Below, in pieces: positions 1-64,000 of a stretch of DNA of 64,000 nucleotides (its first letter is position 1; each line of letters begins with the position of its first letter). A program made the position numbers and the translations under genes. The notes beneath the pieces were generated by a model that was not told the origin of the DNA, searched no databases, and saw only the letters and a list, made by a program, of their open reading frames with translations. Location: positions 2,666,001-2,730,000 of the forward strand of contig NZ_JAVDYJ010000001.1 in NCBI RefSeq assembly GCF_031458395.1. The letters are read 5' to 3'. Source of the DNA: Enteractinococcus fodinae (lineage in GTDB: Bacteria; Actinomycetota; Actinomycetes; Actinomycetales; Micrococcaceae).

Positions 1-272
1 CGCCCCATGGCTGTGCTTGAACCAACCATCCGAACTTGCATGTCATAGTCACTAATCAGGACCTCTGCCACCGCGGCCTGTTCGGCATAGTTCGAGGTTC
101 CCACGGGATAGCTTGTCCAGACACTGGTAATCGGCAAGCCGTTCTCGTGCGTGCCAGCTGGAGTGCTTTCAACTGGGGTGCCTGTGCTCATCACCTGAGT
201 GCAGCCGGTCAGCGCTAACGCAGCGACAGCCGACAAAGCCATGACTCTTGGCGTAGCGAGAGGCATTTTCAT
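1..272 (-). CDS. TAXI-like TRAP solute-binding lipoprotein, N-terminal part (runs off the window)
   Basis: The reading frame is open from an ATG at 272 (or 275) to the left edge, giving about 90 residues. The start is chosen by AGGAG at 280-284, seven bases upstream of the ATG at 272. The N-terminus is a lipoprotein signal peptide ending in the lipobox LTGC (Cys24). The mature part reads ITSVWTSYPVGTSNYAEQAA, which resembles the opening strand and glycine loop of TAXI-family TRAP receptors (inference from pattern). Such proteins bind organic acids outside the membrane and pass them to a DctQM-type permease. The permease would have to lie left of the window. The neighbouring acyl-CoA genes suggest that it feeds that pathway. 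It could instead be another class of binding protein. Confidence 0.6.
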   Translation of the reverse strand, partial: MKMPLATPRVMALSAVAALALTGCTQVMSTGTPVESTPAGTHENGLPITSVWTSYPVGTSNYAEQAAVAEVLISDYDMQVRMVGSSTAMG

Positions 273-672
273 CATTTTGCTCCTGAAGAGGGAAAGTTCG
301 TAACGAAAGAGGTAGTAGCGTGCGACTGCTGGAGGAAACGTTTTGTCAGGGTCGGACTCGCATTGGTATTGACACACTCAAGCGCATGTGATCTAGGCGA
401 CACCTGGCCAGCACCACGGGCAGTCGAATCACCGTGTGCGCTACCCTTGACGGCAGTCCGTAGAGGGCGGTGAGCTAACCGTTCGAAGCGACCCTTACCT
501 AGTCTGGGGCCGGATATACCGGCGAGAGGATCGGCGGGATCAATGTGCTGCGAGCACTTCAAGACACCCTCCTCCTCACACGGCACTTGGACTCCGAAGA
601 CAAATCTGAACGTGGCGAGCCAAGTCTCACGACCCTGTGACTCCATTCACTGACTGTACTAGCCTGCTGGAT

Positions 673-689
673 TTGAACAAAATGTTCAA
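673..689. promoter_or_regulatory. Palindromic operator candidate TTGAACA-N3-TGTTCAA
   Basis: This is a perfect 7-bp inverted repeat with a 3-base spacer (TTGAACAAAATGTTCAA). It lies in the long gap between two divergent genes of the acyl-CoA island. The symmetry is seen directly. Binding by a regulator, for instance the GntR protein at 14343, is only inferred. Confidence 0.35.
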
Positions 690-1219
690 TGTGACGGGGC
701 ATTCATTGCCAAAGAGTAAGAGTGGTAAGCGTGCCAGGCATAAATCTCATACCGAGTGACTTAGCCGAAGGGCCAGGGCTTACTCGGAGTGCGGCACCTT
801 CTGCCAGCGACGCGGTGCTCAGTACTTCTCACCGGCCCGACGGTCAGCTGCATATGGCGGGCTGCAATGAGCGCAAGCTATCGTCGCTGCGGGAAAGACC
901 GTGCCAGACGAGCAAGCGTTACTGACCCTCCAAGCAGGCTTATTGGCGGAGCCCCCACGGACAAACCGCTGAAATGGCACGTGGAAGAAGTCGCCGATAC
1001 CGCCACCGTTTCCGACCCCCGAGACCAGCATTGAGGATAAGTAGTTCTTGGGCTGATTCGCCCATGCTCCCCCAAGCCGGGCTCGCATCGGCATGACCCC
1101 AGGGATGCGGCACACTGTATTGATACCGCAACTGGAAAAACCTAAGGGGCAAAAGGCATTGGACGGCAATGGCATTTATCACACAGGATAGAAGGTACCC
1201 AACCTGACCACAGAAGCGT

Positions 1220-1248
1220 CGAGCTGCTCCCCTGCTACGAGCAGCTCG
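1220..1248. terminator. Hairpin upstream of the acyl-CoA dehydrogenase cluster
   Basis: CGAGCTGCTC and GAGCAGCTCG form a perfect 10-bp stem with a 9-base loop, followed by CTTTAT. It lies 80 bases before the first gene of the cluster. It could end an unseen upstream transcript, act as an attenuator, or bind a protein. The short T stretch is weak support for a terminator. Confidence 0.35.
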
Positions 1249-1328
1249 CTTTATGTCGCGGGCGCCGAACCACAGCAGCGCCACGATTTCACCTTGCGCT
1301 CGTGGTCCCGTGATCATTGAGGAGAAAC

Positions 1329-2474
1329 ATGGAAGCTGAAGAATTCACGCACGTTCTTGATACCGTTCGGTCTTTTGTTCGCAACGAAGTTGTGCCGGCC
1401 GAAGATGAAATCGAGAAGTCAGACCAGATCCCAGCGCACATCAAAGAAGCTGCAGCAGATATGGGTCTCTTCGGCTTCGCCATCCCGGAAGAATACGGTG
1501 GCCTCGGGGTCACGATGACCGAAGAAGCTCAACTGGTGATGGAACTGGGTTGGACGACACCGTCCTTCCGCTCGATGTTCGGAACCAATAACGGTATTGC
1601 CGGGCAGGTACTCGTGAATGCTGGAACCGAGGCGCAGAAGGAACGCTTCCTACCCGGTCTGGCTGCCGGAGAGCTCGTCGCGTCGTTCGCGCTGACCGAG
1701 TCCGAAGCCGGCTCGGATCCAAGCGGTCTGCGTACCAAAGCTGTGCGCGATGGCGATTGCTACATCTTGAACGGTCAGAAGCGCTTCATCACTAATGCTG
1801 ACCAATCAGACCTGCTCATGGTCTTTGCTCGCACCGGTGACACCGGCAGCCCAGCACAGGATATTTCTGTGTTCGTGGTCGATACGAAGTCGGAAGGCGT
1901 GACCGTCTCCGCTCGCGACGAGAAAATGGGACAGCGCGGTGCGAGCACCTCAGAAATTTACTTCGACGACGTTCGCGTGCCTGCTGACCGTCTCGTTGGC
2001 GAGGTAGAAGGCGAAGGCTACGTGACGGCTATGCGGTCACTGACCAAGGGCCGTCTCCACATCGCAGCGCTGTGTGTGGGCCTTTCTCGCCGACTCCTAC
2101 AAGAAAGCCTCGAGCACGCCACCACGACCACGCAAGGTGGTACCGTCCTGTCAGATTTCCAGTTCGTCCAGGGCATGCTGGCTGAGATGGAAGCCGAATC
2201 CTACGCCGGTGCAGCCATGGTCATGAAGGCCGCCAAGGAATGGGACGAGGGCACGGATCGCCGGATGGCACCATCAAGCGCCAAACTGTTCTGTACAGAA
2301 ATGGTCGGTCGCGCCGCAGATACCGCCGTGCAGATCCACGGCGGAACGGGATACATGCGCTCCGTACCGGTTGAGCGTTTCTACCGGGATGCACGCTTGT
2401 TCCGTCTCTACGAAGGCACCAGCGAAATTCAAAAGATTATCATTGCCAAGCAGCTGGTCAAGTCCATGAAGTAA
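1329..2474 (+). CDS. Acyl-CoA dehydrogenase (first of three)
   Basis: This 381-residue flavoenzyme oxidises an acyl-CoA to the 2-enoyl-CoA and passes electrons to ETF. The ATG at 1329 is chosen because GAGGAG lies just upstream; an in-frame TTG at 1317 is less likely. The family order is visible: helical N-terminal domain with the EEYGGLG motif, middle FAD-binding beta domain (FALTESEAGSD), and C-terminal helical domain with IHGGTGYM. The catalytic base is Glu362 in YEGTSEIQ. It opens the plus-strand cluster and is followed after 130 bases by a CoA-transferase. Chain length or branching of the substrate cannot be read from sequence. In this context methylsuccinyl-CoA or another short branched acyl-CoA is an inferred candidate. 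Confidence 0.95.
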   Translation: MEAEEFTHVLDTVRSFVRNEVVPAEDEIEKSDQIPAHIKEAAADMGLFGFAIPEEYGGLGVTMTEEAQLVMELGWTTPSFRSMFGTNNGIAGQVLVNAGTEAQKERFLPGLAAGELVASFALTESEAGSDPSGLRTKAVRDGDCYILNGQKRFITNADQSDLLMVFARTGDTGSPAQDISVFVVDTKSEGVTVSARDEKMGQRGASTSEIYFDDVRVPADRLVGEVEGEGYVTAMRSLTKGRLHIAALCVGLSRRLLQESLEHATTTTQGGTVLSDFQFVQGMLAEMEAESYAGAAMVMKAAKEWDEGTDRRMAPSSAKLFCTEMVGRAADTAVQIHGGTGYMRSVPVERFYRDARLFRLYEGTSEIQKIIIAKQLVKSMK

Positions 2475-2604
2475 CGCCCCGCTGAGCGCGCTCCTGCGCA
2501 CGCTGCAGGAGTGCCGATCGCGGCTCCACTCGATGTCACATCGAACAGTCGGGGCCGACGATACCCAATAATTAGTGTCTAACTGAAGGAAGTGAATTGC
2601 GGAC

Positions 2605-3831
2605 ATGACGCAAACTGGCGGCTTACTCAAAGGCCTGCGCATCATTGAGCTCTCAAGCTTCGTCGCGACCCCACTGTGCGGCATGGTGCTGGCCCAACTC
2701 GGCGCCGAGGTCATCCGTGTCGAACACACCAGCGGTGGCCCTGATCGCGGTCGGTGGCCATTGGCCAAAGACGGCACGAGCCTGTACTGGACCGGCCTCA
2801 ACCGTGGCAAGTCAGCCATTGCGGTTGACCTGAAAAGCGACGAAGGTCAAGACCTGATCGCAGATCTGGTCACCTCCGGTGGTCCCAACGGGGGCATCTT
2901 GATCAGCAACACGGATCGGTATGCCAAACTTGTAGATGCCGAATTGCGTCAGCGTCGCCCCGATCTGGTGCACGTGCAGTTGATGGGTAAAAACGACGGC
3001 GGCACCGCGGTGGATTACACCGTGCAGGCCGGCACCGGGTTCCCGCTGCTAACGGGCGACGCAGGAGAAGCCGCCCCGGTCAACAACCCGGTCCCAGCGT
3101 GGGACCTGACTGCCGGACTGTATCTGGCAACGGGCTTATTGGCAGCCGTTCATCGTCGTACCGCCACCCAGGAAGGCAGCTTCGTCCAGGTTGCACTCGA
3201 AGACGTAGCACTGGCCACCGCCGGTCAGCTCGGGTACCTCGCGGACGCCCAGCTTCAAGCTGGTCCTGCTCGTGAGGCGGACGGCAACTACGTCTACGGT
3301 TCCTTCGGTCGAGACTTCGAAAGTGCCGACAATGAGCGCATCATGATCGTGGCCCTGACACCGCGTCAGTGGAAGGACCTGGTCGCGATGACGGGGTTGG
3401 AAGACGCACTGGCTTCCCTAGAACCTGTGCTCGGCGCGGACTTTAGTCAAGAAGGCGATCGCTATCGTCATCGACAAGTCCTGTCGGCGCTGATTGGCAA
3501 CTGGTTCGCCCAGCGCAACGCGGCAGAGATCCGTGAAGAACTGGCGAAAACCCGGATTCTGTGGTCGCCGTACCGCACCTTCGAGGACCTGACATCGAAC
3601 GATGCGCAGTACCTCAAAGACCATCCGATGTTCGACGAGGTCTCCGAAGACGGCGTTGGTTCTTACTATGCGCCACGCTCTGCGCTGGTCGTCGACGGTT
3701 CCGCCACGACTCCACAACCTGCCCCAGAAATTGGCGCAGATACCGACCGAATCCTCACTGACTATGTGGGTCTGGACGAAGCCCGTCTTTCCCAGCTCGC
3801 TAGCGAAGGCGTCGTCACCCAAGCCCGCTGA
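2605..3831 (+). CDS. CaiB/BaiF CoA-transferase, resembling mesaconyl-CoA C1:C4 CoA-transferase
   Basis: The 408-residue protein is a class III CoA-transferase. Its start region (ELSSFVATPLCGMVLAQLGAEVIRVE) is typical of the fold. Asp167 in VPAWDLTAG sits where the catalytic aspartate of the family is expected. Several segments (YWTGLNRGKSAIAVDL at 61-76, VDYTVQAGTGFPLLTG, NYVYGSFGRDFES, WSPYRTFEDL) match what I remember of the Chloroflexus 2-methylfumaryl-CoA isomerase (Mct), an intramolecular CoA-transferase that moves CoA from C1 to C4 of mesaconate. This specific assignment is inference from recalled sequence. A hydratase and a CitE-like lyase that would act on its product lie within 10 kb. 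The alternative is a transferase of another dicarboxylic acid. Confidence 0.85.
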   Translation: MTQTGGLLKGLRIIELSSFVATPLCGMVLAQLGAEVIRVEHTSGGPDRGRWPLAKDGTSLYWTGLNRGKSAIAVDLKSDEGQDLIADLVTSGGPNGGILISNTDRYAKLVDAELRQRRPDLVHVQLMGKNDGGTAVDYTVQAGTGFPLLTGDAGEAAPVNNPVPAWDLTAGLYLATGLLAAVHRRTATQEGSFVQVALEDVALATAGQLGYLADAQLQAGPAREADGNYVYGSFGRDFESADNERIMIVALTPRQWKDLVAMTGLEDALASLEPVLGADFSQEGDRYRHRQVLSALIGNWFAQRNAAEIREELAKTRILWSPYRTFEDLTSNDAQYLKDHPMFDEVSEDGVGSYYAPRSALVVDGSATTPQPAPEIGADTDRILTDYVGLDEARLSQLASEGVVTQAR

Positions 3832-3889
3832 TACCCCCGTTGGGTAATCACCCAGACACCATCTCTCGTTTCCTCTGAAAGGACCTCAT

Positions 3890-4630
3890 ATGACGAAACT
3901 CCTCGAAGGCAAGACCGCCGTTATCACCGGTGGCGCCCAAGGCATTGGCCGCGCCACCGCCGAAATGCTCCACGAACACGGCGCGCGCCTGGTCATCGCC
4001 GACCTCAATGGTGAACAGGCACAGCAAACCGCTGAAGAAATCGCCGGCTCCGAGGGCATCGGTGTGGCCTGTGACGTCACCCAAGCAGACCAGGTCGATG
4101 CCGCACTTGATGCAGCCATCGAGAAGTTCGGTTCGCTGGATGTCATGATCAATAACGCTGGTATCACCCGCGACGCCACGATGCGCACCATGACCGAAGA
4201 AGCATTCGACCAGGTCATTGCCGTGCACCTCAAGGGCGCCTGGAACGGTACCCGCCTGGCTTCATTGCGCATGCGCGAACAAAAATCCGGTGCCATCATC
4301 AACATTTCGTCGATTTCCGGCAAAGTCGGGATGGTTGGCCAGACCAACTACTCCTCCGCCAAAGCTGGCATCGTTGGCCTCACCAAGGCTGCGGCAAAAG
4401 AAATGGGCCACCACGGTGTCCGGGTCAATGCCGTTCAGCCCGGCCTGATTCGCACCGCGATGACCGAAGCGATGCCGAAGCGTATTTTCGACGAAAAACT
4501 CGCCGAGATCCCAATGCAGCGCGCTGCTGAACCATCAGAGGTCGCCTCTGTTGTCCTCTTCTATGCTTCCGATCTGTCGTCTTACATGACCGGTACCGTC
4601 GCTGAAGTCAGCGGCGGACGGTTCATGTAG
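3890..4630 (+). CDS. SDR-family 3-hydroxyacyl-CoA dehydrogenase (FabG-like)
   Basis: This 246-residue classical short-chain dehydrogenase has the Rossmann glycine motif TGGAQGIG at 13-20, the NNAG motif at 88-91, and the catalytic Ser143, Tyr154 and Lys158 (YSSAK). The C-terminal SGGRFM is FabG-like. In this setting it most likely oxidises an (R)-3-hydroxyacyl-CoA to the 3-oxoacyl-CoA, pairing with the MaoC-type hydratase (which makes R products) and the thiolase downstream. It lies 58 bases after the CoA-transferase and 78 bases before the thiolase, consistent with one transcript. Cofactor preference is uncertain, although Asp38 at the end of beta-2 (VIADL) favours NAD over NADP. Confidence 0.9.
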
Positions 4631-4708
4631 GTTCTCGACGGTCTCGACTCAATATCCCCTTCGGGTTGGCCACCGCGGTCTAGCTCGAACCACGAAAGGC
4701 TTATCTCA

Positions 4709-5920
4709 ATGCGTGAAGCTGTAATTTGTGAACCGGTCCGTACACCAATTGGTCGTTACGGAGGCCAGTTCAAGGACCTCACCGCTGTAGACCTCGGTGT
4801 CGCGGCCCTCAACGGTCTCCTCGAGCGCACCGGTTTGAATCCTGAACTCATCGAAGACGTGATCCTCGGGCAGTGCAACGGTGGCAGCGAGGCTCCAGCG
4901 CTGGGACGTGTCATCGCCCTGGATGCTGGCTTGCCGATCGATGTGCCAGGTCAGCACCTGGACCGTCGTTGCGGTTCCGGCCTGCAGGCTGTCCTGAATG
5001 CGGCCATGGCCGTCCAGACTGGTGCCCAGGATCTGATCGTCGCCGGTGGCGCTGAAAGCATGAGCAACGCGACCTTCTACTCGACCGATATGCGGTGGGG
5101 TGGCGCACGCACCGGTGTCCAGATGCACGATTCACTGGCCCGGGCACGCAGTACCGCCGGCGGAAAGAACTACCCGGTCCCGGGCGGCATGCTCGAAACA
5201 GCCGAGAACCTGCGCCGCGAATACTCGATCAGCCGCGAAGAACAGGATCAGCTGGCTGTGCAGTCTCACCAGCGCGCCGTGGCCGCTCAAGAATCCGGTG
5301 TAATGGCCGAAGAAATCGTCCCGGTCACGGTGAAGACTCGTAAAGAAGAGCGCATCATTGACACCGACGAGCACCCTCGCCCGGACACCTCCATGGAAAC
5401 CTTGGGCAAGCTCAAACCAATTCTGCTCTCCCAGGATGAAGAGGCCACCGTTACCGCTGGCAACGCCAGTGGTCAAAACGACGCCGCAGCGATGGTTATC
5501 GTCACGACTCCAGAAAACGCTGAAAAGCTTGGCCTGCGGCCACTGGTCCGCTTGGTCAGCTGGGGTGTTGCTGGTGTTCCACCGCGGACCATGGGCATCG
5601 GCCCGGTCCCTGCCACCGCTGCAGCGCTGCAGAAGGCCGGTCTGGAACTGTCAGACATGGACGTCATTGAGCTCAACGAGGCGTTCGCTGCCCAAGCTTT
5701 GGCTGTGATGCGCGAATGGAACTTCACCGACGAAGACCACGAACGCACCAACGTTCACGGTTCGGGTATTTCGCTTGGTCACCCTGTTGGGGCAACCGGC
5801 GGCCGCATGTTAGGCACGCTAGCTCGTGAACTCAACCGCCGTGAAGCACAGTACGGTCTGGAGACCATGTGCATCGGCGGCGGCCAGGGTCTGGCAGCGA
5901 TCTTCGAGCGGGTGGCATAA
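4709..5920 (+). CDS. Acetyl-CoA acyltransferase (thiolase)
   Basis: The 403-residue protein is a degradative-type thiolase that cleaves 3-oxoacyl-CoA with CoA to release acetyl-CoA. It has the nucleophile Cys88 (DRRCGSG), the NEAFAAQ motif, His358 in SLGHPVGATGG and the acid-base Cys388 in MCIGGGQG. Length and order fit the family. It is followed by the MaoC gene only 2 bases after its stop, so the two are very likely translationally coupled. It completes a beta-oxidation set in this cluster. Confidence 0.95.
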   Translation: MREAVICEPVRTPIGRYGGQFKDLTAVDLGVAALNGLLERTGLNPELIEDVILGQCNGGSEAPALGRVIALDAGLPIDVPGQHLDRRCGSGLQAVLNAAMAVQTGAQDLIVAGGAESMSNATFYSTDMRWGGARTGVQMHDSLARARSTAGGKNYPVPGGMLETAENLRREYSISREEQDQLAVQSHQRAVAAQESGVMAEEIVPVTVKTRKEERIIDTDEHPRPDTSMETLGKLKPILLSQDEEATVTAGNASGQNDAAAMVIVTTPENAEKLGLRPLVRLVSWGVAGVPPRTMGIGPVPATAAALQKAGLELSDMDVIELNEAFAAQALAVMREWNFTDEDHERTNVHGSGISLGHPVGATGGRMLGTLARELNRREAQYGLETMCIGGGQGLAAIFERVA

Positions 5921-5922
5921 GC

Positions 5923-6381
5923 ATGGGCAAACACACCTTCACTTCAGTAGAAGAAATCAAGGAGTCGGTAAATAAGCCACTGGGCACGACCGACTGGGTC
6001 GAGATTTCCCAAGAAGACGTCAATGCGTTCGCCGACGTCACGGGCGATCACCAATGGATCCACGTCGATGTTGAGCGCGCAAAGCAATCAAATTTCGGCG
6101 GGACGATCGTCCACGGTTTCATGACCCTGGCCTTCCTGCCGAAGTTTGCCGGTGAACTCTACCAGTTCGATATGGGTTCAGCTCGCCTCAACTACGGCTT
6201 GGAGAAAGTACGCTTTCTTGCCCAGCTGCCAGTTGGCGAACGGATCCGCGGCTCCGCGGAGTTCGTCTCCGTCGCCGAGCAAGCCTCCGGCACGCGAGTG
6301 CACACGAAGTGGACTCTGGAGCGGGAAAACGGCGATCGTCCAGTCTGCGTCGCTGAATCAGTGACGATGATCGTCGCGTAG
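5923..6381 (+). CDS. MaoC-family (R)-specific enoyl-CoA hydratase
   Basis: This 152-residue single-hotdog protein has the hydratase-2 motif ADVTGDHQWIHVD, with the catalytic Asp42 and His47. It hydrates 2-enoyl-CoA to (R)-3-hydroxyacyl-CoA. The ATG at 5923 is used because it directly follows the thiolase stop (gap of 2 bases); the frame extends upstream only inside the thiolase. The gene ends 18 bases before the second acyl-CoA dehydrogenase, whose ribosome-binding site AGGAG lies in that gap. With the dehydrogenases, the SDR and the thiolase it gives a full beta-oxidation cycle through R intermediates. Confidence 0.92.
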   Translation: MGKHTFTSVEEIKESVNKPLGTTDWVEISQEDVNAFADVTGDHQWIHVDVERAKQSNFGGTIVHGFMTLAFLPKFAGELYQFDMGSARLNYGLEKVRFLAQLPVGERIRGSAEFVSVAEQASGTRVHTKWTLERENGDRPVCVAESVTMIVA

Positions 6382-6399
6382 GAGAAAAGGAAGCAAAAC

Positions 6400-7674
6400 A
6401 TGAATCTTGACTCAGGAATTACCCAAAGCGAGATCTCAGTACCGGTCCAGCGACCGGTCCTGCCGCCGCCTTGGCACACTGCTGAACGTCAAGCGCTGCA
6501 GGACGAAGCCTACACATTCGCCCGCGAGGAGGTCCTGCCCGTCGCTAATGAGCTGGACCCCCAAAAGGGTGAGATGCCGGCCAGCTTGATAGCTCGCCTC
6601 GGCGAACTGGGCTATTTCGGAATTACGATTCCGAAAGAAGACGGCGGTATGGGCCTGGGCGTCTTCGAATACTGCATGGTGGCCGAAGAACTGGCCGTGT
6701 CGTGGATGAGCGTGGCAAGTATTATTGCGCGCGCCCAAGGTGTCGGCACGAACGTGGCTGACAAAACACGTCGCAAGGAACTACTCCGTCGCAGCGCAGC
6801 TGGTGAATGGATCGGTGCGATCGGTTTCTCTGAACCACTGGCAGGTTCGGACCTGGCAAACGTCCAGACCACTGCAACACGTGATGGCGATTCCTGGGTG
6901 ATTCATGGTCGCAAACGCTGGATCGGGAACTCGCTGGCCGCCGACTTCATCCAGTTGTTGGCACGCGAGCGCCAGCCTGAACCAGGCGAATCACGCTCCG
7001 CGGGCATGATCACACTGTTGGTCGAAAAGAAGCGCAACGAATTCCCTGAAGGCCTGACCGGGACACCAATCGACAAGATTGGCTATCACGGTTTCACCAC
7101 CTGGGATCTGACGTTCGACGGTCTGCGAGTACCGGTTGAGAACGTCCTCGTTGGTCCGGAAGAGGCCGAACAAGCCCAGAGCGCTGCCGAGGCAGCAGAG
7201 GGCAAACGTCGCGCTTTCCAGGAGACCCAGAAATGGCTGAATATCGCTCGCGTTCAGACCGCGGCTCGTGCCGTGGGGCTGGCCAGAGCGGCCGTGGAAG
7301 ACTCCACCGAGTACCTCCAGCGTCGTCAGCAGTTTGGTCGACCCATCGGTGACTTCCAGGCGCTGCGTTTCGAGCTCGCCGAGATGGCCGCCAAAGTGGA
7401 TGTAGCTCGCGCGCACTACCGTCAGGTAGCGCACCTGCTCGACGCCGGGGTGCCCTGCGAACGCGAAGCGGCAATGGCCAAGCTCGAGGCAACCGAGATG
7501 GCCGTGTACGTTACCAACCGTGCGATGCAACTGCATGGCGGCAACGGGTACACGACCGAACTGCAAGTAGAGCGTCACTGGCGTGATGCACGCTTGACCA
7601 CCATCTTCGAAGGCACCAGCGAGATCCAGAAGAAGATCATCAGCGACCGCCTGTTGCCACGCGCTAAGCACTAA
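6400..7674 (+). CDS. Acyl-CoA dehydrogenase (second of three)
   Basis: The 424-residue protein is the last gene of the plus-strand cluster. It has the ACAD fold with IPKEDGGMGLG, the FAD loop FSEPLAGSDLA, RQQFGRPIGDFQ, LHGGNGYTTE and the catalytic Glu404 in FEGTSEIQ. It carries an extra N-terminal segment of about 25 residues and an acidic, Ala/Glu-rich insertion at about 255-270 compared with simple short-chain enzymes. In overall layout it recalls enzymes acting on branched or dicarboxylic acyl-CoAs. A methylsuccinyl-CoA-type role is inference only. A strong terminator follows 40 bases after the stop. Confidence 0.93.
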   Translation: MNLDSGITQSEISVPVQRPVLPPPWHTAERQALQDEAYTFAREEVLPVANELDPQKGEMPASLIARLGELGYFGITIPKEDGGMGLGVFEYCMVAEELAVSWMSVASIIARAQGVGTNVADKTRRKELLRRSAAGEWIGAIGFSEPLAGSDLANVQTTATRDGDSWVIHGRKRWIGNSLAADFIQLLARERQPEPGESRSAGMITLLVEKKRNEFPEGLTGTPIDKIGYHGFTTWDLTFDGLRVPVENVLVGPEEAEQAQSAAEAAEGKRRAFQETQKWLNIARVQTAARAVGLARAAVEDSTEYLQRRQQFGRPIGDFQALRFELAEMAAKVDVARAHYRQVAHLLDAGVPCEREAAMAKLEATEMAVYVTNRAMQLHGGNGYTTELQVERHWRDARLTTIFEGTSEIQKKIISDRLLPRAKH

Positions 7675-7714
7675 CTGACCTCCCCACCGTCGGGGACAAT
7701 TACTCGCGTCCTAA

Positions 7715-7757
7715 GTGGGGCCTGATCCGCAGTCTCGGATCAGGCCCCACTGGTTTT
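7715..7757 (+). terminator. Rho-independent terminator after the acyl-CoA cluster
   Basis: GTGGGGCCTGATCCG (7715-7729) pairs perfectly with CGGATCAGGCCCCAC (7736-7750) around a 6-base loop and is followed by TGGTTTT. It cleanly ends the cluster that begins at 1329 and shows that the CitE-like gene has its own promoter. Confidence 0.9.
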
Positions 7758-7831
7758 AAAGGGCAGGTAGCAAGCGTCGACAGTGCTGTTATCTGCTTCA
7801 CGAATCTAGACATAGGAAGGTGTATTTTGTG

Positions 7832-8680
7832 ATGAAATATACTGGCTCAATGACTGTTTCAACCCTCACCTCGCGCACCGCGTTGTTCACCCCAGCGAAC
7901 CGTATCGATCGCGTGGAAAAAGCCCTTGCCGGTCCGGCAGATACTGTGATCGTCGATCTCGAAGACGCGGTAGCTGAGACAGCGAAAGATTCCGCCCGGC
8001 AACAGCTCAAAGACTTCCTTGCCTCGCTTGATCCTGAGGTGCAGCACCGGTTGGCGATACGGATTAACGCTCCTGACACTGCCAGTGGACAGTTAGATCT
8101 CGATATGCTCGGCGACGCAGCGAACCTGCCCGCTGCCATTATGGTGCCCAAGGCTGAAGCGACCGGGACGTTTGACCGGCTACCCGAGTTCTTGGACTCG
8201 GTGACGGTGTTGGCCCTGGTTGAAACGCCCACCGCGGTTCGGGATGTGCACGCCATCGCCGCTCTTCCACGGGTAGATCGACTGGCTATCGGAGCGGTGG
8301 ATCTCTCCTCAGCGCTGGGCTCCCAGATTGCTTCTGTGCCCATTGAAGCAGCTCGGGCTGCTGTGGTGTTGGCTTCGGCCGCAGCGGGTCTCCCAGGACC
8401 GCTCGACACCCCAACCACTGAGATCTCCAACGACGATGCCATCCAAGCTGCGGCTCAGGCTTCGGTACGAGACGGTTTCGGCGGCATGCTGTGCATTCAT
8501 CCCAAGCAGCTTGACCATGTGACCGCCGCGTTCACCCCCAGCCAGGAGATGGTTGCCTGGGCCGAGCGCGTCATTGCCGCCGGTGACGGTGCAGGCACCG
8601 TAGACGGACAGATGATTGACCGTCCAGTGATGCTGCGTGCCGAACGCATCCTGCAGGACGCTGGCCGAAGCGCGTCCTAA
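7832..8680 (+). CDS. CitE/HpcH-HpaI-family CoA-ester lyase (citramalyl- or malyl-CoA lyase-like)
   Basis: The TIM-barrel lyase of about 282 residues has LFTPANR, the VDLEDAV motif (Glu44, Asp45), the CoA-binding RINAPDT, a metal-binding Glu in LVETPTAV, an aspartate in IGAVDLSSALG, and IHPKQL near the end. These residues define the CitE-like subfamily that splits 3-hydroxyacyl-CoAs such as citramalyl-CoA (to pyruvate and acetyl-CoA) or malyl-CoA. The start is uncertain: AGGAAGG at about 7814-7820 allows the GTG at 7829 or the ATG at 7832, and an ATG at 7850 is also possible. Its neighbours, a mesaconyl-CoA-type transferase and a two-hotdog hydratase, favour citramalyl-CoA as substrate (inference). 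It is convergent with the ligase that follows. Confidence 0.85.
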   Translation: MKYTGSMTVSTLTSRTALFTPANRIDRVEKALAGPADTVIVDLEDAVAETAKDSARQQLKDFLASLDPEVQHRLAIRINAPDTASGQLDLDMLGDAANLPAAIMVPKAEATGTFDRLPEFLDSVTVLALVETPTAVRDVHAIAALPRVDRLAIGAVDLSSALGSQIASVPIEAARAAVVLASAAAGLPGPLDTPTTEISNDDAIQAAAQASVRDGFGGMLCIHPKQLDHVTAAFTPSQEMVAWAERVIAAGDGAGTVDGQMIDRPVMLRAERILQDAGRSAS

Positions 8681-8714
8681 CCCATCCCGATAGCCGCTGG
8701 CATGTGGTCCGTGA

Positions 8715-10283
8715 CTACCGGGCCTCATGCACCAGCGAGCGGGCTGCATCGCGTTCGATTGCCAGGTTTTGCAGGGCCACTTTATCGGGCTTGCCAATTT
8801 TCGTCAGGGGAAACGCGTCGGTGGTGAAGATGGCCTTCGGGGTTTGCACGCTTCCCTTTCGAGCCTTGATGAACTCTTGAAGCTCGGCTTCATCGAATGC
8901 ATCCCCGGCGTCATCGTCCAAGGTCACGAAGGCTACGATTTTCTCGCCCCATTCTTCATCCGGGATACCCAGTACCGCGGCGGCAGCCACGCCTGGGAAC
9001 TCACCCATGACAGTCTCCACTTCGGCAGGATAGACGTTGAGCCCGCCGGTGATGATCATGTCTTTTTTACGACCAACAATTGTTAGATATCCTTGTGCAT
9101 TGGCTCGCGCGAGATCTCCGGTATGGAGCCAGCCGGATGAAAAGGTCTCTTCGGTCAGCTCAGGTTTTTGCCAATAGCCGGCCATCACGATTGGGCCACG
9201 CACACAAATCTCCCCGACTTCACCGACCGGCACTTCACGATCCTTATCGTCAAGCAGGGCGACGTCCGCGCAGCCGACAGGTCTGCCACATGACGCCATT
9301 TTCTCTGGATCATGGGGGTCGTGATCGGCTTTCTTGAGCGCAGCGATCAGATTTGGCGCTTCGGACTGGCCGTAGAGCTGCACAAACTTTTGCCCAAACC
9401 GTTCAACGGCCCCGCGCAGCATCGACGGATCAATCTTCGATGCCCCATAAATGACAGTCTCAAGATCGTTAAAAGGAGACTCAGCATCAGGGAGCGCCAG
9501 GAGGCGATGGATCATCGTGGGCACCAAAAACGTGCTATTGACGTTATGTTCTTTGACGACGTCGCGGAACCGCTCCGGGGTGAACTTATCCAGCATGACG
9601 AGGGATCCACCCTGCATCAAGATCGGTACCGCCATGGCACCGCTGGCGTGTGACAGTGGTGTGGCAGCCAGGAAGCGGATGTCTTGCGGCCAATCCCACT
9701 CAAGACAGGAAAACGTAGCGTTCGTGGCCAGGGTCCGGTCCGAGTGCATGATGCCTTTGGGTTTTCCCGTGGTACCGCCAGACAGGCTGATGCCGATGAC
9801 GTCTTCGGCATGCATGCGCACCGGCGGTGCCAACTCAATGTCTTGGTCCTGCAGCGTTGCCGGGTCCATGCTCGGCATCGGAATGAACTTTATGGTCGGG
9901 CTGAGCGGGCTGAGATCCTCAATCAAGGCATCAAATCGTGGTGATTCGAAGATTACGACCTCAGTGTCGAGATAGTTGAGTGCATACGTGTGGTCGTCAA
10001 TACCGTTTTCGGGATGGAGGGAGGTGACGCGGGCGCCCTCCATGATGGCCGCAGCCCGAGTGAAGAAGGTTTCGGGGTGGTTGCCACCCACAAGCGCTAT
10101 TGGCACGCCCTTCTCCACTCCAGAGTCCACCAGCAGATTGCGGAACACCTGAACACTCTTCGCGCTGTCGCGGTAGCTGAATTCTCTGTCGCCGTCTATA
10201 AAGGCCACACGATCGTCATAACGGCGCAGTGCACGGTATGCCAAGGAGGCGTAGCTTACATTTTCGTACAACCGGTTTGTCAT
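8715..10283 (-). CDS. AMP-forming acyl-CoA synthetase (first of two)
   Basis: The 522-residue protein belongs to the ANL adenylating superfamily, which activates a carboxylic acid with ATP to the acyl-adenylate and then the CoA ester. Visible core motifs are the P-loop-like LSGGTTGKPKG, YGQSEA, the HTGDLA aspartate, GRKKDMIITGG at the domain hinge and the catalytic lysine region PLTKIGKPDK near the C-terminus. The ATG at 10283 gives a full-length enzyme. It probably activates the acid imported by the binding-protein systems. The acid itself is not predictable. Confidence 0.93.
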   Translation of the reverse strand: MTNRLYENVSYASLAYRALRRYDDRVAFIDGDREFSYRDSAKSVQVFRNLLVDSGVEKGVPIALVGGNHPETFFTRAAAIMEGARVTSLHPENGIDDHTYALNYLDTEVVIFESPRFDALIEDLSPLSPTIKFIPMPSMDPATLQDQDIELAPPVRMHAEDVIGISLSGGTTGKPKGIMHSDRTLATNATFSCLEWDWPQDIRFLAATPLSHASGAMAVPILMQGGSLVMLDKFTPERFRDVVKEHNVNSTFLVPTMIHRLLALPDAESPFNDLETVIYGASKIDPSMLRGAVERFGQKFVQLYGQSEAPNLIAALKKADHDPHDPEKMASCGRPVGCADVALLDDKDREVPVGEVGEICVRGPIVMAGYWQKPELTEETFSSGWLHTGDLARANAQGYLTIVGRKKDMIITGGLNVYPAEVETVMGEFPGVAAAAVLGIPDEEWGEKIVAFVTLDDDAGDAFDEAELQEFIKARKGSVQTPKAIFTTDAFPLTKIGKPDKVALQNLAIERDAARSLVHEAR

Positions 10284-10479
10284 GGTCTTACTTACCTACC
10301 GCTTCATAAGGAAATACTGATGTCTGGCGGTCAAGATCACCCAGGGTCGACAGCATCTAGGCTGACCGACTCTATGGACCTCAGCCGCACATAGCGCACG
10401 CTAAGGACTGTACTACAATGTGACTTGTGATACATTTGCGGAAGCAATACATGTGTCATAAAAAAGGAAAAATTCATAT
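10284..10479. promoter_or_regulatory. Divergent promoter region between ligase and binding-protein genes
   Basis: The region holds TACAAT at 10414-10419, a plausible -10 for the plus-strand lipoprotein gene, then an AT-rich stretch with partial dyad symmetry (TTGC...GCAA around 10437-10447), and AAAGGAAAAATTCATAT before the start codon. No good -35 box is visible. Regulation by the local GntR protein is possible but not shown. Confidence 0.35.
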
Positions 10480-11748
10480 ATGAAACGATCACACACCTTG
10501 GCACCGGCCGCTCTGATCGCCAGCATGGCGTTAGTGCTCAGTGCTTGTGGGAATGGTTCCACTGAAGAGGGATCCGGAGACAGCGAAGGGTTCGAATTCG
10601 GCGCTTCACAAGAAGAAGTGAATGCAGCGATCGAAGGCCTCGAACCGGTTGAAATTACGTACCAAGCAGCAGGCCAATCCCCCAACTCGGTGGTCTCCAT
10701 TAGCGATATAGCACTCCAGGAGTACATCGAAGAGCGCTCAAATGGACAGATCACCGTCGACATGGTGTGGGGGCAAGCCATCGCAGGCTACGACGAAGTC
10801 GACAGCGCACTGGTCGACGGCCGGGTCGATATCGCCTTCACTTTACCGGTCTACGATCCCAACCAGTACCCCGCATTTGATGCGATAAATACTGCAACAG
10901 CCGGAATGCCCAGCTCACCTGTTTTGGGGGAACTCATCGCGGAAGCTGTTGTCGCTGATCTAGCTGCTGGTTCTCAACAAGTGCTCGATGAATACGAAGC
11001 ACTAGGACTCACTCCATTGCTGCCAATGGCTAGCGCAGGCACCTACCATTCGATATGTACTGAAGCGGGCACAAGCCCCGACGACTGGAACGGTCGAACC
11101 GTGCGCATTGGTAACACGGCACAAGAAGAACTGGTCCAGAACCTTGGGGGTAGCCCTAGCTCCCTGCCCTACACGGAAATGTTCGAAGCATTACAACGCG
11201 GCACTATTGACTGCACCCTCGGTGCCCTAAGAAACTCCGAAGAAGGCGGCATACTCCAAGTCGCCACCTATCTTTCCGTTATCCCCGAAGAAAACAGCTT
11301 GTCGAATCGGGGAACAAGTGCCATCGTCGCAGGTAGTGGCTATGAGGCTCTGCCGCTGCCATATCAGCAGATTATTTTTGATGCCATGGAAGCCCGCTAT
11401 GCAGCCAGCGTTGAAAGCCTCGCCCAAGGTAATGTTGCCGGGATTGAACAGCTGAAAGAAGCCGGGGGCGAGCTGGTTCCCCTTGACGAAGAGTCGAACG
11501 AAATTATTGGCGAAACCAATGCGAAGTTGATCGAGGAGGTCGAAGAATCAGGAGTTCTCGATCCTGGCATTGCAGATCGAACCCAAGAATCGATTACCAA
11601 GTGGTCCGATCTAGCCGAGGAACTCGGATATACCGAAGAAGGCGGCTACGAAGACCTCGATGAGTGGTTCGACATGGAAGATTACGACTTCGCTCCGATG
11701 GCCGAACGCTTCTTCGAAGACGTTTTGCTGCCACTGCGGCCCGAGTAA
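10480..11748 (+). CDS. DctP-like TRAP solute-binding lipoprotein
   Basis: This 422-residue exported lipoprotein has a signal peptide with lipobox LSAC (Cys23). The mature part reads like a DctP/TRAP receptor: EITYQAA near the start, the VDGRVDIAFTLPVYDPNQYPA segment, and LPYTEMFEALQRGTIDCTLG, the typical site before the second domain. It is clearly paralogous to the protein at 22496-23767, sharing the G-L/V-TPL-L/V-P block and the LPYTE-x-x-E-x-LQRG-x-I-x-C block. No DctQ or DctM gene lies beside it, so the permease must be elsewhere. A binding role for an organic acid is inferred. Confidence 0.85.
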   Translation: MKRSHTLAPAALIASMALVLSACGNGSTEEGSGDSEGFEFGASQEEVNAAIEGLEPVEITYQAAGQSPNSVVSISDIALQEYIEERSNGQITVDMVWGQAIAGYDEVDSALVDGRVDIAFTLPVYDPNQYPAFDAINTATAGMPSSPVLGELIAEAVVADLAAGSQQVLDEYEALGLTPLLPMASAGTYHSICTEAGTSPDDWNGRTVRIGNTAQEELVQNLGGSPSSLPYTEMFEALQRGTIDCTLGALRNSEEGGILQVATYLSVIPEENSLSNRGTSAIVAGSGYEALPLPYQQIIFDAMEARYAASVESLAQGNVAGIEQLKEAGGELVPLDEESNEIIGETNAKLIEEVEESGVLDPGIADRTQESITKWSDLAEELGYTEEGGYEDLDEWFDMEDYDFAPMAERFFEDVLLPLRPE

Positions 11749-11801
11749 ATAAGCACAACAACCTCAAGTCCCCCTGAGTTCTTGAGGCCAGAGTTAACCA
11801 G

Positions 11802-11839
11802 CCAGCCGTCCATGCCACATATTAGGCATGGACGGCTGG
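11802..11839. terminator. Bidirectional terminator between convergent genes
   Basis: CCAGCCGTCCATGCC and GGCATGGACGGCTGG form a perfect 15-bp stem with an 8-base loop. Outer AGTTAA/TTTAACT sequences extend the symmetry. It lies between the stop codons of the binding protein (plus) and the hydratase (minus) and can serve both. Confidence 0.85.
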
Positions 11840-11876
11840 TGAGTTTAACTCCACAGAGTTAGCTGTCTAGAACGCG

Positions 11877-12779
11877 TTATTGTCGGTACTGCACCTTTGC
11901 TTCGACGTTGGTGGCATTTCCGGGACCGATCAATGCGAGTTCTTCGGTGATCAGACCGTTGTCGTTTTCGACTTGGCGTCCGCACACGTATGCCTTCTCA
12001 TTGACGAACAGAGGGCTGCGTGCCGAGAACTCAAACGCCTCAATGGCGGGATTCCCACGCTGCTGTTGAAAGTTGGCCAGGATGTTCGTAGCGGATAGCG
12101 GCCCATGAACAACAAGTCCCGGGTAGCCTTCCACAGCGGTTGCATACGGCAAGTCGTAGTGGATCCGGTGGGAGTTGAAGGTCAAGGCAGAATACCGGAA
12201 CAGCGTGATTTCGTTGGGCTGGACTGGTACCGTCCATTCCCAATCGCCTTCCGGCGCTGCCGTGTCCCGAGGCGGCTGTGGTTGTTGCGGATTGTCAGGA
12301 TCAACAGGTGCCGCTTCGCGATACACCAGAGTCTGATGTTCTGTGATCGCTAGTGCGTCAGGTGTATGAATGTCGTGACGCAGCCCCAGGAAGATGAGGC
12401 CTCCACCGCGTCCCTGTTTCGGGGTGATGCTTTCAATGGTGGTCGTTTTGGTAATGCGTTCTCCGACGGGAATAGGCGCATAGTACGCAATGCGGCTACC
12501 GACCCACATTCTGCGTGGGTAAGGAATGGGAGGCAAGAAACCGCCGAGCTTTGGGTGGCCATCCTCTCCCAGCTCGCTCATGCCAGCGGTAGGGGTGAAC
12601 TGAAGCCAGTGCCCCAGCGGGAAGAGGTTTTTGTCATCCGGATTTGGTAGTTCAAGAATCGACTGCAGCCCCTGCATCGCCGAAGCTGAAGCGATATCTT
12701 CCGTCACCTCGCTTCTCGATATCCAGTCTTCGAATTGTGTTTCGGAGGTCTCGAGTGATGAAGAAGCCAAATTGACCAC
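11877..12779 (-). CDS. Two-hotdog acyl-CoA hydratase, mesaconyl-C4-CoA/itaconyl-CoA hydratase type
   Basis: The 300-residue protein has an N-terminal FAS1-like hydratase half (LGHWLQFTP, GFLPPIPYPRRMWVGSRI) and a C-terminal MaoC-like half. The latter has the signature LFRYSALTFNSHRIHYD followed by YPGLVVHGPLSA. This is the layout of HTD2-like enzymes that include mesaconyl-C4-CoA hydratase of the 3-hydroxypropionate bicycle and itaconyl-CoA hydratase; both make citramalyl-CoA. The GTG start at 12779 is supported by AGGA about 8 bases upstream. It lies downstream of the third acyl-CoA dehydrogenase on the same strand, with a hairpin between them. Substrate is inferred from family and neighbours. 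Confidence 0.85.
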   Translation of the reverse strand: MVNLASSSLETSETQFEDWISRSEVTEDIASASAMQGLQSILELPNPDDKNLFPLGHWLQFTPTAGMSELGEDGHPKLGGFLPPIPYPRRMWVGSRIAYYAPIPVGERITKTTTIESITPKQGRGGGLIFLGLRHDIHTPDALAITEHQTLVYREAAPVDPDNPQQPQPPRDTAAPEGDWEWTVPVQPNEITLFRYSALTFNSHRIHYDLPYATAVEGYPGLVVHGPLSATNILANFQQQRGNPAIEAFEFSARSPLFVNEKAYVCGRQVENDNGLITEELALIGPGNATNVEAKVQYRQ

Positions 12780-12844
12780 GCTTTCTGTCCTGCTGGGAAC
12801 CGCCCAATGGCGGCACGCTACTGTTCGTCTAAAAGTGTCATGTA

Positions 12845-12892
12845 CCTAAACTGTCGAGGGACCGTAGACAGGCGGCCCCTCGACAGTTTAGG
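12845..12892. terminator. Hairpin between acyl-CoA dehydrogenase and hydratase genes
   Basis: CCTAAACTGTCGAGGG pairs with CCCTCGACAGTTTAGG as a perfect 16-bp stem around a 16-base loop. In the minus direction the next bases include CTTTTAG. It follows the stop of the dehydrogenase at 12920 and precedes the hydratase start at 12779, so the hydratase may be transcribed separately or at a reduced level. Confidence 0.75.
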
Positions 12893-12919
12893 AGTTGAGA
12901 TCGAGATGTCTATGTGTGG

Positions 12920-14086
12920 TTAGATGCCGCCACGCGAGACGAGCTGCGAAGCAATGACGTTCCGTTGGATCTCGTTCGTGCCCTCGCCAACAATCATCAG
13001 CGGCGCATCACGGAAGTAGCGTTCAACGTCATATTCGGTCGAGTAGCCGTAACCGCCATGGATACGGACCGCGTTCAGGGCGATTTCCATACCAACTTCG
13101 GAGGCGAACAGCTTCGCCATGCCGGCTTCCATGTCGGCGCGCTGGCCACTGTCGTACTTTTCAGCCGCGTAGCGAGTGAGCTGACGGGCTGCGGTGAGCT
13201 TGGTGGCCATGTCGGCGAGGTAGTGACCGATAGCCTGGTGCTTCCAGATAGGCTTTCCGAAGCTTTCGCGTTCCTGGGCGTACTGCAGCGCATCTTCGAG
13301 GGCAGCTGCGCCAACACCTAACGCGCGGGATGCAACCTGAATACGTCCGGTTTCTAGGCCACGCATCATCTGCGAGAAGCCTTTGCCTGGCTCGCTTCCG
13401 AGGATCTGGGCGGCTGGGGTTCGGTAGTCTTCGAAGACCAGTTCACAGCTCTCGACCCCTTTGTACCCGAGTTTGGCAAGGTCGCGGGAGATGGTGAGTC
13501 CGGGACCTTTTTCCACCAGAACAATCGAGATGCCCTTGTGCCGTGGCTCGGCGTTCGGGTCTGTTTTGCACAGTAGTGCGATCAAGCCGGAGGTGCGAGC
13601 GTTGGAGATCCAGGTTTTTGCACCGTTAATGACCAGGTCTTCGCCGTCTTCGGTTGCGACCGTTCTCATCGCCTGCAGGTCAGAACCACCGCCGGGCTCG
13701 GTGAGTGCCATCGTAGCGCGGAGTTCTCCGGTGGCCATCCGTGGCAAGTACTTCTGTTTTTGGTCCTCGGTACCAAATTCGGTCAGGAGTTTTGCGACGA
13801 CAGTGTGACCGCCCATGGCACCGGCCAAAGACATCCAACCGCGTGCTAGTTCTTCCGTAACTTTCGCGTAGGCGGGCATCGACACTGGCATACCGTCGTA
13901 CTCTTCAGGGACGGCCAGTCCGTAGATACCCAATTCCTTCATTTGTTCGATCCAGCGCTCTGGATATTCGTTAGCTTTCTCGACTTCGTTAACGGACGGT
14001 TTGACTTCCCTGTCAATGAACGTGCGTACCGTTTCAATGAGGAGTTCTTCTTCGTCCGTAAGAACCTGGTGGGCTGTGCTTGTCAT
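12920..14086 (-). CDS. Acyl-CoA dehydrogenase (third of three)
   Basis: This 388-residue member is close in layout to short- and branched-chain acyl-CoA dehydrogenases. It has VPEEYDGM, MALTEPGGGSDLQAM at the flavin loop, ERESFGKPI, IHGGYGYSTEYDVER and the catalytic Glu368 in GEGTNEIQ. It is transcribed away from the GntR regulator, which suggests control by it through the 256-base intergenic region. It would reduce the ETF encoded at 18894-20625. Confidence 0.95.
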   Translation of the reverse strand: MTSTAHQVLTDEEELLIETVRTFIDREVKPSVNEVEKANEYPERWIEQMKELGIYGLAVPEEYDGMPVSMPAYAKVTEELARGWMSLAGAMGGHTVVAKLLTEFGTEDQKQKYLPRMATGELRATMALTEPGGGSDLQAMRTVATEDGEDLVINGAKTWISNARTSGLIALLCKTDPNAEPRHKGISIVLVEKGPGLTISRDLAKLGYKGVESCELVFEDYRTPAAQILGSEPGKGFSQMMRGLETGRIQVASRALGVGAAALEDALQYAQERESFGKPIWKHQAIGHYLADMATKLTAARQLTRYAAEKYDSGQRADMEAGMAKLFASEVGMEIALNAVRIHGGYGYSTEYDVERYFRDAPLMIVGEGTNEIQRNVIASQLVSRGGI

Positions 14087-14342
14087 ATCAGGACCTCAAT
14101 ATCCATTCGATGTAATTGTCTGAGAGTGAAGCCTTCACCTCTTAGCCTTACTCATATAATATATAAAATAGAATTATTTGCAATGGCGAGTTTTAGTCAT
14201 TGCCACGGACACGGAGATTTCCAGCTGAGAAAATCCCTCGGTTCCGGTCGCCGACAATGGAATATAGTTAATACGAATTGGCGTGCTGGTCTCAGCTATG
14301 CCGCTTCAAATTGTTAAGAGAATCGGGTTGTGAGGTCATTAC
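14087..14342. promoter_or_regulatory. Divergent control region between acyl-CoA dehydrogenase and GntR regulator
   Basis: The region contains a very AT-rich stretch at about 14151-14180 (CATATAATATATAAAATAG). A similar stretch precedes etfB near 20656-20672. On the minus strand it includes TTGCAA and TATTAT-type boxes usable by the dehydrogenase promoter. Divergent regulator-target arrangement is a common sign of local control. Confidence 0.4.
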
Positions 14343-15032
14343 ATGGGTGTGGCACCTAGGAAACAACTAAGCGATGAAGTCGCTTCATACCTACGCGAGA
14401 GAATTGTCGCTGGTGAACTTACGCCTGGAACTTCAGTGAGAGCAGAAGCCGTAGGTGAGCTCCTCTCGGTTTCAGCCACACCGGTGCGAGAAGCCCTGCA
14501 TACGCTTAAGGTCGAAGGCTTCCTAGAACTCATTCCCCGCAGAGGATTCATTGTCGCGTCACTGCGCGCGAAAGATATCCGAGACATCTTCGAAGCACAC
14601 GCCCTCATCGCAGGTGAACTTGCAGCTCGTGCGACAGCAAATATTCGCGCGGAAGAACTCAAGACCATCCAGCAGATCCACGATGAAGTGCTAGCGGCGG
14701 CACGCGATGACGATACTGACCTCCTGGAGCAAAAGAACCACGAATTTCATCGATTCATCTACCAGTTGGCAGATTCTGAACGCCTCAAGTGGGCGTTAAA
14801 CGCTTTCCTGCGATACGTGCCCAGGGCTTTTTACGCCCAGATTCAAGGCTGGCCAGACACGACGATTCGAGATCATACGGAGATCATGGAAGCCATGATC
14901 AACGAAGATCCAGAAGCCGCGCGCCAGACCATGGGCCAACACATTCGAAACTCTGGTGAGAAGTTGGCAGAGTATTTCGAAAAACGACAGACCGAAGTGC
15001 TCCAAGATTCTGCGAAATCCAACGCTCGTTAA
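14343..15032 (+). CDS. GntR-family transcriptional regulator with FCD domain
   Basis: The 229-residue protein has an N-terminal winged helix (about residues 8-75; LSDEVASYLRERIVAGELTPG, ATPVREALHTLKVEGFLELIPRRGFIV). An all-helical FCD ligand-binding domain follows (about 80-215). FadR-subfamily members usually sense carboxylic acids or acyl-CoAs and repress catabolic genes. The ATG at 14343 follows GAGGTC. Its position opposite the third acyl-CoA dehydrogenase and in the middle of the island makes it the likely local regulator. Confidence 0.92.
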   Translation: MGVAPRKQLSDEVASYLRERIVAGELTPGTSVRAEAVGELLSVSATPVREALHTLKVEGFLELIPRRGFIVASLRAKDIRDIFEAHALIAGELAARATANIRAEELKTIQQIHDEVLAAARDDDTDLLEQKNHEFHRFIYQLADSERLKWALNAFLRYVPRAFYAQIQGWPDTTIRDHTEIMEAMINEDPEAARQTMGQHIRNSGEKLAEYFEKRQTEVLQDSAKSNAR

Positions 15033-15315
15033 ATTTCGGTACCTGCAGTTCTCACGAGATCTCGTTACGACAAATATGGCCCTGCGATTGGCCGTATACT
15101 GCCCGTAGTTCATTAGCGGCCCTCACTAATAGTGACTCCGCGTCCACAGCCTCCTCAGCTGTGACTTGTAATCGCACTAGGCCTGAGCTTCATGTGTCAG
15201 CAGCTCCTGTTGCTTAGACGCGCCACTCCCACTTCGGGTGAGCCCCGAGCGTCATATCTCAGCCTTTAGGCGAGCAGGACCCAAGCCAGATCGAGCTATC
15301 CCTAGAACTTGCGAG

Positions 15316-15627
15316 TTACGCGTTGCCTCTATAGTGAGGGTTTGGTCGGCGCATTATTGCTTTGTAACTACCAGACCACATACTTTCTTTGCCTGAAGAA
15401 TCGACTAGCTCCCACCCTTTCCGCAGCAGTCGCTGAGTATCTTTATTGCGACGTACAGTCTTGTACTCATACGGCTCACGGGCGTAGCGAGGAGGTTTCC
15501 TCACTGGGGGATCGGGCTTTTCGGGGCCAGGCTTTAAGCCTTGCCTTTCCTTCTCCACCATCTCGCGCCAACCCTCGCGCTGAATACGCGCCTGCTCACG
15601 CCTTTCTCTCCAAGTCAGTTTCCTCAT
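15316..15627 (-). CDS. Small basic hypothetical protein with a GWELV motif
   Basis: The 103-residue protein is strongly charged. It begins MRKLTWRERREQARIQREGW and has a Pro/Lys linker followed by YEYKTVRRNKDTQRLLRKGWELVDSSG and SYKAIMRRPNP. The GWELV segment is typical of small DUF4177/SHOCT-associated domains. The frame could start earlier (to 15711), but the upstream residues look non-coding. No clear ribosome-binding site is visible. It lies in an accessory patch between the regulator and the ETF operon. Function unknown. Confidence 0.5.
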   Translation of the reverse strand: MRKLTWRERREQARIQREGWREMVEKERQGLKPGPEKPDPPVRKPPRYAREPYEYKTVRRNKDTQRLLRKGWELVDSSGKESMWSGSYKAIMRRPNPHYRGNA

Positions 15628-15868
15628 ACAACCAGTATGCAGCAGCACACCGGAACAGGCTAGACCGCCCCATCTACCCAGAAGTCCTTCTGCCGTACGA
15701 TTTATAAACACGAGACAGCGTCAAAGCACTGCAATCGCGACATGCCGAAATCTTCCTGTGGCAGACAGCTCCTAGTCTCGTCTAACACAGACTGAACTAC
15801 ACTGGATAACAAGGCAAATAAAAACTCTTAATTAGTACAGCGACTACAAAGAAGAGGACTCTCACGGT

Positions 15869-16746
15869 ATGCAGGTTTCCATCTATGCGTTTCGTACACT
15901 GCTATGGGGCGCGCAGCAGAACAGCGACGACATAAGTGCAGTGCCAGAAGAAGTACTACCGGCACTGGAACGCGAACCCACACACGAAGAAATGGTGTCG
16001 CACGGTTGGATAGATGAGGCCGCTCTGGACAAGATGCTCGGTAGTGGGCCAAACTTTACTCTCTCCCCCAACGGAAAACAGCGAGCTCGTCGATGGTGGG
16101 ATGAATACCCAATGCATAGCGCAGCCTATGAAATATTGCAGGCGATCCCGGCGACGAATGGGGATCTCTCCGGCGCAGAAGATGCTTTCGACGCCACCTA
16201 TCGAGATCCAGTCACGAATGAACCCCCCCTTCTGCTGATCTAATTGATCAAGCCGGAGGGATGCTGTATAAGAACGGGTTTGTTTCAGGGTTCCCCTCGA
16301 TGGGTTACGAGTCGCCTCATCGGCTAACCCTAACTACACGAGGTCGGGAAGTACGTCGCGAACATTATGTACCAACGCTCCTCCCACAAATGCCCGACAG
16401 TACCCCCGAGGCCGCTACAGCCGCACCCTCAGCGACCTATAATTTCACGACTAATATTACCGGGGGCACCATTGGAGCTGCACAATTCGGCCATCAGAAC
16501 CACGCCACTGTTGAAAACGTACAGCCTGAAGTCCAGCAGCACTTCCAAACTTTGCGCGACTTTGCCTCCGAGGCGCCGTCGGAAGATCGTCAAGAGCTGC
16601 TTGAACAGATTCACCAACTCGAAGAAGCAGCCCAACGAGGACCATCAGCTTTCGAAGAGCTCCGGAATAAGTTCTTCTCTAGCTTTGTAACCAAGCTCGG
16701 GGATCGAGCCGTAAATATCCTTATGGAGATACCACAGCTTCTCTAA
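15869..16746 (+). pseudogene. Hypothetical protein with winged-helix-like segments, interrupted by a frameshift at a C7 tract
   Basis: Two adjacent frames join into one sensible protein if the ribosome moves -1 (or one C is added) at the run of seven C at 16223-16229. The first frame (15869-16243) stops soon after the run. In the second frame the sequence continues as SADLIDQAGGMLYKNGFVSG with no interruption to 16746. The merged product of about 290 residues has two similar winged-helix-like parts, each ending in LSPNGKQRA or LTTRGREVR, and then the segment NITGGTIGAAQFGHQN, reminiscent of short beta-rich GGxIGxxQxG segments. A C-terminal helical region rich in Glu and Gln closes it. It may be a real frameshift, a phase-variable tract, recoding, or a sequencing error. 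Function unknown. Confidence 0.6.
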
Positions 16747-16786
16747 GTTACAAAGGCCTAGTCTCTCCCCTAGCCCTATCCAGGTA

Positions 16787-17119
16787 TTAGCTCTTCTCGG
16801 CGCGCGGCGTAGACCTGGTAGAACGTCTGCCGTGACACTTCGAACGGCTAGTGGAGTCGACTGATTTAGGCAGCAACTCCGGTGTCGGCGTTTTATCCAG
16901 TCGAGAGAACCTCCAAGGAGCCTCGATTGTACGGACCACCATTTGAACCTGTGAAAACGGCGCAATTAATTGGGGATTCACCGCCACGAGCCACTTAATG
17001 GCTGTCCAGACACGCCCTAGACTTTGATCGTAATCTGCATCACTCTGAGTGAGGATGGAGCCTAGCGTACAGTGTGGCGGGTCCTCGCCGTACGTGGGGT
17101 GGTCGTATTCGGGCGGCTA
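16787..17119 (-). pseudogene. Truncated gene remnant without a start codon
   Basis: A 110-codon open frame (stop at 16787, upstream stop codon just beyond 17119) has protein-like composition: GSILTQSDADYDQSLGRVW, AIKWLVAVNPQLIAPFSQVQ and VVRTIEAPWRFSRLDKTP. No ATG or GTG precedes the conserved-looking part. The left end is cut off just beside the hairpin at 17130-17180. It reads like the 3' part of a decayed gene. I cannot name the family, and a chance open frame is possible. Confidence 0.3.
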
Positions 17120-17129
17120 GTGCTGGTTG

Positions 17130-17180
17130 AAATAGAACGCGGCACACGACGATTTGTTCGTCGCATGCCGCGCTCTATTT
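17130..17180 (-). terminator. Hairpin after the ETF-cytochrome b operon
   Basis: AAATAGAACGCGGCA (17130-17144) pairs with TGCCGCGCTCTATTT (17166-17180), with one mismatch, and an inner CGACGA/TCGTCG stem closes the loop. It begins 13 bases after the cytochrome stop codon. The T content on the exit side is modest, so termination efficiency is uncertain. Confidence 0.65.
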
Positions 17181-17193
17181 TGCGAGTTTCTGA

Positions 17194-18888
17194 TTATCTT
17201 GTTGAGACGGTTCCGGTTTTTTCGGCGATGGGTGAGATGAAGATCGGTTTGATCAACCAGGCCACCCCGACAGTCACAGCCACCGACAGCGCGAAGACGC
17301 CGATGCCCCACCAGTCGCTAGCATCCCGAGCGGTGAACATAATGTTGAGGTTGTGCAGCACTCCAGTGGTAAACACTAGGAACAGGTGGACGATGATGAA
17401 CAGGATGAAGTACACCATGGTGAAGAAGTGAATCTTCCGAGCCACTGGCAGCGTGAAGGCCTTATTCAGGCCCTCAGCTTTCTGCGGCCACCACGTCGAC
17501 AGTCGCAACCCGGTGAGCACTGCGATTGGAGCGGCAATGAATACGGTGATGAAATACGTCATGATCTGTAAGGCGTTGTAATACACCCACGAGTTCTCGG
17601 CCGGCCAGTCCAACGATAAATACTGGATGCCTGCTGAGACGATATTGGGGAAGATGTCCCAGTTCGTGGGAACAATGCGCACCCAGTGCCCGGTGGCAAA
17701 CACCATCACATAAAAGATCAGCCCGTTGGCCACCCACAACACGTTGAAGCTTTGGTGGATCCACTGTTGGATCGAGACCTTCTGTGGGGAGTTCTTCTTA
17801 TTGGGTGAGAAGAATCCACCATCCTTCGGGGTCCAGTACGCCTCAGGCCGTTCTTGGTTCCGAATCAGCAACCCGGACCGGATCACCATGACCATAATGA
17901 AGAAGTTGAAGAAGTGCTGCCAGCCCACCCAAGCCGGGATCCCGGGCTCAATGCCCTCCGGGTGCGTTGGCGTGCCATCATAGGTGGCAATAAAGTTCGC
18001 CACCGGCTCCAGGCCACGTGCCCACTGGGCGATCAGGACCAGCCCGGCGGCGACCACGGCCACACTCAACAAGGTCAAGATGACTTTGGTGACCTTGGAC
18101 ATCTCTTTTTTGGGTGGCTTCTGTGCGGACGCACCAGCAGGTGCGGCCTCGGTCTTGGCTGCGGGTTTGGCCGGTTCCGGCGTCACTACCTCTGGGGTCT
18201 TTACCGCCGGCTCAGCAGCAGGTTGGGCAGCCGGTTGAGCAGCAGGTGCCGACTCCTGGCTGGCAGCTGGGGCGCCCATCCGACGACGCGGAGCCGCCGG
18301 GGCCGAATCGGCCACCGGAGCCAGGGTCGGCTCTTCGGCCGCCGGAGCAGGGTCAGGCTGGGGCGCAATCGCCGCAGCGACATCCGGGTGGCCCACCTTC
18401 AGCGGTTCCCACCCCTCCATGCGTCGCCGCGGTAAGTCCTCGGTCACCGGTGCTGGAGCGACCGGTACCGCCTGCGCGACAGCCGGGGTGGCCTGCTCAG
18501 TAACAGCTGATGTTTCGGCAGCAGCCGGGGCTTGGGCAGCGGGTGCTGCGGTTGGGGCCACAACCGGCGCACCATCACGAGCCACCGACAACGGCTGCCA
18601 TCCAGCCATCCGACGCCGCGGAACATTCGGATCCTGGATCGGACCCGACGCAGCAGACTGGACAGGTTCGGCAGCTGTGGTGGCAGTTCCCGGAACCGAC
18701 TCCGCAATTGGAGTCGAAGCACCGTCAGCAGCCACCGATTGAGGGGCCTCGGTAAAATCCGTCTGCGTCTCGGATTCAGGTGTTGTTTGTGGTTCTAGAA
18801 CAGAGATTGCGGATGAGACCGTGGGTTGTGGTGCGTCGGTGTTTTCGACGCTCAACGGGGCCCATCCGACCATACGGCGTTTAGACAT
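17194..18888 (-). CDS. Membrane cytochrome b-like protein with disordered N-terminal RRRM-x-GW repeats
   Basis: The 564-residue protein has two parts. Residues 1-260 are Ala/Pro/Glu-rich and probably disordered. They carry a repeated motif RRM-x-GW-x-PL-(S/K)-V at 4-14, 92-102 and 155-165, plus a degenerate RRRMG at 201. Residues 265-564 are a di-heme cytochrome b-like membrane domain (about five or six helices) like those of formate dehydrogenase gamma or thiosulfate reductase. Candidate heme ligands are His325, His378, His487 and His501. The gene starts 5 bases after etfA, so the three genes form one operon. An inferred role is to take electrons from ETF to (mena)quinone, or to anchor ETF at the membrane. 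I know no characterised protein with this exact architecture. Confidence 0.85.
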   Translation of the reverse strand: MSKRRMVGWAPLSVENTDAPQPTVSSAISVLEPQTTPESETQTDFTEAPQSVAADGASTPIAESVPGTATTAAEPVQSAASGPIQDPNVPRRRMAGWQPLSVARDGAPVVAPTAAPAAQAPAAAETSAVTEQATPAVAQAVPVAPAPVTEDLPRRRMEGWEPLKVGHPDVAAAIAPQPDPAPAAEEPTLAPVADSAPAAPRRRMGAPAASQESAPAAQPAAQPAAEPAVKTPEVVTPEPAKPAAKTEAAPAGASAQKPPKKEMSKVTKVILTLLSVAVVAAGLVLIAQWARGLEPVANFIATYDGTPTHPEGIEPGIPAWVGWQHFFNFFIMVMVIRSGLLIRNQERPEAYWTPKDGGFFSPNKKNSPQKVSIQQWIHQSFNVLWVANGLIFYVMVFATGHWVRIVPTNWDIFPNIVSAGIQYLSLDWPAENSWVYYNALQIMTYFITVFIAAPIAVLTGLRLSTWWPQKAEGLNKAFTLPVARKIHFFTMVYFILFIIVHLFLVFTTGVLHNLNIMFTARDASDWWGIGVFALSVAVTVGVAWLIKPIFISPIAEKTGTVSTR

Positions 18889-18893
18889 AAATA

Positions 18894-19841
18894 TCAGTTC
18901 CGGCGGGCTTGGATTTCATCAACGAGTTGAGGCATAACCTCAAAGAGGTCCCCGACTACACCGAAGTCCGCCACATCAAAGATTGGGGCGTCTTCGTCTT
19001 TGTTGATGGCGACAATGGTTTTGGCGGTCTGCATACCGGCCAGGTGCTGGATCGCACCGGAAATCCCTACGGCGATGTAGAGATCTGGCGACACGGAGAC
19101 ACCGGTCTGGCCGATCTGCAGGTTAGGGGGAACATACCCTGAATCGACAGCGGCACGGGAGGCGCCGACCGCGGCGTTGAATTGATCCGCAAGGTCCTCG
19201 ACGAGTTTGAAGTTCTCTTCAGAACCGACACCGCGACCACCGGAGATAACGACCGAGGCCGATGTCAGAGCTGGGCGATCCGAGGCTTCTTCCAGGCCTT
19301 CGGCTGAGACAATCGTGGCACCCGGACCGGCGTCAACCTGCGTCTCAGAGTTCACCACAGCAGGCTGGCCGACAGCCGCCGCGCGGGTATCGATCGTGCC
19401 GGGACGCAGGGTGGCGATCATCAGCCCACCCTCGACGGTGGACTCGGTGTTGTAGTCCCCACCGAAGATCGAGTGGGTGACCACGGCTTCTTGGCCATCG
19501 GCATCCCAGTACAACCCGGTGGCGTCCGAGGCCACCGCACCCTTCGTGGCGATGGCAATCCGGCCGGCGATCGCTGAGTTCACCGGGTTACGACCCAGTA
19601 AGAGCAATGAAGTACCGTAGTGCTGCACGGCAGCCATCCCGGCTGCAACCTCGGCGGTGCCCAGCTGGTCTTCGGGTCCAGGGTGGACAAAGATTTCGGT
19701 CGCTCCAGCGGCTCCTAAGGAAGCGATGGTATCAGCATCCGGTGCGGTAGTCACGACCGCGACCGGCTCCCCAATAATGGAAGCAGCACCTAGCACTTCA
19801 GCAGGGTCGGTATGAGAAATAAGCGCAAGTACTTTCGTCAC
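18894..19841 (-). CDS. etfA: Electron transfer flavoprotein alpha subunit
   Basis: This 315-residue protein has the Rossmann-type N-terminal domain and the conserved C-terminal FAD domain, with [46 protein letters not shown], and [20 protein letters not shown]. It forms the ETF heterodimer with EtfB and accepts electrons from acyl-CoA dehydrogenases. It follows etfB by 13 bases and precedes the cytochrome b-like gene by 5 bases. Confidence 0.97.
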
Positions 19842-19854
19842 GTCAGAAAGCTCC

Positions 19855-20625
19855 TTAGATCAAGTGCCGTTCGGCAAGGAAGTCGACAAGTTCAGTAGTA
19901 GCCGTCTCGCCGGAGACCTTCTGCCCGGCCTCTTTCGGCGGGCGTTCAGCGGCGGAGACCATCACGTTGCGCACGTAGGCGGCGTCCGGTCCGGCAGCTA
20001 AGCCGAGATCGGCCAGCGAGGTGACAGCGATTTCTTTCTTCTTGGCCTCACGAATGGCTTTGAAGTTTGGCAGTTTTGGTTCACCGGCTTTTTCAGTCAG
20101 TGACACGACCGCAGGTGTGGCAGCCGAAAGGGTGAGCTTTTCGGTTTCGGTGTTGGTCTCACCGGTGACGGTGCCGTCGGTGATGTTAATGGAATCGGCG
20201 CCGATGATGTGTGGGCGGCCTAAGATTTGAGCAACCATTGCTGGGACCATTGCCCCACCGCCATCGGTCGACTCGGCGCCGGTCAGGACCAAGTCAGCAT
20301 CCTTGACGGCTTCAGCCAACACGCGAGCTGTCTGGACCATATCCGATCCGGCCAGCGCATCGTCAACAACATGGACGGCACGGTCCGCTGCCAGTGCTAG
20401 TACCTTCCGGATGGCCTTATCTGCGTCAGCGGGCCCCATGGTCACGGCGACCACTTCGGTGGCGATGCCTTCTTTCTTGAGATCCGCGGCGACTGCACAG
20501 ACCCGTTCGTCGATCTCGTCGACCACGTTTTCGGACGCTTCTCGAGCTAATAGCCCAGTATCCAACGCCACTTGGCGTTTCTCATAGGTGTCGGGCACCT
20601 GTTTTACGAGCACTACGACTTTCAT
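19855..20625 (-). CDS. etfB: Electron transfer flavoprotein beta subunit
   Basis: The 256-residue protein starts [13 protein letters not shown] and contains [26 protein letters not shown], the AMP-binding region [19 protein letters not shown] and the signature [23 protein letters not shown]. An in-frame TTG 30 bases upstream is less likely than the ATG at 20625, which follows GGGGTGG. It is the first gene of the etfB-etfA-cytochrome operon. The three acyl-CoA dehydrogenases in the island are its obvious electron donors. Confidence 0.97.
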
Positions 20626-20655
20626 GTCCACCCCAATAGTGATGAGCTTTTGCAA

Positions 20656-20672
20656 AATAATATATTATATAC
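20656..20672 (-). promoter_or_regulatory. Candidate promoter of the ETF operon
   Basis: Read on the minus strand, the region contains TATAAT (20669 to 20664) within TATATAATATATTATTT, about 40 bases upstream of etfB. The AT-rich block is nearly palindromic and resembles a block in the dehydrogenase-GntR intergenic region. No consensus -35 box is visible, which could mean activator or repressor dependence. Confidence 0.45.
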
Positions 20673-20731
20673 AGGAGAGTATAGCGAGCTCGAGACCTCT
20701 TGGCGAATACGTGTCACACCGGGATATACGA

Positions 20732-20781
20732 AGCCCACCCCAACGCACCGTGGTTTTGCAACCTGGCGATTGGGGTGGGCT
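20732..20781 (-). terminator. Terminator hairpin after the second acyl-CoA synthetase
   Basis: AGCCCACCCCAA and TTGGGGTGGGCT pair perfectly over 12 bp around a 26-base loop, starting 6 bases after the stop of the synthetase gene. It separates that gene from the ETF operon, which therefore needs its own promoter. Confidence 0.65.
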
Positions 20782-20787
20782 GGAGTT

Positions 20788-22305
20788 CTAGACTGCTTCG
20801 CGTAGGTCCGTTTTGCGGATCTTGCCTGTGCCACTTCGTGGGAACGCCTCACGCAAGACAATGTCTTTCGGATGCTTATAACGAGCTAATTTCCCGTCGC
20901 AGAACTCGCGAATCTCTTCGAGAGTCGGAGCATCCGCTGGGTCTTGAGGAATGATGACCGCTACCGGTATTTCGCCCCACTTTTCGTCGGCACGTCCGAC
21001 GACGGCGACATCAGCGACCTTGGGGTGCCAGGCAATGACGTTTTCTAGCTCGGCGCAATAAATGTTCTCCCCACCGGAGATGATCATGTCTTTGACTCGG
21101 TCCACGACATAAATGAAACCGTCCTCGTCTTGGCGTACGAGGTCGCCGGAGTGGAACCACCCTCCAGCAAAGGCTTCAGCGGTAGCTTCCGGATTGTTCC
21201 AGAAACGATCCATCACGCCGGGACCGCGGTACACGATCTCCCCGACTTCTCCTTGCGGGACGTCATTCATCTCTGGATCAACCACTCGGATCGAGTAGTT
21301 CACATCAGGAAGTCCAACAGAGCCGAGTTTGCGTAGAGAGTCCTCATGACTCAACGAGACACCACTTGCGGTGGTTTCGGTTTGACCAAAGGCCGCCTGA
21401 GAGTCCGCGTTGGGGAAGGTTTCCCGCAACAGTGTCAACAACGCTTCGGTGGCTGGGGCCGCACCCCAAGAGTAGAACTCCAGCTTGATGTCCCGCGGTT
21501 TGCGTTGCTGTTCTTCTGCAATCAGTTGCCATTGGGCCGGCACCATGAACGTGCGCGTGACGCCCTGTTCTTCCATGACATCCAGCAAGTATCCGGCGTC
21601 GAAATTAGTCGAAGGCGTGATAACGGTTTTGGCAGCACTGGAGATACTGCCAAGCATCACGTTGAATGCAGCGATGTGAAACATTGGCGAAGCGATGAGC
21701 ACCGCATCGTGTAGGGGCTTCACCTTCCACGTACTGCTGATGCGCATAATCGTGGCGAGGAAGTTCGAATAGGTCAGGACCGCGCCCTTCGGACGACCTG
21801 TGGTGCCCGAGGTGTACATGATGGCCTGGTCATCAGTCTGTGCACAGATCACCGGATCTGGAATGTTCTGCAGTTCACCGGGCGCTGCGACCTGGTCTAG
21901 ATCGAGCAGTTGTACCGACGTTTCCGCAGCGGCCTCACGGGTGATGTCGACTCGCTCGGCATCTGCGACCACTACCTTGGGTTCGCAATTGCCCAAGATG
22001 TAGCCGATCTCCCCCGCCGCGAGGCGAAAGTTGACCGGCACGATAATCGCACCCAAGTAGTTCACGGCGTAGGCCACCACCGGGTAGGCGGCACTGTTGC
22101 CTGCTACCAGTGCGACTCGGTCGCCTTGTTTGACACCGGCTTCGGCTAAGCGGGCGGCAGCGGTTTGGATGCGTGCTAGAAACTCTCGGAAGGTGAGTTT
22201 GAAATCTCCATCGACCACTGCTGTTTCTTCTGGCAGCTCCCAGGCATGTCGAAACACGCGTGCAAGCGGCAAATGCGTCCGAGACAATTCGAGACCAATA
22301 TCCAC
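20788..22305 (-). CDS. AMP-forming acyl-CoA synthetase (second of two)
   Basis: This 505-residue ANL-family ligase has MYTSGTTGRPKGAV, the GQTETTAS motif, WFHSGDLVRQDEDGFIYVVDRVKDMIISGGENIY at the hinge and the catalytic lysine region PRSGTGKIRKTDL. The GTG start at 22305 is supported by AAGGAG five bases upstream. The layout resembles medium- and long-chain fatty acid ligases of actinobacteria. It lies 190 bases downstream of the second DctP-like binding protein and may activate its ligand; its substrate is unknown. Confidence 0.94.
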   Translation of the reverse strand: MDIGLELSRTHLPLARVFRHAWELPEETAVVDGDFKLTFREFLARIQTAAARLAEAGVKQGDRVALVAGNSAAYPVVAYAVNYLGAIIVPVNFRLAAGEIGYILGNCEPKVVVADAERVDITREAAAETSVQLLDLDQVAAPGELQNIPDPVICAQTDDQAIMYTSGTTGRPKGAVLTYSNFLATIMRISSTWKVKPLHDAVLIASPMFHIAAFNVMLGSISSAAKTVITPSTNFDAGYLLDVMEEQGVTRTFMVPAQWQLIAEEQQRKPRDIKLEFYSWGAAPATEALLTLLRETFPNADSQAAFGQTETTASGVSLSHEDSLRKLGSVGLPDVNYSIRVVDPEMNDVPQGEVGEIVYRGPGVMDRFWNNPEATAEAFAGGWFHSGDLVRQDEDGFIYVVDRVKDMIISGGENIYCAELENVIAWHPKVADVAVVGRADEKWGEIPVAVIIPQDPADAPTLEEIREFCDGKLARYKHPKDIVLREAFPRSGTGKIRKTDLREAV

Positions 22306-22411
22306 ACGAACTCCTTATAAGTCTTATTTCTGTAGGTGGCGCGACGCCAGCACACCAGGGCATCGGGTACGCCGTTGCTCAGTAGCGGCGTGTAAAAACT
22401 TGGGTGGAAGA

Positions 22412-22454
22412 CCACCGGCAGGTAGCGGATCGGGCAAGGCTATCCTGCCGGTGG
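22412..22454 (-). terminator. Terminator after the second binding-protein gene
   Basis: CCACCGGCAGG and CCTGCCGGTGG form an 11-bp perfect stem. In the minus direction the hairpin is followed after a short distance by GTTTTTA. It lies 41 bases beyond the stop codon at 22496. Confidence 0.7.
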
Positions 22455-22495
22455 CTTTCATTTCACTAGGGCTCTAGCGCTCCGGCGGGCGCGGC

Positions 22496-23767
22496 TTACT
22501 CCGCTGGGCGGTGCTCTAGGTAGATCTCTTCCATCATGCGTTCTGCAAGTGGCGAGAAGTCGATGGATTCACCATCGAGGTTTTCTGCGAAATCGGACCA
22601 GTTGCCGTTATCTTCATAGCCGAGTTCTTCTACGATTTGCGTCCATTTTTCTTGCGCTGCGTCGTAGTCTGCGATGAGTTTGGTACCGTCTAGCGCATCG
22701 GAGCTCTCGACGTCTTCGCGAAGGGCCTCGACGGTAGCGTCGAGTGCTTCTTCAGTTTCATCATCGACGGTGTGGAACCCACCGGAGAAATCGTCCATCG
22801 CGGCGAGGTAGTCTCGGGTGCTGACCTCAAATTGTCCGTTGATGTAGACCTCGAGCTGATCATAGATGAGCTGTTGGGCAGCAAGCGGCAGGTCATCCCA
22901 TTGTCCGCCAGCCAGCAGGGCGGCCGTGCTCCGACCCAGCGAGCCATCTTGCGGAGCAACGATGTGGGGAGCTACTTCAGAAACCCCAGTAGCCATACCG
23001 ACTTTGAGCCCGTTGACCGCGCAGTTAATCACTCCACGTTGCAACCCCTCATACAGTTCAGTGTATGGAAGCGAAGTTCCGCTGGCCCCAATCGACTCAA
23101 TCATTTGCAGAAGGTCGGGTGCCCCAGCACTAATCACAGCACCGTTCAATTCATCGGCGCTATCAGCCTGATCGGTACACATTGCCACGTGGGAGAATTC
23201 GGCTTCAACGGGAACAAGCGGAGTCACCCCCATGGCTTCGTAGTTACTTTGGATTTCTGGAGTGTTCCAGGCGACCTCTGCGGTGGCAGCCACGTTAACA
23301 AAATCGGATACGGCGCTCCCACTTCCGCCGCTGGATTGCAGGTTCACCAACTCGGCGATGGCTGGATATTCTGACGGGGCGTACTGCGGAATCTCATAGC
23401 CCAGGTCGAGACGACCATCCTGCAGCGCGGAAGCTACCTCAGATGGTGCAACGATAGGGTATCCAAATAGTACTTCGACCGAGATCTTCCCGTCGGACCA
23501 TTCCTCGATGGCTTCGGCGAAGGCCGTATCACGAGCACCATTGCCACCGGTGGCAGAGCTCGCAGCTTGGAAGGTCAATTCAACCGGCTCCATGTCTGCC
23601 AAGGCTTCAGCGTATTCCTCTTTCGAAGCTCCGGGCTCAACGCTGGCACCGCGGTCTGCGGCTCCTTCAGTGTCACCAACACTGCCGGCGCAGCCTGCAA
23701 GGAGTAAAGCTGAGACGGTTAGCAGTCCTCCAAGGCGTAGTTTTTTGGTTAGAGACGTCGGTTTCAT
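22496..23767 (-). CDS. DctP-like TRAP solute-binding lipoprotein, paralogue of the one at 10480
   Basis: This 423-residue lipoprotein has lipobox LAGC (Cys26). The ATG at 23767 is chosen over an upstream start because AGGAG lies five bases before it. It shares with its paralogue the ELTFQAA opening, DGRLDLGYEIPQYAPSEYPA, MGVTPLVPV and LPYTELYEGLQRGVINCAVNG. It probably binds a carboxylate outside the membrane. Like its paralogue it has no permease gene next to it. The gene precedes an acyl-CoA ligase on the same strand, linking uptake with activation. Confidence 0.85.
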   Translation of the reverse strand: MKPTSLTKKLRLGGLLTVSALLLAGCAGSVGDTEGAADRGASVEPGASKEEYAEALADMEPVELTFQAASSATGGNGARDTAFAEAIEEWSDGKISVEVLFGYPIVAPSEVASALQDGRLDLGYEIPQYAPSEYPAIAELVNLQSSGGSGSAVSDFVNVAATAEVAWNTPEIQSNYEAMGVTPLVPVEAEFSHVAMCTDQADSADELNGAVISAGAPDLLQMIESIGASGTSLPYTELYEGLQRGVINCAVNGLKVGMATGVSEVAPHIVAPQDGSLGRSTAALLAGGQWDDLPLAAQQLIYDQLEVYINGQFEVSTRDYLAAMDDFSGGFHTVDDETEEALDATVEALREDVESSDALDGTKLIADYDAAQEKWTQIVEELGYEDNGNWSDFAENLDGESIDFSPLAERMMEEIYLEHRPAE

Positions 23768-24000
23768 TCTTCTCCTAAGACGCAGCGACACGATATGAAC
23801 CTGCGAGATGTTCGGCTTCCTGTGCTGGAGTACAAAGTCACCCCTGGAGGCGCCTCAGAGCTGTGGGCATGGTGACGCAGGCAGCACAGGGTTATTATAC
23901 ATTTCACATTATATATAAAATGTTCTCACCGTCGAACTCATAAAGGCAGCTTTTCGCTGCATAAAGTCCGCTTGTCGAACTCAGACGTGAATGCTCTGTG
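23768..24000. promoter_or_regulatory. Upstream region of the second binding-protein gene
   Basis: An AT-rich stretch at about 23892-23923 (TTATTATACATTTCACATTATATATAAAATG) recalls the blocks near 14155 and 20665 and could hold the promoter and a shared operator. I see no further gene or strong hairpin here. Confidence 0.35.
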
Positions 24001-24129
24001 ATGTCTGGCCGTAAGCTCTCAAATACTGTCGCGAGCATCAAGAAACGATGGTCATTATTTGGCGTGGGAGTTCTTGTAGGCGCGCCAGTGCCCGACGATA
24101 ACTACTCAATCGAGAAAGGTTACGGCTAA
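24001..24129 (+). CDS. Possible 42-residue miniprotein
   Basis: An ATG frame of 42 codons (MSGRKLSNTVASIKKRWSLF, then GVGVLVGAP and an acidic tail) ends 4 bases inside the convergent umuC stop. It has a basic start and a short hydrophobic middle. There is no Shine-Dalgarno sequence. It may be chance or a remnant. Confidence 0.2.
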   Translation: MSGRKLSNTVASIKKRWSLFGVGVLVGAPVPDDNYSIEKGYG

Positions 24130-25424
24130 TCGGCGTGGACGGTAAGCAGTTCATCCCAGTGGGTGGTGTAGCGCGGTGACATCATCTCACGGCGCATTTG
24201 CCAGGAGGGACCTTCCCGCAGTCCCGCGCTGCCGAGGCCGATGGCCGCGCTGCCGTGTTCGGTCCGGATCTTCTCAAGCAGTGGGCCAACCTGTTTGGTT
24301 TCCTGGGTCGAGACGAATCCATCCAACATTTGTTCCGCCCCAGCTGGACGCAGTTCGGTGACGGTAATGCCCGCTTTGGCGTAGCGGATTCCGGGAGTGA
24401 TCTTTGGTAACAGCGCCTTGGACGCCCGGGTCAGTACCACGGGGTCAGCACTGTGGCTTGGTAGCGAGACGGTCGCCGAGGGCGCATGGGATTGGTCTTC
24501 GTTGAAGTGACTGGTCATCGCCCAGGCGGTGACAACCTTGGCTTCACCATTTTGCCGGTGTAATCGGGTGGCGGCGCGTTGGGCATAGATGGCCAGGACC
24601 TGTTCCATCTGCTCTCGATCGGTGATGGGCTCAGAGAAACTCCGGGAGAACAGCAATTGGTCTTTGAGCTCGCGTTCTTCCTCCATCGGGATGCACGGGG
24701 TTCCGCGTAGCTCAAGCAGAGTGCGCATTTGGACGATGGAGAACTTGTCACGAATCCGGAACTGGTCGGCGTCGCGAAACTCTTGGATCGTGGAGATGCC
24801 CATCGCGTTGAGGCGTTTGGCCACCCGGCGCCCGATCCCCCACACTTCTCCGACGGGCAGCTGGCTGAGCAACTGTTCTCGGGTGGACTCTGGTACGCGG
24901 TCCCACACGCAGACGCCTGCCAATTCGGGTACTTTCTTGGCGGCTTGGTTGGCCAGTTTCGCTAGCGTTTTTGTTTTGGCGATGCCCACGCAGACTGGCA
25001 ATCCGGTGAGGCGCAGGATCTCGCGTTTAATGTGCGCGGCGGCTGCGTGGACTTCATCTAGGCTTCCGCCTAACCCGATGAACGCTTCGTCGATGGAGTA
25101 CACTTCGGTCCACATTGTCATTCGGGATAAGATCCCCATGACCCGCGAAGACATGTCGCCGTAGAGTTCATAGTTACTGGATCGGGCGGCCAAGCCGAGC
25201 TTTTCGGCCCCGGGCTGTAGCTTGAACCAGGGATATCCCATTGGGATACCCAGCGCTTTAGCTTCGTCACTCAACGAGACGCAACAGCCATCGTTATTCG
25301 ACAGCACGACTACGGGTCGGTCAATGAGCAAAGGATCAAAAACGCGCTCGGCGGAGACATAGAAGGCGTTGACGTCGACCAGCCCGATGTAGTCATCGGC
25401 ACGATTTATAGCTGGTGTAGACAT
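24126..25424 (-). CDS. umuC: Y-family DNA polymerase, UmuC-like (DNA polymerase V catalytic subunit)
   Basis: This 432-residue translesion polymerase has the catalytic DVNAFYVSAE and YSIDEAFIGL motifs, VVLSNNDGCCVSLSDEAKALG, the helix-hairpin-helix region VGEVWGIGRRVAKRLNAMGI, and a little-finger domain. The ATG at 25424 overlaps the end of umuD by 19 bases, indicating translational coupling. The pair copies over DNA damage during the SOS response. The C-terminus (after about 410) carries no obvious beta-clamp motif that I can be sure of. Confidence 0.93.
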   Translation of the reverse strand: MSTPAINRADDYIGLVDVNAFYVSAERVFDPLLIDRPVVVLSNNDGCCVSLSDEAKALGIPMGYPWFKLQPGAEKLGLAARSSNYELYGDMSSRVMGILSRMTMWTEVYSIDEAFIGLGGSLDEVHAAAAHIKREILRLTGLPVCVGIAKTKTLAKLANQAAKKVPELAGVCVWDRVPESTREQLLSQLPVGEVWGIGRRVAKRLNAMGISTIQEFRDADQFRIRDKFSIVQMRTLLELRGTPCIPMEEERELKDQLLFSRSFSEPITDREQMEQVLAIYAQRAATRLHRQNGEAKVVTAWAMTSHFNEDQSHAPSATVSLPSHSADPVVLTRASKALLPKITPGIRYAKAGITVTELRPAGAEQMLDGFVSTQETKQVGPLLEKIRTEHGSAAIGLGSAGLREGPSWQMRREMMSPRYTTHWDELLTVHAD

Positions 25425-25831
25425 GTGGTCGCGACTCCCCAAATCGTCAGATCGGACAGCTCAGCCACGGTCACATCTGGGTACTCGGCGTTTTCGGCCT
25501 GCAGCACTACACCTGAGGGCGTGACGCGCAGGCGCTTCACCGTCATCTCCCCGTCGACGACCGCAACCACCACGTGCCCGTCACGGGGCTCTATTGAGCG
25601 GTCAACGATGAGTTTATCCCCGTCGTAGATCCCCGCACCTTCCATCGAGTCACCAGAAACTCGCACGATGAAAGTCGCCAGCTCATCGCGAATGAGCATC
25701 TGCGTCAGGTCAATTTTGGTGTCTGAGTAATCCTGTGAGGGCGACGGGAAACCAGCCGGCACATGGCCGACACCAGCGGCGATCAGGCGCCCTTCGGATG
25801 GCGCGTACGAGTACACCCGTTCAATCTTCAT
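25406..25831 (-). CDS. umuD: UmuD-like S24 autoprotease subunit
   Basis: The 141-residue protein has the cleavage site Ala26-Gly27 in PAGFPSPSQDY, the nucleophile Ser62 (SGDSMEGAGI) and the general base Lys99 (GEMTVKRL). RecA-stimulated self-cleavage converts it to the UmuD-prime partner of UmuC (family knowledge). It is the first gene of the umuDC operon. I looked for an actinobacterial LexA box before the start and see none of convincing symmetry. Confidence 0.93.
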   Translation of the reverse strand: MKIERVYSYAPSEGRLIAAGVGHVPAGFPSPSQDYSDTKIDLTQMLIRDELATFIVRVSGDSMEGAGIYDGDKLIVDRSIEPRDGHVVVAVVDGEMTVKRLRVTPSGVVLQAENAEYPDVTVAELSDLTIWGVATTCLHQL

Positions 25832-25947
25832 CCCAAGCTCCCCTCACTCGCCAACTCAGTCTAATACCTGGGGATGAAGCGTAAAGCTGCTCGCAGCCCG
25901 AGCGGAGTTCCGTGGCATCCGCTGGGGCTAGGAACGAGCCAGAATGA

Positions 25948-26427
25948 CTATTCGACCTCGGTGAAGCCTTGGGCTTCAAGCAGTTCGCGGCTTTCGTCGA
26001 GGCTAATGTAGTCGGCGTCTTCCAGATTGGAACCCTCGAAACCGGGGACGCCTTCGAGCTCTGCGACGTCGATGACTTCGTAATCGATAACGACTTCTTC
26101 AGTAGCGGTGGTTTCACCGTAGTCCATCGAGATTTCGTAGCCTTCGATATCTTGGGACTCAGCCAGCAGCATGTCCAGCACTTCTTGAGCCTGCTCTTTG
26201 TTTTCGAACCCGGCTTCTTCGTAGTTGATTTCATTGCTGGCAGTCTGTTTGATGACCTCATCGCCCACGTGAGTGTAGGTCAGTCTCATTTCAACGCCGT
26301 TCTGATTTTGGGTGAACGCCGTATCTTCAGGCTCTTGCTCGCCACATGCAGAAAGGCCCAGGACCGCGGCAAATGGGAGGGCTGTTAGCGCGATGGTTTT
26401 CTTCAAAGGTGTGCGTGAGATCTTCAA
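25948..26427 (-). CDS. YehR-like (DUF1307) lipoprotein
   Basis: This 159-residue lipoprotein has lipobox LSAC (Cys28). The acidic mature domain contains VEMRLTYTHVGDEVIKQTASNEINYEEAG and ends DESRELLEAQGFTEVE, matching the DUF1307/YehR layout. It is presumably anchored outside the membrane. Its function is unknown in the family. It stands alone between umuD and the permease gene. Confidence 0.75.
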   Translation of the reverse strand: MKISRTPLKKTIALTALPFAAVLGLSACGEQEPEDTAFTQNQNGVEMRLTYTHVGDEVIKQTASNEINYEEAGFENKEQAQEVLDMLLAESQDIEGYEISMDYGETTATEEVVIDYEVIDVAELEGVPGFEGSNLEDADYISLDESRELLEAQGFTEVE

Positions 26428-26643
26428 GACTGCTCCTTAGCAGAAGGGAGTTTTGGCGTTTCTACAAAACGGCAATGGTGAAAGCGCTACGGAACGCGCC
26501 GGGTCGAGTATATCGGAAACACTTGAAGCTTTGGATAAATACATGTCCTTCAAATATGAACAACACTCATAAACTGCGTGATACCAAGTCAGCGGAGGCC
26601 GCGCGCACGCACCAGGCGCGTCATATTTCGGTAAAGGCTGGGG

Positions 26644-27444
26644 CTATGATTTCCGACGCAGCGCGTCGACGAGCATCCGAAGTAACACGAGTGCCAGGAA
26701 TACCGCGAACACGATATTGGCGGTCGCCGGATCCAACGCGTAAGCCGCCCATACCCCGGCGGGTGTTGCCACAGCGGCGGCCCCACCAATGACCAGCGCG
26801 GCTGGCGGATCAACGTTTCGGCGTCGCAGGTTCGCCAGGGTGCCCGACGCTCCGGTGGCGATGATGACTAACAAGGAAGTGCCTTTGGCTGTTAGATCGC
26901 TGGCGCCAAAAACTACGACGAGCAATGGCACAATGATCACCCCACCGCCGATGCCCAGCAGCCCTGACATGACACCGGTGAATAACCCCAGGAGCACAAG
27001 TCCGGCTCCGAGCAACCAGTCTATGTCGACGACCGCATCGCGGGAGGGGATCACCACGAATAATGATGCGATCACGATGAGCATGAAGCCAATGAATCCC
27101 CACAACACGACCCGGTGTGAAAGCACTGTCAGCAGCCAGGAACCAAGCGGGGCACCGAAAATCGATCCGGCAGCCAAGAGGACGGCCATCAAGAGATTCA
27201 CGTTGCCGTCGATCGCATACGTAATAACACCGACCACAGCAGGAAGCACAACGGCCAACAGCGACGTGCCGGCTGAGATTCTGGTGTAGTACCCGAAAAG
27301 GTAGACCAGTGCCGGCAGGATGATGATGCCGCCACCGATCCCGAACAGCCCTGAGGCTACCCCGACGGCCAGCCCGAGCAGGACGAGCCCAAACCAGTTG
27401 CGTTTTTCGGGGATGGTCAATGCCGTCACGGCCGCTCCACTCAC
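26644..27444 (-). CDS. TauE/SafE-family (TSUP) membrane permease
   Basis: The 266-residue protein has about eight membrane helices in two repeats, each with the family glycine motif (GVASGLFGIGGGIIILPALVYLFG at the start and GVMSGLLGIGGGVIIVPLLVVVFG in the middle). TSUP proteins move small organosulfur or organic anions such as sulfite, sulfoacetate or taurine-derived compounds. The GTG start at 27444 has AGGT upstream. No sulfur-metabolism gene is adjacent, so the substrate is open. Confidence 0.9.
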   Translation of the reverse strand: MSGAAVTALTIPEKRNWFGLVLLGLAVGVASGLFGIGGGIIILPALVYLFGYYTRISAGTSLLAVVLPAVVGVITYAIDGNVNLLMAVLLAAGSIFGAPLGSWLLTVLSHRVVLWGFIGFMLIVIASLFVVIPSRDAVVDIDWLLGAGLVLLGLFTGVMSGLLGIGGGVIIVPLLVVVFGASDLTAKGTSLLVIIATGASGTLANLRRRNVDPPAALVIGGAAAVATPAGVWAAYALDPATANIVFAVFLALVLLRMLVDALRRKS

Positions 27445-27558
27445 ACTCGTGCGTTACCTAACGCCTTGAGGGTAGCACTGCCCTGCCATGGGGATCACTG
27501 ATGAGTGCGAGCGAAACATCGGGGACCGCTGCTGTCCGAAGCGCCTCAACTGATTGAC

Positions 27559-28098
27559 ATGCATTCAACATCGAATGATAATCGATATATATCTAACGTA
27601 AATCGGGCCCAGCCATCCATCCTTGCCCGAGTGGTCTTGCCCCTGCGAATCCTATTGGTCTTGGTTTTCGTGGGGTTAGTGGTCGCCCAAGTCATGTCAT
27701 TTCCCGGAGAATTTATCCACTCGCCAGCGGACGACCCGTGGCGGTGGCCGATGCTCATCTTCTGGGAACTTCAAGCACTGTGCGTACAGATCGTGATCGT
27801 GTGCACCTGGCAGCTCCTCACCTTGGTGCGTCGCGATCGAATCTTTACCGCAGGGTCTTTGCGATGGGTTGATGTGATCGCCTGGACCTTTTTCGCAGCC
27901 TGGATGGTGCTCGTCGTGATGGCGGGTTCTGCGGTGCTCTACATCTACTTCACACCAGAGCTGCGCGATCCCGGCCCGCCTGCGGTGTTCATTGGCATCA
28001 CGATGCTCGCAGCGGTCTTCGTACTGCTCATCGTTGTGTTGCGCGATCTTTTGCGCCAGGCGACTCTGCTGCGTGAAGATCTTGAAGGCGTGATTTAG
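27559..28098 (+). CDS. DUF2975-family membrane protein
   Basis: About 179 residues with four membrane helices (ARVVLPLRILLVLVFVGLVVAQVM, FWELQALCVQIVIVCTWQLL, VIAWTFFAAWMVLVVMAGSAVLYIYF, VFIGITMLAAVFVLLIVVLRDLL). The short cytoplasmic segment RRDRIFTAGSLRWVDVIAW is typical of DUF2975. The start is uncertain: an ATG at 27559 lacks a Shine-Dalgarno sequence, a GTG at 27505 extends it, and a later start at 27631 is possible. Its stop overlaps the start of a Cro/C1-type regulator by one base; this two-gene pairing is recurrent in Gram-positive bacteria. Confidence 0.8.
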   Translation: MHSTSNDNRYISNVNRAQPSILARVVLPLRILLVLVFVGLVVAQVMSFPGEFIHSPADDPWRWPMLIFWELQALCVQIVIVCTWQLLTLVRRDRIFTAGSLRWVDVIAWTFFAAWMVLVVMAGSAVLYIYFTPELRDPGPPAVFIGITMLAAVFVLLIVVLRDLLRQATLLREDLEGVI

Positions 28099-28304
28099 TG
28101 GCTATCGTGGTGCGAATCGATGTGGAATTGGCCAAGCGCAAGATGAGCGTCGGGGAATTCGCCGAACGGGTCGGCATCAGCCCAGCCAATGTCTCGGTAC
28201 TGAAAAATGGGCGCGCGAAGGCGGTCAGGTTCAGCACGCTCGAGGCAATGTGCCGAGTGCTCGACTGCCAACCCGGAGATCTCTTGGAGTGGGTCGAGGA
28301 CTAA
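28098..28304 (+). CDS. Cro/C1-type (XRE) DNA-binding protein paired with DUF2975
   Basis: The 68-residue protein is a single helix-turn-helix domain: IDVELAKRKMSVGEFAERVG, ISPANVSVLKNGRAKAVRFSTLEAMC and CQPGDLLEWVED at the end, as in the YozG group. The GTG start overlaps the DUF2975 stop (TAGTG). The protein probably represses the pair. The AT-rich palindrome GATATATATC near 27572-27581 is a candidate binding site. Confidence 0.88.
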   Translation: MAIVVRIDVELAKRKMSVGEFAERVGISPANVSVLKNGRAKAVRFSTLEAMCRVLDCQPGDLLEWVED

Positions 28305-28343
28305 AAGCCCGACCTAGGGACGCACCGCGGCCTCGTGCGTCGA

Positions 28344-28814
28344 TCACAGACCGAGGTCGCTGAGCCCTGGATGATCTTCCGGGCGTGGGGTGCCGAATTC
28401 CCAGTGGAACTTGCGGTCGGCTTCGGTGATCTCAACGTCGTTGATGCTGGCATGCCGATGTGACATCAACCCGTCGCTATCGAACTCCCAGTTCTCATTG
28501 CCATAGGCGCGGTACCACTGGCCGTCTGGCGACTGGTACTCATAGCAATAGCGCGCTGCGATAAGGTTCTCCGTGAAGGCCCAGAGTTCTTTGATGAGTC
28601 GGTAGTTCAGCTCCTTGGACCATTTGTCTTTGAGGAACTCGATGATCTCGTCGCGGCCCTGCAGGAAGGTATCGCGGTTGCGCCATGTGCTGCCTGGCGT
28701 GTACGCCAGGGCGACTTTTTCTGGTTCCTGTTTGTTCCAGGCATCTTCGGCACCACGCACCTTCTTGATGGCGGCGTCGCGGTCAAATGGTGGCACAGGG
28801 GGTCGAACAGACAT
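28344..28814 (-). CDS. NTF2-like protein, DUF1348 family
   Basis: This 156-residue SnoaL/NTF2-type alpha+beta barrel has [70 protein letters not shown] and [13 protein letters not shown], the DUF1348 pattern. The ATG at 28814 has GGAGG seven bases upstream. It may bind or transform a small molecule; the activity is unknown. It lies 88 bases downstream of the alpha/beta hydrolase on the same strand. Confidence 0.85.
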
Positions 28815-28902
28815 AATGAACCTCCGACGAAAGAACTTGGATTCCATCCCCCACCCTAGTGACGCCATTTGGCGGTGACCAGGGATGCTCACACCCTCGG
28901 GC

Positions 28903-29619
28903 TTATTCCGCAGCGTGTAGCAAAATGCTCAGCACCTCGCCGGGCAGGGAGTAAAACGGCGAATGGCCGGAGTCCAGTTCGTGGACGCGTGCCAGGGTGC
29001 GTTGGGCCATGAGTCGTTGCAACGCCGGTGGGACAGCGCGATCACGCGTGCAGATCACGTATTCTGTGGGCGGCAAGACGGTGTCGCCCAGGCTGACCGG
29101 GGTCTCGAAGAGTTGTAGCGGTTGCGGCCCCATCTTCTCGATCGCACTGCGGGCAAGTTCCTCCGGCACGTCATGGTAAAACACGGTGCGTGCTCCGGCG
29201 GGATCGAAGGTACCGATGGGTGGGTCCCCGGTGACGGTGAGGTACTTTTCGAACTGGCTGTCGACGCCTTCTGGCAGGTGTGCCAGGTCCAGCAGCGATT
29301 CACCATCCACGGGTCGAAACGCCGCTAGATAAACCAACTTGGCAACCATCTCCGGCACTTCAGCGGCGACCTGGGTGATGATGACCCCGCCCATGCTGTG
29401 TCCGACGAGGACGGCGGGAGCGTCCAGCGAGCGCAAATATTCCACGGCTCGCTGCGTCGCGGAAGCCAGCGTGACTTCGGATAAGGGCGTCGGATCCTGT
29501 CCTGCCCCAGGAAGGTCTGGTGCGAGCACCGTGTGGCCTGCGGTGCGGAGATCATCGGCAAGATGTGCCCAACACCATGCACCATCAAACGCTCCGTGGA
29601 CCAGAACAAAGTGTGCCAT
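28903..29619 (-). CDS. Alpha/beta hydrolase, EstC/salicylate-esterase-like
   Basis: The 238-residue hydrolase has an oxyanion region [13 protein letters not shown] and the nucleophile Ser75 in GHSMGG. The acid Asp lies in CTRDRAVP and the catalytic His in DSGHSPF. The compact cap and length fit the EstC/methylesterase-type group, which cleaves small esters. The substrate is not predictable. Confidence 0.9.
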
Positions 29620-29711
29620 GACAGTGTCTCTTTTCGACTCCAGTCTGTCTCTGTGTGCAGCTCATCATAGCGCGCGGGGTGACGAGGAAGAATACCCCCA
29701 AGTTGAGGTTT

Positions 29712-31196
29712 TTATACAGTCGCTTCGGCGGTTTTTGGATTACCGCGGAAGCAGTAGGCGGTGAGTGCTGCAGCGAGCAAAGACACCACACCGACCATGA
29801 CCAGGATCATGAGGTAGGCATCATCGTAGGCCTGGACTGCTGCCGGGCCGTGGACGGGATGGTCGACCCCGTGATCAACATCGGAGGCGACCTCTGACGG
29901 GGCGGTGATCGAGTAGAACAATGGCAACAACGAGCCGAAGACTGCCACGGATAACAGCGTGCCAAATTCATAGGAGACGGCTTCGACAGAAGATGCCATC
30001 CCGGCTTTGTCTACGGGTGCGGCGCCGAGGATCGCGGTCGATGCCACCGAAGAAGCCAACCCGCTACCGAGCCCGACCAGCAACAGGCTGATGATGAACG
30101 GCACCAGGGAGTCGTCACCGAAGGTCCACCAGGCCCCGCCGATGCCGACAGCCATGAGGGCAAATCCACCGGAAATCAAGGGGATGAATCCGACGCGATG
30201 CAAAATAGAGCCGCCCAACAGCGCTGCGGGGATGGCTGGGACGGCGACCGAGGCCACGAGGGCTCCGGCTTCCAGGGGTGTGAAACCACCGGCAGTCTGA
30301 AAGCGCTGCGTGGTCATGAGTTCAACACCGGCCACCACAAACATCATCAACCCGGCGGCCAGTACACCGCCGGTAAAGATGCGATTGCGGAAGATCTGCG
30401 CATCCAGCAGTGGCTGTTCTAGCCCGCGTTGTCGCGAAATGAACAACAACAGGCCGATAACCCCTACGATCGTCGAGGTGACCAGCAACCATGCGGCGCG
30501 ATCCGGGTTGGCGAGTTCTTTGATCGCCATGACCAGGCCGACCATTGCCAGCATCGCCCAAACCGATGAGATCAGATCCCAGTGTTTATGTGGGTTCGCG
30601 ATGTTCGGTGGGGCAACCACCAGGGTGGCGATCAGCGTCACGATGACAACCGGCACGTTGATCAGAAACACCGACCCCCACCAGAAGAATTCTAGTAACA
30701 GTCCGCCGAGCACCGGTCCGGCAGCCGCCCCGACCACGGCGACTGACATCCAGATAGCGATGGCGAGATTGCGTTCGCGGACATTGGTAAAGGTGATGCG
30801 GACCAGGGCGAGACTGGCGGGCATCATGGTGGCGGCGCCGACCCCGAGGAGGCCGCGGGCGGCGATGAGGAACCAAGCGCTGGGTGAGAAGGCTGCGATC
30901 AGTGAACCGAGACCGAAGATGGTCACCCCGGTGAGGAACATCAGGCGGTGACCGATGCGGTCGCCAAGCGTGCCGGTACCTAACAACAGCCCGGACAGCA
31001 CCAGCGGATAGGCATTGATAATCCACAAACCTTGCAGCGGTGTCGTGCCTAATTGGTCGCGGAGTTCAGGTAAGGCGGTGTAGAGAATCGAATTGTCGGC
31101 ACCGACGAGAAATAACGCGGCACTGATAACGGCAAGAAATGTCCACCGCTGTCGAGGGGTTGAAACCGTTTGCGCTCGTGAATGCTCCACCACCAC
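29712..31196 (-). CDS. MFS multidrug exporter, DHA2 (14-helix) family
   Basis: The 494-residue protein has the 14-helix DHA2 layout. It shows GADNSILYTALPELRDQL in helix 1, LLGTGTLGDRIGHRLMFLTGVTIFG (motif A) and the antiporter motif region GVGAATMMPASLALVR to WMSVAVVGAAAGPVLGGLLLE. It likely exports cationic or amphiphilic drugs by proton exchange. Translation starts at one of three consecutive GTG codons (31196 onward) without a clear Shine-Dalgarno sequence. It is divergent from a tetR gene, with one operator in the 94-base gap. Confidence 0.93.
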   Translation of the reverse strand: MVVEHSRAQTVSTPRQRWTFLAVISAALFLVGADNSILYTALPELRDQLGTTPLQGLWIINAYPLVLSGLLLGTGTLGDRIGHRLMFLTGVTIFGLGSLIAAFSPSAWFLIAARGLLGVGAATMMPASLALVRITFTNVRERNLAIAIWMSVAVVGAAAGPVLGGLLLEFFWWGSVFLINVPVVIVTLIATLVVAPPNIANPHKHWDLISSVWAMLAMVGLVMAIKELANPDRAAWLLVTSTIVGVIGLLLFISRQRGLEQPLLDAQIFRNRIFTGGVLAAGLMMFVVAGVELMTTQRFQTAGGFTPLEAGALVASVAVPAIPAALLGGSILHRVGFIPLISGGFALMAVGIGGAWWTFGDDSLVPFIISLLLVGLGSGLASSVASTAILGAAPVDKAGMASSVEAVSYEFGTLLSVAVFGSLLPLFYSITAPSEVASDVDHGVDHPVHGPAAVQAYDDAYLMILVMVGVVSLLAAALTAYCFRGNPKTAEATV

Positions 31197-31226
31197 GACA
31201 GTACCAGGCGCTCGATAGAAAAATCA

Positions 31227-31255
31227 TTGACCAATGCAGCTGCGAAAACTATACT
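31227..31255 (+). promoter_or_regulatory. Promoter of the tetR-ABC exporter operon
   Basis: TTGACC (31227-31232) and TATACT (31250-31255) are separated by 17 bases, close to the vegetative consensus. Transcription would start near 31262, inside the operator palindrome, so regulator binding should block it. Confidence 0.75.
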
Positions 31256-31274
31256 GACTAAATACTCAGTCAGT
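31253..31274. promoter_or_regulatory. TetR-type operator, ACTGACT-N8-AGTCAGT
   Basis: The perfect 7-bp inverted repeat overlaps the -10 box of the tetR promoter and ends 16 bases before the tetR start. It has the length and symmetry of TetR-family operators. It lies between divergent MFS and TetR-ABC genes and may control both. Confidence 0.75.
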
Positions 31275-31290
31275 CATGTAGGAGGCTCTC

Positions 31291-31971
31291 ATGTCCCCAG
31301 TAAATGAGGGCGCCCGTGGCGGTGCAGAACGTATTCTTGATGCAGCTATCCTGTTGTTCGGCCAGCACGGCTTCCGCGGGACCACGCTCAAAGATATCGC
31401 CACTGAGGCCGGTGTTTCGCAGGCGTTGATCGTGCATCACTACGGCACTAAAGAACAGCTCCGCTCAGTCTGTGACGATCATGTGGCACAACTGATCCGG
31501 GAACGGAAAGCAGAAGTGCTCGAGGATGAGCCGCGCATCGACCCGGTCATTGCCATGCGACAGCTATCCAATGGTCGAGCGTTGCTGCGCTATCTGATTC
31601 GTACGCTCACCGAAGGTGGCGAGCACGCTGCCCAACTCATTGACGAGATGGTCGCGGATGCCCAGGAATACATGACCCAGGGCGAACGTGCGGGCGTGAT
31701 CAAACCCAGCGCCGCACCACGTGATCGCGCAGTCCTGCTTGTGCTCTGGTCACTGGGAGCACTGGTACTGCATGAACACGCACAGCGACTGCTTGACGTG
31801 GATTTCTTGGCCTCGGGAGACTCCGCCGATGACCTACAACGCTATCTCTACCCAGCGCTAGAACTGTACACCCAGGGCCTCGTTGTCGACGGGGCTGTGG
31901 ATGATCTTTCCGCTTTCCTTGGCCCTGCGGGCACCACGTCCGACAGTGCGCACGATACCCGAAAAGAGTGA
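31291..31971 (+). CDS. TetR-family regulator of drug exporters
   Basis: The 226-residue regulator has an N-terminal helix-turn-helix ([43 protein letters not shown]) and a helical ligand domain. TAGGAGG precedes the ATG. It ends 7 bases before the ABC ATPase gene, so regulator and exporter are cotranscribed. The operator at its promoter indicates autorepression. Confidence 0.93.
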
Positions 31972-31978
31972 GCAGACC

Positions 31979-32905
31979 ATGAACACCCCAACTGCTATTT
32001 CCACCCGCGATTTGGTCAAGACCTTTGGTAACACCCGAGCACTGGACGGTTTGGACCTTGACGTCGAACAAGGCGAGGTCCACGGCTTTCTGGGCCCCAA
32101 CGGGGCCGGCAAATCCACCACGATCCGCATCCTTTTGGGGCTGCTGCGCGCCGATAGCGGCAGCGTTAGCCTGTTGGGCCAAGATCCGTGGAAGGACGCG
32201 GTCCCACTGCACCGACGACTGGCCTATGTACCGGGTGATGTCGAGTTGTGGCCCAACCTCACCGGCGGAGAGGCCATCGACTTATTCGCTCGACTACGCG
32301 GTGGACTGGACCAAAAACGGCGCGACGAATTGTGCGAACGCTTCGATTTGGACCCGTCGAAAAAGGCCCGCACGTACTCCAAGGGCAACCGGCAAAAGGT
32401 TGCCCTTATCTCAGCGCTGGCCTCCGACGTCGAGCTGCTCCTATTGGATGAGCCCACGGCTGGCCTGGACCCGCTGATGGAAGTGCTCTTCCAACAGGCC
32501 ATCCACGAGGTCAAGGCCGCCGGCCGGACCGTGCTGCTCTCCAGTCACATTCTGGCCCAGGTTGAAGTCCTGGCCGATCGGATCTCGATCGTCCGGCAGG
32601 GGCGGATCGTCGAGACCGGAAGCCTGTCGGAGCTGCGCCACATGACCCGCACGACCGTCATCGCCGAAACTGACCGGCCGGCACGCGAATTGGACACGAT
32701 ACCCGGCGTCCACGACCTCACCGTCGCGGACGGTACGGTGCAGTTCCAACTCGACGGTGATCGGTTTGATGAGGCAATGCGAGCCCTGACCCCGTTGGGT
32801 GTGCGCTCGCTGGTGGCCCACCCACCGACCCTTGAACAACTCTTGATGCGCCACTACGGCGAGGGTGTAAACGACAGCACCCATGCTTTGAAAGGTCAAT
32901 CATGA
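31979..32905 (+). CDS. ABC-2 drug exporter, ATP-binding subunit
   Basis: The 308-residue ATPase has the Walker A motif [12 protein letters not shown], the signature-region [19 protein letters not shown] (unusual signature, YSKGN in place of LSGGQ), Walker [14 protein letters not shown] and the switch SSHIL. A C-terminal extension of about 90 residues follows, as in DrrA-like exporters. The ATG at 31979 is taken because the upstream frame lies inside tetR. It overlaps the permease gene by 4 bases. Confidence 0.94.
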
Positions 32906-34551
32906 CCACCAGAACGCAACCACGACATCGCGCACCCACCACCGAGGTGGGCACCGCGCCGTTGGCCGGGCTGGGCACGATGATCCGGTTCATGTTGCGA
33001 CGGGATCGGATCCGGCTGCCAGTCTGGATACTGGGCCACGGTCTGTTCGTCATCTACATCACCGCCGCGCTCCCCCAGCTGGCACCCAGCGAGCGGGACC
33101 TGGCAGGACTCACCTCGCTGTTAACCCAGCCGGTGGCGCGGATGTTCACCGGCCCTGCACTGGGTCTGGATGATCCGACCTATGAGCGGTTCTTCGCCGC
33201 CGGGTATGCACCGTATCTGTTCATCATCGCCGCCCTGATGAACATTTTCCTCGTCACCCGCCACACCAGGGCCGAAGAACAAAGCGGGCGTGCCGAGTTG
33301 TTGCGCGCCTCGGTGCTGGGCCGACACACGATGCTGACCGCCACCCTGGTCGTCGCCGGGCTGGCGAACCTCGGAGCAGCAGCAATCGTCACCGTACTGA
33401 CCCTGGGTGCCGGGTATCCGGCCGCGGGTTCCGTGCTAGTCGGTGTCGCCACCGGAGCCACGGGTATGGTCTTTGCGGGGATCACCGCGATCACCGCGCA
33501 AGTCAATGAGTTCTCGCGTGCAGCCTCAGGCATGGCAGGCGCGATCCTCGGTGCGGCGTTTGTGCTGCGAGCGCTCGGCGACATGGCGGAACCCGGCGGC
33601 AGTGCGCTGTCCTGGGCCTCTCCCCTGGGTTGGGCCGCTCAAACCGCACCGTATGTGCACGACCGGTGGTGGCCGCTGGCCCTGTCGGCCGGGCTCGCCG
33701 CGGTCACGATTGCTATTGCGTATTTCCTACAGGATCGACGAGACTTCGGTGCCAGCCTCGTGCCACCTCGTCCGGGCAATACGCGCGCCCACCCGATGCT
33801 GGGACATCCGCTCGGACTGGCCGCACGCCTCCAGCGCGGGGGCTTCCTCGGCTGGGGGTTTGGCATCCTCGCGTTGGGCGTCATTGATGGGTTATTCACT
33901 CAAGCGATGCTGGATGCCGCAGACGCAATGCCACCCGAAATGCGCGCCGTCTTCGGCACCGAGCAACTGCTCGACGGTTACGTCGGCTTCCTTGCCAGCT
34001 TCATAGCCATCCTTGTCGCAGCCTATGTGGTGTATGCGATCCAGACGCTGCGGACCGAAGAAGGTTCCGGCCGGGCAGACACCGTGCTGGCCACCCCCGT
34101 GAGTCGGGCCGGTTGGCTGGGGTCCCACCTGACCGTTGTCGCGGCCGGAGCCATGCTAATCCTGCTGATCACCGGGCTTGGCACCGGGATCTCCGCAGCG
34201 GCGGTGACCGGTGAGGCATTCCTCATCGGCGACGTGCTGTGGGCGCACCTGGCCACCGCACCGGCGATACTGGTCGTGCTGGGTCTGACCGTCGGCTGTT
34301 TTGGACTGCTGCCACGGTTCATGACGCTGGTCGGCTGGCTGGCGGTCGCGATCATTGCCATCGTCGACCTGTTCGCCGAGCTGTTGGATCTGCCCGACGG
34401 GTTCCGGGCCCTGTCACCACTGTGGCACCTGCCCCGGGTACCGGTCGAAGACTTTGAACCGACCCCGTTCGTCGTGCTGCTCGGCATCGCCGTGGTGACC
34501 GCCGTGCTCGGGCTGATCGGGTTCCGCCGCCGTGAGATAAACGACAAATAG
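32902..34551 (+). CDS. ABC-2 exporter permease, polyketide-antibiotic exporter type
   Basis: This 549-residue membrane protein has about 12 helices in two similar halves. Each half has a large loop ([45 protein letters not shown]) and the motif [20 protein letters not shown] or [21 protein letters not shown] at the cytoplasmic side. This duplicated layout is that of the tetronasin/polyketide exporter permeases of actinobacteria. It pairs with the ATPase just upstream. Confidence 0.92.
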
Positions 34552-34597
34552 CAGATACACCTCGCGCACCCGCCACGGGAGTACGATGTAGTCCACT

Positions 34598-36289
34598 ATG
34601 CAATACCTCTCACGCGAACCGCAGGTGATCCAAGCCCAGCAAAAGCGTCGCCGCATCCGATTCCTCGTGTGGATCGCACTGGGCTGGATCGCCTTACTAT
34701 TCAGCTACAGCGCGATCTTCCGCTGGTTGATGGCCCGCGAAGGCCAAACCCACGACTGGGCCAACGCCCTGTACTGGACCATTACCACGATGTCCACGCT
34801 GGGCTACGGTGATATCACCTTCGACTCGAACGCCGGGCGACTATTTTCGATGGTCGTGTTGGTCAGCGGGGTGCTGCTGATTTTGGTGTTACTGCCGTAT
34901 CTGTTCATCCAGTTCGTCGTCACCCCATGGATTGCTGAACGCGATCAAGCCCGCGTGCCCCGCCGAGTGCCCGACAACCTGCGCGGCCATCTGTTACTGG
35001 TAGGACTGGATACGGTCAATCGCACGCTCATTGCTCGGGCCAAGCGCACCAAGACCCCTACGGTCGTGCTCGTTGATGACCCGGCCGAGGCCAGCCAACT
35101 CAAAGACGAAGGCTACCAAGCGATGGTCGGGGCGCTCGATTCGCCGGCCACGTATCGTAAGGCCGGCGTGGATCGGGCGCGCATGGTGGTCTCCACTCAA
35201 GCCGACACGACCAACACGAACGTCGCGTTCACCGTTCGGGCGGTCAGTGAAGACGTGTTGATCACCGTGACCGCCGATAAGAAAGCCTCCCGCGACGTGC
35301 TGACACTGGCCGGCGCGGATCACGTCGTGCAGCTCAGCTCGACCCTGGGCACCGAACTGGCCAACCGCATCCTTGGCACCACCGGGCGCTCCCACATTAT
35401 TGATGCGATCGGTGAAACCTACGTCGCCGAGGCCGCGATAAAAGGTACCGCACTGGACGGGCTCACGCTAGAGCAAGCCCAGCGCCGCATCGACTCTGAA
35501 GCCCAGATTCTGGCGGTCATGCGCCGCGGGCATCTGGTGCCCCTGACCCCCGAAACCACCCTAGACGAGGGCATGGTCCTGATTATTGCGGGCACCAAGC
35601 GCGATCTGGACATCTATGACGACCAGTTCCAGAACCCGCAGCAACTCGAGGGGCCGGTGTTGGTCCTGGGCGGTGGACGAGTCGGTCGCGCCGTGGCCGA
35701 GACCTTCGAGCAATCCGACGTGCCCTACATGGTCGTCGAACAGGTCCCATCGCGAGTACCCAACCACCTGCACTCCATCGAAGGCGATGCGGCCGATTTT
35801 GATGTGCTCGAAGATGCCGGCTTACCCGAGGCCTCCGGGGTGGTCATCACCAGTCACGACGACGACCTCAATGTCTACCTCACCCTGTACTGCCACCGAC
35901 TTCGTCCCGAACTACAAGTCATCTCGCGAGCCAGCTCAGAACATAACGTCGCAACGCTATACCGCGCAGGAGCCGACGGCGTCTTGTCCTATGCAGCCAT
36001 CGGGGCCACGGCAATGTGGAATAAGCTGAGGCATTCGCATCGCGTAGTCATCGCGGAGGGCAATGAACTGTTCACCGTACCCGTACCGAGAACGCTTGAC
36101 GGTGTGACCCTGCGGGACCCAAAGATCCTTGCGGCCACCGGATGCCACGTCGTCGGAGCGCTTGATACCGACAGCCGACTGCTGCCGTGGACGGAACGCG
36201 TCTCCGCCGATGAGACCAGCACCTTGTTATTGCTGGGCGACCGGCACGCTGAACGCGCGTTCCGTCGGAAGTATTTGAAACAACGCTAG
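34598..36289 (+). CDS. Potassium channel with two RCK (TrkA) modules
   Basis: The 563-residue protein has two membrane helices (about 22-44 and 82-108) around a pore loop with the K+ filter TLGYGD at 67-72. Two cytoplasmic RCK modules follow: the first starts at about 130 (GHLLLVGLDTVNRTL), and the second at about 350 (GPVLVLGGGRVGRAVAETF, full Rossmann glycine motif). Each has a C-terminal TrkA_C-like part. The first module lacks the classical GxGxxG (it has GLDTVN), so nucleotide binding may be limited to the second. The gene is monocistronic. Confidence 0.93.
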   Translation: MQYLSREPQVIQAQQKRRRIRFLVWIALGWIALLFSYSAIFRWLMAREGQTHDWANALYWTITTMSTLGYGDITFDSNAGRLFSMVVLVSGVLLILVLLPYLFIQFVVTPWIAERDQARVPRRVPDNLRGHLLLVGLDTVNRTLIARAKRTKTPTVVLVDDPAEASQLKDEGYQAMVGALDSPATYRKAGVDRARMVVSTQADTTNTNVAFTVRAVSEDVLITVTADKKASRDVLTLAGADHVVQLSSTLGTELANRILGTTGRSHIIDAIGETYVAEAAIKGTALDGLTLEQAQRRIDSEAQILAVMRRGHLVPLTPETTLDEGMVLIIAGTKRDLDIYDDQFQNPQQLEGPVLVLGGGRVGRAVAETFEQSDVPYMVVEQVPSRVPNHLHSIEGDAADFDVLEDAGLPEASGVVITSHDDDLNVYLTLYCHRLRPELQVISRASSEHNVATLYRAGADGVLSYAAIGATAMWNKLRHSHRVVIAEGNELFTVPVPRTLDGVTLRDPKILAATGCHVVGALDTDSRLLPWTERVSADETSTLLLLGDRHAERAFRRKYLKQR

Positions 36290-36304
36290 CCGATGGCGCC
36301 TGCA

Positions 36305-36727
36305 CTAGAAGGGCATGTCAAAGCCACAGACCTCATCGACGTAAGTTGCGGCATCTTGGACCTCGGGCTCTTCTAGTCGTTCTCGGAATTCCGCCCCAAC
36401 CGCGTCGACATCGCCACCGGCCGAGGCAATCGAGGAGTTCAGCGTCTCAACCAGCGTATCGATGGAGCGTCCAAGCTGCTCATCCTGGGCTTCATCGGCG
36501 ATGGTCTCCATTTCGGTGAACCCTTCGCTCACCTGCGACAGGATTTCGCCAAAACCCATGGATGCCGGATCAAGATCGCTGAATTCATCTACCACGTCCT
36601 GAAAGCGTTGGCAGGTCACTTCCGGTGGGTCACCCTCTTTGGTGAGGTTTTCGCCGGCGCCACATCCAGTCAGCACCAGCAGCGCGCTGGCAACGGGGAC
36701 AATCGGGATAAGTTTGCTGAGCGACAT
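36305..36727 (-). CDS. Small acidic lipoprotein of unknown function
   Basis: This 140-residue lipoprotein has a signal peptide and lipobox LTGC (Cys22). The mature domain is helical and acidic with two cysteines (VTCQRF and VDEVCGFDMPF) that could form a disulfide. The ATG at 36727 is chosen because the signal peptide starts there. No family recognised. It is convergent with the channel gene. Confidence 0.7.
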   Translation of the reverse strand: MSLSKLIPIVPVASALLVLTGCGAGENLTKEGDPPEVTCQRFQDVVDEFSDLDPASMGFGEILSQVSEGFTEMETIADEAQDEQLGRSIDTLVETLNSSIASAGGDVDAVGAEFRERLEEPEVQDAATYVDEVCGFDMPF

Positions 36728-36804
36728 GCTATTGGCCAATCTCGTCGACGCGGTTAGGAAAGTCTCGCTCTTATGGTCACATATCGGCGCCCCGATATGA
36801 CAGT

Positions 36805-38286
36805 TCACCCGGTCGGTGGCACCACAGTACCGAGCTCTTTGCGCCACCACCACTGCCCGGTTTCGCGGCGTTCAGCTGCCGTCGCGTAGCGGTACTCGAA
36901 GATTCTGACCCGAATGAGCACGGGCGGTTCGCCATCGAACGGATCGGTGCGCAATAGCTTTCGAATTGCCTGGTCGCCGTCCAGGATCTTGTCTATCAAC
37001 CGACGGAACCACGGTTGGTTCGGTGATCCCAGCGCCAAGAACCACATCATCCAATCCAGGCGCAGATGGTACGGCGCGACCTGTGGCGCACGTCGATACA
37101 CATCGCCGGGCTTGCCCTTGAATTCATAGGCATGCCAGGCCTCTTCATCAGTTGGATCCGAACTCATCGTGCCTTCGATGATGATCTCCCGACGAGTTTG
37201 CGTCATGGCCCCAAACGCACCGTAGGCGTTGACCAGATGCCACCGGTTGAAACTGGCGTTCATCAGCTGATTTGAAGACCACAGGTTCATAAACGCCGGC
37301 CAGCTCAGGGCCAACAGGAACACAAAGACGATGGTGGTGAGCACAAGCCACCACACGGGCGAGGTGACCGATACCGTACTGTTGAGCACCGCGGTGACAT
37401 GGTCCCATCCCCAGCCGGGCCACCCGGCCCCGAACAGGCCATAGAGAAACGAGTCGCTGATGGCTGAGAAACCTAACAAGATGGTCAGCCAGTTCAGCCA
37501 CGCGTAGTTGCCGGTCACGACCAGCACCAGCTGGCTGAACATGATGACAAGGGCGGCGATTGATGCGACGGGTTGCGGAAAGAACAGCAGCCACGGCATC
37601 ACAAGCTGGATCACGTGGCTGCCGAGCGTTTCGGTCTTGTGCCACCATTGGGGTTTCTGATGCGCCCACCGGCTCAGTGGGTTTGGCATCGGTTGGGTCT
37701 GGTGGTGGTAATTCATCGCGGTGAGATCACGCCAGGACGTATCGCCACGCATCTTGATCATCCCGGCCCCGAACTCCACACGGAACAGCGTCCACCGAAG
37801 GAACAGCAAGATAAGAAATGGCGGCGCGACATCTGGTGTCCCAAGGAAACCCACGACGAACCCGACTTCGAGCAGCAGCGATTCCCAGCCAAAGCCGTAG
37901 TAGTACTGGCCGATGTTGACGATCGAAAGATACAGCCACCACATGATCAAGAAGACCGGGATGGTGAGCCACCCGGGCCCCAGCTGAGCCAGTCCCACCA
38001 CGACAGACAGGCTCAGCACCATGCCAATGACACATACGATGCGCAACAATCGGTCACTGTAGGGCGTAAACCGCCAGCGGAACAGACTTGGTTTATCGCG
38101 AGCGCTCGTGCGCGCAATATGTTCCGGGGCTGGACTCAGGCCGCGCTCGCCCAACAGCGCCGGGAACTGGTTGAACGCGGCCAGGAACGCGGTGAAGTAG
38201 AGCGCAGCGACCCCGCGGAACAGTACTTCGCGGGCGATCGTATAGTCGGAGGCCTCAAATAATGGGAGCCAGGTCGTTACATCCAT
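36805..38286 (-). CDS. Lipase maturation factor-like membrane protein
   Basis: The 493-residue multi-helix protein has LFRGVAALYFTAFLAAFNQFPALLGERGLSP, a central GDTSWRDLTAMNYHHQTQPMPNPLSRW, WLNWLTILLGFSAISDSF and a C-terminal domain with LVNAYGAFGAMTQTRREIIIEG, EFKGKPGDVYRRAPQVAPYHLRLDW and LIRVRIFEYRYA. This is the LMF1 family, which in animals helps fold lipases in the ER. Its bacterial role is unknown. The ATG at 38286 follows AGGTGAG. Confidence 0.9.
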   Translation of the reverse strand: MDVTTWLPLFEASDYTIAREVLFRGVAALYFTAFLAAFNQFPALLGERGLSPAPEHIARTSARDKPSLFRWRFTPYSDRLLRIVCVIGMVLSLSVVVGLAQLGPGWLTIPVFLIMWWLYLSIVNIGQYYYGFGWESLLLEVGFVVGFLGTPDVAPPFLILLFLRWTLFRVEFGAGMIKMRGDTSWRDLTAMNYHHQTQPMPNPLSRWAHQKPQWWHKTETLGSHVIQLVMPWLLFFPQPVASIAALVIMFSQLVLVVTGNYAWLNWLTILLGFSAISDSFLYGLFGAGWPGWGWDHVTAVLNSTVSVTSPVWWLVLTTIVFVFLLALSWPAFMNLWSSNQLMNASFNRWHLVNAYGAFGAMTQTRREIIIEGTMSSDPTDEEAWHAYEFKGKPGDVYRRAPQVAPYHLRLDWMMWFLALGSPNQPWFRRLIDKILDGDQAIRKLLRTDPFDGEPPVLIRVRIFEYRYATAAERRETGQWWWRKELGTVVPPTG

Positions 38287-38355
38287 GCATCTCACCTGCC
38301 TTAGGGGTGCTCTTTGAGCATAGAATACAACCGCTGAGGCGAGCCAAAGACTGTT

Positions 38356-39717
38356 CTAGCGTGCGGGCATGACCTGATCCGACTCGTTCGCGGTCGAATG
38401 CTGCGTGCTTTGTTCGCCACCGCGCGTTGGGATGAGCAAAATGAATAGGGCAGCCACTGCCCCGATCATCGCGAAGATCATGAAGTTCCATTCGAACGAC
38501 ACCTGCGCGGCAGCGATCCACCCACCGATTAGCGGTCCCATGATCGCCCCAACTCGTGCGAAACTCAGCGCCCAACCCGTGGCGGTGGCTCGTGCGTAGG
38601 CCGGGTAGTAATCGGCCACCCAGCCGGTGAGCACTAACGACGTCGAGATGGACCCCACCCCAGCGAGCGCTACGAACGCATAATTGATGATGATCGTGTT
38701 GGGGAACATCAGCATCAAAATACCGACGGCACCGATCAGATAGAACGTGACCAGGCAGATTTTCTTCCCCCATTTATCGGCGATGCCACCGATAACCAGC
38801 CCGCCGATGGCGGAGGCAAGCGAGAAGACAATGAGGAACGTCAGTGATGAGCCCAGATCATAGCCCGCATCGCGCATCAAGGACGGCAACCAGGTGTTCA
38901 GGCCGTATACCAGCAACAAGCCGCAGAACAGGCTCACCCAGAAACCGATTGTGGCCAGGGCTGTTTTGCCGCGAAACATGACCTTGACGGCGTCGATCGT
39001 TGAGTACTGCTTGCCGTCTTCTTTCGGGATGGGTCGCCAATCGGTCTCCTGGTAGGGATCGATGCGAAGCGCAGCCGCAACGCGTTCGGCGTCGTTACTG
39101 CGGCCGCGGGCCAACAGCGATTCGAGGGACTCCGGGGTGGCCTTGGCCAGCAGGGGCAGTAAGAGCAGCGGTAAAGCTCCGATGGCGACCACGCCGCGCC
39201 AGCCAATCAGTTCTAAGAACACCAACGCGACGAGTCCGGCAGACAGGATCCCCAGCGAGTATCCCGAGTACATCAGGCCATAGTTGAATGAGCGCTTGGC
39301 CGGTGGGGAGTATTCAATCGTCAGCGCGGCCGCGACCGGAATGACGCCACCCATGCCGAGGCCACCGATCAACCGAAAGAGTCCAAATACTTCGGGAGTC
39401 GGGGCCAGTGCGGCACCAACCTGGGCGAGTGAGAACAATAAGACGGCCGCCAGCAGCATCGTTCGTCGGCCAAATCGGTCCGACAATGTACCGATCACCA
39501 TGGCACCGATCATCATCCCGACCAAAGCGTAGGACCCCAGTGCCCCAAGCTCCAACGGCGATAGCGCCCAGGCCTCATACTCGGCCAGCGCAGGCAGGAT
39601 TGCACCGAGTACTCCAACGTCGTACCCTTCTGCCAGAATGGCGAAAAAGCAGCACAAGATGACTCGGTTTGTTGAGCTACGTGGGACTGGCCAGGCAATG
39701 GTGCTGGAAGGGCTCAC
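38356..39717 (-). CDS. MFS transporter, aromatic acid:H+ symporter (AAHS) type
   Basis: The 453-residue protein has 12 helices with AEGYDVGVLGAILPALAEY in helix 1 (the AAHS acidic motif), GTLSDRFGRRTMLL between helices 2 and 3, and a corresponding GGIADKWGKK motif in the second half. Such symporters import benzoate-like or other organic acids. The GTG start at 39717 has AGGAG six bases upstream. No aromatic-degradation gene is adjacent, so the substrate is uncertain. Confidence 0.9.
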   Translation of the reverse strand: MSPSSTIAWPVPRSSTNRVILCCFFAILAEGYDVGVLGAILPALAEYEAWALSPLELGALGSYALVGMMIGAMVIGTLSDRFGRRTMLLAAVLLFSLAQVGAALAPTPEVFGLFRLIGGLGMGGVIPVAAALTIEYSPPAKRSFNYGLMYSGYSLGILSAGLVALVFLELIGWRGVVAIGALPLLLLPLLAKATPESLESLLARGRSNDAERVAAALRIDPYQETDWRPIPKEDGKQYSTIDAVKVMFRGKTALATIGFWVSLFCGLLLVYGLNTWLPSLMRDAGYDLGSSLTFLIVFSLASAIGGLVIGGIADKWGKKICLVTFYLIGAVGILMLMFPNTIIINYAFVALAGVGSISTSLVLTGWVADYYPAYARATATGWALSFARVGAIMGPLIGGWIAAAQVSFEWNFMIFAMIGAVAALFILLIPTRGGEQSTQHSTANESDQVMPAR

Positions 39718-40113
39718 ATCGTTCTCCTTGGTTCTGAAGGCCTGACGCTCGAGCTCTTCGAGAAGTCTTGAGCATCAGCAATACAGTTTGCCTACCCTGA
39801 AGACCCGAAAAATGTATGCGTCGTCACATGACGGACCCGGGATCTTGCCAGCATGGTGCCCACCAGTTCCGCGTAGACCTTCTTCTCTAGGCAGGTGGCG
39901 ACTTGCGGGCTGGCTTGCGACAGTGAGAAATCATACTTGTCAGGCTAAGCCAGCACTGAGGGCAGAACTGGTCGACGGCAGAGCGTAGAACTCTACGACC
40001 GGCTCAGCGTATCCCCATGGCCATTGCCCTATACCTCCCGACAGCATCGGAGTAAGGTTTATCTTAGAGTTGGCCTGCGCCAGTGCGACCAGCGTGATCA
40101 GAGGGGCAAGCTC
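39718..40113. other. Intergenic region without a recognisable gene
   Basis: This stretch of about 400 bases has stops in all frames and no convincing ORF. It contains small stem-loops such as GTAGA-ACTCTAC near 39987-39997. It presumably carries the promoters of the AAHS transporter and the rhodanese. Confidence 0.45.
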
Positions 40114-40494
40114 ATGACAAAGACCGCAAAAGACATGGTCACTGAGGCAAAGAGCCGGGTCGAGAATCTCGATCCAACACAGGTGGCGCAGGAGCAGGAG
40201 CGTGGGGCTGTCATCGTTGACCTTCGCGACGGCCCCGAGATTAAAGAAAACGGAAAGATTCCAGGATCAGTGCACATCCCGCGTGGAATGCTTGAATTTC
40301 GGGCGGATACCACCAGCCCGTACCACGATGCTTCCTTGAATCCAGATCGACGAATAATCCTGCATTGCGCAAGCGGTGGACGTTCCGCGCTCGGTGCCAT
40401 GACGCTCCAAGAGATGGGTTACACACATGTCGCCCACCTCGACGGCGGCTTCAAAAGCTGGGTCGAGCAAGACCAGCCCATCGAACAAGGTTAG
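40114..40494 (+). CDS. Single-domain rhodanese
   Basis: The 126-residue protein has VIVDLRDGPEIKENGKIPGSVHIPRG, the active-site Cys85 in HCASGGRSALG and HLDGGFKSWVEQ at the end. Single-domain rhodaneses transfer sulfane sulfur to cyanide or thiols, or carry persulfide. The ATG at 40114 has AGAGGGGC upstream. It is transcribed alone; a hairpin lies at 40554-40583. Confidence 0.92.
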   Translation: MTKTAKDMVTEAKSRVENLDPTQVAQEQERGAVIVDLRDGPEIKENGKIPGSVHIPRGMLEFRADTTSPYHDASLNPDRRIILHCASGGRSALGAMTLQEMGYTHVAHLDGGFKSWVEQDQPIEQG

Positions 40495-40553
40495 ATTCGA
40501 TGGATCTGTCTCAATTATTTTAACGGGCAGGTTCGAGGCCAGAAGAACCCCGC

Positions 40554-40583
40554 ATGGCCGCTGCTGATGATAGCAGCGGCCAT
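40554..40583. terminator. Stem-loop between rhodanese and VOC genes
   Basis: ATGGCCGCTGCT and AGCAGCGGCCAT pair perfectly (12 bp, 6-base loop). There is no T run, so it may be a Rho-aided stop or an RNA-stabilising hairpin. Confidence 0.5.
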
Positions 40584-40689
40584 ACGCCGTTCAGTCAGCT
40601 CCGGATAGTGCAAGACATATCCGTTCTGTTCACAGAAACCTAGAATGAAAAGAACAGCACTCTGAACCGAAAGGCCCTCAAGATTTAAT

Positions 40690-41088
40690 ATGCAGCAACT
40701 GACGCCTCATCTGATGTTCCAAGACGGTCGAGCCGAAGAAGCGCTGAAGTTTTATGTAGAACTCTTCGGTGGCGAAACTATCCTGCTGCTGAACTACGGA
40801 GAGGAAGCCGGAGAACTGGCAGGCAAGGTACAGATCGCCACGATTGATATCGCGGGTCAGCAGATCAACATGATGGACAGCTCGGCTGTGCACGAGTTTG
40901 ATTTCACTCCGTCGATGTCGCTGTTTTTCCGGTGCGAATCCGAAGAACAACTCGACCACCTCTACAACGGGTTGATGGACGGTGGCAACGCGATGATGCC
41001 AAAGAGCGACTATGGTTTCGGACCTTATGCGTGGCTTGCTGATCGCTACGGAGTCTCATGGCAGTTGAGTTATAACCCCAACGCCTAG
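40690..41088 (+). CDS. VOC-family protein (PhnB/3-demethylubiquinone-like)
   Basis: The 132-residue protein has the PhnB-like vicinal oxygen chelate layout: TPHLMFQDGRAEEALKFYVELFGGE, INMMDSS, FDFTPSMSLFFRC, and FGPYAWLADRYGVSWQLSY at the end. The usual metal-binding set looks incomplete, as in many PhnB relatives, so catalysis is uncertain. It overlaps the convergent gene at 41085 by 4 bases. Confidence 0.88.
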   Translation: MQQLTPHLMFQDGRAEEALKFYVELFGGETILLLNYGEEAGELAGKVQIATIDIAGQQINMMDSSAVHEFDFTPSMSLFFRCESEEQLDHLYNGLMDGGNAMMPKSDYGFGPYAWLADRYGVSWQLSYNPNA

Positions 41089-41351
41089 CCAAGAAGGGCT
41101 TCAGGAAACTCTTCGTCGGCCGCAGCGTACGCACGAATACGAGCGATGACTGATACAGGCACTGGTATGCGCTCATCACTGATCACCCATGCCAATTGAG
41201 TCATTCCCAGCGGTGCTTCCCCGTGCTCGACTAGCCGACGAGGTTCAGCCAGCAGGTCATCAGAGATATAATCTGATACCTCGACGAGCAACTTTTTGAC
41301 GTCATGTAAGTATTGTTGCATCGCCGCATAATGTTCAGCTGATACCGGCAT
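41085..41351 (-). CDS. Small acidic hypothetical protein
   Basis: This 88-residue helical protein (MPVSAEHYAAMQQYLHDVKK at the start; PRRLVEHGEAPLGMTQLAWV in the middle) has no family I recognise. It lies downstream of the lipoprotein gene at 41361 with a 9-base gap, so the two are probably cotranscribed. No signal peptide or membrane helix is visible. Confidence 0.6.
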   Translation of the reverse strand: MPVSAEHYAAMQQYLHDVKKLLVEVSDYISDDLLAEPRRLVEHGEAPLGMTQLAWVISDERIPVPVSVIARIRAYAAADEEFPEALLG

Positions 41352-41360
41352 CGTTTCTGT

Positions 41361-42383
41361 TCATCCTTCTATTGAGCAACCGTGCGGATTCGCATTTGTA
41401 GGCGACTCACCGGTTTCTGTCTCTTCATAGATCCGCGTCCCTGCGCTGGCTGGATCGTCAGCCTGCGACAGCGTAATGGCGACCTCCAGGTCTGTGGTCA
41501 ACAGCTCACGGGCGAGCTCGGCGTAGTCTTTGTTGTCCTCACACGCTTCGGGATCCCCGGCGTGGACCACTTCCAACGTCGATCTTACGTCCGCGTAGTG
41601 ATAGTGGAATTGATAAATTTCTCCGAAACTAGCCTGCCCAGCCTCGAAGAGCTCTCGGGCCGCTGCCAGATCTGATTGGTCGAGGGCCACAATACTGATG
41701 GGTGCCCCGGAATTCGTGTGATACCGATCCCCTACTTGATGCTCCTCGTATGCCCAAGGTAATCGGTCCGTTCCGGCGTGCAATCCGACAGAAACTTTCT
41801 CTATTCCAGCGGGACTTTCGAAGGATTCGAGTTGTTCATACTGTTCCAGACCCTCCGTCAAGGTCTCAGCGTAGACCGTCAGCAGCAGTTCTGGTTGGCC
41901 ATCTTCGGGGTCTTCGACGAAATACTCATCGAGTTGCCAGATTTGGAGCTCATCAGCAGGGGTGGCGCGCGCTGCTGCTAAAATTTCCGTCCACTCTTGT
42001 GCGGTGAAATTTGGGGCCCGGCGACTGCCAGCGCCGTCATCGAAACTCTTGAGCCAGGTGCCATGAACCTGGATATCAGGCACAGAACCGGTACGCTCTG
42101 CCGCGTTGGCGAGCAATCGCCCGGCTTCTTGTAGATCGGCGTCTTCGTGCAGCGCGGCGGAATAGTCATAGATACTGCGGGGCATCGCAATCGGGTCGCT
42201 ACGCTCGTATTCGAAATTCACCGCGGCAAACTCATCCGAGGAGCGCAGCTCTCGGGCAGAGGACCGAAGTTCACGAATATACTCACTACTACAGCCGGTC
42301 AGCAGCAGACCGGCTGTCAACCCGATGGCGATAGCGCGAAACGGACGGCCTGACCAGTAGGTCCGAAATCCCATACCTGCCAC
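41361..42383 (-). CDS. Lipoprotein of unknown function
   Basis: This protein of about 340 residues has a signal sequence with lipobox LTGC (Cys28 counted from the ATG at 42374; a GTG at 42383 is the alternative start). The mature part begins with a short tandem repeat RELRSSARELRSS and contains the segment VQYGTW-like IQVHGTWLKSFDDGAGSRRA and a later EACEDNKDYAELARELLTTD. No family recognised. It is divergent from the CynX-like transporter and precedes a small acidic gene. Confidence 0.7.
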   Translation of the reverse strand: MAGMGFRTYWSGRPFRAIAIGLTAGLLLTGCSSEYIRELRSSARELRSSDEFAAVNFEYERSDPIAMPRSIYDYSAALHEDADLQEAGRLLANAAERTGSVPDIQVHGTWLKSFDDGAGSRRAPNFTAQEWTEILAAARATPADELQIWQLDEYFVEDPEDGQPELLLTVYAETLTEGLEQYEQLESFESPAGIEKVSVGLHAGTDRLPWAYEEHQVGDRYHTNSGAPISIVALDQSDLAAARELFEAGQASFGEIYQFHYHYADVRSTLEVVHAGDPEACEDNKDYAELARELLTTDLEVAITLSQADDPASAGTRIYEETETGESPTNANPHGCSIEG

Positions 42384-42444
42384 GCTACCCGTTTCATCTC
42401 ATCGGATACGACCCGTTTCAAAGGGTGGGCTAGACTCGCTGACG

Positions 42445-43638
42445 ATGACACGGACCACCCGCTCAGCGATCATCGGGATGGCCGCAATTTTGGTCGCCGG
42501 CCTGAGCTTACGCATTCCGACGATCTCGTTGGGTCCACTCCTGCCAGACCTGCGGTCTTCGACTGGCTACGGTGAAACGCTGCTATCACTGCTGACCAGC
42601 ATCCCACTGGCGCTCACCCTAGTTATCGCGCCCATGTCTCCGTGGTTGGCGCGTAGATTTGGGCGCAACCGAATCATCATCGTTGCGCTGACGACCGTCA
42701 CGGTGGGGATCGTGGTCCGCTCGCTGCCGCATGATGTCGCGCTTTTTAGCGGAACCGTACTGTTAGGTGTCGGCATTGCGACGGGAACGGTACTGATTCC
42801 TGCGGCAATCGCCTCGGCTACCCCGGTGCTGCGAGCGCGACTGACCGGTACCTACTCAATGTCGCTGAGTCTTGGTCCGGCCCTAGCATTAGGCTTGACC
42901 GTTCCCATTATGCGCTGGACTGACTTGGACTGGACTGGGACTCTGGCTGTCTGGGCCGGATGCAGTCTCATCGCGGTGGTCCTCTGGGCTATCTACGCTC
43001 GCGATAGGTATCGCAACCCGACTCCCCAGACCGACTCATCCCCCGTTCCGCCCCAAGGGGTTCACAGGGTGCTTCGTGATCCATCGGTCTGGCAGATTGC
43101 GTTGTATCTCGGCATCACCTCAATCACGTTTTACGCAACGTCGACATGGCTACCGACAACGTTGATGATGGGCGGGGTCAGTACAGCCGCTGCGGGAAGT
43201 TATACAGCTATCATCAATATCGTCGCGATACCGTGTGCTTTTCTTGCGCCTGCGATCATGAGCCGAGGTTATGCGCAGTGGCTGGCCCCGTTGGCTCCCA
43301 TCGGGGCGCTGATAGCCGTGGCATTGCTCCTGACAGTGGGCCCTTCGGGAGTCGTCATGACAGTGTTACTGTTCGGAATCTCGCAGGGTCTATGTCTAGG
43401 GGTCTCTTACGACCAAGTCGTCCGCTATGCCCGCTCTCCCGATCATGCGGCCGCCATTTCTGCGGTGACTTCTGCTTCGGGTGTCGCCTTGGCAGCGCTG
43501 GGCCCACTCGCATATGGCTTCGGTCTGGAAGTTACAGCCTCGGCTACCGCCTCATTGACTGGGCTGGGGGCTGTCGTGGCGTGTCAGATCCTTCTGGGTC
43601 TCCGAACCGGCCGGGTAGTCCGCGAGCCACGGCTTTAG
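42445..43638 (+). CDS. MFS transporter, CynX/NimT type
   Basis: The 397-residue protein has 12 helices with LSLRIPTISLGPLLPDLRSSTGYGETLLSLLTSIPLALTLVIAPMSPWLARRFGRNRIII, a hallmark of the cyanate/nitroimidazole transporter group. The second half has STWLPTTLMMGGVSTAAAGSYTAIINI. The substrate is unknown. The stop overlaps the end of the convergent gene at 43635 by 4 bases. Confidence 0.88.
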   Translation: MTRTTRSAIIGMAAILVAGLSLRIPTISLGPLLPDLRSSTGYGETLLSLLTSIPLALTLVIAPMSPWLARRFGRNRIIIVALTTVTVGIVVRSLPHDVALFSGTVLLGVGIATGTVLIPAAIASATPVLRARLTGTYSMSLSLGPALALGLTVPIMRWTDLDWTGTLAVWAGCSLIAVVLWAIYARDRYRNPTPQTDSSPVPPQGVHRVLRDPSVWQIALYLGITSITFYATSTWLPTTLMMGGVSTAAAGSYTAIINIVAIPCAFLAPAIMSRGYAQWLAPLAPIGALIAVALLLTVGPSGVVMTVLLFGISQGLCLGVSYDQVVRYARSPDHAAAISAVTSASGVALAALGPLAYGFGLEVTASATASLTGLGAVVACQILLGLRTGRVVREPRL

Positions 43639-44033
43639 TCAAGCGGTCGGTAATTACTCGTGGACGGTGCCAGCGTGGGCACCCAACCGTCAGCGGCTAA
43701 CTGCGAGGTGAAGCCAAGTTTGAATTCGTATGCACCAGGTTCAAAGGAATCGGCCAAAAATTCGACGTTCTCATCGCTCAGCGCCTGTCGGTAGATAATG
43801 TTTCCACAGTCGGTCGTCTCAATGGTGATGAGCCAGACCGTGGAGCTAAACCGATTACCCTTGGTCGCTTCAGCGTCAATAACCTGACAAGTAACCCACT
43901 GATCATCGGTCCAATCCAGTGCCACCAGACTCATGAGGATCGCCATCCAACCAAAAACAATGACGAGGAACCAGCCGAAGATTACTCTGCCGAGCTTAGA
44001 TTTCGGCCAACTCAAGCGATATCGCGAACTCAC
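43635..44033 (-). CDS. Small membrane-anchored paralogue A of a four-member cysteine-motif family
   Basis: This 132-residue protein has one N-terminal helix (VIFGWFLVIVFGWMAILMSLVAL) and an extracytoplasmic domain with the pattern W-x-x-C-x-V ... IETTDCG-x-I-I-Y ... ENV-x-x-L ... FEPGAYEFKLG. The same pattern occurs in the genes at 44030, 46541 and 48545. The two conserved cysteines could form a disulfide. Its start overlaps the stop of paralogue B by 4 bases (coupled translation). Function unknown. Confidence 0.75.
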   Translation of the reverse strand: MSSRYRLSWPKSKLGRVIFGWFLVIVFGWMAILMSLVALDWTDDQWVTCQVIDAEATKGNRFSSTVWLITIETTDCGNIIYRQALSDENVEFLADSFEPGAYEFKLGFTSQLAADGWVPTLAPSTSNYRPLD

Positions 44034-44461
44034 CGCTGCGGTCCTTCCTCAAGTGCATTGTCCTCGGCGGGCAGGCGTCGGATGTCCTTGGCCACGGCGG
44101 CGTGATCCAGCAGGCTCTTGCCTTCCGCGCGGCGCTGCGATACCGCGCCCAGTTTGAACTCATAGGGCCCGGGTTCAAAGGTTGCGGCCAGTCCGTCAAC
44201 GTTCTCCTCGTTGGTGCCTATTTGGTAAACGATTGTCCCGCAGTCTTCGGTGTAGACAGCCAAGTACCACGGCACCGAGGAATGATTGTCGCCGCGCTGG
44301 GGTTTGGCCCCCGTCACGTCGCAGCGAACCCAGGTCACGTCTTGGGCGTCACGTAGCCCATCGGACAACAACCATGTGCCCGCCAGCGCCATAACCGTCA
44401 GGGAGATCACCGTCACGAGACCATCGCGGCGCGGGGAAGTTTTGGCGTGACGACCTGCCAT
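44030..44461 (-). CDS. Small membrane-anchored paralogue B of the cysteine-motif family
   Basis: The 143-residue protein has a basic start, one helix (VTVISLTVMALAGTWLLSDG) and the family domain: WVRCDV, YTEDCGTIVYQIGTNEENVDGL and FEPGPYEFKLG, followed by a charged tail. It lies 6 bases downstream of the M16-like gene and overlaps paralogue A, so the three genes form one operon. Function unknown. Confidence 0.75.
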   Translation of the reverse strand: MAGRHAKTSPRRDGLVTVISLTVMALAGTWLLSDGLRDAQDVTWVRCDVTGAKPQRGDNHSSVPWYLAVYTEDCGTIVYQIGTNEENVDGLAATFEPGPYEFKLGAVSQRRAEGKSLLDHAAVAKDIRRLPAEDNALEEGPQR

Positions 44462-44467
44462 AACTGG

Positions 44468-46426
44468 CTATTCCACGTCCTCGACAACCCAGGTGATGCT
44501 GTCGAGGTCTCCCGGCCGGTAATCGACCCCGAGTTCTTCGGGGTCGTCGACTGCGGTATAGAAGCCCACGTTGCCGGTGGCGCACTCGCCGAGCGACAGC
44601 TCGCGTGCTTCAATCGGGTCCTCGATGTCATCCATTCCATGAGCTAACTGGGCGGGATCGCCGTGGAACATCCGGAAGTGTTCCGGGTCCACTGCGTCGG
44701 CCTCTTCAGCCGCGCAGTATTCGACATTGACCTGGTAGTGATGCCCGAACTCGGTGGGATATTCCGCATCCTCACCGGGCTCAATTTCGGTCACGCTATT
44801 GACCGTGACTCGGGACCAGTTCGATAACGTTGCCATCTCACCGACTACGGTGTCCACCGAGCCGACATCACGTTCTGGTTCTTCGGCCGGTTCGCCTGGC
44901 TCTTGCGAGGCGTGTTCGGGGGCCGGTTCCCCCACGCTCCGGAAATCATCCAACCAGGACATGAACACCGCAAACCCGATGATGGCAAGCGGGATGACCA
45001 CGACACCAAGCTTTGCCATTTGGGTAGTTCGGACGCGTTGTCGTGCTGGACCCGGCAGGGCCGCGTTGCGGGCGGTAATGCGCGGCACGCCGACCGTGCG
45101 CTGGGCGATGAGCTCACGAAGCTGTTGCTGCTTGCGATGGGTGTCGAAAACAATCTCAACCGTGCGGTACTCGGCGTCAATCAACACCGCACAGTCTTCG
45201 ACGTCGTCAATGACCAGGATTAAAGAGTTCAGATCAACGCGATCGTATTCGCTTGGTACCCCACGAGAACCCGAACGACGGCGCTCGAGGACGTCGGTGC
45301 CAACGATCACATGGTCGCGGCCTGCTTTGGCTTTAAATCGTTGTCCCTCGGGGGAGGGTAGTTCGTCCGCGACAGGACCGTACCCCACAGGCGTGCGCGA
45401 GTGCGGGTCGGTGAAAAAGCGCATCGTGGCGCGTGCCCGGGAAAGCGCCTGTTGTGTTCCTTCGGGGGTGGCAGGGTCTTCTGCCAGGCCGTGGACTCGG
45501 TTGTCCAGGATGCGGGCCAGAGGCCGGTTGTTCATCTCCCCTTGAGCAGCCTCGGCGATACGGTGATCGGGGATCGGTTTGGAGACCAGCTGGGCCTGAA
45601 TCTCCGAGCGCTGCTCCCCGTACAGAATGGTATCGGCGGTCATGTAGGTCACCAGCGTGTCGGGGCCGATCGGCAACAGCGAGACCGACAAGCCCAACTC
45701 CCGCCGGGTCACGTCCCGGATGTGTTGGCTCAGTTGCTGGGCCAACACACGCGCCGCGGCGGAGCCATCGGCCGAAGTGGGCACCACAGTCGAAATCAGT
45801 GCGTAACCGGCCCGGAATTCCATCGCTCCGGGGCGTGCTTCGTCACGATACCGCGAAGGCTCGCTCGCCTGCACAGTTCTGGGCAACGGTGCGAAGGAGC
45901 TGTTCACGAGTTGCTCGGTGTTGGTGCACATGACGGCTCGAACATTGCCGGCTGCCGGGTCCAGATACCGCAATAGTGCCATCGGATCCTGTTGCGCCTG
46001 GATCTCAAGCGTTTGGGATGCCGCAAACGTCAACGAGGAGAGCCCGAATCGAGACGTCAGGTCTCGGGGTGCTGCTGAAACGTTCACGTCCACGGGCGGC
46101 GCCGCATCCAACTGATGCCGACCGGCGAATACCTCGGCCAGTCGTTGCCACGCGGCTCGCAGCGTCGCGATATCACCGTGCATTCCCACCGAGGTGATAT
46201 CCGTCCCGACGCTGACTGAAATTTCGGGCACCGAGGCCCGTCCGAATCCCATTTCGACGGGCCGGGAGAGCTCGGCTTGGAGCATGCCAGCTGCCAACTG
46301 GAGCGTCCCGTACTGGTCGATCGGTTCATGAACCAGCCCATAACCTAGGGTCAGACTCAGATACGGGCCGGACTCTGGGGTCTCGATAACGCACCAGTCA
46401 TAGCCGTCTACTTCGCGCCACTGCAT
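44468..46426 (-). CDS. Degenerate M16-peptidase-like protein with membrane helix and C-terminal extracytoplasmic domain
   Basis: The 652-residue protein starts with a domain whose layout resembles M16 (insulinase-type) peptidases. GYGLVHEPIDQYGTLQLAAG sits where active enzymes have the zinc motif HxxEH, and VSVGTDITSVGMHGDIATL where the following strand pair lies. The zinc motif itself is absent, so it is probably inactive. A membrane helix follows at about 485-505 (KLGVVVIPLAIIGFAVFMSW). Then comes an acidic linker and a DUF4352-like domain (about 540-652) with YQVNVEYCAAEE and LGECATGNVGFY cysteines. It leads an operon with two of the small paralogues. The M16 relation is my inference from pattern. 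Confidence 0.7.
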   Translation of the reverse strand: MQWREVDGYDWCVIETPESGPYLSLTLGYGLVHEPIDQYGTLQLAAGMLQAELSRPVEMGFGRASVPEISVSVGTDITSVGMHGDIATLRAAWQRLAEVFAGRHQLDAAPPVDVNVSAAPRDLTSRFGLSSLTFAASQTLEIQAQQDPMALLRYLDPAAGNVRAVMCTNTEQLVNSSFAPLPRTVQASEPSRYRDEARPGAMEFRAGYALISTVVPTSADGSAAARVLAQQLSQHIRDVTRRELGLSVSLLPIGPDTLVTYMTADTILYGEQRSEIQAQLVSKPIPDHRIAEAAQGEMNNRPLARILDNRVHGLAEDPATPEGTQQALSRARATMRFFTDPHSRTPVGYGPVADELPSPEGQRFKAKAGRDHVIVGTDVLERRRSGSRGVPSEYDRVDLNSLILVIDDVEDCAVLIDAEYRTVEIVFDTHRKQQQLRELIAQRTVGVPRITARNAALPGPARQRVRTTQMAKLGVVVIPLAIIGFAVFMSWLDDFRSVGEPAPEHASQEPGEPAEEPERDVGSVDTVVGEMATLSNWSRVTVNSVTEIEPGEDAEYPTEFGHHYQVNVEYCAAEEADAVDPEHFRMFHGDPAQLAHGMDDIEDPIEARELSLGECATGNVGFYTAVDDPEELGVDYRPGDLDSITWVVEDVE

Positions 46427-46540
46427 CCTTCGATAATAACCACAGCCTCACCGCTGTCGCGTTCATTACTCGGTCCATTGCAGCCTTTATAATCAACTCG
46501 ATCGACAACCATCGACCATGAGCTCACGAAGAGGTGCACA

Positions 46541-46963
46541 GTGACTCACACCCAGCCCGAAGCCAGGCCGCCCAAGACCTGGCGGCAGCGTCTCATGCTG
46601 GGACTCACCGTGTTCTTGTTTTTGTGGATGTTTGCACTGTTACCGCTGAGTTGTGTCTCGATGGGCGCCGAGCAGCCCGTCGATCTGCGCTGGGCGACCT
46701 GTCACATCACCGAGGCCACCGCAGAACACACCGACGACGAAGAGCACCCGTGGCGGATCGTGCTCGAGTCAGCAGACTGCCCGACCCTGATCTATACCGA
46801 CGGGCTGACCGACGACAACGTGGACGCCCTGGTCAGTACGTTTGAACAGGCACCATATGAAGTGTGGGTGCATGAATCAGCCATCGATGCTGACGGCGGC
46901 ATCCGGTACGCACAAGAGCTCAAGATTCACTCCTACCGCCCCGCACCCGAAATCGCCTCGTAA
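46541..46963 (+). CDS. Small membrane-anchored paralogue C of the cysteine-motif family
   Basis: This 140-residue protein has one helix (MLGLTVFLFLWMFALLPLSCV) and the family domain in divergent form: WATCHITEA, ESADCPTLIYTDGLTDDNVDALVSTFEQAPYEVWV. The GTG start at 46541 follows GAGGTG. It is divergent from the M16-like gene with a 114-base gap, so both may share regulation. Function unknown. Confidence 0.72.
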   Translation: MTHTQPEARPPKTWRQRLMLGLTVFLFLWMFALLPLSCVSMGAEQPVDLRWATCHITEATAEHTDDEEHPWRIVLESADCPTLIYTDGLTDDNVDALVSTFEQAPYEVWVHESAIDADGGIRYAQELKIHSYRPAPEIAS

Positions 46964-47012
46964 AAGCGTTCTGTAACTCCCTGCCGGCAGCCTCGGTGTG
47001 CATAATGGGAAC

Positions 47013-47516
47013 ATGGCCACCAACCTTTTACTGCTAGCCGATACGCACATTCCAAAGAGAGCGAAACGCCTGCCGGAAGCAGTGCTTGAGGCCATCGATG
47101 CTGCCGATATTGTCGTTCATGCCGGCGACTGGATGGATCTGGAGACCTACGAGTTACTCCAAAGCCGCGCGCGGGTCCTGCACGGCGTGTATGGCAATAA
47201 TGACGGACCGGAGCTGCGGGCGATACTGCCCGAGGTGGCGTATTTTACGGTTGAGGATTTGAGCCTGGCGGTGATTCATGAGACCGGGCAAGCCAAGCGG
47301 CGGGAGGAGCGCGCGGACGAGGCCTTCCCCTCGACCGACGTGTTGATTTTCGGTCATTCGCATATTCCCTGGGATACGGTGTCCCCGCGTGGCATGCGGT
47401 TGTTGAACCCCGGTTCTCCCACAGATCGACGTCGGCAGCCCCATTGCACCATGATGACGGCGGTCATCGACGGCAGTGACATCGAGGTTGAACTGCACCG
47501 CGTGAATCGTTCGTGA
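47013..47516 (+). CDS. YfcE/MJ0936-type metallophosphoesterase
   Basis: The 167-residue calcineurin-like phosphoesterase has metal ligands Asp10 and His12 (LADTHIP), Asp39 (HAGDW), Asn62 (GNND), a His in AVIHETG, and FGHSHIP. It likely hydrolyses phosphodiesters or phosphomonoesters with two metal ions. The ATG at 47013 begins the conserved strand; upstream codons look non-coding. Confidence 0.92.
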   Translation: MATNLLLLADTHIPKRAKRLPEAVLEAIDAADIVVHAGDWMDLETYELLQSRARVLHGVYGNNDGPELRAILPEVAYFTVEDLSLAVIHETGQAKRREERADEAFPSTDVLIFGHSHIPWDTVSPRGMRLLNPGSPTDRRRQPHCTMMTAVIDGSDIEVELHRVNRS

Positions 47517-47602
47517 GCTTCTCCGCGTGCACTAGTGAATCTGCGCTAATCTTCCTTGCGCCCTCTACCCTTTGTCCTTCAAACAGCTTCGTAGAGCGTG
47601 GA

Positions 47603-48409
47603 TCAGTTTCGTCCAATGTCTCGGAGCCATGCAAGCAGGTCAGCTTGCTGAGCTGGCGAGAACTCTGCGAGGATGTTGCTCCCGTGGAGCAGTAGCAGGC
47701 TGTTGTCATTGAAGCGAACGTTCTGCAGGCTGGTGCCCACGGCGCTACTGGGTGGGATCAGGGTCGGTGACGCCAAGAAATAGTCTCCGGGCGGGGTCGC
47801 GGAGATCGCGTCAATCAAAATAGGGCCGGCCGTCAGCTCGTAGATGTCTAAGAAATCGAATTCCATCTCATGTCCTGCGGTGGAGGCGTTTACCATCGGT
47901 ATGATCTTCGGTTTCTGACCGAACAGCCGATTTCGAGTTCGAACGCTTTGTCGAAAGCATACCTCGCCGAGATATAGGGGTGCTGCCTCAAACTGATCGT
48001 TCATATGTGCTGTTGCTGCTTCATCGTTTCGAGTGGTGACTTCTCGGGACTGACGTTTCAGCCCATCCGGGTTGCCCAGCGCCAATGCACCAGCGATATA
48101 ACCCAGCGGACTCATGATGAACCAATGCTGGTCCGGACGAAAGTCTCCATCGCGCAGTACAAACAACACCCCGTATCCGAGGACAAAAACCGCAAGGATA
48201 ATCCATCCGGAGTACTTCGAGTTCGGCGCAACGTGGAACCCAGCGAGCACGCCAAAAGTTAGAAAGGCTACAACACTGACGATGAGCTGCGCGCCTAACT
48301 GCGGCGGCTTAGAGAAAAAGACCGGTCCGACCACGGCGAGCGCAAAGAAAACCGCCACGACTAGCAACGCCAACAGCAGGTTGCGACGATCTGCGAATCG
48401 ATGGTGCAC
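47603..48409 (-). CDS. Membrane protein of unknown function
   Basis: The 268-residue protein has about four N-terminal membrane helices (LLLALLVVAVFFALAVVGPVFF, LIVSVVAFLTFGVLAGFHV, YSGWIILAVFVLGYGVLFVL, FIMSPLGYIAGALALG). A cytoplasmic domain of about 150 residues ends SPAQQADLLAWLRDIGRN. The tail segment (FNDNSLLLLHGSNILAEFSP) suggests a PH-like fold, but I cannot name a family. It ends 87 bases from the convergent phosphoesterase gene. Confidence 0.7.
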   Translation of the reverse strand: MHHRFADRRNLLLALLVVAVFFALAVVGPVFFSKPPQLGAQLIVSVVAFLTFGVLAGFHVAPNSKYSGWIILAVFVLGYGVLFVLRDGDFRPDQHWFIMSPLGYIAGALALGNPDGLKRQSREVTTRNDEAATAHMNDQFEAAPLYLGEVCFRQSVRTRNRLFGQKPKIIPMVNASTAGHEMEFDFLDIYELTAGPILIDAISATPPGDYFLASPTLIPPSSAVGTSLQNVRFNDNSLLLLHGSNILAEFSPAQQADLLAWLRDIGRN

Positions 48410-48544
48410 CTAGTGATAACCCTCTACAAAAGAAACGGAGTGTAGCCGCCACGCTGCCCCCGGTATATGAGAAGTTTTTCAACAGGCGACTAACCGCACA
48501 CCAGATTACCAGTGCATGCTCCCCTGTCCTGCTCGCCCAGCGGC

Positions 48545-48948
48545 TTACTGCGATGAACGGTAATCCTGGGCAGTAGCAGCCATTAATGGTAACCAACCAT
48601 GGGCCGCTGCTCGAGAGGACAGTCCGAATTCGAAATCATATGCTCCACGTTGAAAAGAGGAAGCGAGCTCCCCCACGTTCTCCTCGGTGACGCCCACTGA
48701 ATACACCACGCGTCCGCAATCTTCAGTTTCGATACCGACGAGCCACTCCGAAGCATTAAACCGGTGTCCTTTCGAGGGCTCAGCGCTGATGACTTCGCAG
48801 GTGGCCCATTTCGGGTCATGTTGATCAAACAGCAAAAGATCATGAATGCGGGGACGAATACAGCGAAGACGAGAATGAGCGCAATGGTCATCCCGCGTTT
48901 GGGCTGCACTTTCAAAGGTTTCGACTCGACGCTTTTCTTATGTGTCAT
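48545..48948 (-). pseudogene. Small membrane-anchored paralogue D, frameshifted at an A4/T4 run
   Basis: The N-terminal part (48948 down to about 48838) encodes MTHKKSVESKPLKVQPKRGM and a membrane helix (TIALILVFAVFVPAFMIF). The rest lies in the next frame: LLLFDQHDPKWATCEV, IETEDCGRVVYSVGVTEENV and FQRGAYDFEFG, the family pattern. One extra T in the coding-strand run TTTT (48834-48837) would restore a single protein of about 134 residues. It may be a true pseudogene or a homopolymer error. Confidence 0.75.
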
Positions 48949-48954
48949 CAGTAC

Positions 48955-51411
48955 TTATGAAGATACCTGATCCAGATACGGGCGGAGGTATCTCCCAGTC
49001 AGAGATGCCTCAGCAGCCGCGACATCGCCAGGGGTACCCGTGGCTACGATACGACCCCCGTCTGCGCCACCGCCGGGGCCTAAATCAATGATCCAATCGG
49101 CGGCGGCAATGATGTCTAAATCGTGCTCGATGACGATCACCGTCGCACCGCGCTCAAGGAGGCGATCCAGCACTCCGACCAACACCGCGACATCATCTGG
49201 ATGCAGCCCAACCGATGGCTCATCCAAGACAAATAGCGTGCCCTGCTGGTTGCGTCCCAGCTCGGTCGATAATTTGAGGCGTTGAGCTTCACCACCGGAC
49301 AGTGCCGGTGTGGCTTCGCCCAAGGTCAGGTACCCCAGTCCCAGGTCAATCAGGATCTTCAGTCGGCGCGCTATTCGGGAATAGTCGGCGAACAGGTCGG
49401 CGGCTTCCTGGGCAGTCAATGCCAGTACCTCCGGCATCGAATGCCCTTCCAATTGCACGTTGGAGGCTTCCTGGCGATACCGGGAGCCCTCACACGATGG
49501 GCAGGCCATCTCGATGTCGGCCAAGAACTGCGCATCCAGGGAAATCTGCCCATTGCCATCACACTCGGGACATTTCAGCGAGCCGGTGTTGTAGGAGAAA
49601 TCCGCAGCGGTGTAATCATCACTGACCTTTGCGAATTCGGTTCGTAGTTGGTCCATGATGCCGGAATAGGTTGCTACCGTTGAGCGGACGTTGATGCCAA
49701 TGGGTGACGCGTCCACCCGGATCACCCGGTCGATATCGCCGGCGATGTGTTGCACATGCTCAGGATTCGCACCGTTCAGCGCCGGGATTAGTGATTCCAG
49801 TACCAATGTGGTTTTGCCCGAGCCTGACACACCGGTGACCACGGTCAGCACACCGGTAGGAAAACGAACATCCAGTGCTTCGACGGTATGCAGTGGCTGG
49901 GTTTGCATGCTGATCCACCCGGCTCGTTCGCGAGGCTCACGTTCGATGGGTTGTGGCTTCTGCAGGTGGGGACCGACCACGGAACCTGTCGCTGCCGCGA
50001 GGTCCTTCGGTCTACCCATGGTGAGAATGGTGCCGCCGTGCGCTCCAGAGCCTGGCCCAATTTCAATCAGGTAGTCAGCTGCTTGAATGACTGCGACATC
50101 GTGATCGACAAAGACCACAGAATTGCCACCGGCTAGCAGATCGTGCATCACGCCGACTAAGCCTTCGATGTTTGCCGGGTGCAGCCCGATGGAAGGCTCA
50201 TCCAGAACATATAACACCCCGGTGGTTTCATTGCGCACCGCTCGAGCTAACTGAGCGCGTTGCCGCTCGCCATTGGAGAGCGTGTTCGTCGTCCGGTCAA
50301 GCGATAAGTACCCCAATCCCAGTTGCAGTAACCGTGTGCCCATGTCTTGCAGGGTTTTGGTCAGCTCGCGGCCCAATTCGGTGAGTTGTTCAGGCAGCTG
50401 GAGGCTGGCAACCCAGGTGAGTAGGTCAGCTAAGGGAAGTGCTGAGACTGAGGCGAGGTTATGCTCGCCGATCCGAGGCTGACGTGCCTGTTCGGAGAGT
50501 CGAGTGCCCGCACAGTCTGGGCAGGTCTTTTCGATTAAGAACTTTGAGACTCGCTGCAATCGTTTGGCGTCGGTAGCCCGCTCGAGCTCCTTGGTGACCG
50601 TTAGATAAACATTGCGGAAGGTGAAATCCAAATCGTGAACGCCCTTGCGAGACGTCACGGTAATGGCTTTCTTCTCTTCGGGACCGTGGAAGACAATCTC
50701 CCGCTCGTCTTCGGTGAGTTCCTGAAAGGGTACATCTGTGCGGACCCCGAACTCAGCCACAATCTGCGGTTGGACGTTGAACCCGAACTGATTCCAGGGA
50801 GCGACCGCTCCGTCGTCGATGGTTTTGGTTGGATCTGGTACCAGGCTGGTTTCATCAACTTGTCTGGTGATGCCGGTACCAGCACATGCTGGACAGGCAC
50901 CCTCTGAGTTGAATGCGAGTTCTTCGGCTCCAGGAGGGTCGAAGTCATTGTCGCATTGTGTACATCTGATGGGCTGTTCGAGCGCAACCTTGATGGTTGG
51001 TTCAGCGTACATGCCGCAGTGCGGGCACCGGTGCTCGGCCAGTCGGGAGAAGATCAAACGCACCACGTTGAGCAGCTCAGTTGACGTTCCAAACGTGGAA
51101 CGCACCCCGGCTGTCCCCGGGCGTTGCCGCAGGGCTAGGGCAGGTGGGATATGACTGACCGAATCGACAGCTGCTCTTGCGGTGGCTGCCATCCTGCGGC
51201 GCGTATACGTCGATAGCGCTTCGAGGTACCGACGGGACCCTTCGGCATACAACGTGCCCATCGCCAGCGAGGATTTCCCGGAACCCGAAACACCGACGAT
51301 GCCGACCAGTTGGTTCAATGGGATATCGACGTCGATGTTTTGCAGGTTATTAACGCGGGCACCGCGCACATGAATATGTGTCGGGTGAGAAGTAGCCTGT
51401 GGGGTGGTCAC
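48955..51411 (-). CDS. UvrA-like ABC ATPase (DrrC/UvrA2 class)
   Basis: The 818-residue protein has two ABC modules with Walker A motifs [13 protein letters not shown] and [13 protein letters not shown], signatures [15 protein letters not shown] and [15 protein letters not shown], and two zinc modules (CPHCGMY ... [20 protein letters not shown] ... CPSCEGSRY). It is about 130 residues shorter than housekeeping UvrA, fitting the class that lacks part of the UvrB-binding domain and is tied to drug tolerance (DrrC) or accessory repair. No uvrB or uvrC is nearby. Confidence 0.9.
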
Positions 51412-51435
51412 GTTCGCCAGTCTAGTGATGTGGGG

Positions 51436-52029
51436 CTATTTCACATACGTCTTCGGTGGCTGCATGAGGGCCTCGAGCCGCGCGAATTCCGCTGGATTTG
51501 CATCATAGAACGCTTGGTGTGACTGATAAACCTTGGTGGCAAGCATATGGCGGTGGGTTTGAGCGGCTACTTCCCAATCTGGATCATTGATCTCCACCTT
51601 TTGGAGTTTGAACCGCCGGTACTGAAGTTCTTCCAGTAACCGGATATACACCAGCGAATAGTCGAAACGGTTGTAGTCGATATTGACCTTGGTGCCATGT
51701 GCATAGAGCTTGAACCGATTGACTCCGACATCGAGTCGTTCGATTTCCACGAACCGAACTTGCCGGTAGAACACTTTCCCAAAGCGTGTCCACACCTTGT
51801 CGCGGTCCACCCCAAACCGACGGAAAAATGCGTGCAACACAAACGAGTATGACACCACGAGCAGGAGGACGGGGAGGAAGAACGCAAAGAGGTCACGATC
51901 GGAGCTTGCCAGGTAATCACTAATAAACATGGGCATGATCAGTGTCGACAACACGCTCAGTGGCAGCCCAAACATCAGCAGGATCTTGGACTGCGAAAAC
52001 ACCCGTGGGTCCTCGGGGTGGGTACTCAT
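51436..52029 (-). CDS. Two-helix membrane protein of unknown function
   Basis: About 197 residues. After MSTHPEDPRVFSQSK come two membrane helices (ILLMFGLPLSVLSTLIMPMFI, LFAFFLPVLLLVVSYSFVLHAFF) and a basic PH-like domain (KVFYRQVRFVEIERLDVGVN to LLEELQYRRFKLQKVEI). An in-frame ATG at 52113 with a Gly/Ala-rich lead is an alternative start; neither has a good ribosome-binding site. No family assigned. Confidence 0.7.
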   Translation of the reverse strand: MSTHPEDPRVFSQSKILLMFGLPLSVLSTLIMPMFISDYLASSDRDLFAFFLPVLLLVVSYSFVLHAFFRRFGVDRDKVWTRFGKVFYRQVRFVEIERLDVGVNRFKLYAHGTKVNIDYNRFDYSLVYIRLLEELQYRRFKLQKVEINDPDWEVAAQTHRHMLATKVYQSHQAFYDANPAEFARLEALMQPPKTYVK

Positions 52030-52234
52030 CGTGCGGAGCCGACGCTGCATAGCACCGCTTGCTGCGCCAGCCGCAAACCCGGCGCCGCGTCCTAGATTTC
52101 CTGGTTCAACCATCAGATGTCGTGACCCCTCACTACAGCACAATCCCACAGGCTTCATGGGATCAAGATCGAGGCTAGCAGAGCCGCGCAACCTGTTCAT
52201 CAAGAATTCAATCGGCCAAGTTTACAATGTGAGC

Positions 52235-53029
52235 ATGGGTAATGCTGTTGAACCAATCGGACGCATGCCGCAGTACGGCCCCGAGCATCTTTCAATCTTG
52301 GCACTTACCATTGTTGTGTCGATCGCAGTTATTATCGTAGGGCGGCGGATACGCGGCACCGATATGGAAGACCGCTTGCTGCGCATCGGCGGATGGATCA
52401 TGCTCACCGTGACCATCGCGTGGACGATCTGGGGCATGCTTCCCGGCAACTGGAATATCGACCAGTCCTTGCCATTCCACTACTCCGACGCGCTACGGCT
52501 CATTACCGCGGTCGCCTTGATCACGCGCGCCGGATGGGCCATAGCCATCTGTTATTTCTGGGGGCTAACGCTGAACCTGCAGTCGATCATTACCCCCGAC
52601 CTGAACTACTTCGACTATCCCGTCCTCGAGTTTATGGTCTACTGGTTTCTACACATCGTCGCGTTTGTCGTACCGATCCTTTTTGTCTGGGGACTTGGCT
52701 ATCGTCCGACCTGGCGCGGCTATGGCGTCACCTATTTGGCCACCGTGGTGTGGGCTGGCATCGCGGTCGTCGCCAATGCGATCACCGGCGCGAACTACGG
52801 GTATCTCAGCCGTGGCCCCGACGGGCCTTCAATCCTTGATCTGCTGGGCCCCTGGCCGATCTACATTTTCTGGGAGGCCGTCATTATCGCCGTGGTGTGG
52901 GCATTGATGACCTTGCCATGGCAAACCAACACGGCACGACGCGCTCCAGTCGTCGACCGTTGGGCCACCGTACGCCGGAAGCCGGCGACCTATACGCGAG
53001 ATGTTACGTACGACACAACGGTGGTGTAA
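52235..53029 (+). CDS. YwaF-like (TIGR02206) integral membrane protein
   Basis: The 264-residue protein has about seven membrane helices with the family features YGPEHLSILALTIVVSIAVI, LPFHYSDALRLITAVALITR, YFWGLTLNLQSIITPDLNY, HIVAFVVPILFVWGLGYRPTWRGY and NAITGANYGYLSRGP. TACAAT lies 7-12 bases before the ATG and no Shine-Dalgarno sequence is seen, so the mRNA may be leaderless. The function of the family is unknown. Confidence 0.85.
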   Translation: MGNAVEPIGRMPQYGPEHLSILALTIVVSIAVIIVGRRIRGTDMEDRLLRIGGWIMLTVTIAWTIWGMLPGNWNIDQSLPFHYSDALRLITAVALITRAGWAIAICYFWGLTLNLQSIITPDLNYFDYPVLEFMVYWFLHIVAFVVPILFVWGLGYRPTWRGYGVTYLATVVWAGIAVVANAITGANYGYLSRGPDGPSILDLLGPWPIYIFWEAVIIAVVWALMTLPWQTNTARRAPVVDRWATVRRKPATYTRDVTYDTTVV

Positions 53030-53163
53030 TGTGCTCTTTAACTTCGCGGCTTTAACTTCTCGGCCCGGCGTGTGATCCCAAGCGGCCGACCTACTCAAAC
53101 GATCGCCTGTAGCCATCGCTCAAAAAGATTGTTGACCGGTGGAAATCCACCCGAAGGAGCACT

Positions 53164-53634
53164 GTGCAGAACATTATCATCACCGGCGTCGACGGAAGTG
53201 AGACAGCTACAAAGGCTGCAGAAGTTGCCGCGTCGCTCGCGACAGACTTGAACTGTGATCTTCACGTTATCTCTGCTTCGGATCCCAAGCAGATATCGTC
53301 ACCCCGCATGGGACGGCTCGCTGGAGACCCCACCGCCCTGGTCGAGATGACGACTTATCAAAAAGAAATAGATGACCACAATCGCGCTACCCAGCAGACG
53401 GCAGATGCAGTTGCCGAAATCTTGCGCCAAAAGTTCCCTGATCTCAACATCACTTCCAAGGGCATACATAAGTCCCCTGCCGACGCGCTCATAGAGGAAG
53501 CTCAAAAGCTGGATGCGCGATTTGTTGTAGTCGGCAATAAGCACGTCCAGGGTGCCAGGCGGATGCTCGGCAGCGTGGCCACCGCAGTGGCGCGCCATAT
53601 CACAACCGATTTGTACATTGCGCATACCCGATAG
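53164..53634 (+). CDS. Universal stress protein (first of two)
   Basis: The 156-residue UspA-type protein opens IIITGVDGSETATKAAEVAASLA and ends with the nucleotide-binding segment VVVGNKHVQGARRMLGSVATAVARHITTDLYI, close to the ATP-binding G-2x-G-9x-G pattern. The GTG start has AAGGAG upstream. A small palindrome GGTGGAAATCCACC lies at 53138-53151, just before the ribosome-binding site. It probably arose with the next gene by tandem duplication. Confidence 0.93.
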   Translation: MQNIIITGVDGSETATKAAEVAASLATDLNCDLHVISASDPKQISSPRMGRLAGDPTALVEMTTYQKEIDDHNRATQQTADAVAEILRQKFPDLNITSKGIHKSPADALIEEAQKLDARFVVVGNKHVQGARRMLGSVATAVARHITTDLYIAHTR

Positions 53635-53786
53635 CCGACACCGGAACGTATTGCTGACTCACCGTTGCCAGCGGAACCGGTTCTCCCCCAGCTGCCAGCA
53701 GCGCTAGAGTACTAAGGGGTCTGGGTTGCACATGCATCCAGTGCCTTGAGTCTGGCGTTCGAACAAAATCTTATGAAGGAGATTTG

Positions 53787-54224
53787 ATGGCCAATATTGT
53801 CGTTACCGGTGTCGATGGCAGTGAGACCGCAACACGAGCGGCGCAACGTGCCGCCGAAGTGGCCGTGGCATTTCAGGCATCACTTCACATCGTGTCTGCA
53901 TATGGGCCCGGAGAACAACGCCAATTGGCCGACGGTGAAGGCGGCAGAATGGTCATCAGTCTCCAAGACGAGGCTGAAGGTTTCGTTGCCGAAGCTGCAG
54001 AGCGCGTACGAGCCGAGATCTCCAATTTAGAAGTCACCACCTCCGTCGTCAATGACACGCCCGCTGATGCGTTGGTCAGTGAAGCAGAGCGCCTTGACGC
54101 CCTCCTCATTGTGGTGGGCAACAAACGAGTGCAGGGTCCCACACGTATTCTTGGCAGCATCGCGCGAAGCGTCGCAGCGAATGCCAGTTGTGATATCTAC
54201 GTGGCCAATACCCGCCCAGCATAA
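53787..54224 (+). CDS. Universal stress protein (second of two)
   Basis: The 145-residue protein is paralogous to the preceding gene (NIVVTGVDGSETATRAAQRA; IVVGNKRVQGPTRILGSIARSVAANASCDIYV). The ATG at 53787 has AAGGAG upstream; the two genes are separated by 152 bases. The nucleotide-binding pattern is kept. It is likely induced under starvation or redox stress, as in other actinobacteria (family knowledge). Confidence 0.93.
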   Translation: MANIVVTGVDGSETATRAAQRAAEVAVAFQASLHIVSAYGPGEQRQLADGEGGRMVISLQDEAEGFVAEAAERVRAEISNLEVTTSVVNDTPADALVSEAERLDALLIVVGNKRVQGPTRILGSIARSVAANASCDIYVANTRPA

Positions 54225-54239
54225 GGGCCCTGTGACGGG

Positions 54240-54458
54240 CTAGCCCGTCGGTACCAGGACTGAAACTCCCTCCCCGAGCGGGGCGTTGACGTGTCCTGAC
54301 CCTCGTGTGATGATGACTTCACCATCGTCTGATGTGTATTTCGCAACCGCTTTTGGGAGCAGCTCGCCACCGGCGGTGCCACTAGGGATAATGGCCGTCA
54401 ACGTCCGTGAGGCGCCGGGCTCGGTTTCGGCGAGACTCCCACAGCACTGCTGTAGGAG
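54240..54458 (-). pseudogene. Possible start-less gene remnant
   Basis: A 72-codon frame reads SLAETEPGASRTLTAIIPSG, then ELLPKAVAKYTSDDGEVIIT and RGSGHVNAPLGEGVSVLVPTG before a TAG. The composition is protein-like, but there is no ATG or GTG start. It may be the tail of a decayed gene, or a chance frame between the stress-protein and LysM genes. Confidence 0.22.
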
Positions 54459-54463
54459 TCATC

Positions 54464-54952
54464 ATGAGCATCAATGTTCAACAGCCGCAGCCCTACGACA
54501 TCGTCAGCAATAGCATCCAGATCGCCGGCACCGCCGGTGGGGCCTTTGAAGCGAACTTCAATTACCGGATCAGCGAAGGTCATGATGAGGTCGAAGGTCA
54601 CTTCATGGCCGGCGACGGGACCGGTGGGCATAGCCAATTCCAGATCGTTGCCGATGTCGCTGCAGCCGCGTTCAAACACGTCGTGGCGTACATCGAGGTC
54701 TTCCATGAGTCGCCCAAGGATGGTTCTCCGCGGGATCTCATAGTCGTTCCGGTCATTCTTGGCGCAGAAATAGTGCCGGGGTACACCAACTACTTTGAAC
54801 ACGTAGTGCAAAGCGGTGAGACACTGTGGCGCATCGCCCAGCAACACTATGGCAATGGGAACCTCTACCACCGCCTACTGGCCGCAAATCCTTCGATCAC
54901 CAACCCGAACCTCATTCAGGTGGGTGACCTCATCCGGGTGCCACGCAGCTAA
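54464..54952 (+). CDS. Gmad2-LysM protein
   Basis: The 162-residue protein has an N-terminal immunoglobulin-like Gmad2 domain (VQQPQPYDIVSNSIQIAGTAGGAFEANFNY to HVVAYIEVFHES, about residues 3-95) and a C-terminal LysM domain (HVVQSGETLWRIAQQHYGNG to NPNLIQVGDLIRVP, about 112-160), which binds peptidoglycan-type glycans. AGGAG precedes the ATG at 54464. No signal peptide or lipobox is present, so export would be non-classical, or the protein acts in the cytoplasm. Confidence 0.9.
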   Translation: MSINVQQPQPYDIVSNSIQIAGTAGGAFEANFNYRISEGHDEVEGHFMAGDGTGGHSQFQIVADVAAAAFKHVVAYIEVFHESPKDGSPRDLIVVPVILGAEIVPGYTNYFEHVVQSGETLWRIAQQHYGNGNLYHRLLAANPSITNPNLIQVGDLIRVPRS

Positions 54953-54993
54953 CCGCTGCGCTCTCTGGAACTAGCGGCATCTTGGTGAGGCGT

Positions 54994-55980
54994 TTAGCCG
55001 GGCACACGAGGTGACGGCGGTTCCGTGCCAAGTTCTGGCACGGTCGCTGCAGGTTGCGGTCTTTGTGGGCCGGTCTGGTCGTCATCATCGTGATCAGGCT
55101 TGCCCGGCGCACCGTGGATGACGCGGTGGCGGATCCACGCTGAAATCTGGTCGATCATGACAGTCACCACCACGATGACCACCAGCGTGATGCCGATCCG
55201 GTCCCAGGCGCGTACGTTGAATAGTGCGGATAGTAGCGAACCGATTCCACCGGCACCTAGGACCCCGAGGATGGCTGATGCTCGGATGTTGACTTCAAAC
55301 CGGTAGAGCCAGATAGCTATGACTTCTGGCATGACCTGGGGCAGGATGGCCCAGCGGATCATTTGCGTCTTATTTGCACCGGCCGCGCTCGCCGACTCGA
55401 GCGGCCCGTCATCGACGGCTTCAATGGCCTCAGAGATCAGTTTCGATAGCGTACCGATCGAAGAGACCCCTAGTGCCAGGGCACCAGCTAGGGGGCCCAG
55501 TCCGAAGATTGGGAGCATCAGGGCAATAGCGAAGATGATCTCAGGTACGGCGCGGATCATCGACAGGATGAAGCGCACGACCACATAGATCGGTAACGGT
55601 GTGAGGTTACGAGCCGCGAGCACGCCCATCGGGAGTGAGAACAGCGCGCCGACGAGCGTTCCGATCCAAGCGATCATCACCGATTCCAACATGCCGTCTA
55701 ATGCGGCCTGCCAGTGTGAGATAACCTCTTCGGTCAGCGGCTGGAAGACGCCCTGGGTCATCAGGACCGAGTAGTTCAAGAAGTTCGCGGGGAATTCGGC
55801 CAGGCGGGAGAAGTTCGCACCCGAGGCCGACAGTGCCGCGATGAACAGGATCCCGAAGGCCAGCATGCCGATGTTGTACCCGGTTTTGGATGGTTTGACC
55901 GGCCGCTGATCAAGCCGATCCGGCGTGTATTTGGTGGTTTGCGTGGTGCGCGATTGGGCGCCGGGTTCGTGGTGGCTCAT
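54994..55980 (-). CDS. phnE: Phosphonate-type ABC importer permease (distal PhnE)
   Basis: The 328-residue permease has about six helices and the PhnE/MetI-type EAA loop ESASAAGANKTQMIRWAILPQVMPEVIAIWLYRFEVNIRASAILGVLGAGGIG. It overlaps the other permease gene by 4 bases at the operon end. It forms the channel for phosphonate or phosphite uptake with the second permease. The C-terminal tail is rich in Asp/Pro. Confidence 0.92.
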   Translation of the reverse strand: MSHHEPGAQSRTTQTTKYTPDRLDQRPVKPSKTGYNIGMLAFGILFIAALSASGANFSRLAEFPANFLNYSVLMTQGVFQPLTEEVISHWQAALDGMLESVMIAWIGTLVGALFSLPMGVLAARNLTPLPIYVVVRFILSMIRAVPEIIFAIALMLPIFGLGPLAGALALGVSSIGTLSKLISEAIEAVDDGPLESASAAGANKTQMIRWAILPQVMPEVIAIWLYRFEVNIRASAILGVLGAGGIGSLLSALFNVRAWDRIGITLVVIVVVTVMIDQISAWIRHRVIHGAPGKPDHDDDDQTGPQRPQPAATVPELGTEPPSPRVPG

Positions 55981-57017
55981 GTTAACCTCCGGCGGATTTG
56001 CAACGAGATGAAGTCCACGAGCAGCACGACCAGGATCAGTGCGACGATAATGGCGGCGATGTTGTCGTAGGCGAACCGAGAGAGCTGGACTGAGATGACC
56101 GAACCGATCCCACCGGCTCCAACGATGCCCAGCACCACCGAGGAGCGGATGTTGAGTTCAAATACGTAGAGACTGTAGGAAAAATAGCTGGGTAAGATTT
56201 GCGGCAGTACGGCGACCCGGTTGCGCTGGATCAGTGATGCGCCTGAAGCATCTGCGGCTTCAAGTGGCCCCGGGGAAACGGCGTCGATGGATTCAGAGGT
56301 CAGCTTGGCGACCACGCCCATGTTGAACAGGGTCAGCGCCATGATTCCGGCCAGCGGTCCCCCACCCGAAGCGGTACCGCCCAGCATTGCGACAAACAAC
56401 AGGCCATAGCCGACGTCCGGGATGGAGCGGATGACCGAGTTGATCGCTTTGAGGACCTGGGAGAACCAGCCGGTGGGGCTGGATACCGGGGAGGCGCCTA
56501 ACGCTAAGAGCAATCCGATGGCGCATCCGATAGCAGAGGCCACGATGGCCATGGCGATGGTCGCTACCCAGGAGTCCCACACCCGCCAGATGAACCCCCA
56601 GTTCGGGTTGAGGAATCCTTCAAGCACCGGGGCTGCTCGGTGCAGGTCTTCCCACAATGGCGCAAGGGTAAACCCGATACCGGAACCGGCCCACCAGGTG
56701 ACACCCAGGGCGACCATCGCACCGAGCACTGGCATCGCTGAGGTGCGGCTGACCCAGCCGACCAGGATGATGAGAGCCACCAGGGCTGTTCCAATCAGCG
56801 GGTACAGCGGCACACGGGCGAGCCCGAAGTCGACCACGAGCGTGGAGGTCGCAGAGGCGAAGAAGAACAGTGCCAAAGCGAGGCCTGCGACGATCAGCAA
56901 CAGGTAGCTACTGGCTGCTGGGCGCGGCTTCTCGGGCCATTGCTTCGCGCCCCCGGGCGAACGCTGCGCATCACGTCGTGTCATGTTCGGCTCGGTGGAG
57001 GTTTTCAGACTGCTCAT
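55977..57017 (-). CDS. phnE: Phosphonate-type ABC importer permease (proximal PhnE)
   Basis: The 346-residue permease has an N-terminal cytoplasmic extension of about 35 residues, about seven helices, and the EAA loop EAADASGASLIQRNRVAVLPQILPSYFSYSLYVFELNIRSSVVLGIVGAGGIG. It overlaps phnC by 4 bases and the next permease by 4 bases. It is paralogous to the distal PhnE, and the two likely form a heterodimer. Confidence 0.92.
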   Translation of the reverse strand: MSSLKTSTEPNMTRRDAQRSPGGAKQWPEKPRPAASSYLLLIVAGLALALFFFASATSTLVVDFGLARVPLYPLIGTALVALIILVGWVSRTSAMPVLGAMVALGVTWWAGSGIGFTLAPLWEDLHRAAPVLEGFLNPNWGFIWRVWDSWVATIAMAIVASAIGCAIGLLLALGASPVSSPTGWFSQVLKAINSVIRSIPDVGYGLLFVAMLGGTASGGGPLAGIMALTLFNMGVVAKLTSESIDAVSPGPLEAADASGASLIQRNRVAVLPQILPSYFSYSLYVFELNIRSSVVLGIVGAGGIGSVISVQLSRFAYDNIAAIIVALILVVLLVDFISLQIRRRLT

Positions 57018-57799
57018 GGCGTCTCATCCAACACCGCGTCAGCGACCACATCGTCAGCGGTCAACGAGCGTTGATAAATCTCTTCGATGGCAGTGTCGGT
57101 GGCTTCGTCAACCGTGCCATCGAACACGACTTCCCCGGCGCGCATCCCGATGACTCGGTCGGCGTACCGGCGAGCCATATCGAGGTGGTGCAGATTGACG
57201 ATCGTGGTGATGCCGAGCTCTTGGTTAATGCGTTTGAGGTCCTGCAGCACCATGTGTGCTGTGGGTGGATCTAAAGAAGCCACCGGTTCATCGGCGAGGA
57301 TGACACTCGGGTCTTGGGCTAGCACGCGGGCGATGGCCACGCGCTGTTGCTGGCCCCCGGATAACGATGAGGCTCGAACGTAAGCCTTTTCGACGATTCC
57401 AACCCGTTCCAGGGACCGGAACGCGATGTCTTTATCCTCGGGCCGGTACCAACCCAGCAGCGATCGCCAGGTCGATAGATACGAGGATCGCCCCACCAAC
57501 ACATTGGATAACACTGAGATACGGTTGACCAGATTAAACGACTGGAAGATCATCCCGATCTTTGAGCGGAGGCGACGGATCCCGGTCCGGGATGCTGGGT
57601 TGACGACCTCGTCGTGGACGGTCAGTTTCCCTGCGGTGTAGGGCACCAGGCCGTTGATAGTGCGGACCAGGGTGGATTTGCCTGCCCCGGACAGGCCCAC
57701 AATGACGACGAATTCGCCAGGGTTGATGCGTAAGTTGACGTTTCTGAGTCCCTGGAACCCATTGGGATACACGACGTCAACGTTTTCGAATTGGATCAT
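57014..57799 (-). CDS. phnC: Phosphonate-type ABC importer ATPase
   Basis: The 261-residue ATPase has Walker A GLSGAGKSTLVR, Q-loop FQSFNLV, signature LSGGQQQRVAIARVL, Walker B VILADEPVASLDP and the switch His in NLHHLDMARRYADR. The ATG at 57799 is preferred over an upstream TTG. It lies 52 bases downstream of phnD. It energises uptake of phosphonates or phosphite. Confidence 0.94.
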   Translation of the reverse strand: MIQFENVDVVYPNGFQGLRNVNLRINPGEFVVIVGLSGAGKSTLVRTINGLVPYTAGKLTVHDEVVNPASRTGIRRLRSKIGMIFQSFNLVNRISVLSNVLVGRSSYLSTWRSLLGWYRPEDKDIAFRSLERVGIVEKAYVRASSLSGGQQQRVAIARVLAQDPSVILADEPVASLDPPTAHMVLQDLKRINQELGITTIVNLHHLDMARRYADRVIGMRAGEVVFDGTVDEATDTAIEEIYQRSLTADDVVADAVLDETP

Positions 57800-57851
57800 C
57801 TTGTGGACCTGTTCATCGGGCAAGCGGGTTGTGGAGCAGCGGTTTTACGAT

Positions 57852-58880
57852 TTATTCTTCGTCGCCGAAGTTCGCGGCAACATCACGCGCGGCATCCAGT
57901 GCATCAAGGTTGGCCTCGGTCAGGTCTTCGATGCCGTAGACCTCGTCGAGTGCGGTCAGGCCTTCTTCGGTTTCGGTCAGTGCCATGAACGCATCGGTGA
58001 TGGCTTGCTGTTCTTCGTCGGTCAGGTCTCCCGCAACGGCCACGCCGTCGTTCGGGATGGACTCGGAGTATCCGAAGACCACAACTTCTTCGCCCACGGT
58101 TTCTTCTTCTTCGTAGACGTCTTGGCGAGCGTCGTCGTAGCTGACGCCCACGGAGATCTCGCCGTTGAAGACGTTGAGTACGGAGTTCGGGTGGCCACCG
58201 GCGAACTGGGCGTCAATGTCGGAAAACGGGTCCAGTCCGGAAAGCTGTTGCAGCTGCGTGGCTGGGTAGTAGTACCCGGATGCGGAGCCTTCGTCGACGA
58301 ACGAGATGGTGTCGCCGGCTTCGATCAGTTCGAGTGCTTCTTCGCCGATTGGGCCTTCGGAGGCTTCGTCGGTGCCGTTGCAGAACAGCATTTCGTGCTC
58401 GCCGCCTGCCGAGGTGCCCATGACGGGTTCATCGAGACAGTAGGTGTCCGGATCGTTGGTGAACCACTGGGTCACGTAGGTGTCAGAACCGTAGCGGACG
58501 GCCTGCAGGACGACATCGGCATCGGCCTGATCAACGGCCTGCACCAGCGCGATGGGACCGAACATCCCGATGTGCGCCTGACCGGTCTGCATCGCGGTAA
58601 CCAGTCCGGCGTAGTTGTCTGAAACGTAGGCTTCAACATCGCGGTCAAGTTCTTCGGCCAGCAGGTCGGCCAGGCGTTCCCCGTCCTCAACAAGCTGAGC
58701 CGAATCCTGTGATGGCACCAGACCCAAGACTAAGGGTTCATCCGATCCGCCTGCGGTGTCTTCAGTGGTTTCACCGTTGGTTCCGGCATTGGCATCATCT
58801 TCGGTGTCAGACACGCAACCGGTCATCGCCAGTGCGGCGATACCGGCCACGGCGAACATCGATTTCATTTTGGCGCGCAT
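57852..58880 (-). CDS. phnD: Phosphonate-type ABC importer binding lipoprotein
   Basis: The 342-residue lipoprotein has lipobox MTGC (Cys22), an acidic linker, and the PhnD pattern: LGLVPSQDSAQLVEDGERLADLLAEELDRDVEAYV, NYAGLVTAMQTGQAHIGMFGPIALVQAVDQ, and FVDEGSASGYYYPATQL. GAGGAG precedes the ATG at 58880. It is the first gene of phnDCEE. No C-P lyase, phosphonatase or phosphite dehydrogenase gene is in the window. Confidence 0.92.
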   Translation of the reverse strand: MRAKMKSMFAVAGIAALAMTGCVSDTEDDANAGTNGETTEDTAGGSDEPLVLGLVPSQDSAQLVEDGERLADLLAEELDRDVEAYVSDNYAGLVTAMQTGQAHIGMFGPIALVQAVDQADADVVLQAVRYGSDTYVTQWFTNDPDTYCLDEPVMGTSAGGEHEMLFCNGTDEASEGPIGEEALELIEAGDTISFVDEGSASGYYYPATQLQQLSGLDPFSDIDAQFAGGHPNSVLNVFNGEISVGVSYDDARQDVYEEEETVGEEVVVFGYSESIPNDGVAVAGDLTDEEQQAITDAFMALTETEEGLTALDEVYGIEDLTEANLDALDAARDVAANFGDEE

Positions 58881-59028
58881 GGAAAGTACTCCTCAAAAGT
58901 GTGTGATGTTTCGGAAGTTCAAACGACAACTACCGCACCCAATGTAAGGAGGTTCAACAAGGCACTACAACTTAGAATGCACCTTTTTGCGCACTTGTCA
59001 CCCAGTGTTCATCCGTTAGTTCTTTAGT

Positions 59029-59883
59029 TCACTTTGACGTGGCTTTCTGGTGGTGTAGCAACGCCAGCGCGCTAGCCGCGTCCTGGACTCGATGATCCGG
59101 GGTGCCCAGTCCCGTTGAAAACCGATCGATCAGGATCGTGTGGCCACCGTGTTCGTGCACGTAGGCTAGATCGTTGCCCCAAATATCGCCGATGGAGACC
59201 ACCGCTTCCATCGGAATGGCCTCGCCCTCGTGCTGAAGGGTGGTTCGTGCGTGGTCGACGGCTGCCGCCATGCCGGTGGGTTTCTTGGCGGAGTTGATGA
59301 TCAGATCGAAGTGGTATTCCAATCCGAGCTGGGTTAGCCACACGTCAAAGTTCTCGGCGGGACTGTTGGTAATGAGGACGACCGCCGCCTCCTCCTGCAA
59401 CTGGCTGATAATCTCGTCCGCCCCGTCTGGGGCGTGGACATCACTGGTGGCCAGCCCGTGGTCCAAAAGCTGGGTCCGGGAAGCTCGAAACGCAGCATGG
59501 GTATCTACGCTCGTCAGTCCCGCTTGCAAGCCGAGGAGTTGCACCAGTTGATAGCCATCCTGCAGCGGCCACAGCGCCATATCGGTGCGACCGGCAATGT
59601 CGACTGGATAGCCATCATCATCAAACCGGATTTCTGGGACGTTCAGGTCCCCTGCATCTAACCCTCGCTGCACAGCCTCTCGGACGCTGACACGGCGCGA
59701 CGTAGGGTGACCTTTTGTTCCATTGTCGGAGACGCTGCGTTCTGCGAGCGCCTCATCCACACGTTGCGCGTAGGTGAGCACCGGGTCATCACCCAGGCAC
59801 AGCGTGCCGTCAAAATCGAAGACGACGAGTTGGAACCCGTCCCAACGCTGTGCCTCGTGAACAATTACCATCTCTTGCGCCAT
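59029..59883 (-). CDS. HAD-family phosphohydrolase
   Basis: The 284-residue protein has motif I DFDGTL (nucleophile Asp), motif II ITNSPAE, the lysine in NSAKKPTG, and motif IV SIGDIWGNDLAYVHEHG. A helical cap lies between. GAGGA precedes the ATG at 59883. It sits 148 bases upstream of phnD on the same strand; a link to phosphonate use is possible but unsupported by specific residues (no phosphonatase Schiff-base lysine pattern recognised). Confidence 0.88.
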   Translation of the reverse strand: MAQEMVIVHEAQRWDGFQLVVFDFDGTLCLGDDPVLTYAQRVDEALAERSVSDNGTKGHPTSRRVSVREAVQRGLDAGDLNVPEIRFDDDGYPVDIAGRTDMALWPLQDGYQLVQLLGLQAGLTSVDTHAAFRASRTQLLDHGLATSDVHAPDGADEIISQLQEEAAVVLITNSPAENFDVWLTQLGLEYHFDLIINSAKKPTGMAAAVDHARTTLQHEGEAIPMEAVVSIGDIWGNDLAYVHEHGGHTILIDRFSTGLGTPDHRVQDAASALALLHHQKATSK

Positions 59884-60003
59884 TGGATTCCTCTTCACTC
59901 GGCTCAGCGACCGCGCCACAATCGAATACGTCCCTACGTTCCCATCAAAAACGCCGCGCTGTCTAGGGATATTGTAAATGCGCCATCTGGATGCTGTGAA
60001 AGC

Positions 60004-60186
60004 TCAGGCTACTTTCTCATCCCATTCGTCGAAACGCTGCTCGAGCTGGTCGAACCGTTGGTACACTTTCTCGAAACGCGCCTCCATGCGCCGGAGGAAC
60101 CATGTCAGACCAGCGAAGATAATCCCGCCGAGTATTATCACAAAGCCGACTGCGCAGAAGACAATCGCACTCAGTTCAACAGACAT
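60004..60186 (-). CDS. Membrane/coiled-coil miniprotein (paralogue of the one at 61359)
   Basis: The 60-residue protein has one helix (ELSAIVFCAVGFVIILGGIIFAGLTWFL) and a short coiled coil (RRMEARFEKVYQRFDQLEQRFDEWDEKVA). The ATG at 60186 is chosen because GGGAG lies seven bases upstream. The same leader sequence (TGCGGCACAATGG) precedes its paralogue. The two flank the UppP gene on the opposite strand. Function unknown. Confidence 0.72.
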   Translation of the reverse strand: MSVELSAIVFCAVGFVIILGGIIFAGLTWFLRRMEARFEKVYQRFDQLEQRFDEWDEKVA

Positions 60187-60314
60187 GTCCATGCTCCCAT
60201 TGTGCCGCATGATCAACTCTGTGCGCCATTGAATCTTGAAGGCCGGTGCAGTTCACGGAATATGCCCCATACACATTGCTTCGACTGCTGATACGTCGTG
60301 TTAGTTTGGCCCCC

Positions 60315-60401
60315 ATGGTCACGACAACAGAGGCGATCTTCCACAAGCTGGACGCTCGCCACAGCTTCCGCTCACCACGATTCCTGGACGCAGCACAGTG
60401 A
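60315..60401 (+). CDS. Possible 28-codon leader ORF coupled to uppP
   Basis: ATG at 60315 starts a 28-codon frame (MVTTTEAIFHKLDARHSFRS...) whose TGA overlaps the GTG start of uppP (GTGA). Such an overlap usually means coupled translation. There is no Shine-Dalgarno sequence before it, and it may be chance. Confidence 0.25.
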   Translation: MVTTTEAIFHKLDARHSFRSPRFLDAAQ

Positions 60402-61303
60402 CAGTAGCAGAAGCGATACTACTGGGCGCCATCCAGGGATTGTTCATGTTCATCCCGGTGAGCTCCTCATCCCATCTGGTGCTGACCCAACACTGGCTGG
60501 CAGCCGGAGGATCGTCGGTTCCCTCGCCAGATACCCCCGAGATGATCTTCTTCAACCTCGTGGTGCATCTCGGCACGATGGTCTCCGTTGTGCTCGTGAT
60601 GCGAAAACCGCTGGTCCGTCTCATTTCCGGCACCGTACGCGAACTTTCCCTGTTGCGCCGCCGACGCACGCTGCGCCACCTCATTCACCTGAAACTGATC
60701 GTGCTCGGGCTCATCACCACCGCTGTCACCGGCGTGTTGGGCCTGGTGATTCGCGAATTCGGCACCGAAGTGTTTGCGACCCCGTGGGCGGTTTCCCTCT
60801 TACTGCTGGTCACCGGGGTGATCCTCTGGTGGACCGACTCGGTGACCGACACGTGGCGTGGTGCCGCACAAATGACCCTGATGGTGGCCATCGTCATCGG
60901 ACTCGCACAGGCGGCCGCGCTGTTTCCCGGGCTGAGCCGTTCCGGGCTGACCATTGCCGCAGCCCTTGCACTGGGTATGCACCGCAAGATCGCCGCACAA
61001 TACAGTTTCTTCGTGGCAATCCCCACCATCGTGGCGGCTACCGGCGTGCAATCCCTGTCGCTCCGAGAGCATGAAGGTGGCTTGACGGTGGGATGGGATG
61101 CCTACCTGTGGGCTTTTGTCGTCGCGACCGTCGTGGGGGCCGGAGCGTTGTGGATGGTGCTGAAACTGCTCTACCGCGGCTATTTCCGCATCTTTGCTAT
61201 CTACGTGGTGGTCCTTGCGGTGGTTACGCTGATCGTCCAACCCGATTTCAGTGAACCGCCGGTGGTTGACGAAGTGCCGGTGCACGAAGAACAAACCGCC
61301 TGA
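60398..61303 (+). CDS. uppP: Undecaprenyl-diphosphatase, BacA/UppP family
   Basis: The 301-residue membrane enzyme has the two catalytic regions AILLGAIQGLFMFIPVSSSSHLVL and LFPGLSRSGLTIAAALALGM, plus helices typical of BacA. It dephosphorylates undecaprenyl diphosphate to recycle the cell-wall lipid carrier and gives bacitracin tolerance. The first motif reads VSSSSHL instead of the more common SSTGHL-type. The GTG start at 60398 lacks a strong ribosome-binding site and overlaps a short upstream frame. Confidence 0.92.
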   Translation: MTVAEAILLGAIQGLFMFIPVSSSSHLVLTQHWLAAGGSSVPSPDTPEMIFFNLVVHLGTMVSVVLVMRKPLVRLISGTVRELSLLRRRRTLRHLIHLKLIVLGLITTAVTGVLGLVIREFGTEVFATPWAVSLLLLVTGVILWWTDSVTDTWRGAAQMTLMVAIVIGLAQAAALFPGLSRSGLTIAAALALGMHRKIAAQYSFFVAIPTIVAATGVQSLSLREHEGGLTVGWDAYLWAFVVATVVGAGALWMVLKLLYRGYFRIFAIYVVVLAVVTLIVQPDFSEPPVVDEVPVHEEQTA

Positions 61304-61358
61304 ATCCTCTGGTCACCGGCCATGCGAACTGACTGTTAGCCCCGATATGCACGAAGCC

Positions 61359-61664
61359 TCACCGCGGAAAGATTAATCGTGGTGGAGGGCCTTCGAGACG
61401 TGCCACAGCAACCTTCACTTCATTTAATTCAGCCCGGACACCGTTCATCTGCTCATCCACTTTGTCGAAGCGCTCGTCCACCTTATCGAAACGTTGATCC
61501 ACCTTGGCGAAGCGCTCGTCCACCTTGTCGAAGCGTTGATCCATTTTCTCCATGAGTTCATCTATGCGGCGGAGCAGCCACGCCAGCCCGGCGACGAAGC
61601 CACCGCCAAGGGTTATCAACACACCGGCAGCCACGAGTATGAGAGAAATCGCCTCGGCTGACAT
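61359..61664 (-). CDS. Membrane/coiled-coil miniprotein with heptad repeats
   Basis: The 101-residue protein has one helix (ISLILVAAGVLITLGGGFVAGLAWLL) followed by a regular coiled coil of seven-residue units (RFDKVDE, RFAKVDQ, RFDKVDE, RFDKVDE). It ends with a Pro-rich tail. GGAGG lies seven bases before the ATG at 61664. It is a longer paralogue of the gene at 60004. It may oligomerise at the membrane; function unknown. Confidence 0.75.
   Translation of the reverse strand: MSAEAISLILVAAGVLITLGGGFVAGLAWLLRRIDELMEKMDQRFDKVDERFAKVDQRFDKVDERFDKVDEQMNGVRAELNEVKVAVARLEGPPPRLIFPR
61458..61541. repeat. Four 21-bp tandem repeats encoding heptads
   Basis: Four in-frame 21-bp units (consensus CACCTTGTCGAAGCGCTCGTC) alternate between two subtypes, giving a 42-bp higher-order period. 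They encode the KVDERFD heptads of the coiled-coil protein. Copy number could vary between strains. Confidence 0.85.
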
Positions 61665-61957
61665 ATACATACCTCCATTGTGCCGCATGACTACTTCTTA
61701 CGCCATGCATTCTAAGATGCCGATGGCCACCGTGGAGGGTCAAGGACTGACGTTGTGGAAAGACCCACTCGGAGAACCCCTGCTGTGCATGGTCAGGTCA
61801 CCCGAATCTCGCTGAGTGTAGATTTCCCAGAAGGTGACGAAGGCACCGGGTTACTACTGGTCACAAGATTCACCGGCTGTTTACGCTCTCGTGTCCTGGA
61901 GGAACTTTTAAGGCCTAGGGTGATCGCTGTCCCCACACCCTTTGAGGAAGTAAACCT

Positions 61958-64000
61958 ATGCGTACGCGATTTCAATTGACGGTCACGTGCACCGTCGCGG
62001 CAGTCAGCGCAACCGCGCTGGTGGGCGTCCCCGCTGCCCACGCCAACCCCGTCGATGAACCCATCATCAACGAGTTCGTGACGGACACCGCCGGCGTCGA
62101 CATGCTCGAATACGTCGAAGTCTTGGTCCCCGAGAACTATGACACCTCCGACCTGCATGTCGTCGGTATCGAAGGCGACCAAAACAGCAACCAGGGCACC
62201 GCGGTCCATTCGTATCCGCTGGGCGACCAGAGCGTCGATGAGGATGGCCGCCTACTGCTGACCACCCCTACCAACGGCCTGCAAAACGCCGCACTGACCA
62301 TCGCGCTGGTTGACGGTGCCGTCTCGACCGGCACAGCACTCGACGAAGATCTCGACGGCGAACTCGAAGCGCCCGATGGCGTAGAGATCTTGGATGTTGT
62401 CGGCATCAACGACGGACGTTCCGGTGCAATGGCCTGGGGTACGGAACTGTCCGCCAGCCAATTCGACGAGTACACCGGTATCCTCGGTGGGGCCAGCCGC
62501 ATCCCGGATGCCTCAGATAACTGGGTGCCCAACGCGTTCAACGGCGCCGGCTTAGATCACGACCGTGCCGCCGATGCACCACGTGGCGAGTTTGAAGCCT
62601 GGAACACCCCGGGTACCGCCAACGAGGTGTTCACTGGCGAAGACGACGACAACGAACCGGCACCAGAGCCGACCGAACCAGAACCATCGGATCCTGCCCC
62701 CACCGATCCTGCTCCAGCCGAGCCGGGCGAGATTTGCGAGGCTGACTTCACGCTCATCTCCGAAATTCAGGGCGAAGGCCAGGGCACCGATATGGCCGGC
62801 GAGACGGTCACCGTCCAGGGTGTCGTCACCGGGGACTTCTCGAATAACTCCGGTTCGCAAAACGGCTTCTACATCCAGCAGCAAGCAGAACAATACGACG
62901 GCAACCCCGCCACCTCCGAAGGCATCTTCATTTACGAAGCTGGCAGCACCGCGCCCGAACCCGGCACGCTCGTGGCCGTTGAAGGCCAGGCCGGTGAGCA
63001 CTACGACATGACGCAGATCCGCGCCCGCGACATCACCGAATGTGGTGAAGCACCGCTGCCAGAACCAATTGATTTCACCTTCCCCATCGATGAAACTGAC
63101 TTCGCTGGCATGGAATCCATGCGTGTGAACGTCGCCGAAGCCGTCGTTTTGGAGACGTACCAGTTCGGCCGCTACGGCGAGACCGTTGTTGGGCCGGAAC
63201 GCCAGTTCCAGCCAACCGCGATCCACTCCCCTGAGTCGGCAGAAGCTGAAGCGCTCTATGCATCGAACATGGCCAACCGGATCAAGATTGATGATCGTCG
63301 CTCAGATCAGAACCCCGATCCAGCCATGCACCTCAATGGTGAAGAATTCACCGTTGACAATTACTTCCGCGGCGGCGACACCTTCCGCGATATCACCGGC
63401 GTGCTCGACTACCGCTTCGATGAGTGGAAGATCCAGCAGACCGAAGGCGCCGAACACATCCCGAACCTCGAACGCCCTGAGGTACCCGAGGTTGGTGGCG
63501 ATGTTTCGGTGGCAGCGTTCAACGTGCTGAATTACTTCACCACCATGGGCTCACGCGGCGCCAACAACGCCGAAGAGTTCGAACGTCAGGAAGCCAAGAT
63601 CGTCTCAGCCATCATTGAGATGGACGCCGACGTGCTGGGCCTGATGGAAATTGAAAACAACGACGATGTCGCTGTGAACACCCTGGTTAATGCGCTCAAC
63701 GACCGCGCCGGTGAAGAGCGGTACTCCGCACTCGAAACCGGCATGCTGGGCACCGATGAGATCACCACCGCGATCATCTTCCAGCACGACAACGTCGAAC
63801 CAGTCGGTGACTTCCAAGTACTCGACGAAACCGTTGATGAACGCTTCGACACCGCTCGCCACCGTCCCGCCCTGGCACAGACCTTCGCTCCCGTTGCAGA
63901 CGCTGAGGGCACCGGCGAAGAGCTCGGTGAGTTCACCGTAGTCACCAACCACCTGAAGTCCAAGGGTTCCGAGTGCGGCAGCGAAGGCGACAACACTCAC
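61958..64000 (+). CDS. ExeM/NucH-family extracellular endonuclease, N-terminal part (runs off the window)
   Basis: The frame is open from the ATG at 61958 (GAGGAAG upstream) to the right edge, 681 residues. It has a signal peptide cleaved after about residue 29 (PAAHA-NP) and a lamin-tail-like domain (DEPIINEFVTDTAGVDMLEYVEV, about 32-200). An acidic Pro-rich linker follows (PEPTEPEPSDPAPTDPAPAEP), then an OB-fold-like domain (LISEIQGEGQGTDMAGETVTVQGVVTGDF). The endonuclease/exonuclease/phosphatase domain begins at about 513 (DVSVAAFNVLNYFTTMG), with the metal Glu in LGLMEIEN and TNHLKSKGS near the edge. It probably degrades extracellular DNA for nutrients or biofilm turnover. Confidence 0.93.
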   Translation, partial: MRTRFQLTVTCTVAAVSATALVGVPAAHANPVDEPIINEFVTDTAGVDMLEYVEVLVPENYDTSDLHVVGIEGDQNSNQGTAVHSYPLGDQSVDEDGRLLLTTPTNGLQNAALTIALVDGAVSTGTALDEDLDGELEAPDGVEILDVVGINDGRSGAMAWGTELSASQFDEYTGILGGASRIPDASDNWVPNAFNGAGLDHDRAADAPRGEFEAWNTPGTANEVFTGEDDDNEPAPEPTEPEPSDPAPTDPAPAEPGEICEADFTLISEIQGEGQGTDMAGETVTVQGVVTGDFSNNSGSQNGFYIQQQAEQYDGNPATSEGIFIYEAGSTAPEPGTLVAVEGQAGEHYDMTQIRARDITECGEAPLPEPIDFTFPIDETDFAGMESMRVNVAEAVVLETYQFGRYGETVVGPERQFQPTAIHSPESAEAEALYASNMANRIKIDDRRSDQNPDPAMHLNGEEFTVDNYFRGGDTFRDITGVLDYRFDEWKIQQTEGAEHIPNLERPEVPEVGGDVSVAAFNVLNYFTTMGSRGANNAEEFERQEAKIVSAIIEMDADVLGLMEIENNDDVAVNTLVNALNDRAGEERYSALETGMLGTDEITTAIIFQHDNVEPVGDFQVLDETVDERFDTARHRPALAQTFAPVADAEGTGEELGEFTVVTNHLKSKGSECGSEGDNTH

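Follow-up and report, generated by a model that had tools for sequence, protein, structure and literature searches.

A gene island of Enteractinococcus fodinae and a tentative route from methyl-branched dicarboxylates to acetyl-CoA and pyruvate

Three unusual enzyme types, a CaiB-family CoA transferase, a CitE-like lyase and a double-hotdog-type hydratase, lie together in Enteractinococcus fodinae. Do they form one pathway, and what would that pathway degrade? A sequence-only reading of the window (the whole stretch of 64,000 nucleotides that was analysed) had proposed that they convert mesaconyl-C1-CoA into mesaconyl-C4-CoA, then citramalyl-CoA, and finally acetyl-CoA and pyruvate. The lower steps of this scheme fit the hydratase and the lyase, but the identity of the transferase as mesaconyl-CoA C1:C4 transferase (Mct) itself is not supported, and the SDR, thiolase and MaoC proteins of the island are left without a role. 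We tentatively propose, at somewhat less than an even chance, that the island serves the catabolism of a methyl-branched dicarboxylate, which would reach acetyl-CoA and pyruvate via methylsuccinyl-C1-CoA, mesaconyl-CoA and citramalyl-CoA.

Gene content and a shared promoter motif

All three enzyme types are intact open reading frames where the sequence-only reading had placed them. A plus-strand run begins with the acyl-CoA dehydrogenase ACAD1 (1329..2474; the frame opens at a TTG at 1317, and an ATG with an RBS-like sequence lies at 1329). It continues with the family III CoA transferase (CaiB/CoA_transf_3; 2605..3831, 408 aa, hereafter 2605), a FabG-like SDR that is a candidate 3-hydroxyacyl-CoA dehydrogenase (3890..4630), a thiolase of the PRK06205 subfamily that scores above that model's cut-off (4709..5920), a MaoC-type enoyl-CoA hydratase (5923..6381), ACAD2 (6400..7674) and the HpcH/HpaI (CitE-like) lyase (7832..8680, hereafter 7832). 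Next come an AMP-forming acyl-CoA ligase (ligase 1; 8715..10283, minus strand), a DctP-family TRAP solute-binding protein (10480..11748, plus), the MaoC-N-type hydratase with a GTG start (11877..12779, minus, hereafter 11877), the FadE3-type dehydrogenase ACAD3 (12920..14086, minus; 74% identical to 4iv6) and a GntR/FCD transcriptional regulator (14343..15032, plus). Further on, the minus strand carries a cytochrome b561-domain membrane protein (17194..18888), ETF alpha (18894..19841) and ETF beta (19855..20655, whose true start is probably within the frame), each a second copy of a genus gene, as well as AMP-forming ligase 2 (20788..22305) and a second DctP-family TRAP solute-binding protein (SBP2; 22496..23791). 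The predicted beta-oxidation set, two ligases, ETF and regulator are thus all present.

The claim that the island has its own uptake system was borne out for the two DctP proteins, but not for a permease: none of the genome's four DctM genes lies within 1329-23767. A fused DctQM permease lies just upstream, beyond the window edge (L007:14924-17074). It adjoins the gene of a TAXI-family TRAP solute-binding protein, of which the 5' part occupies 1..377 on the minus strand of the window and the remainder falls outside it (L007:17100-18377). Acquisition of the island by this species is probable. A comparison with eight congeners gave no long DNA match to 1300-15300.

Four island promoters have the motif TNATATATNA in common, and four of its six places in the whole genome are at the island. 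The copies are candidate operators: the palindrome TCATATATGA (10474..10483) overlaps the start codon at 10480, the palindrome-like TAATATATAA (14157..14166) lies between ACAD3 and the GntR gene, the palindrome TAATATATTA (20658..20667) is upstream of the ETF genes and the palindrome TTATATATAA (23909..23918) is upstream of SBP2. The motif has no copy at the operon 1329-8680. The GntR protein may bind it. Inverted repeats between island genes were also spotted by eye in the printed sequence.

Active-site residues and clades of the key enzymes

The CaiB motifs of 2605 had been said to resemble Mct, and the resemblance is clear. Its top NCBIfam model is TIGR04253 (Mct), at 381.8 bits with the next model at 105.8, although it falls below the model's cut-off of 725 bits, which we applied to 2605 only. 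Among PDB entries the top matches are the Mct of Chloroflexus (364 bits) and that of Roseiflexus (351 bits), the next entry scoring 95, and known Mct has the nearest fold (TM 0.88-0.90, 42-44% identity). Mct has a catalytic Asp165 with Arg47 and Tyr136, the latter two holding the mesaconate tail (PMC9813914; PMC9196870); they correspond to D167, R50 and Y138, all kept. The 'cork', a residue proposed to tie known Mct to its own reaction, differs. Known Mct has Leu or Ile at position 43, a feature that PMC9813914 reports for all intramolecular members, whereas 2605 has Pro46. With the cork residue masked, a tree test rejects a place for 2605 among the characterised Mct enzymes (p-AU 3.8e-5). The phylogenetic check therefore went against 2605 as Mct itself. 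Of the 86 rows outside the Leu/Ile clade, 83 carry Ala, Ser or Pro at the cork position and three carry Val, His or Gly; the Arg47 and Tyr136 equivalents are conserved throughout. That 2605 would transfer CoA within one molecule, and in which direction, is assumed in the route proposed below.

The cork position admits another reading, which we consider doubtful: the 2605 clade might work early in beta-oxidation by shifting CoA from one carboxyl to the other on longer or different dicarboxylyl-CoAs, which would let degradation begin at the unblocked end, or it might be an activating, intermolecular transferase. The hydratase and the CitE protein would then act on related 3-hydroxy-3-methyl acyl-CoAs. 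Ala, Ser or Pro at the cork would open the mouth of the site, and the family I enzyme ThnP is reported to perform such a shift on a cyclic diacid (PMC11659651). Against this, both residues for the mesaconate tail are kept in all 86 rows, and the hydratase is nearest to a C5 enzyme, the itaconyl-CoA hydratase of Pseudomonas aeruginosa (PaIch).

The hydratase had been likened to mesaconyl-C4-CoA/itaconyl-CoA hydratase, and both its sequence and its predicted fold are closest to PaIch. Two PaIch entries are the top PDB matches of 11877 (196 and 194 bits; next 19), and PaIch is nearest to its structure model (E 3e-28; next protein 2e-13). In the tree, 11877 groups with PaIch, the sole characterised row, and proteobacterial relatives at support 87/93, but the alternative topology was not rejected (p-AU 0.21). 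It lies in a different subclade from the hydratases of the nearest operon relatives. We regard 11877 as a candidate mesaconyl-C4-CoA hydratase.

The assignment of 7832 as a CitE-like lyase held up. It shares 40% identity with the citramalyl-CoA lyase of P. aeruginosa (PaCcl), and it keeps the DLED, RIN, PK, ET and GAxD motifs, which are common to most CitE-like rows compared and so are not specific. RipC is its best curated model, but the score of 177.4 bits is below the cut-off of 375. In the lyase tree it branches from a polytomy of 14 rows that includes PaCcl and Rv2498c. On sequence, 7832 is a candidate (S)-citramalyl-CoA lyase.

Could the acyl-CoA dehydrogenases supply mesaconyl-CoA from methylsuccinyl-CoA, as had been suggested? 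Three such proteins are there, but none in the window has the complete residue set of (2S)-methylsuccinyl-C1-CoA dehydrogenase (Mcd). The key residues of Mcd are Arg252, Arg376, Arg421 and Ala285, of which Arg252 is essential and Ala285 is in the methyl pocket (PMC5798300). ACAD2 keeps the equivalents of Ser248, Arg252, Thr418 and Arg421, with Ile for Ala285 and His for Arg376. Thus it has two of the three arginines, while ACAD1 and ACAD3 have one each and ACAD3 is without the essential Arg252. The island dehydrogenases are 30-33% identical to PA0879.

Linkage in other genomes and the proposed route

We surveyed the best 80, named, of at least 569 loci that carry a relative of 2605, within 10 kb or to the contig end. 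In these best 80, and at the thresholds applied, ACAD1 (counted at 50% identity or more) was near the transferase in 31, SDR in 29, thiolase in 25, ACAD3 in 13, a hydratase relative in 11, MaoC in 9 and CitE in 8. In 17 of them, 15 mycobacterial, ACAD1, SDR and thiolase stood within 10 kb without hydratase, lyase or any other marker, and among 12 transferase-bearing genomes of one family 10 had no hydratase relative at E<=1e-20. The transferase can therefore work without the mesaconyl module, and such ACAD1-SDR-thiolase-transferase units also favour the reading in which 2605 acts on other dicarboxylyl-CoAs. Leu/Ile clade loci had the hydratase in 5 of 24 and CitE in 4 of 24, six of the 24 being only about 4.2 kb long. 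In a first-look search of the phylum sample, the transferase was present in four of seven other hydratase-bearing genomes and in 21 of 395 overall (Fisher p 2e-4, which ignores kinship).

Among the best 80 loci, the nearest relative by transferase (61%) is Geodermatophilus DF01-2, where transferase, CitE relative, ACAD3, SDR, hydratase and thiolase are in tandem on one strand in about 6 kb. This CitE relative departs from several lyase motifs, and it may be inactive as a lyase. In Catenulispora rubra an unbroken row is formed by ACAD1, CitE, ACAD3, SDR, hydratase, thiolase and MaoC, with the transferase about 2.2 kb on, and in an Aeromicrobium MAG the transferase is directly followed by hydratase, CitE, ACAD3 and GntR. 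On a Sulfitobacter plasmid (by annotation) and a Paracoccus plasmid, an Ich relative is accompanied by CitE, thiolase, SDR and ACAD, and an Mct relative is absent. The grouping of these enzymes in relatives is more than chance. We think it quite improbable, then, that there is no single pathway and that chance acquisition placed two or more unrelated catabolic clusters next to each other. The several gene runs on both strands, the intergenic inverted repeats and the absence of all eight markers from 29 of the best 80 loci would suit such an origin, but other families also have these enzymes together, arranged in other orders, and four gene groups have the promoter motif in common.

Because a relative of the transferase is linked in Geodermatophilus and Catenulispora with genes for a lyase, a dehydrogenase, an SDR, a hydratase and a thiolase, we favour a beta-oxidation reading. 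We propose that the acid would be taken up by a TRAP-type transporter and activated by an AMP-ligase. A 3-methyl-branched C6 acid, for example as 3-methyladipyl-C6-CoA, would undergo one round of beta-oxidation by ACAD1 (or ACAD2), MaoC, SDR and thiolase, giving acetyl-CoA and methylsuccinyl-C1-CoA. ACAD2 or ACAD3 would oxidize the latter to mesaconyl-C1-CoA, with electrons passing to ETF and the cytochrome b protein; which dehydrogenase performs which step is our assumption. The Mct-like 2605 would shift CoA from C1 to C4, the Ich-like 11877 would hydrate mesaconyl-C4-CoA to (S)-citramalyl-CoA, and 7832 would cleave this to acetyl-CoA and pyruvate. This route employs every enzyme class in 1329-14086, whereas a C5 pathway or plain beta-oxidation does not. 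Three dehydrogenases and two ligases exceed what the scheme needs, and this counts against it, as do the cork-less 2605, the incomplete Mcd residues, the hydratase subclade and the operon 1329-8680 being without the promoter motif.

Relation to known systems

The itaconate-methylsuccinate cluster of P. aeruginosa and C. necator (PMC12290011) comprises ich-mcd-msi-ict-ccl and, in P. aeruginosa, TRAP as well. For the comparison we took the P. aeruginosa proteins of the plasmid-borne copy L118, whose gene order agrees with the published one. The island shares with it the Ich-like hydratase, the citramalyl-CoA-lyase-like CitE, dehydrogenases and TRAP proteins. It differs in having thiolase, SDR, MaoC, ligases and an Mct-like transferase, and in lacking an Ict-type transferase (2605 is 26% identical to P. 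aeruginosa Ict) and an MmgE/PrpD isomerase. It is possible that a C5 acid itself (methylsuccinate, mesaconate or itaconate) is imported, activated by a ligase and degraded through mesaconyl-CoA and citramalyl-CoA, while the beta-oxidation genes serve elsewhere. The hydratase, the lyase and the transporter class agree with this, and the ligases could replace Ict. We nevertheless hold it unlikely: no MmgE/PrpD family member is among the island proteins, the low identity to Ict speaks against it, a ligase forming the C4 ester would render Mct needless, and in Geodermatophilus and Catenulispora the thiolase and SDR genes belong to the row that contains the CitE relative and the hydratase.

For the branched-dicarboxylate route there is a precedent in the mml pathway of 4-methylmuconolactone (MmlFG, MmlC), where thiolysis of 4-methyl-3-ketoadipyl-CoA is reported to yield methylsuccinyl-CoA and acetyl-CoA (PMC6449761). 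From the structure, we read this methylsuccinyl-CoA as the C1 ester. Unlike that pathway, the island has no muconolactone isomerase family among its proteins.

More broadly, and on the doubtful side of possible, an undescribed, large actinobacterial clade of cork-less family III transferases may reposition CoA on methyl-branched dicarboxylyl-CoAs within beta-oxidation; 2605 sits among beta-oxidation genes, unlike known Mct. Joined to an Ich-like hydratase and a citramalyl-CoA lyase in one regulon, it would form a route by which 3-methyl-branched dicarboxylates that derive from terpenoids, methyl-alicyclics or methyl-aromatics are degraded via methylsuccinyl-C1-CoA, with acetyl-CoA and pyruvate as the products. 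If so, CoA repositioning by Mct-like enzymes would be a general catabolic trick, beyond one autotrophic cycle, and the island would test whether the cork is needed for intramolecular transfer. It would also supply a source of methylsuccinyl-CoA; the environmental origin of methylsuccinate was described as unclear until recently (PMC12290011).

The suggestion that a heterotrophic island of this kind is new is weakened, because methylsuccinate use via mesaconyl-C4-CoA has been published (PMC12290011; PMC9875883) and because some 20 kb of an Azospirillum plasmid (L030) contain a close relative of Mcd along with an Mct relative, Ich, CitE, ETF and TRAP. A second Azospirillum locus (L034) has an Mct relative, ACAD and TRAP in a 21 kb stretch. 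A thiolase relative was not found in the examined stretches of either. The Azospirillum transferase has an Ile cork, unlike 2605, and the L030 dehydrogenase shares 74% identity with Paracoccus Mcd and has 11 of the 12 residues checked.

The transferase at 2605 and its cork residue

Mesaconyl-CoA C1:C4 transferase (Mct) structures are the top matches of the CaiB transferase at 2605, both by sequence and by fold (AlphaFold model pLDDT 84), and its best NCBIfam model is TIGR04253 (381.8 bits, cut-off 725). In Mct, according to the available text of PMC9813914, Asp165 is the nucleophile, Arg47 and Tyr136 hold the carboxylate, and a Leu or Ile at position 43 (here, the cork) narrows the mouth and is conserved in all transferases known as intramolecular. 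We surveyed these residues in 112 rows (the window protein, two solved Mct and 109 loci; two duplicate rows left out). The catalytic Asp and the carboxylate-holding Arg were found in 112/112 rows and the Tyr in 111/112, with Phe in one. Position 43 was Leu or Ile in 26 of the 112; the other 86 carried Ala (37), Pro (23, among them 2605), Ser (23), Val (1), His (1) or Gly (1).

In a first tree of 116 rows, the 112 surveyed plus four outgroup rows, all 26 Leu/Ile rows formed one clade (SH-aLRT 97) made up of Chloroflexus, Roseiflexus, Azospirillum, Paraburkholderia, gammaproteobacterial and some actinobacterial rows. With 50 chosen rows and position 43 masked, support for this clade was 100/98.9, and placing the window transferase inside it was rejected (p-AU 3.8e-5). 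The sequence-only reading had likened the motifs of 2605 to those of Mct; run alongside characterised Mct it falls outside their clade, and cork residue and tree together rule out Mct proper. It belongs instead to a clade of 10 rows (SH-aLRT 99, 116-row tree) that includes Streptomyces, Geodermatophilus, Nocardiopsis, Nonomuraea and Catenulispora. The P. aeruginosa itaconate transferase, Ict, was also ruled out (26% identity).

A proposed thiolase-linked route through mesaconyl-C4-CoA

Gene neighbourhoods were counted for the best 80 of 569 transferase loci, within 10 kb or to the contig end. Among the nine other rows of the 2605 clade, one of which (L077) spans just 3.9 kb, relatives of the hydratase at 11877, of the acyl-CoA dehydrogenase ACAD3 (12920) and of ACAD1 (1329) were each nearby in 5/9, and a thiolase, as at 4709, in 4/9. 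A CitE relative scored above threshold in 2/9, with one more below it, in Geodermatophilus, where several lyase motifs are altered. The Geodermatophilus order, on one strand, is transferase-CitE relative-ACAD3-SDR-hydratase-thiolase; that of Catenulispora is ACAD1-CitE-ACAD3-SDR-hydratase-thiolase-MaoC, with the transferase about 2.2 kb beyond. Leu/Ile-clade loci had the hydratase in 5/24 and CitE in 4/24, and two of them (L035 and L036) have a thiolase as well. Thus, thiolase chemistry is linked to transferase plus hydratase across phyla. Many transferase loci have neither hydratase nor lyase nearby; among the best 80 of 569, 29 lack every marker gene, and in 17, of which 15 are from mycobacteria, ACAD1, SDR and thiolase are the sole markers.

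We propose that one round of beta-oxidation of a 3-methyl-branched C6 dicarboxylyl-CoA would yield acetyl-CoA and methylsuccinyl-C1-CoA. Cleavage of 4-methyl-3-ketoadipyl-CoA to methylsuccinyl-CoA and acetyl-CoA is described in the available text of PMC6449761, where the isomer is not given. The transferase would then shift CoA from C1 to C4, feeding the Ich-Ccl (hydratase and lyase) steps. Because these steps take C4 esters, a C1-to-C4 transferase would be needed exactly when the thiolase yields a C1 ester; PMC12290011 describes methylsuccinyl-C1-CoA as a dead end in C. necator, which also points to such a need. This need is the main argument from which we infer that the beta-oxidation half and the mesaconyl half belong together. 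Use of methylsuccinate and itaconate via mesaconyl-C4-CoA has been published for Pseudomonas and Cupriavidus (available text of PMC12290011 and PMC9875883). Among the literature matches listed, we found no published account of the cork-less clade, its link to a thiolase unit or the combined island, nothing useful on actinobacteria, and no co-mention of mesacon- with 3-methyladipate; literature searches on thiolase structures and on mesaconyl-C4-CoA combined with thiolase found nothing.

The hydratase at 11877 matched P. aeruginosa itaconyl-CoA hydratase (PaIch) at 196 bits and by fold at E 3e-28, the next protein being at 2e-13 (model pLDDT 86). The motif HRIHYD...VVHGPL cannot separate Ich from its kin because all 10 aligned relatives have it. 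In a tree of 25 rows (29 less four duplicate or fragment rows), 11877 joined PaIch and seven further proteins from proteobacteria with support of 87/93; the alternative was not rejected (p 0.21). The hydratase of Cupriavidus necator strain C39 (L119) was dropped as a proxy for the characterised C. necator enzyme, no Ccl, Msi or PA0879 relatives being found near it, and PaIch is therefore the sole characterised row. The lyase at 7832 is 40% identical to P. aeruginosa citramalyl-CoA lyase and falls in an open fork with citramalyl-CoA lyase-like rows.

The sequence-only reading had the acyl-CoA dehydrogenases as possible suppliers of mesaconyl-CoA. We compared these at 12 residues of Paracoccus methylsuccinyl-CoA dehydrogenase (Mcd), taken from the available text of PMC5798300. 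ACAD2 (6400) shares 8/12 (Ser248, Arg252, Phe287, Tyr375, Thr418, Arg421, Phe534 and Glu535), but departs at Ala285, which is Ile, and Arg376, which is His. The change of Ala285 to Ile left the R. sphaeroides enzyme inactive. Ile also occupies this position in a Paraburkholderia dehydrogenase (L031) encoded beside Mct, Ich and CitE, which has all three Arg. ACAD3 is FadE3-like and has no Arg252. Mcd (6es9) ranks second among the solved structures matched by it, but FadE3 (4iv6), at 74%, is much nearer, and a reading of ACAD3 as Mcd was given up once the residues were compared. Since ACAD2 and ACAD3 lack key Mcd residues, a candidate for this step among the island dehydrogenases is plausible but not convincing. 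At an Azospirillum locus with Mct, Ich and CitE (L030), the dehydrogenase is 74% identical to Paracoccus Mcd with 11/12 residues, which makes it a putative positive control for a C1 route outside the 3-hydroxypropionate cycle. Two Azospirillum plasmid loci (L030, L034) both hold a close Mcd relative, a cork-bearing Mct, TRAP and an OGDH E1-like gene, and L030 also has Ich, CitE and ETF; judged by gene content, they are clean candidates for a methylsuccinyl-C1-CoA route.

A repeated promoter motif

TNATATATNA occurs four times in the window against 0.16 expected, a count reached in 0/100 shuffles. All four sites lie at island promoters, at 10474 (touching the start codon of the DctP protein gene SBP1), 14157, 20658 and 23909. 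Genome-wide there are six places (three for the reversed control pattern); the chance of four of six inside the island, 5e-8, is optimistic because the motif was chosen after inspecting these intergenic stretches. We infer that the GntR/FCD regulator (14343) binds TNATATATNA as a putative operator. Three of the four sites overlap TATAAT, so that they could be either operators covering the -10 box or simply strong promoters. With one mismatch, eight were found in the window against 5.07 expected, not above chance, and no exact copy was found in L007, the stretch upstream in the same genome.

The 10-mer pattern also turns up at four mycobacterial loci, where it falls within the promoter region of ACAD1/SDR; in one Streptomyces contig it is about 100 bp upstream of the transferase match start, and it occurs once each in L033 and L084. 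TATATSAAATA occurs exactly once in 15/15 selected mycobacterial loci, within or beside the ACAD1/SDR promoter region. In L072, L083, L092, L101 and 11 further mycobacterial loci, the promoter region of the ACAD1/SDR-thiolase-transferase unit has one conserved, AT-rich site per locus, with the pattern ATCNTATATSAAATANNATNT. With a matrix built from the mycobacterial sites, the best-scoring place in the window is the site between ACAD3 and GntR, at 15.2 bits; a mycobacterial-type operator there is only suggestive, because this is far below the training sites (28.5-34.4 bits) and an unrelated place at 33731 scores 14.5.

Setting of the island and its ETF genes

The window spans 2,666,001-2,730,000 of a single-contig genome of 2.93 Mb. 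The ORFs named in the sequence-only reading are present and intact, and the families given for the island genes were confirmed. No relative of 2605 was found in 38/38 searched relatives, including eight congeners (E<=1e-40); two of the relatives, G007 and G002, are 71% and 88% complete. DNA of 1300-15300 (20700-23791 lay outside the query) gave no more than short matches in the eight congeners. No tRNA genes were found within the window. At 15311-16760 lies a stretch with hypothetical ORFs that, in contrast to the remainder of the island, has a 94% DNA match in just one congener, on one contig of G005; it is perhaps a mobile insert.

The island does hold ETF genes, as had been read, but not an ETF special to it: copies of the ETF-cytochrome b genes occur in 7/8 congeners (missing in G007) and again in the own genome at 68.5-72.1 kb, 81-87% identical to the island copy, which makes the latter paralogous to the ETF of the genus. 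A dedicated Azospirillum-like ETF was ruled out, the 66% identity spanning 130 residues. The cytochrome b561-domain protein (window 17194-18888; genome 68.5-72.1 kb) has a long Pro/Ala-rich N-terminus. It adjoins ETF in 7/8 congeners and twice in the own genome, and may be the membrane acceptor of ETF electrons. A search for an ETF-QO domain (PF05187) found none, and one CCG-domain protein lies at another place.

At the right edge of the island (24129-25831) is a pair of a UmuC-like polymerase and an S24 peptidase (UmuD-like). Upstream of the window, L007:4597-14841 (genome 2,652,597-2,662,841) is a second catabolic run adjoining a fused TRAP permease, with two ACADs, Amidohydro_2, a 4HBT thioesterase, two SDRs, a succinate-glutarate-like CaiB, a ligase and an enoyl-CoA hydratase; with this run, the island may reach about 37 kb. 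Paralogues of SBP1 that match at DNA level (window 10585-11723) lie at 2.77-2.81 Mb of the same genome, an expansion of DctP-type binding proteins, and the genome has four DctM permease genes.
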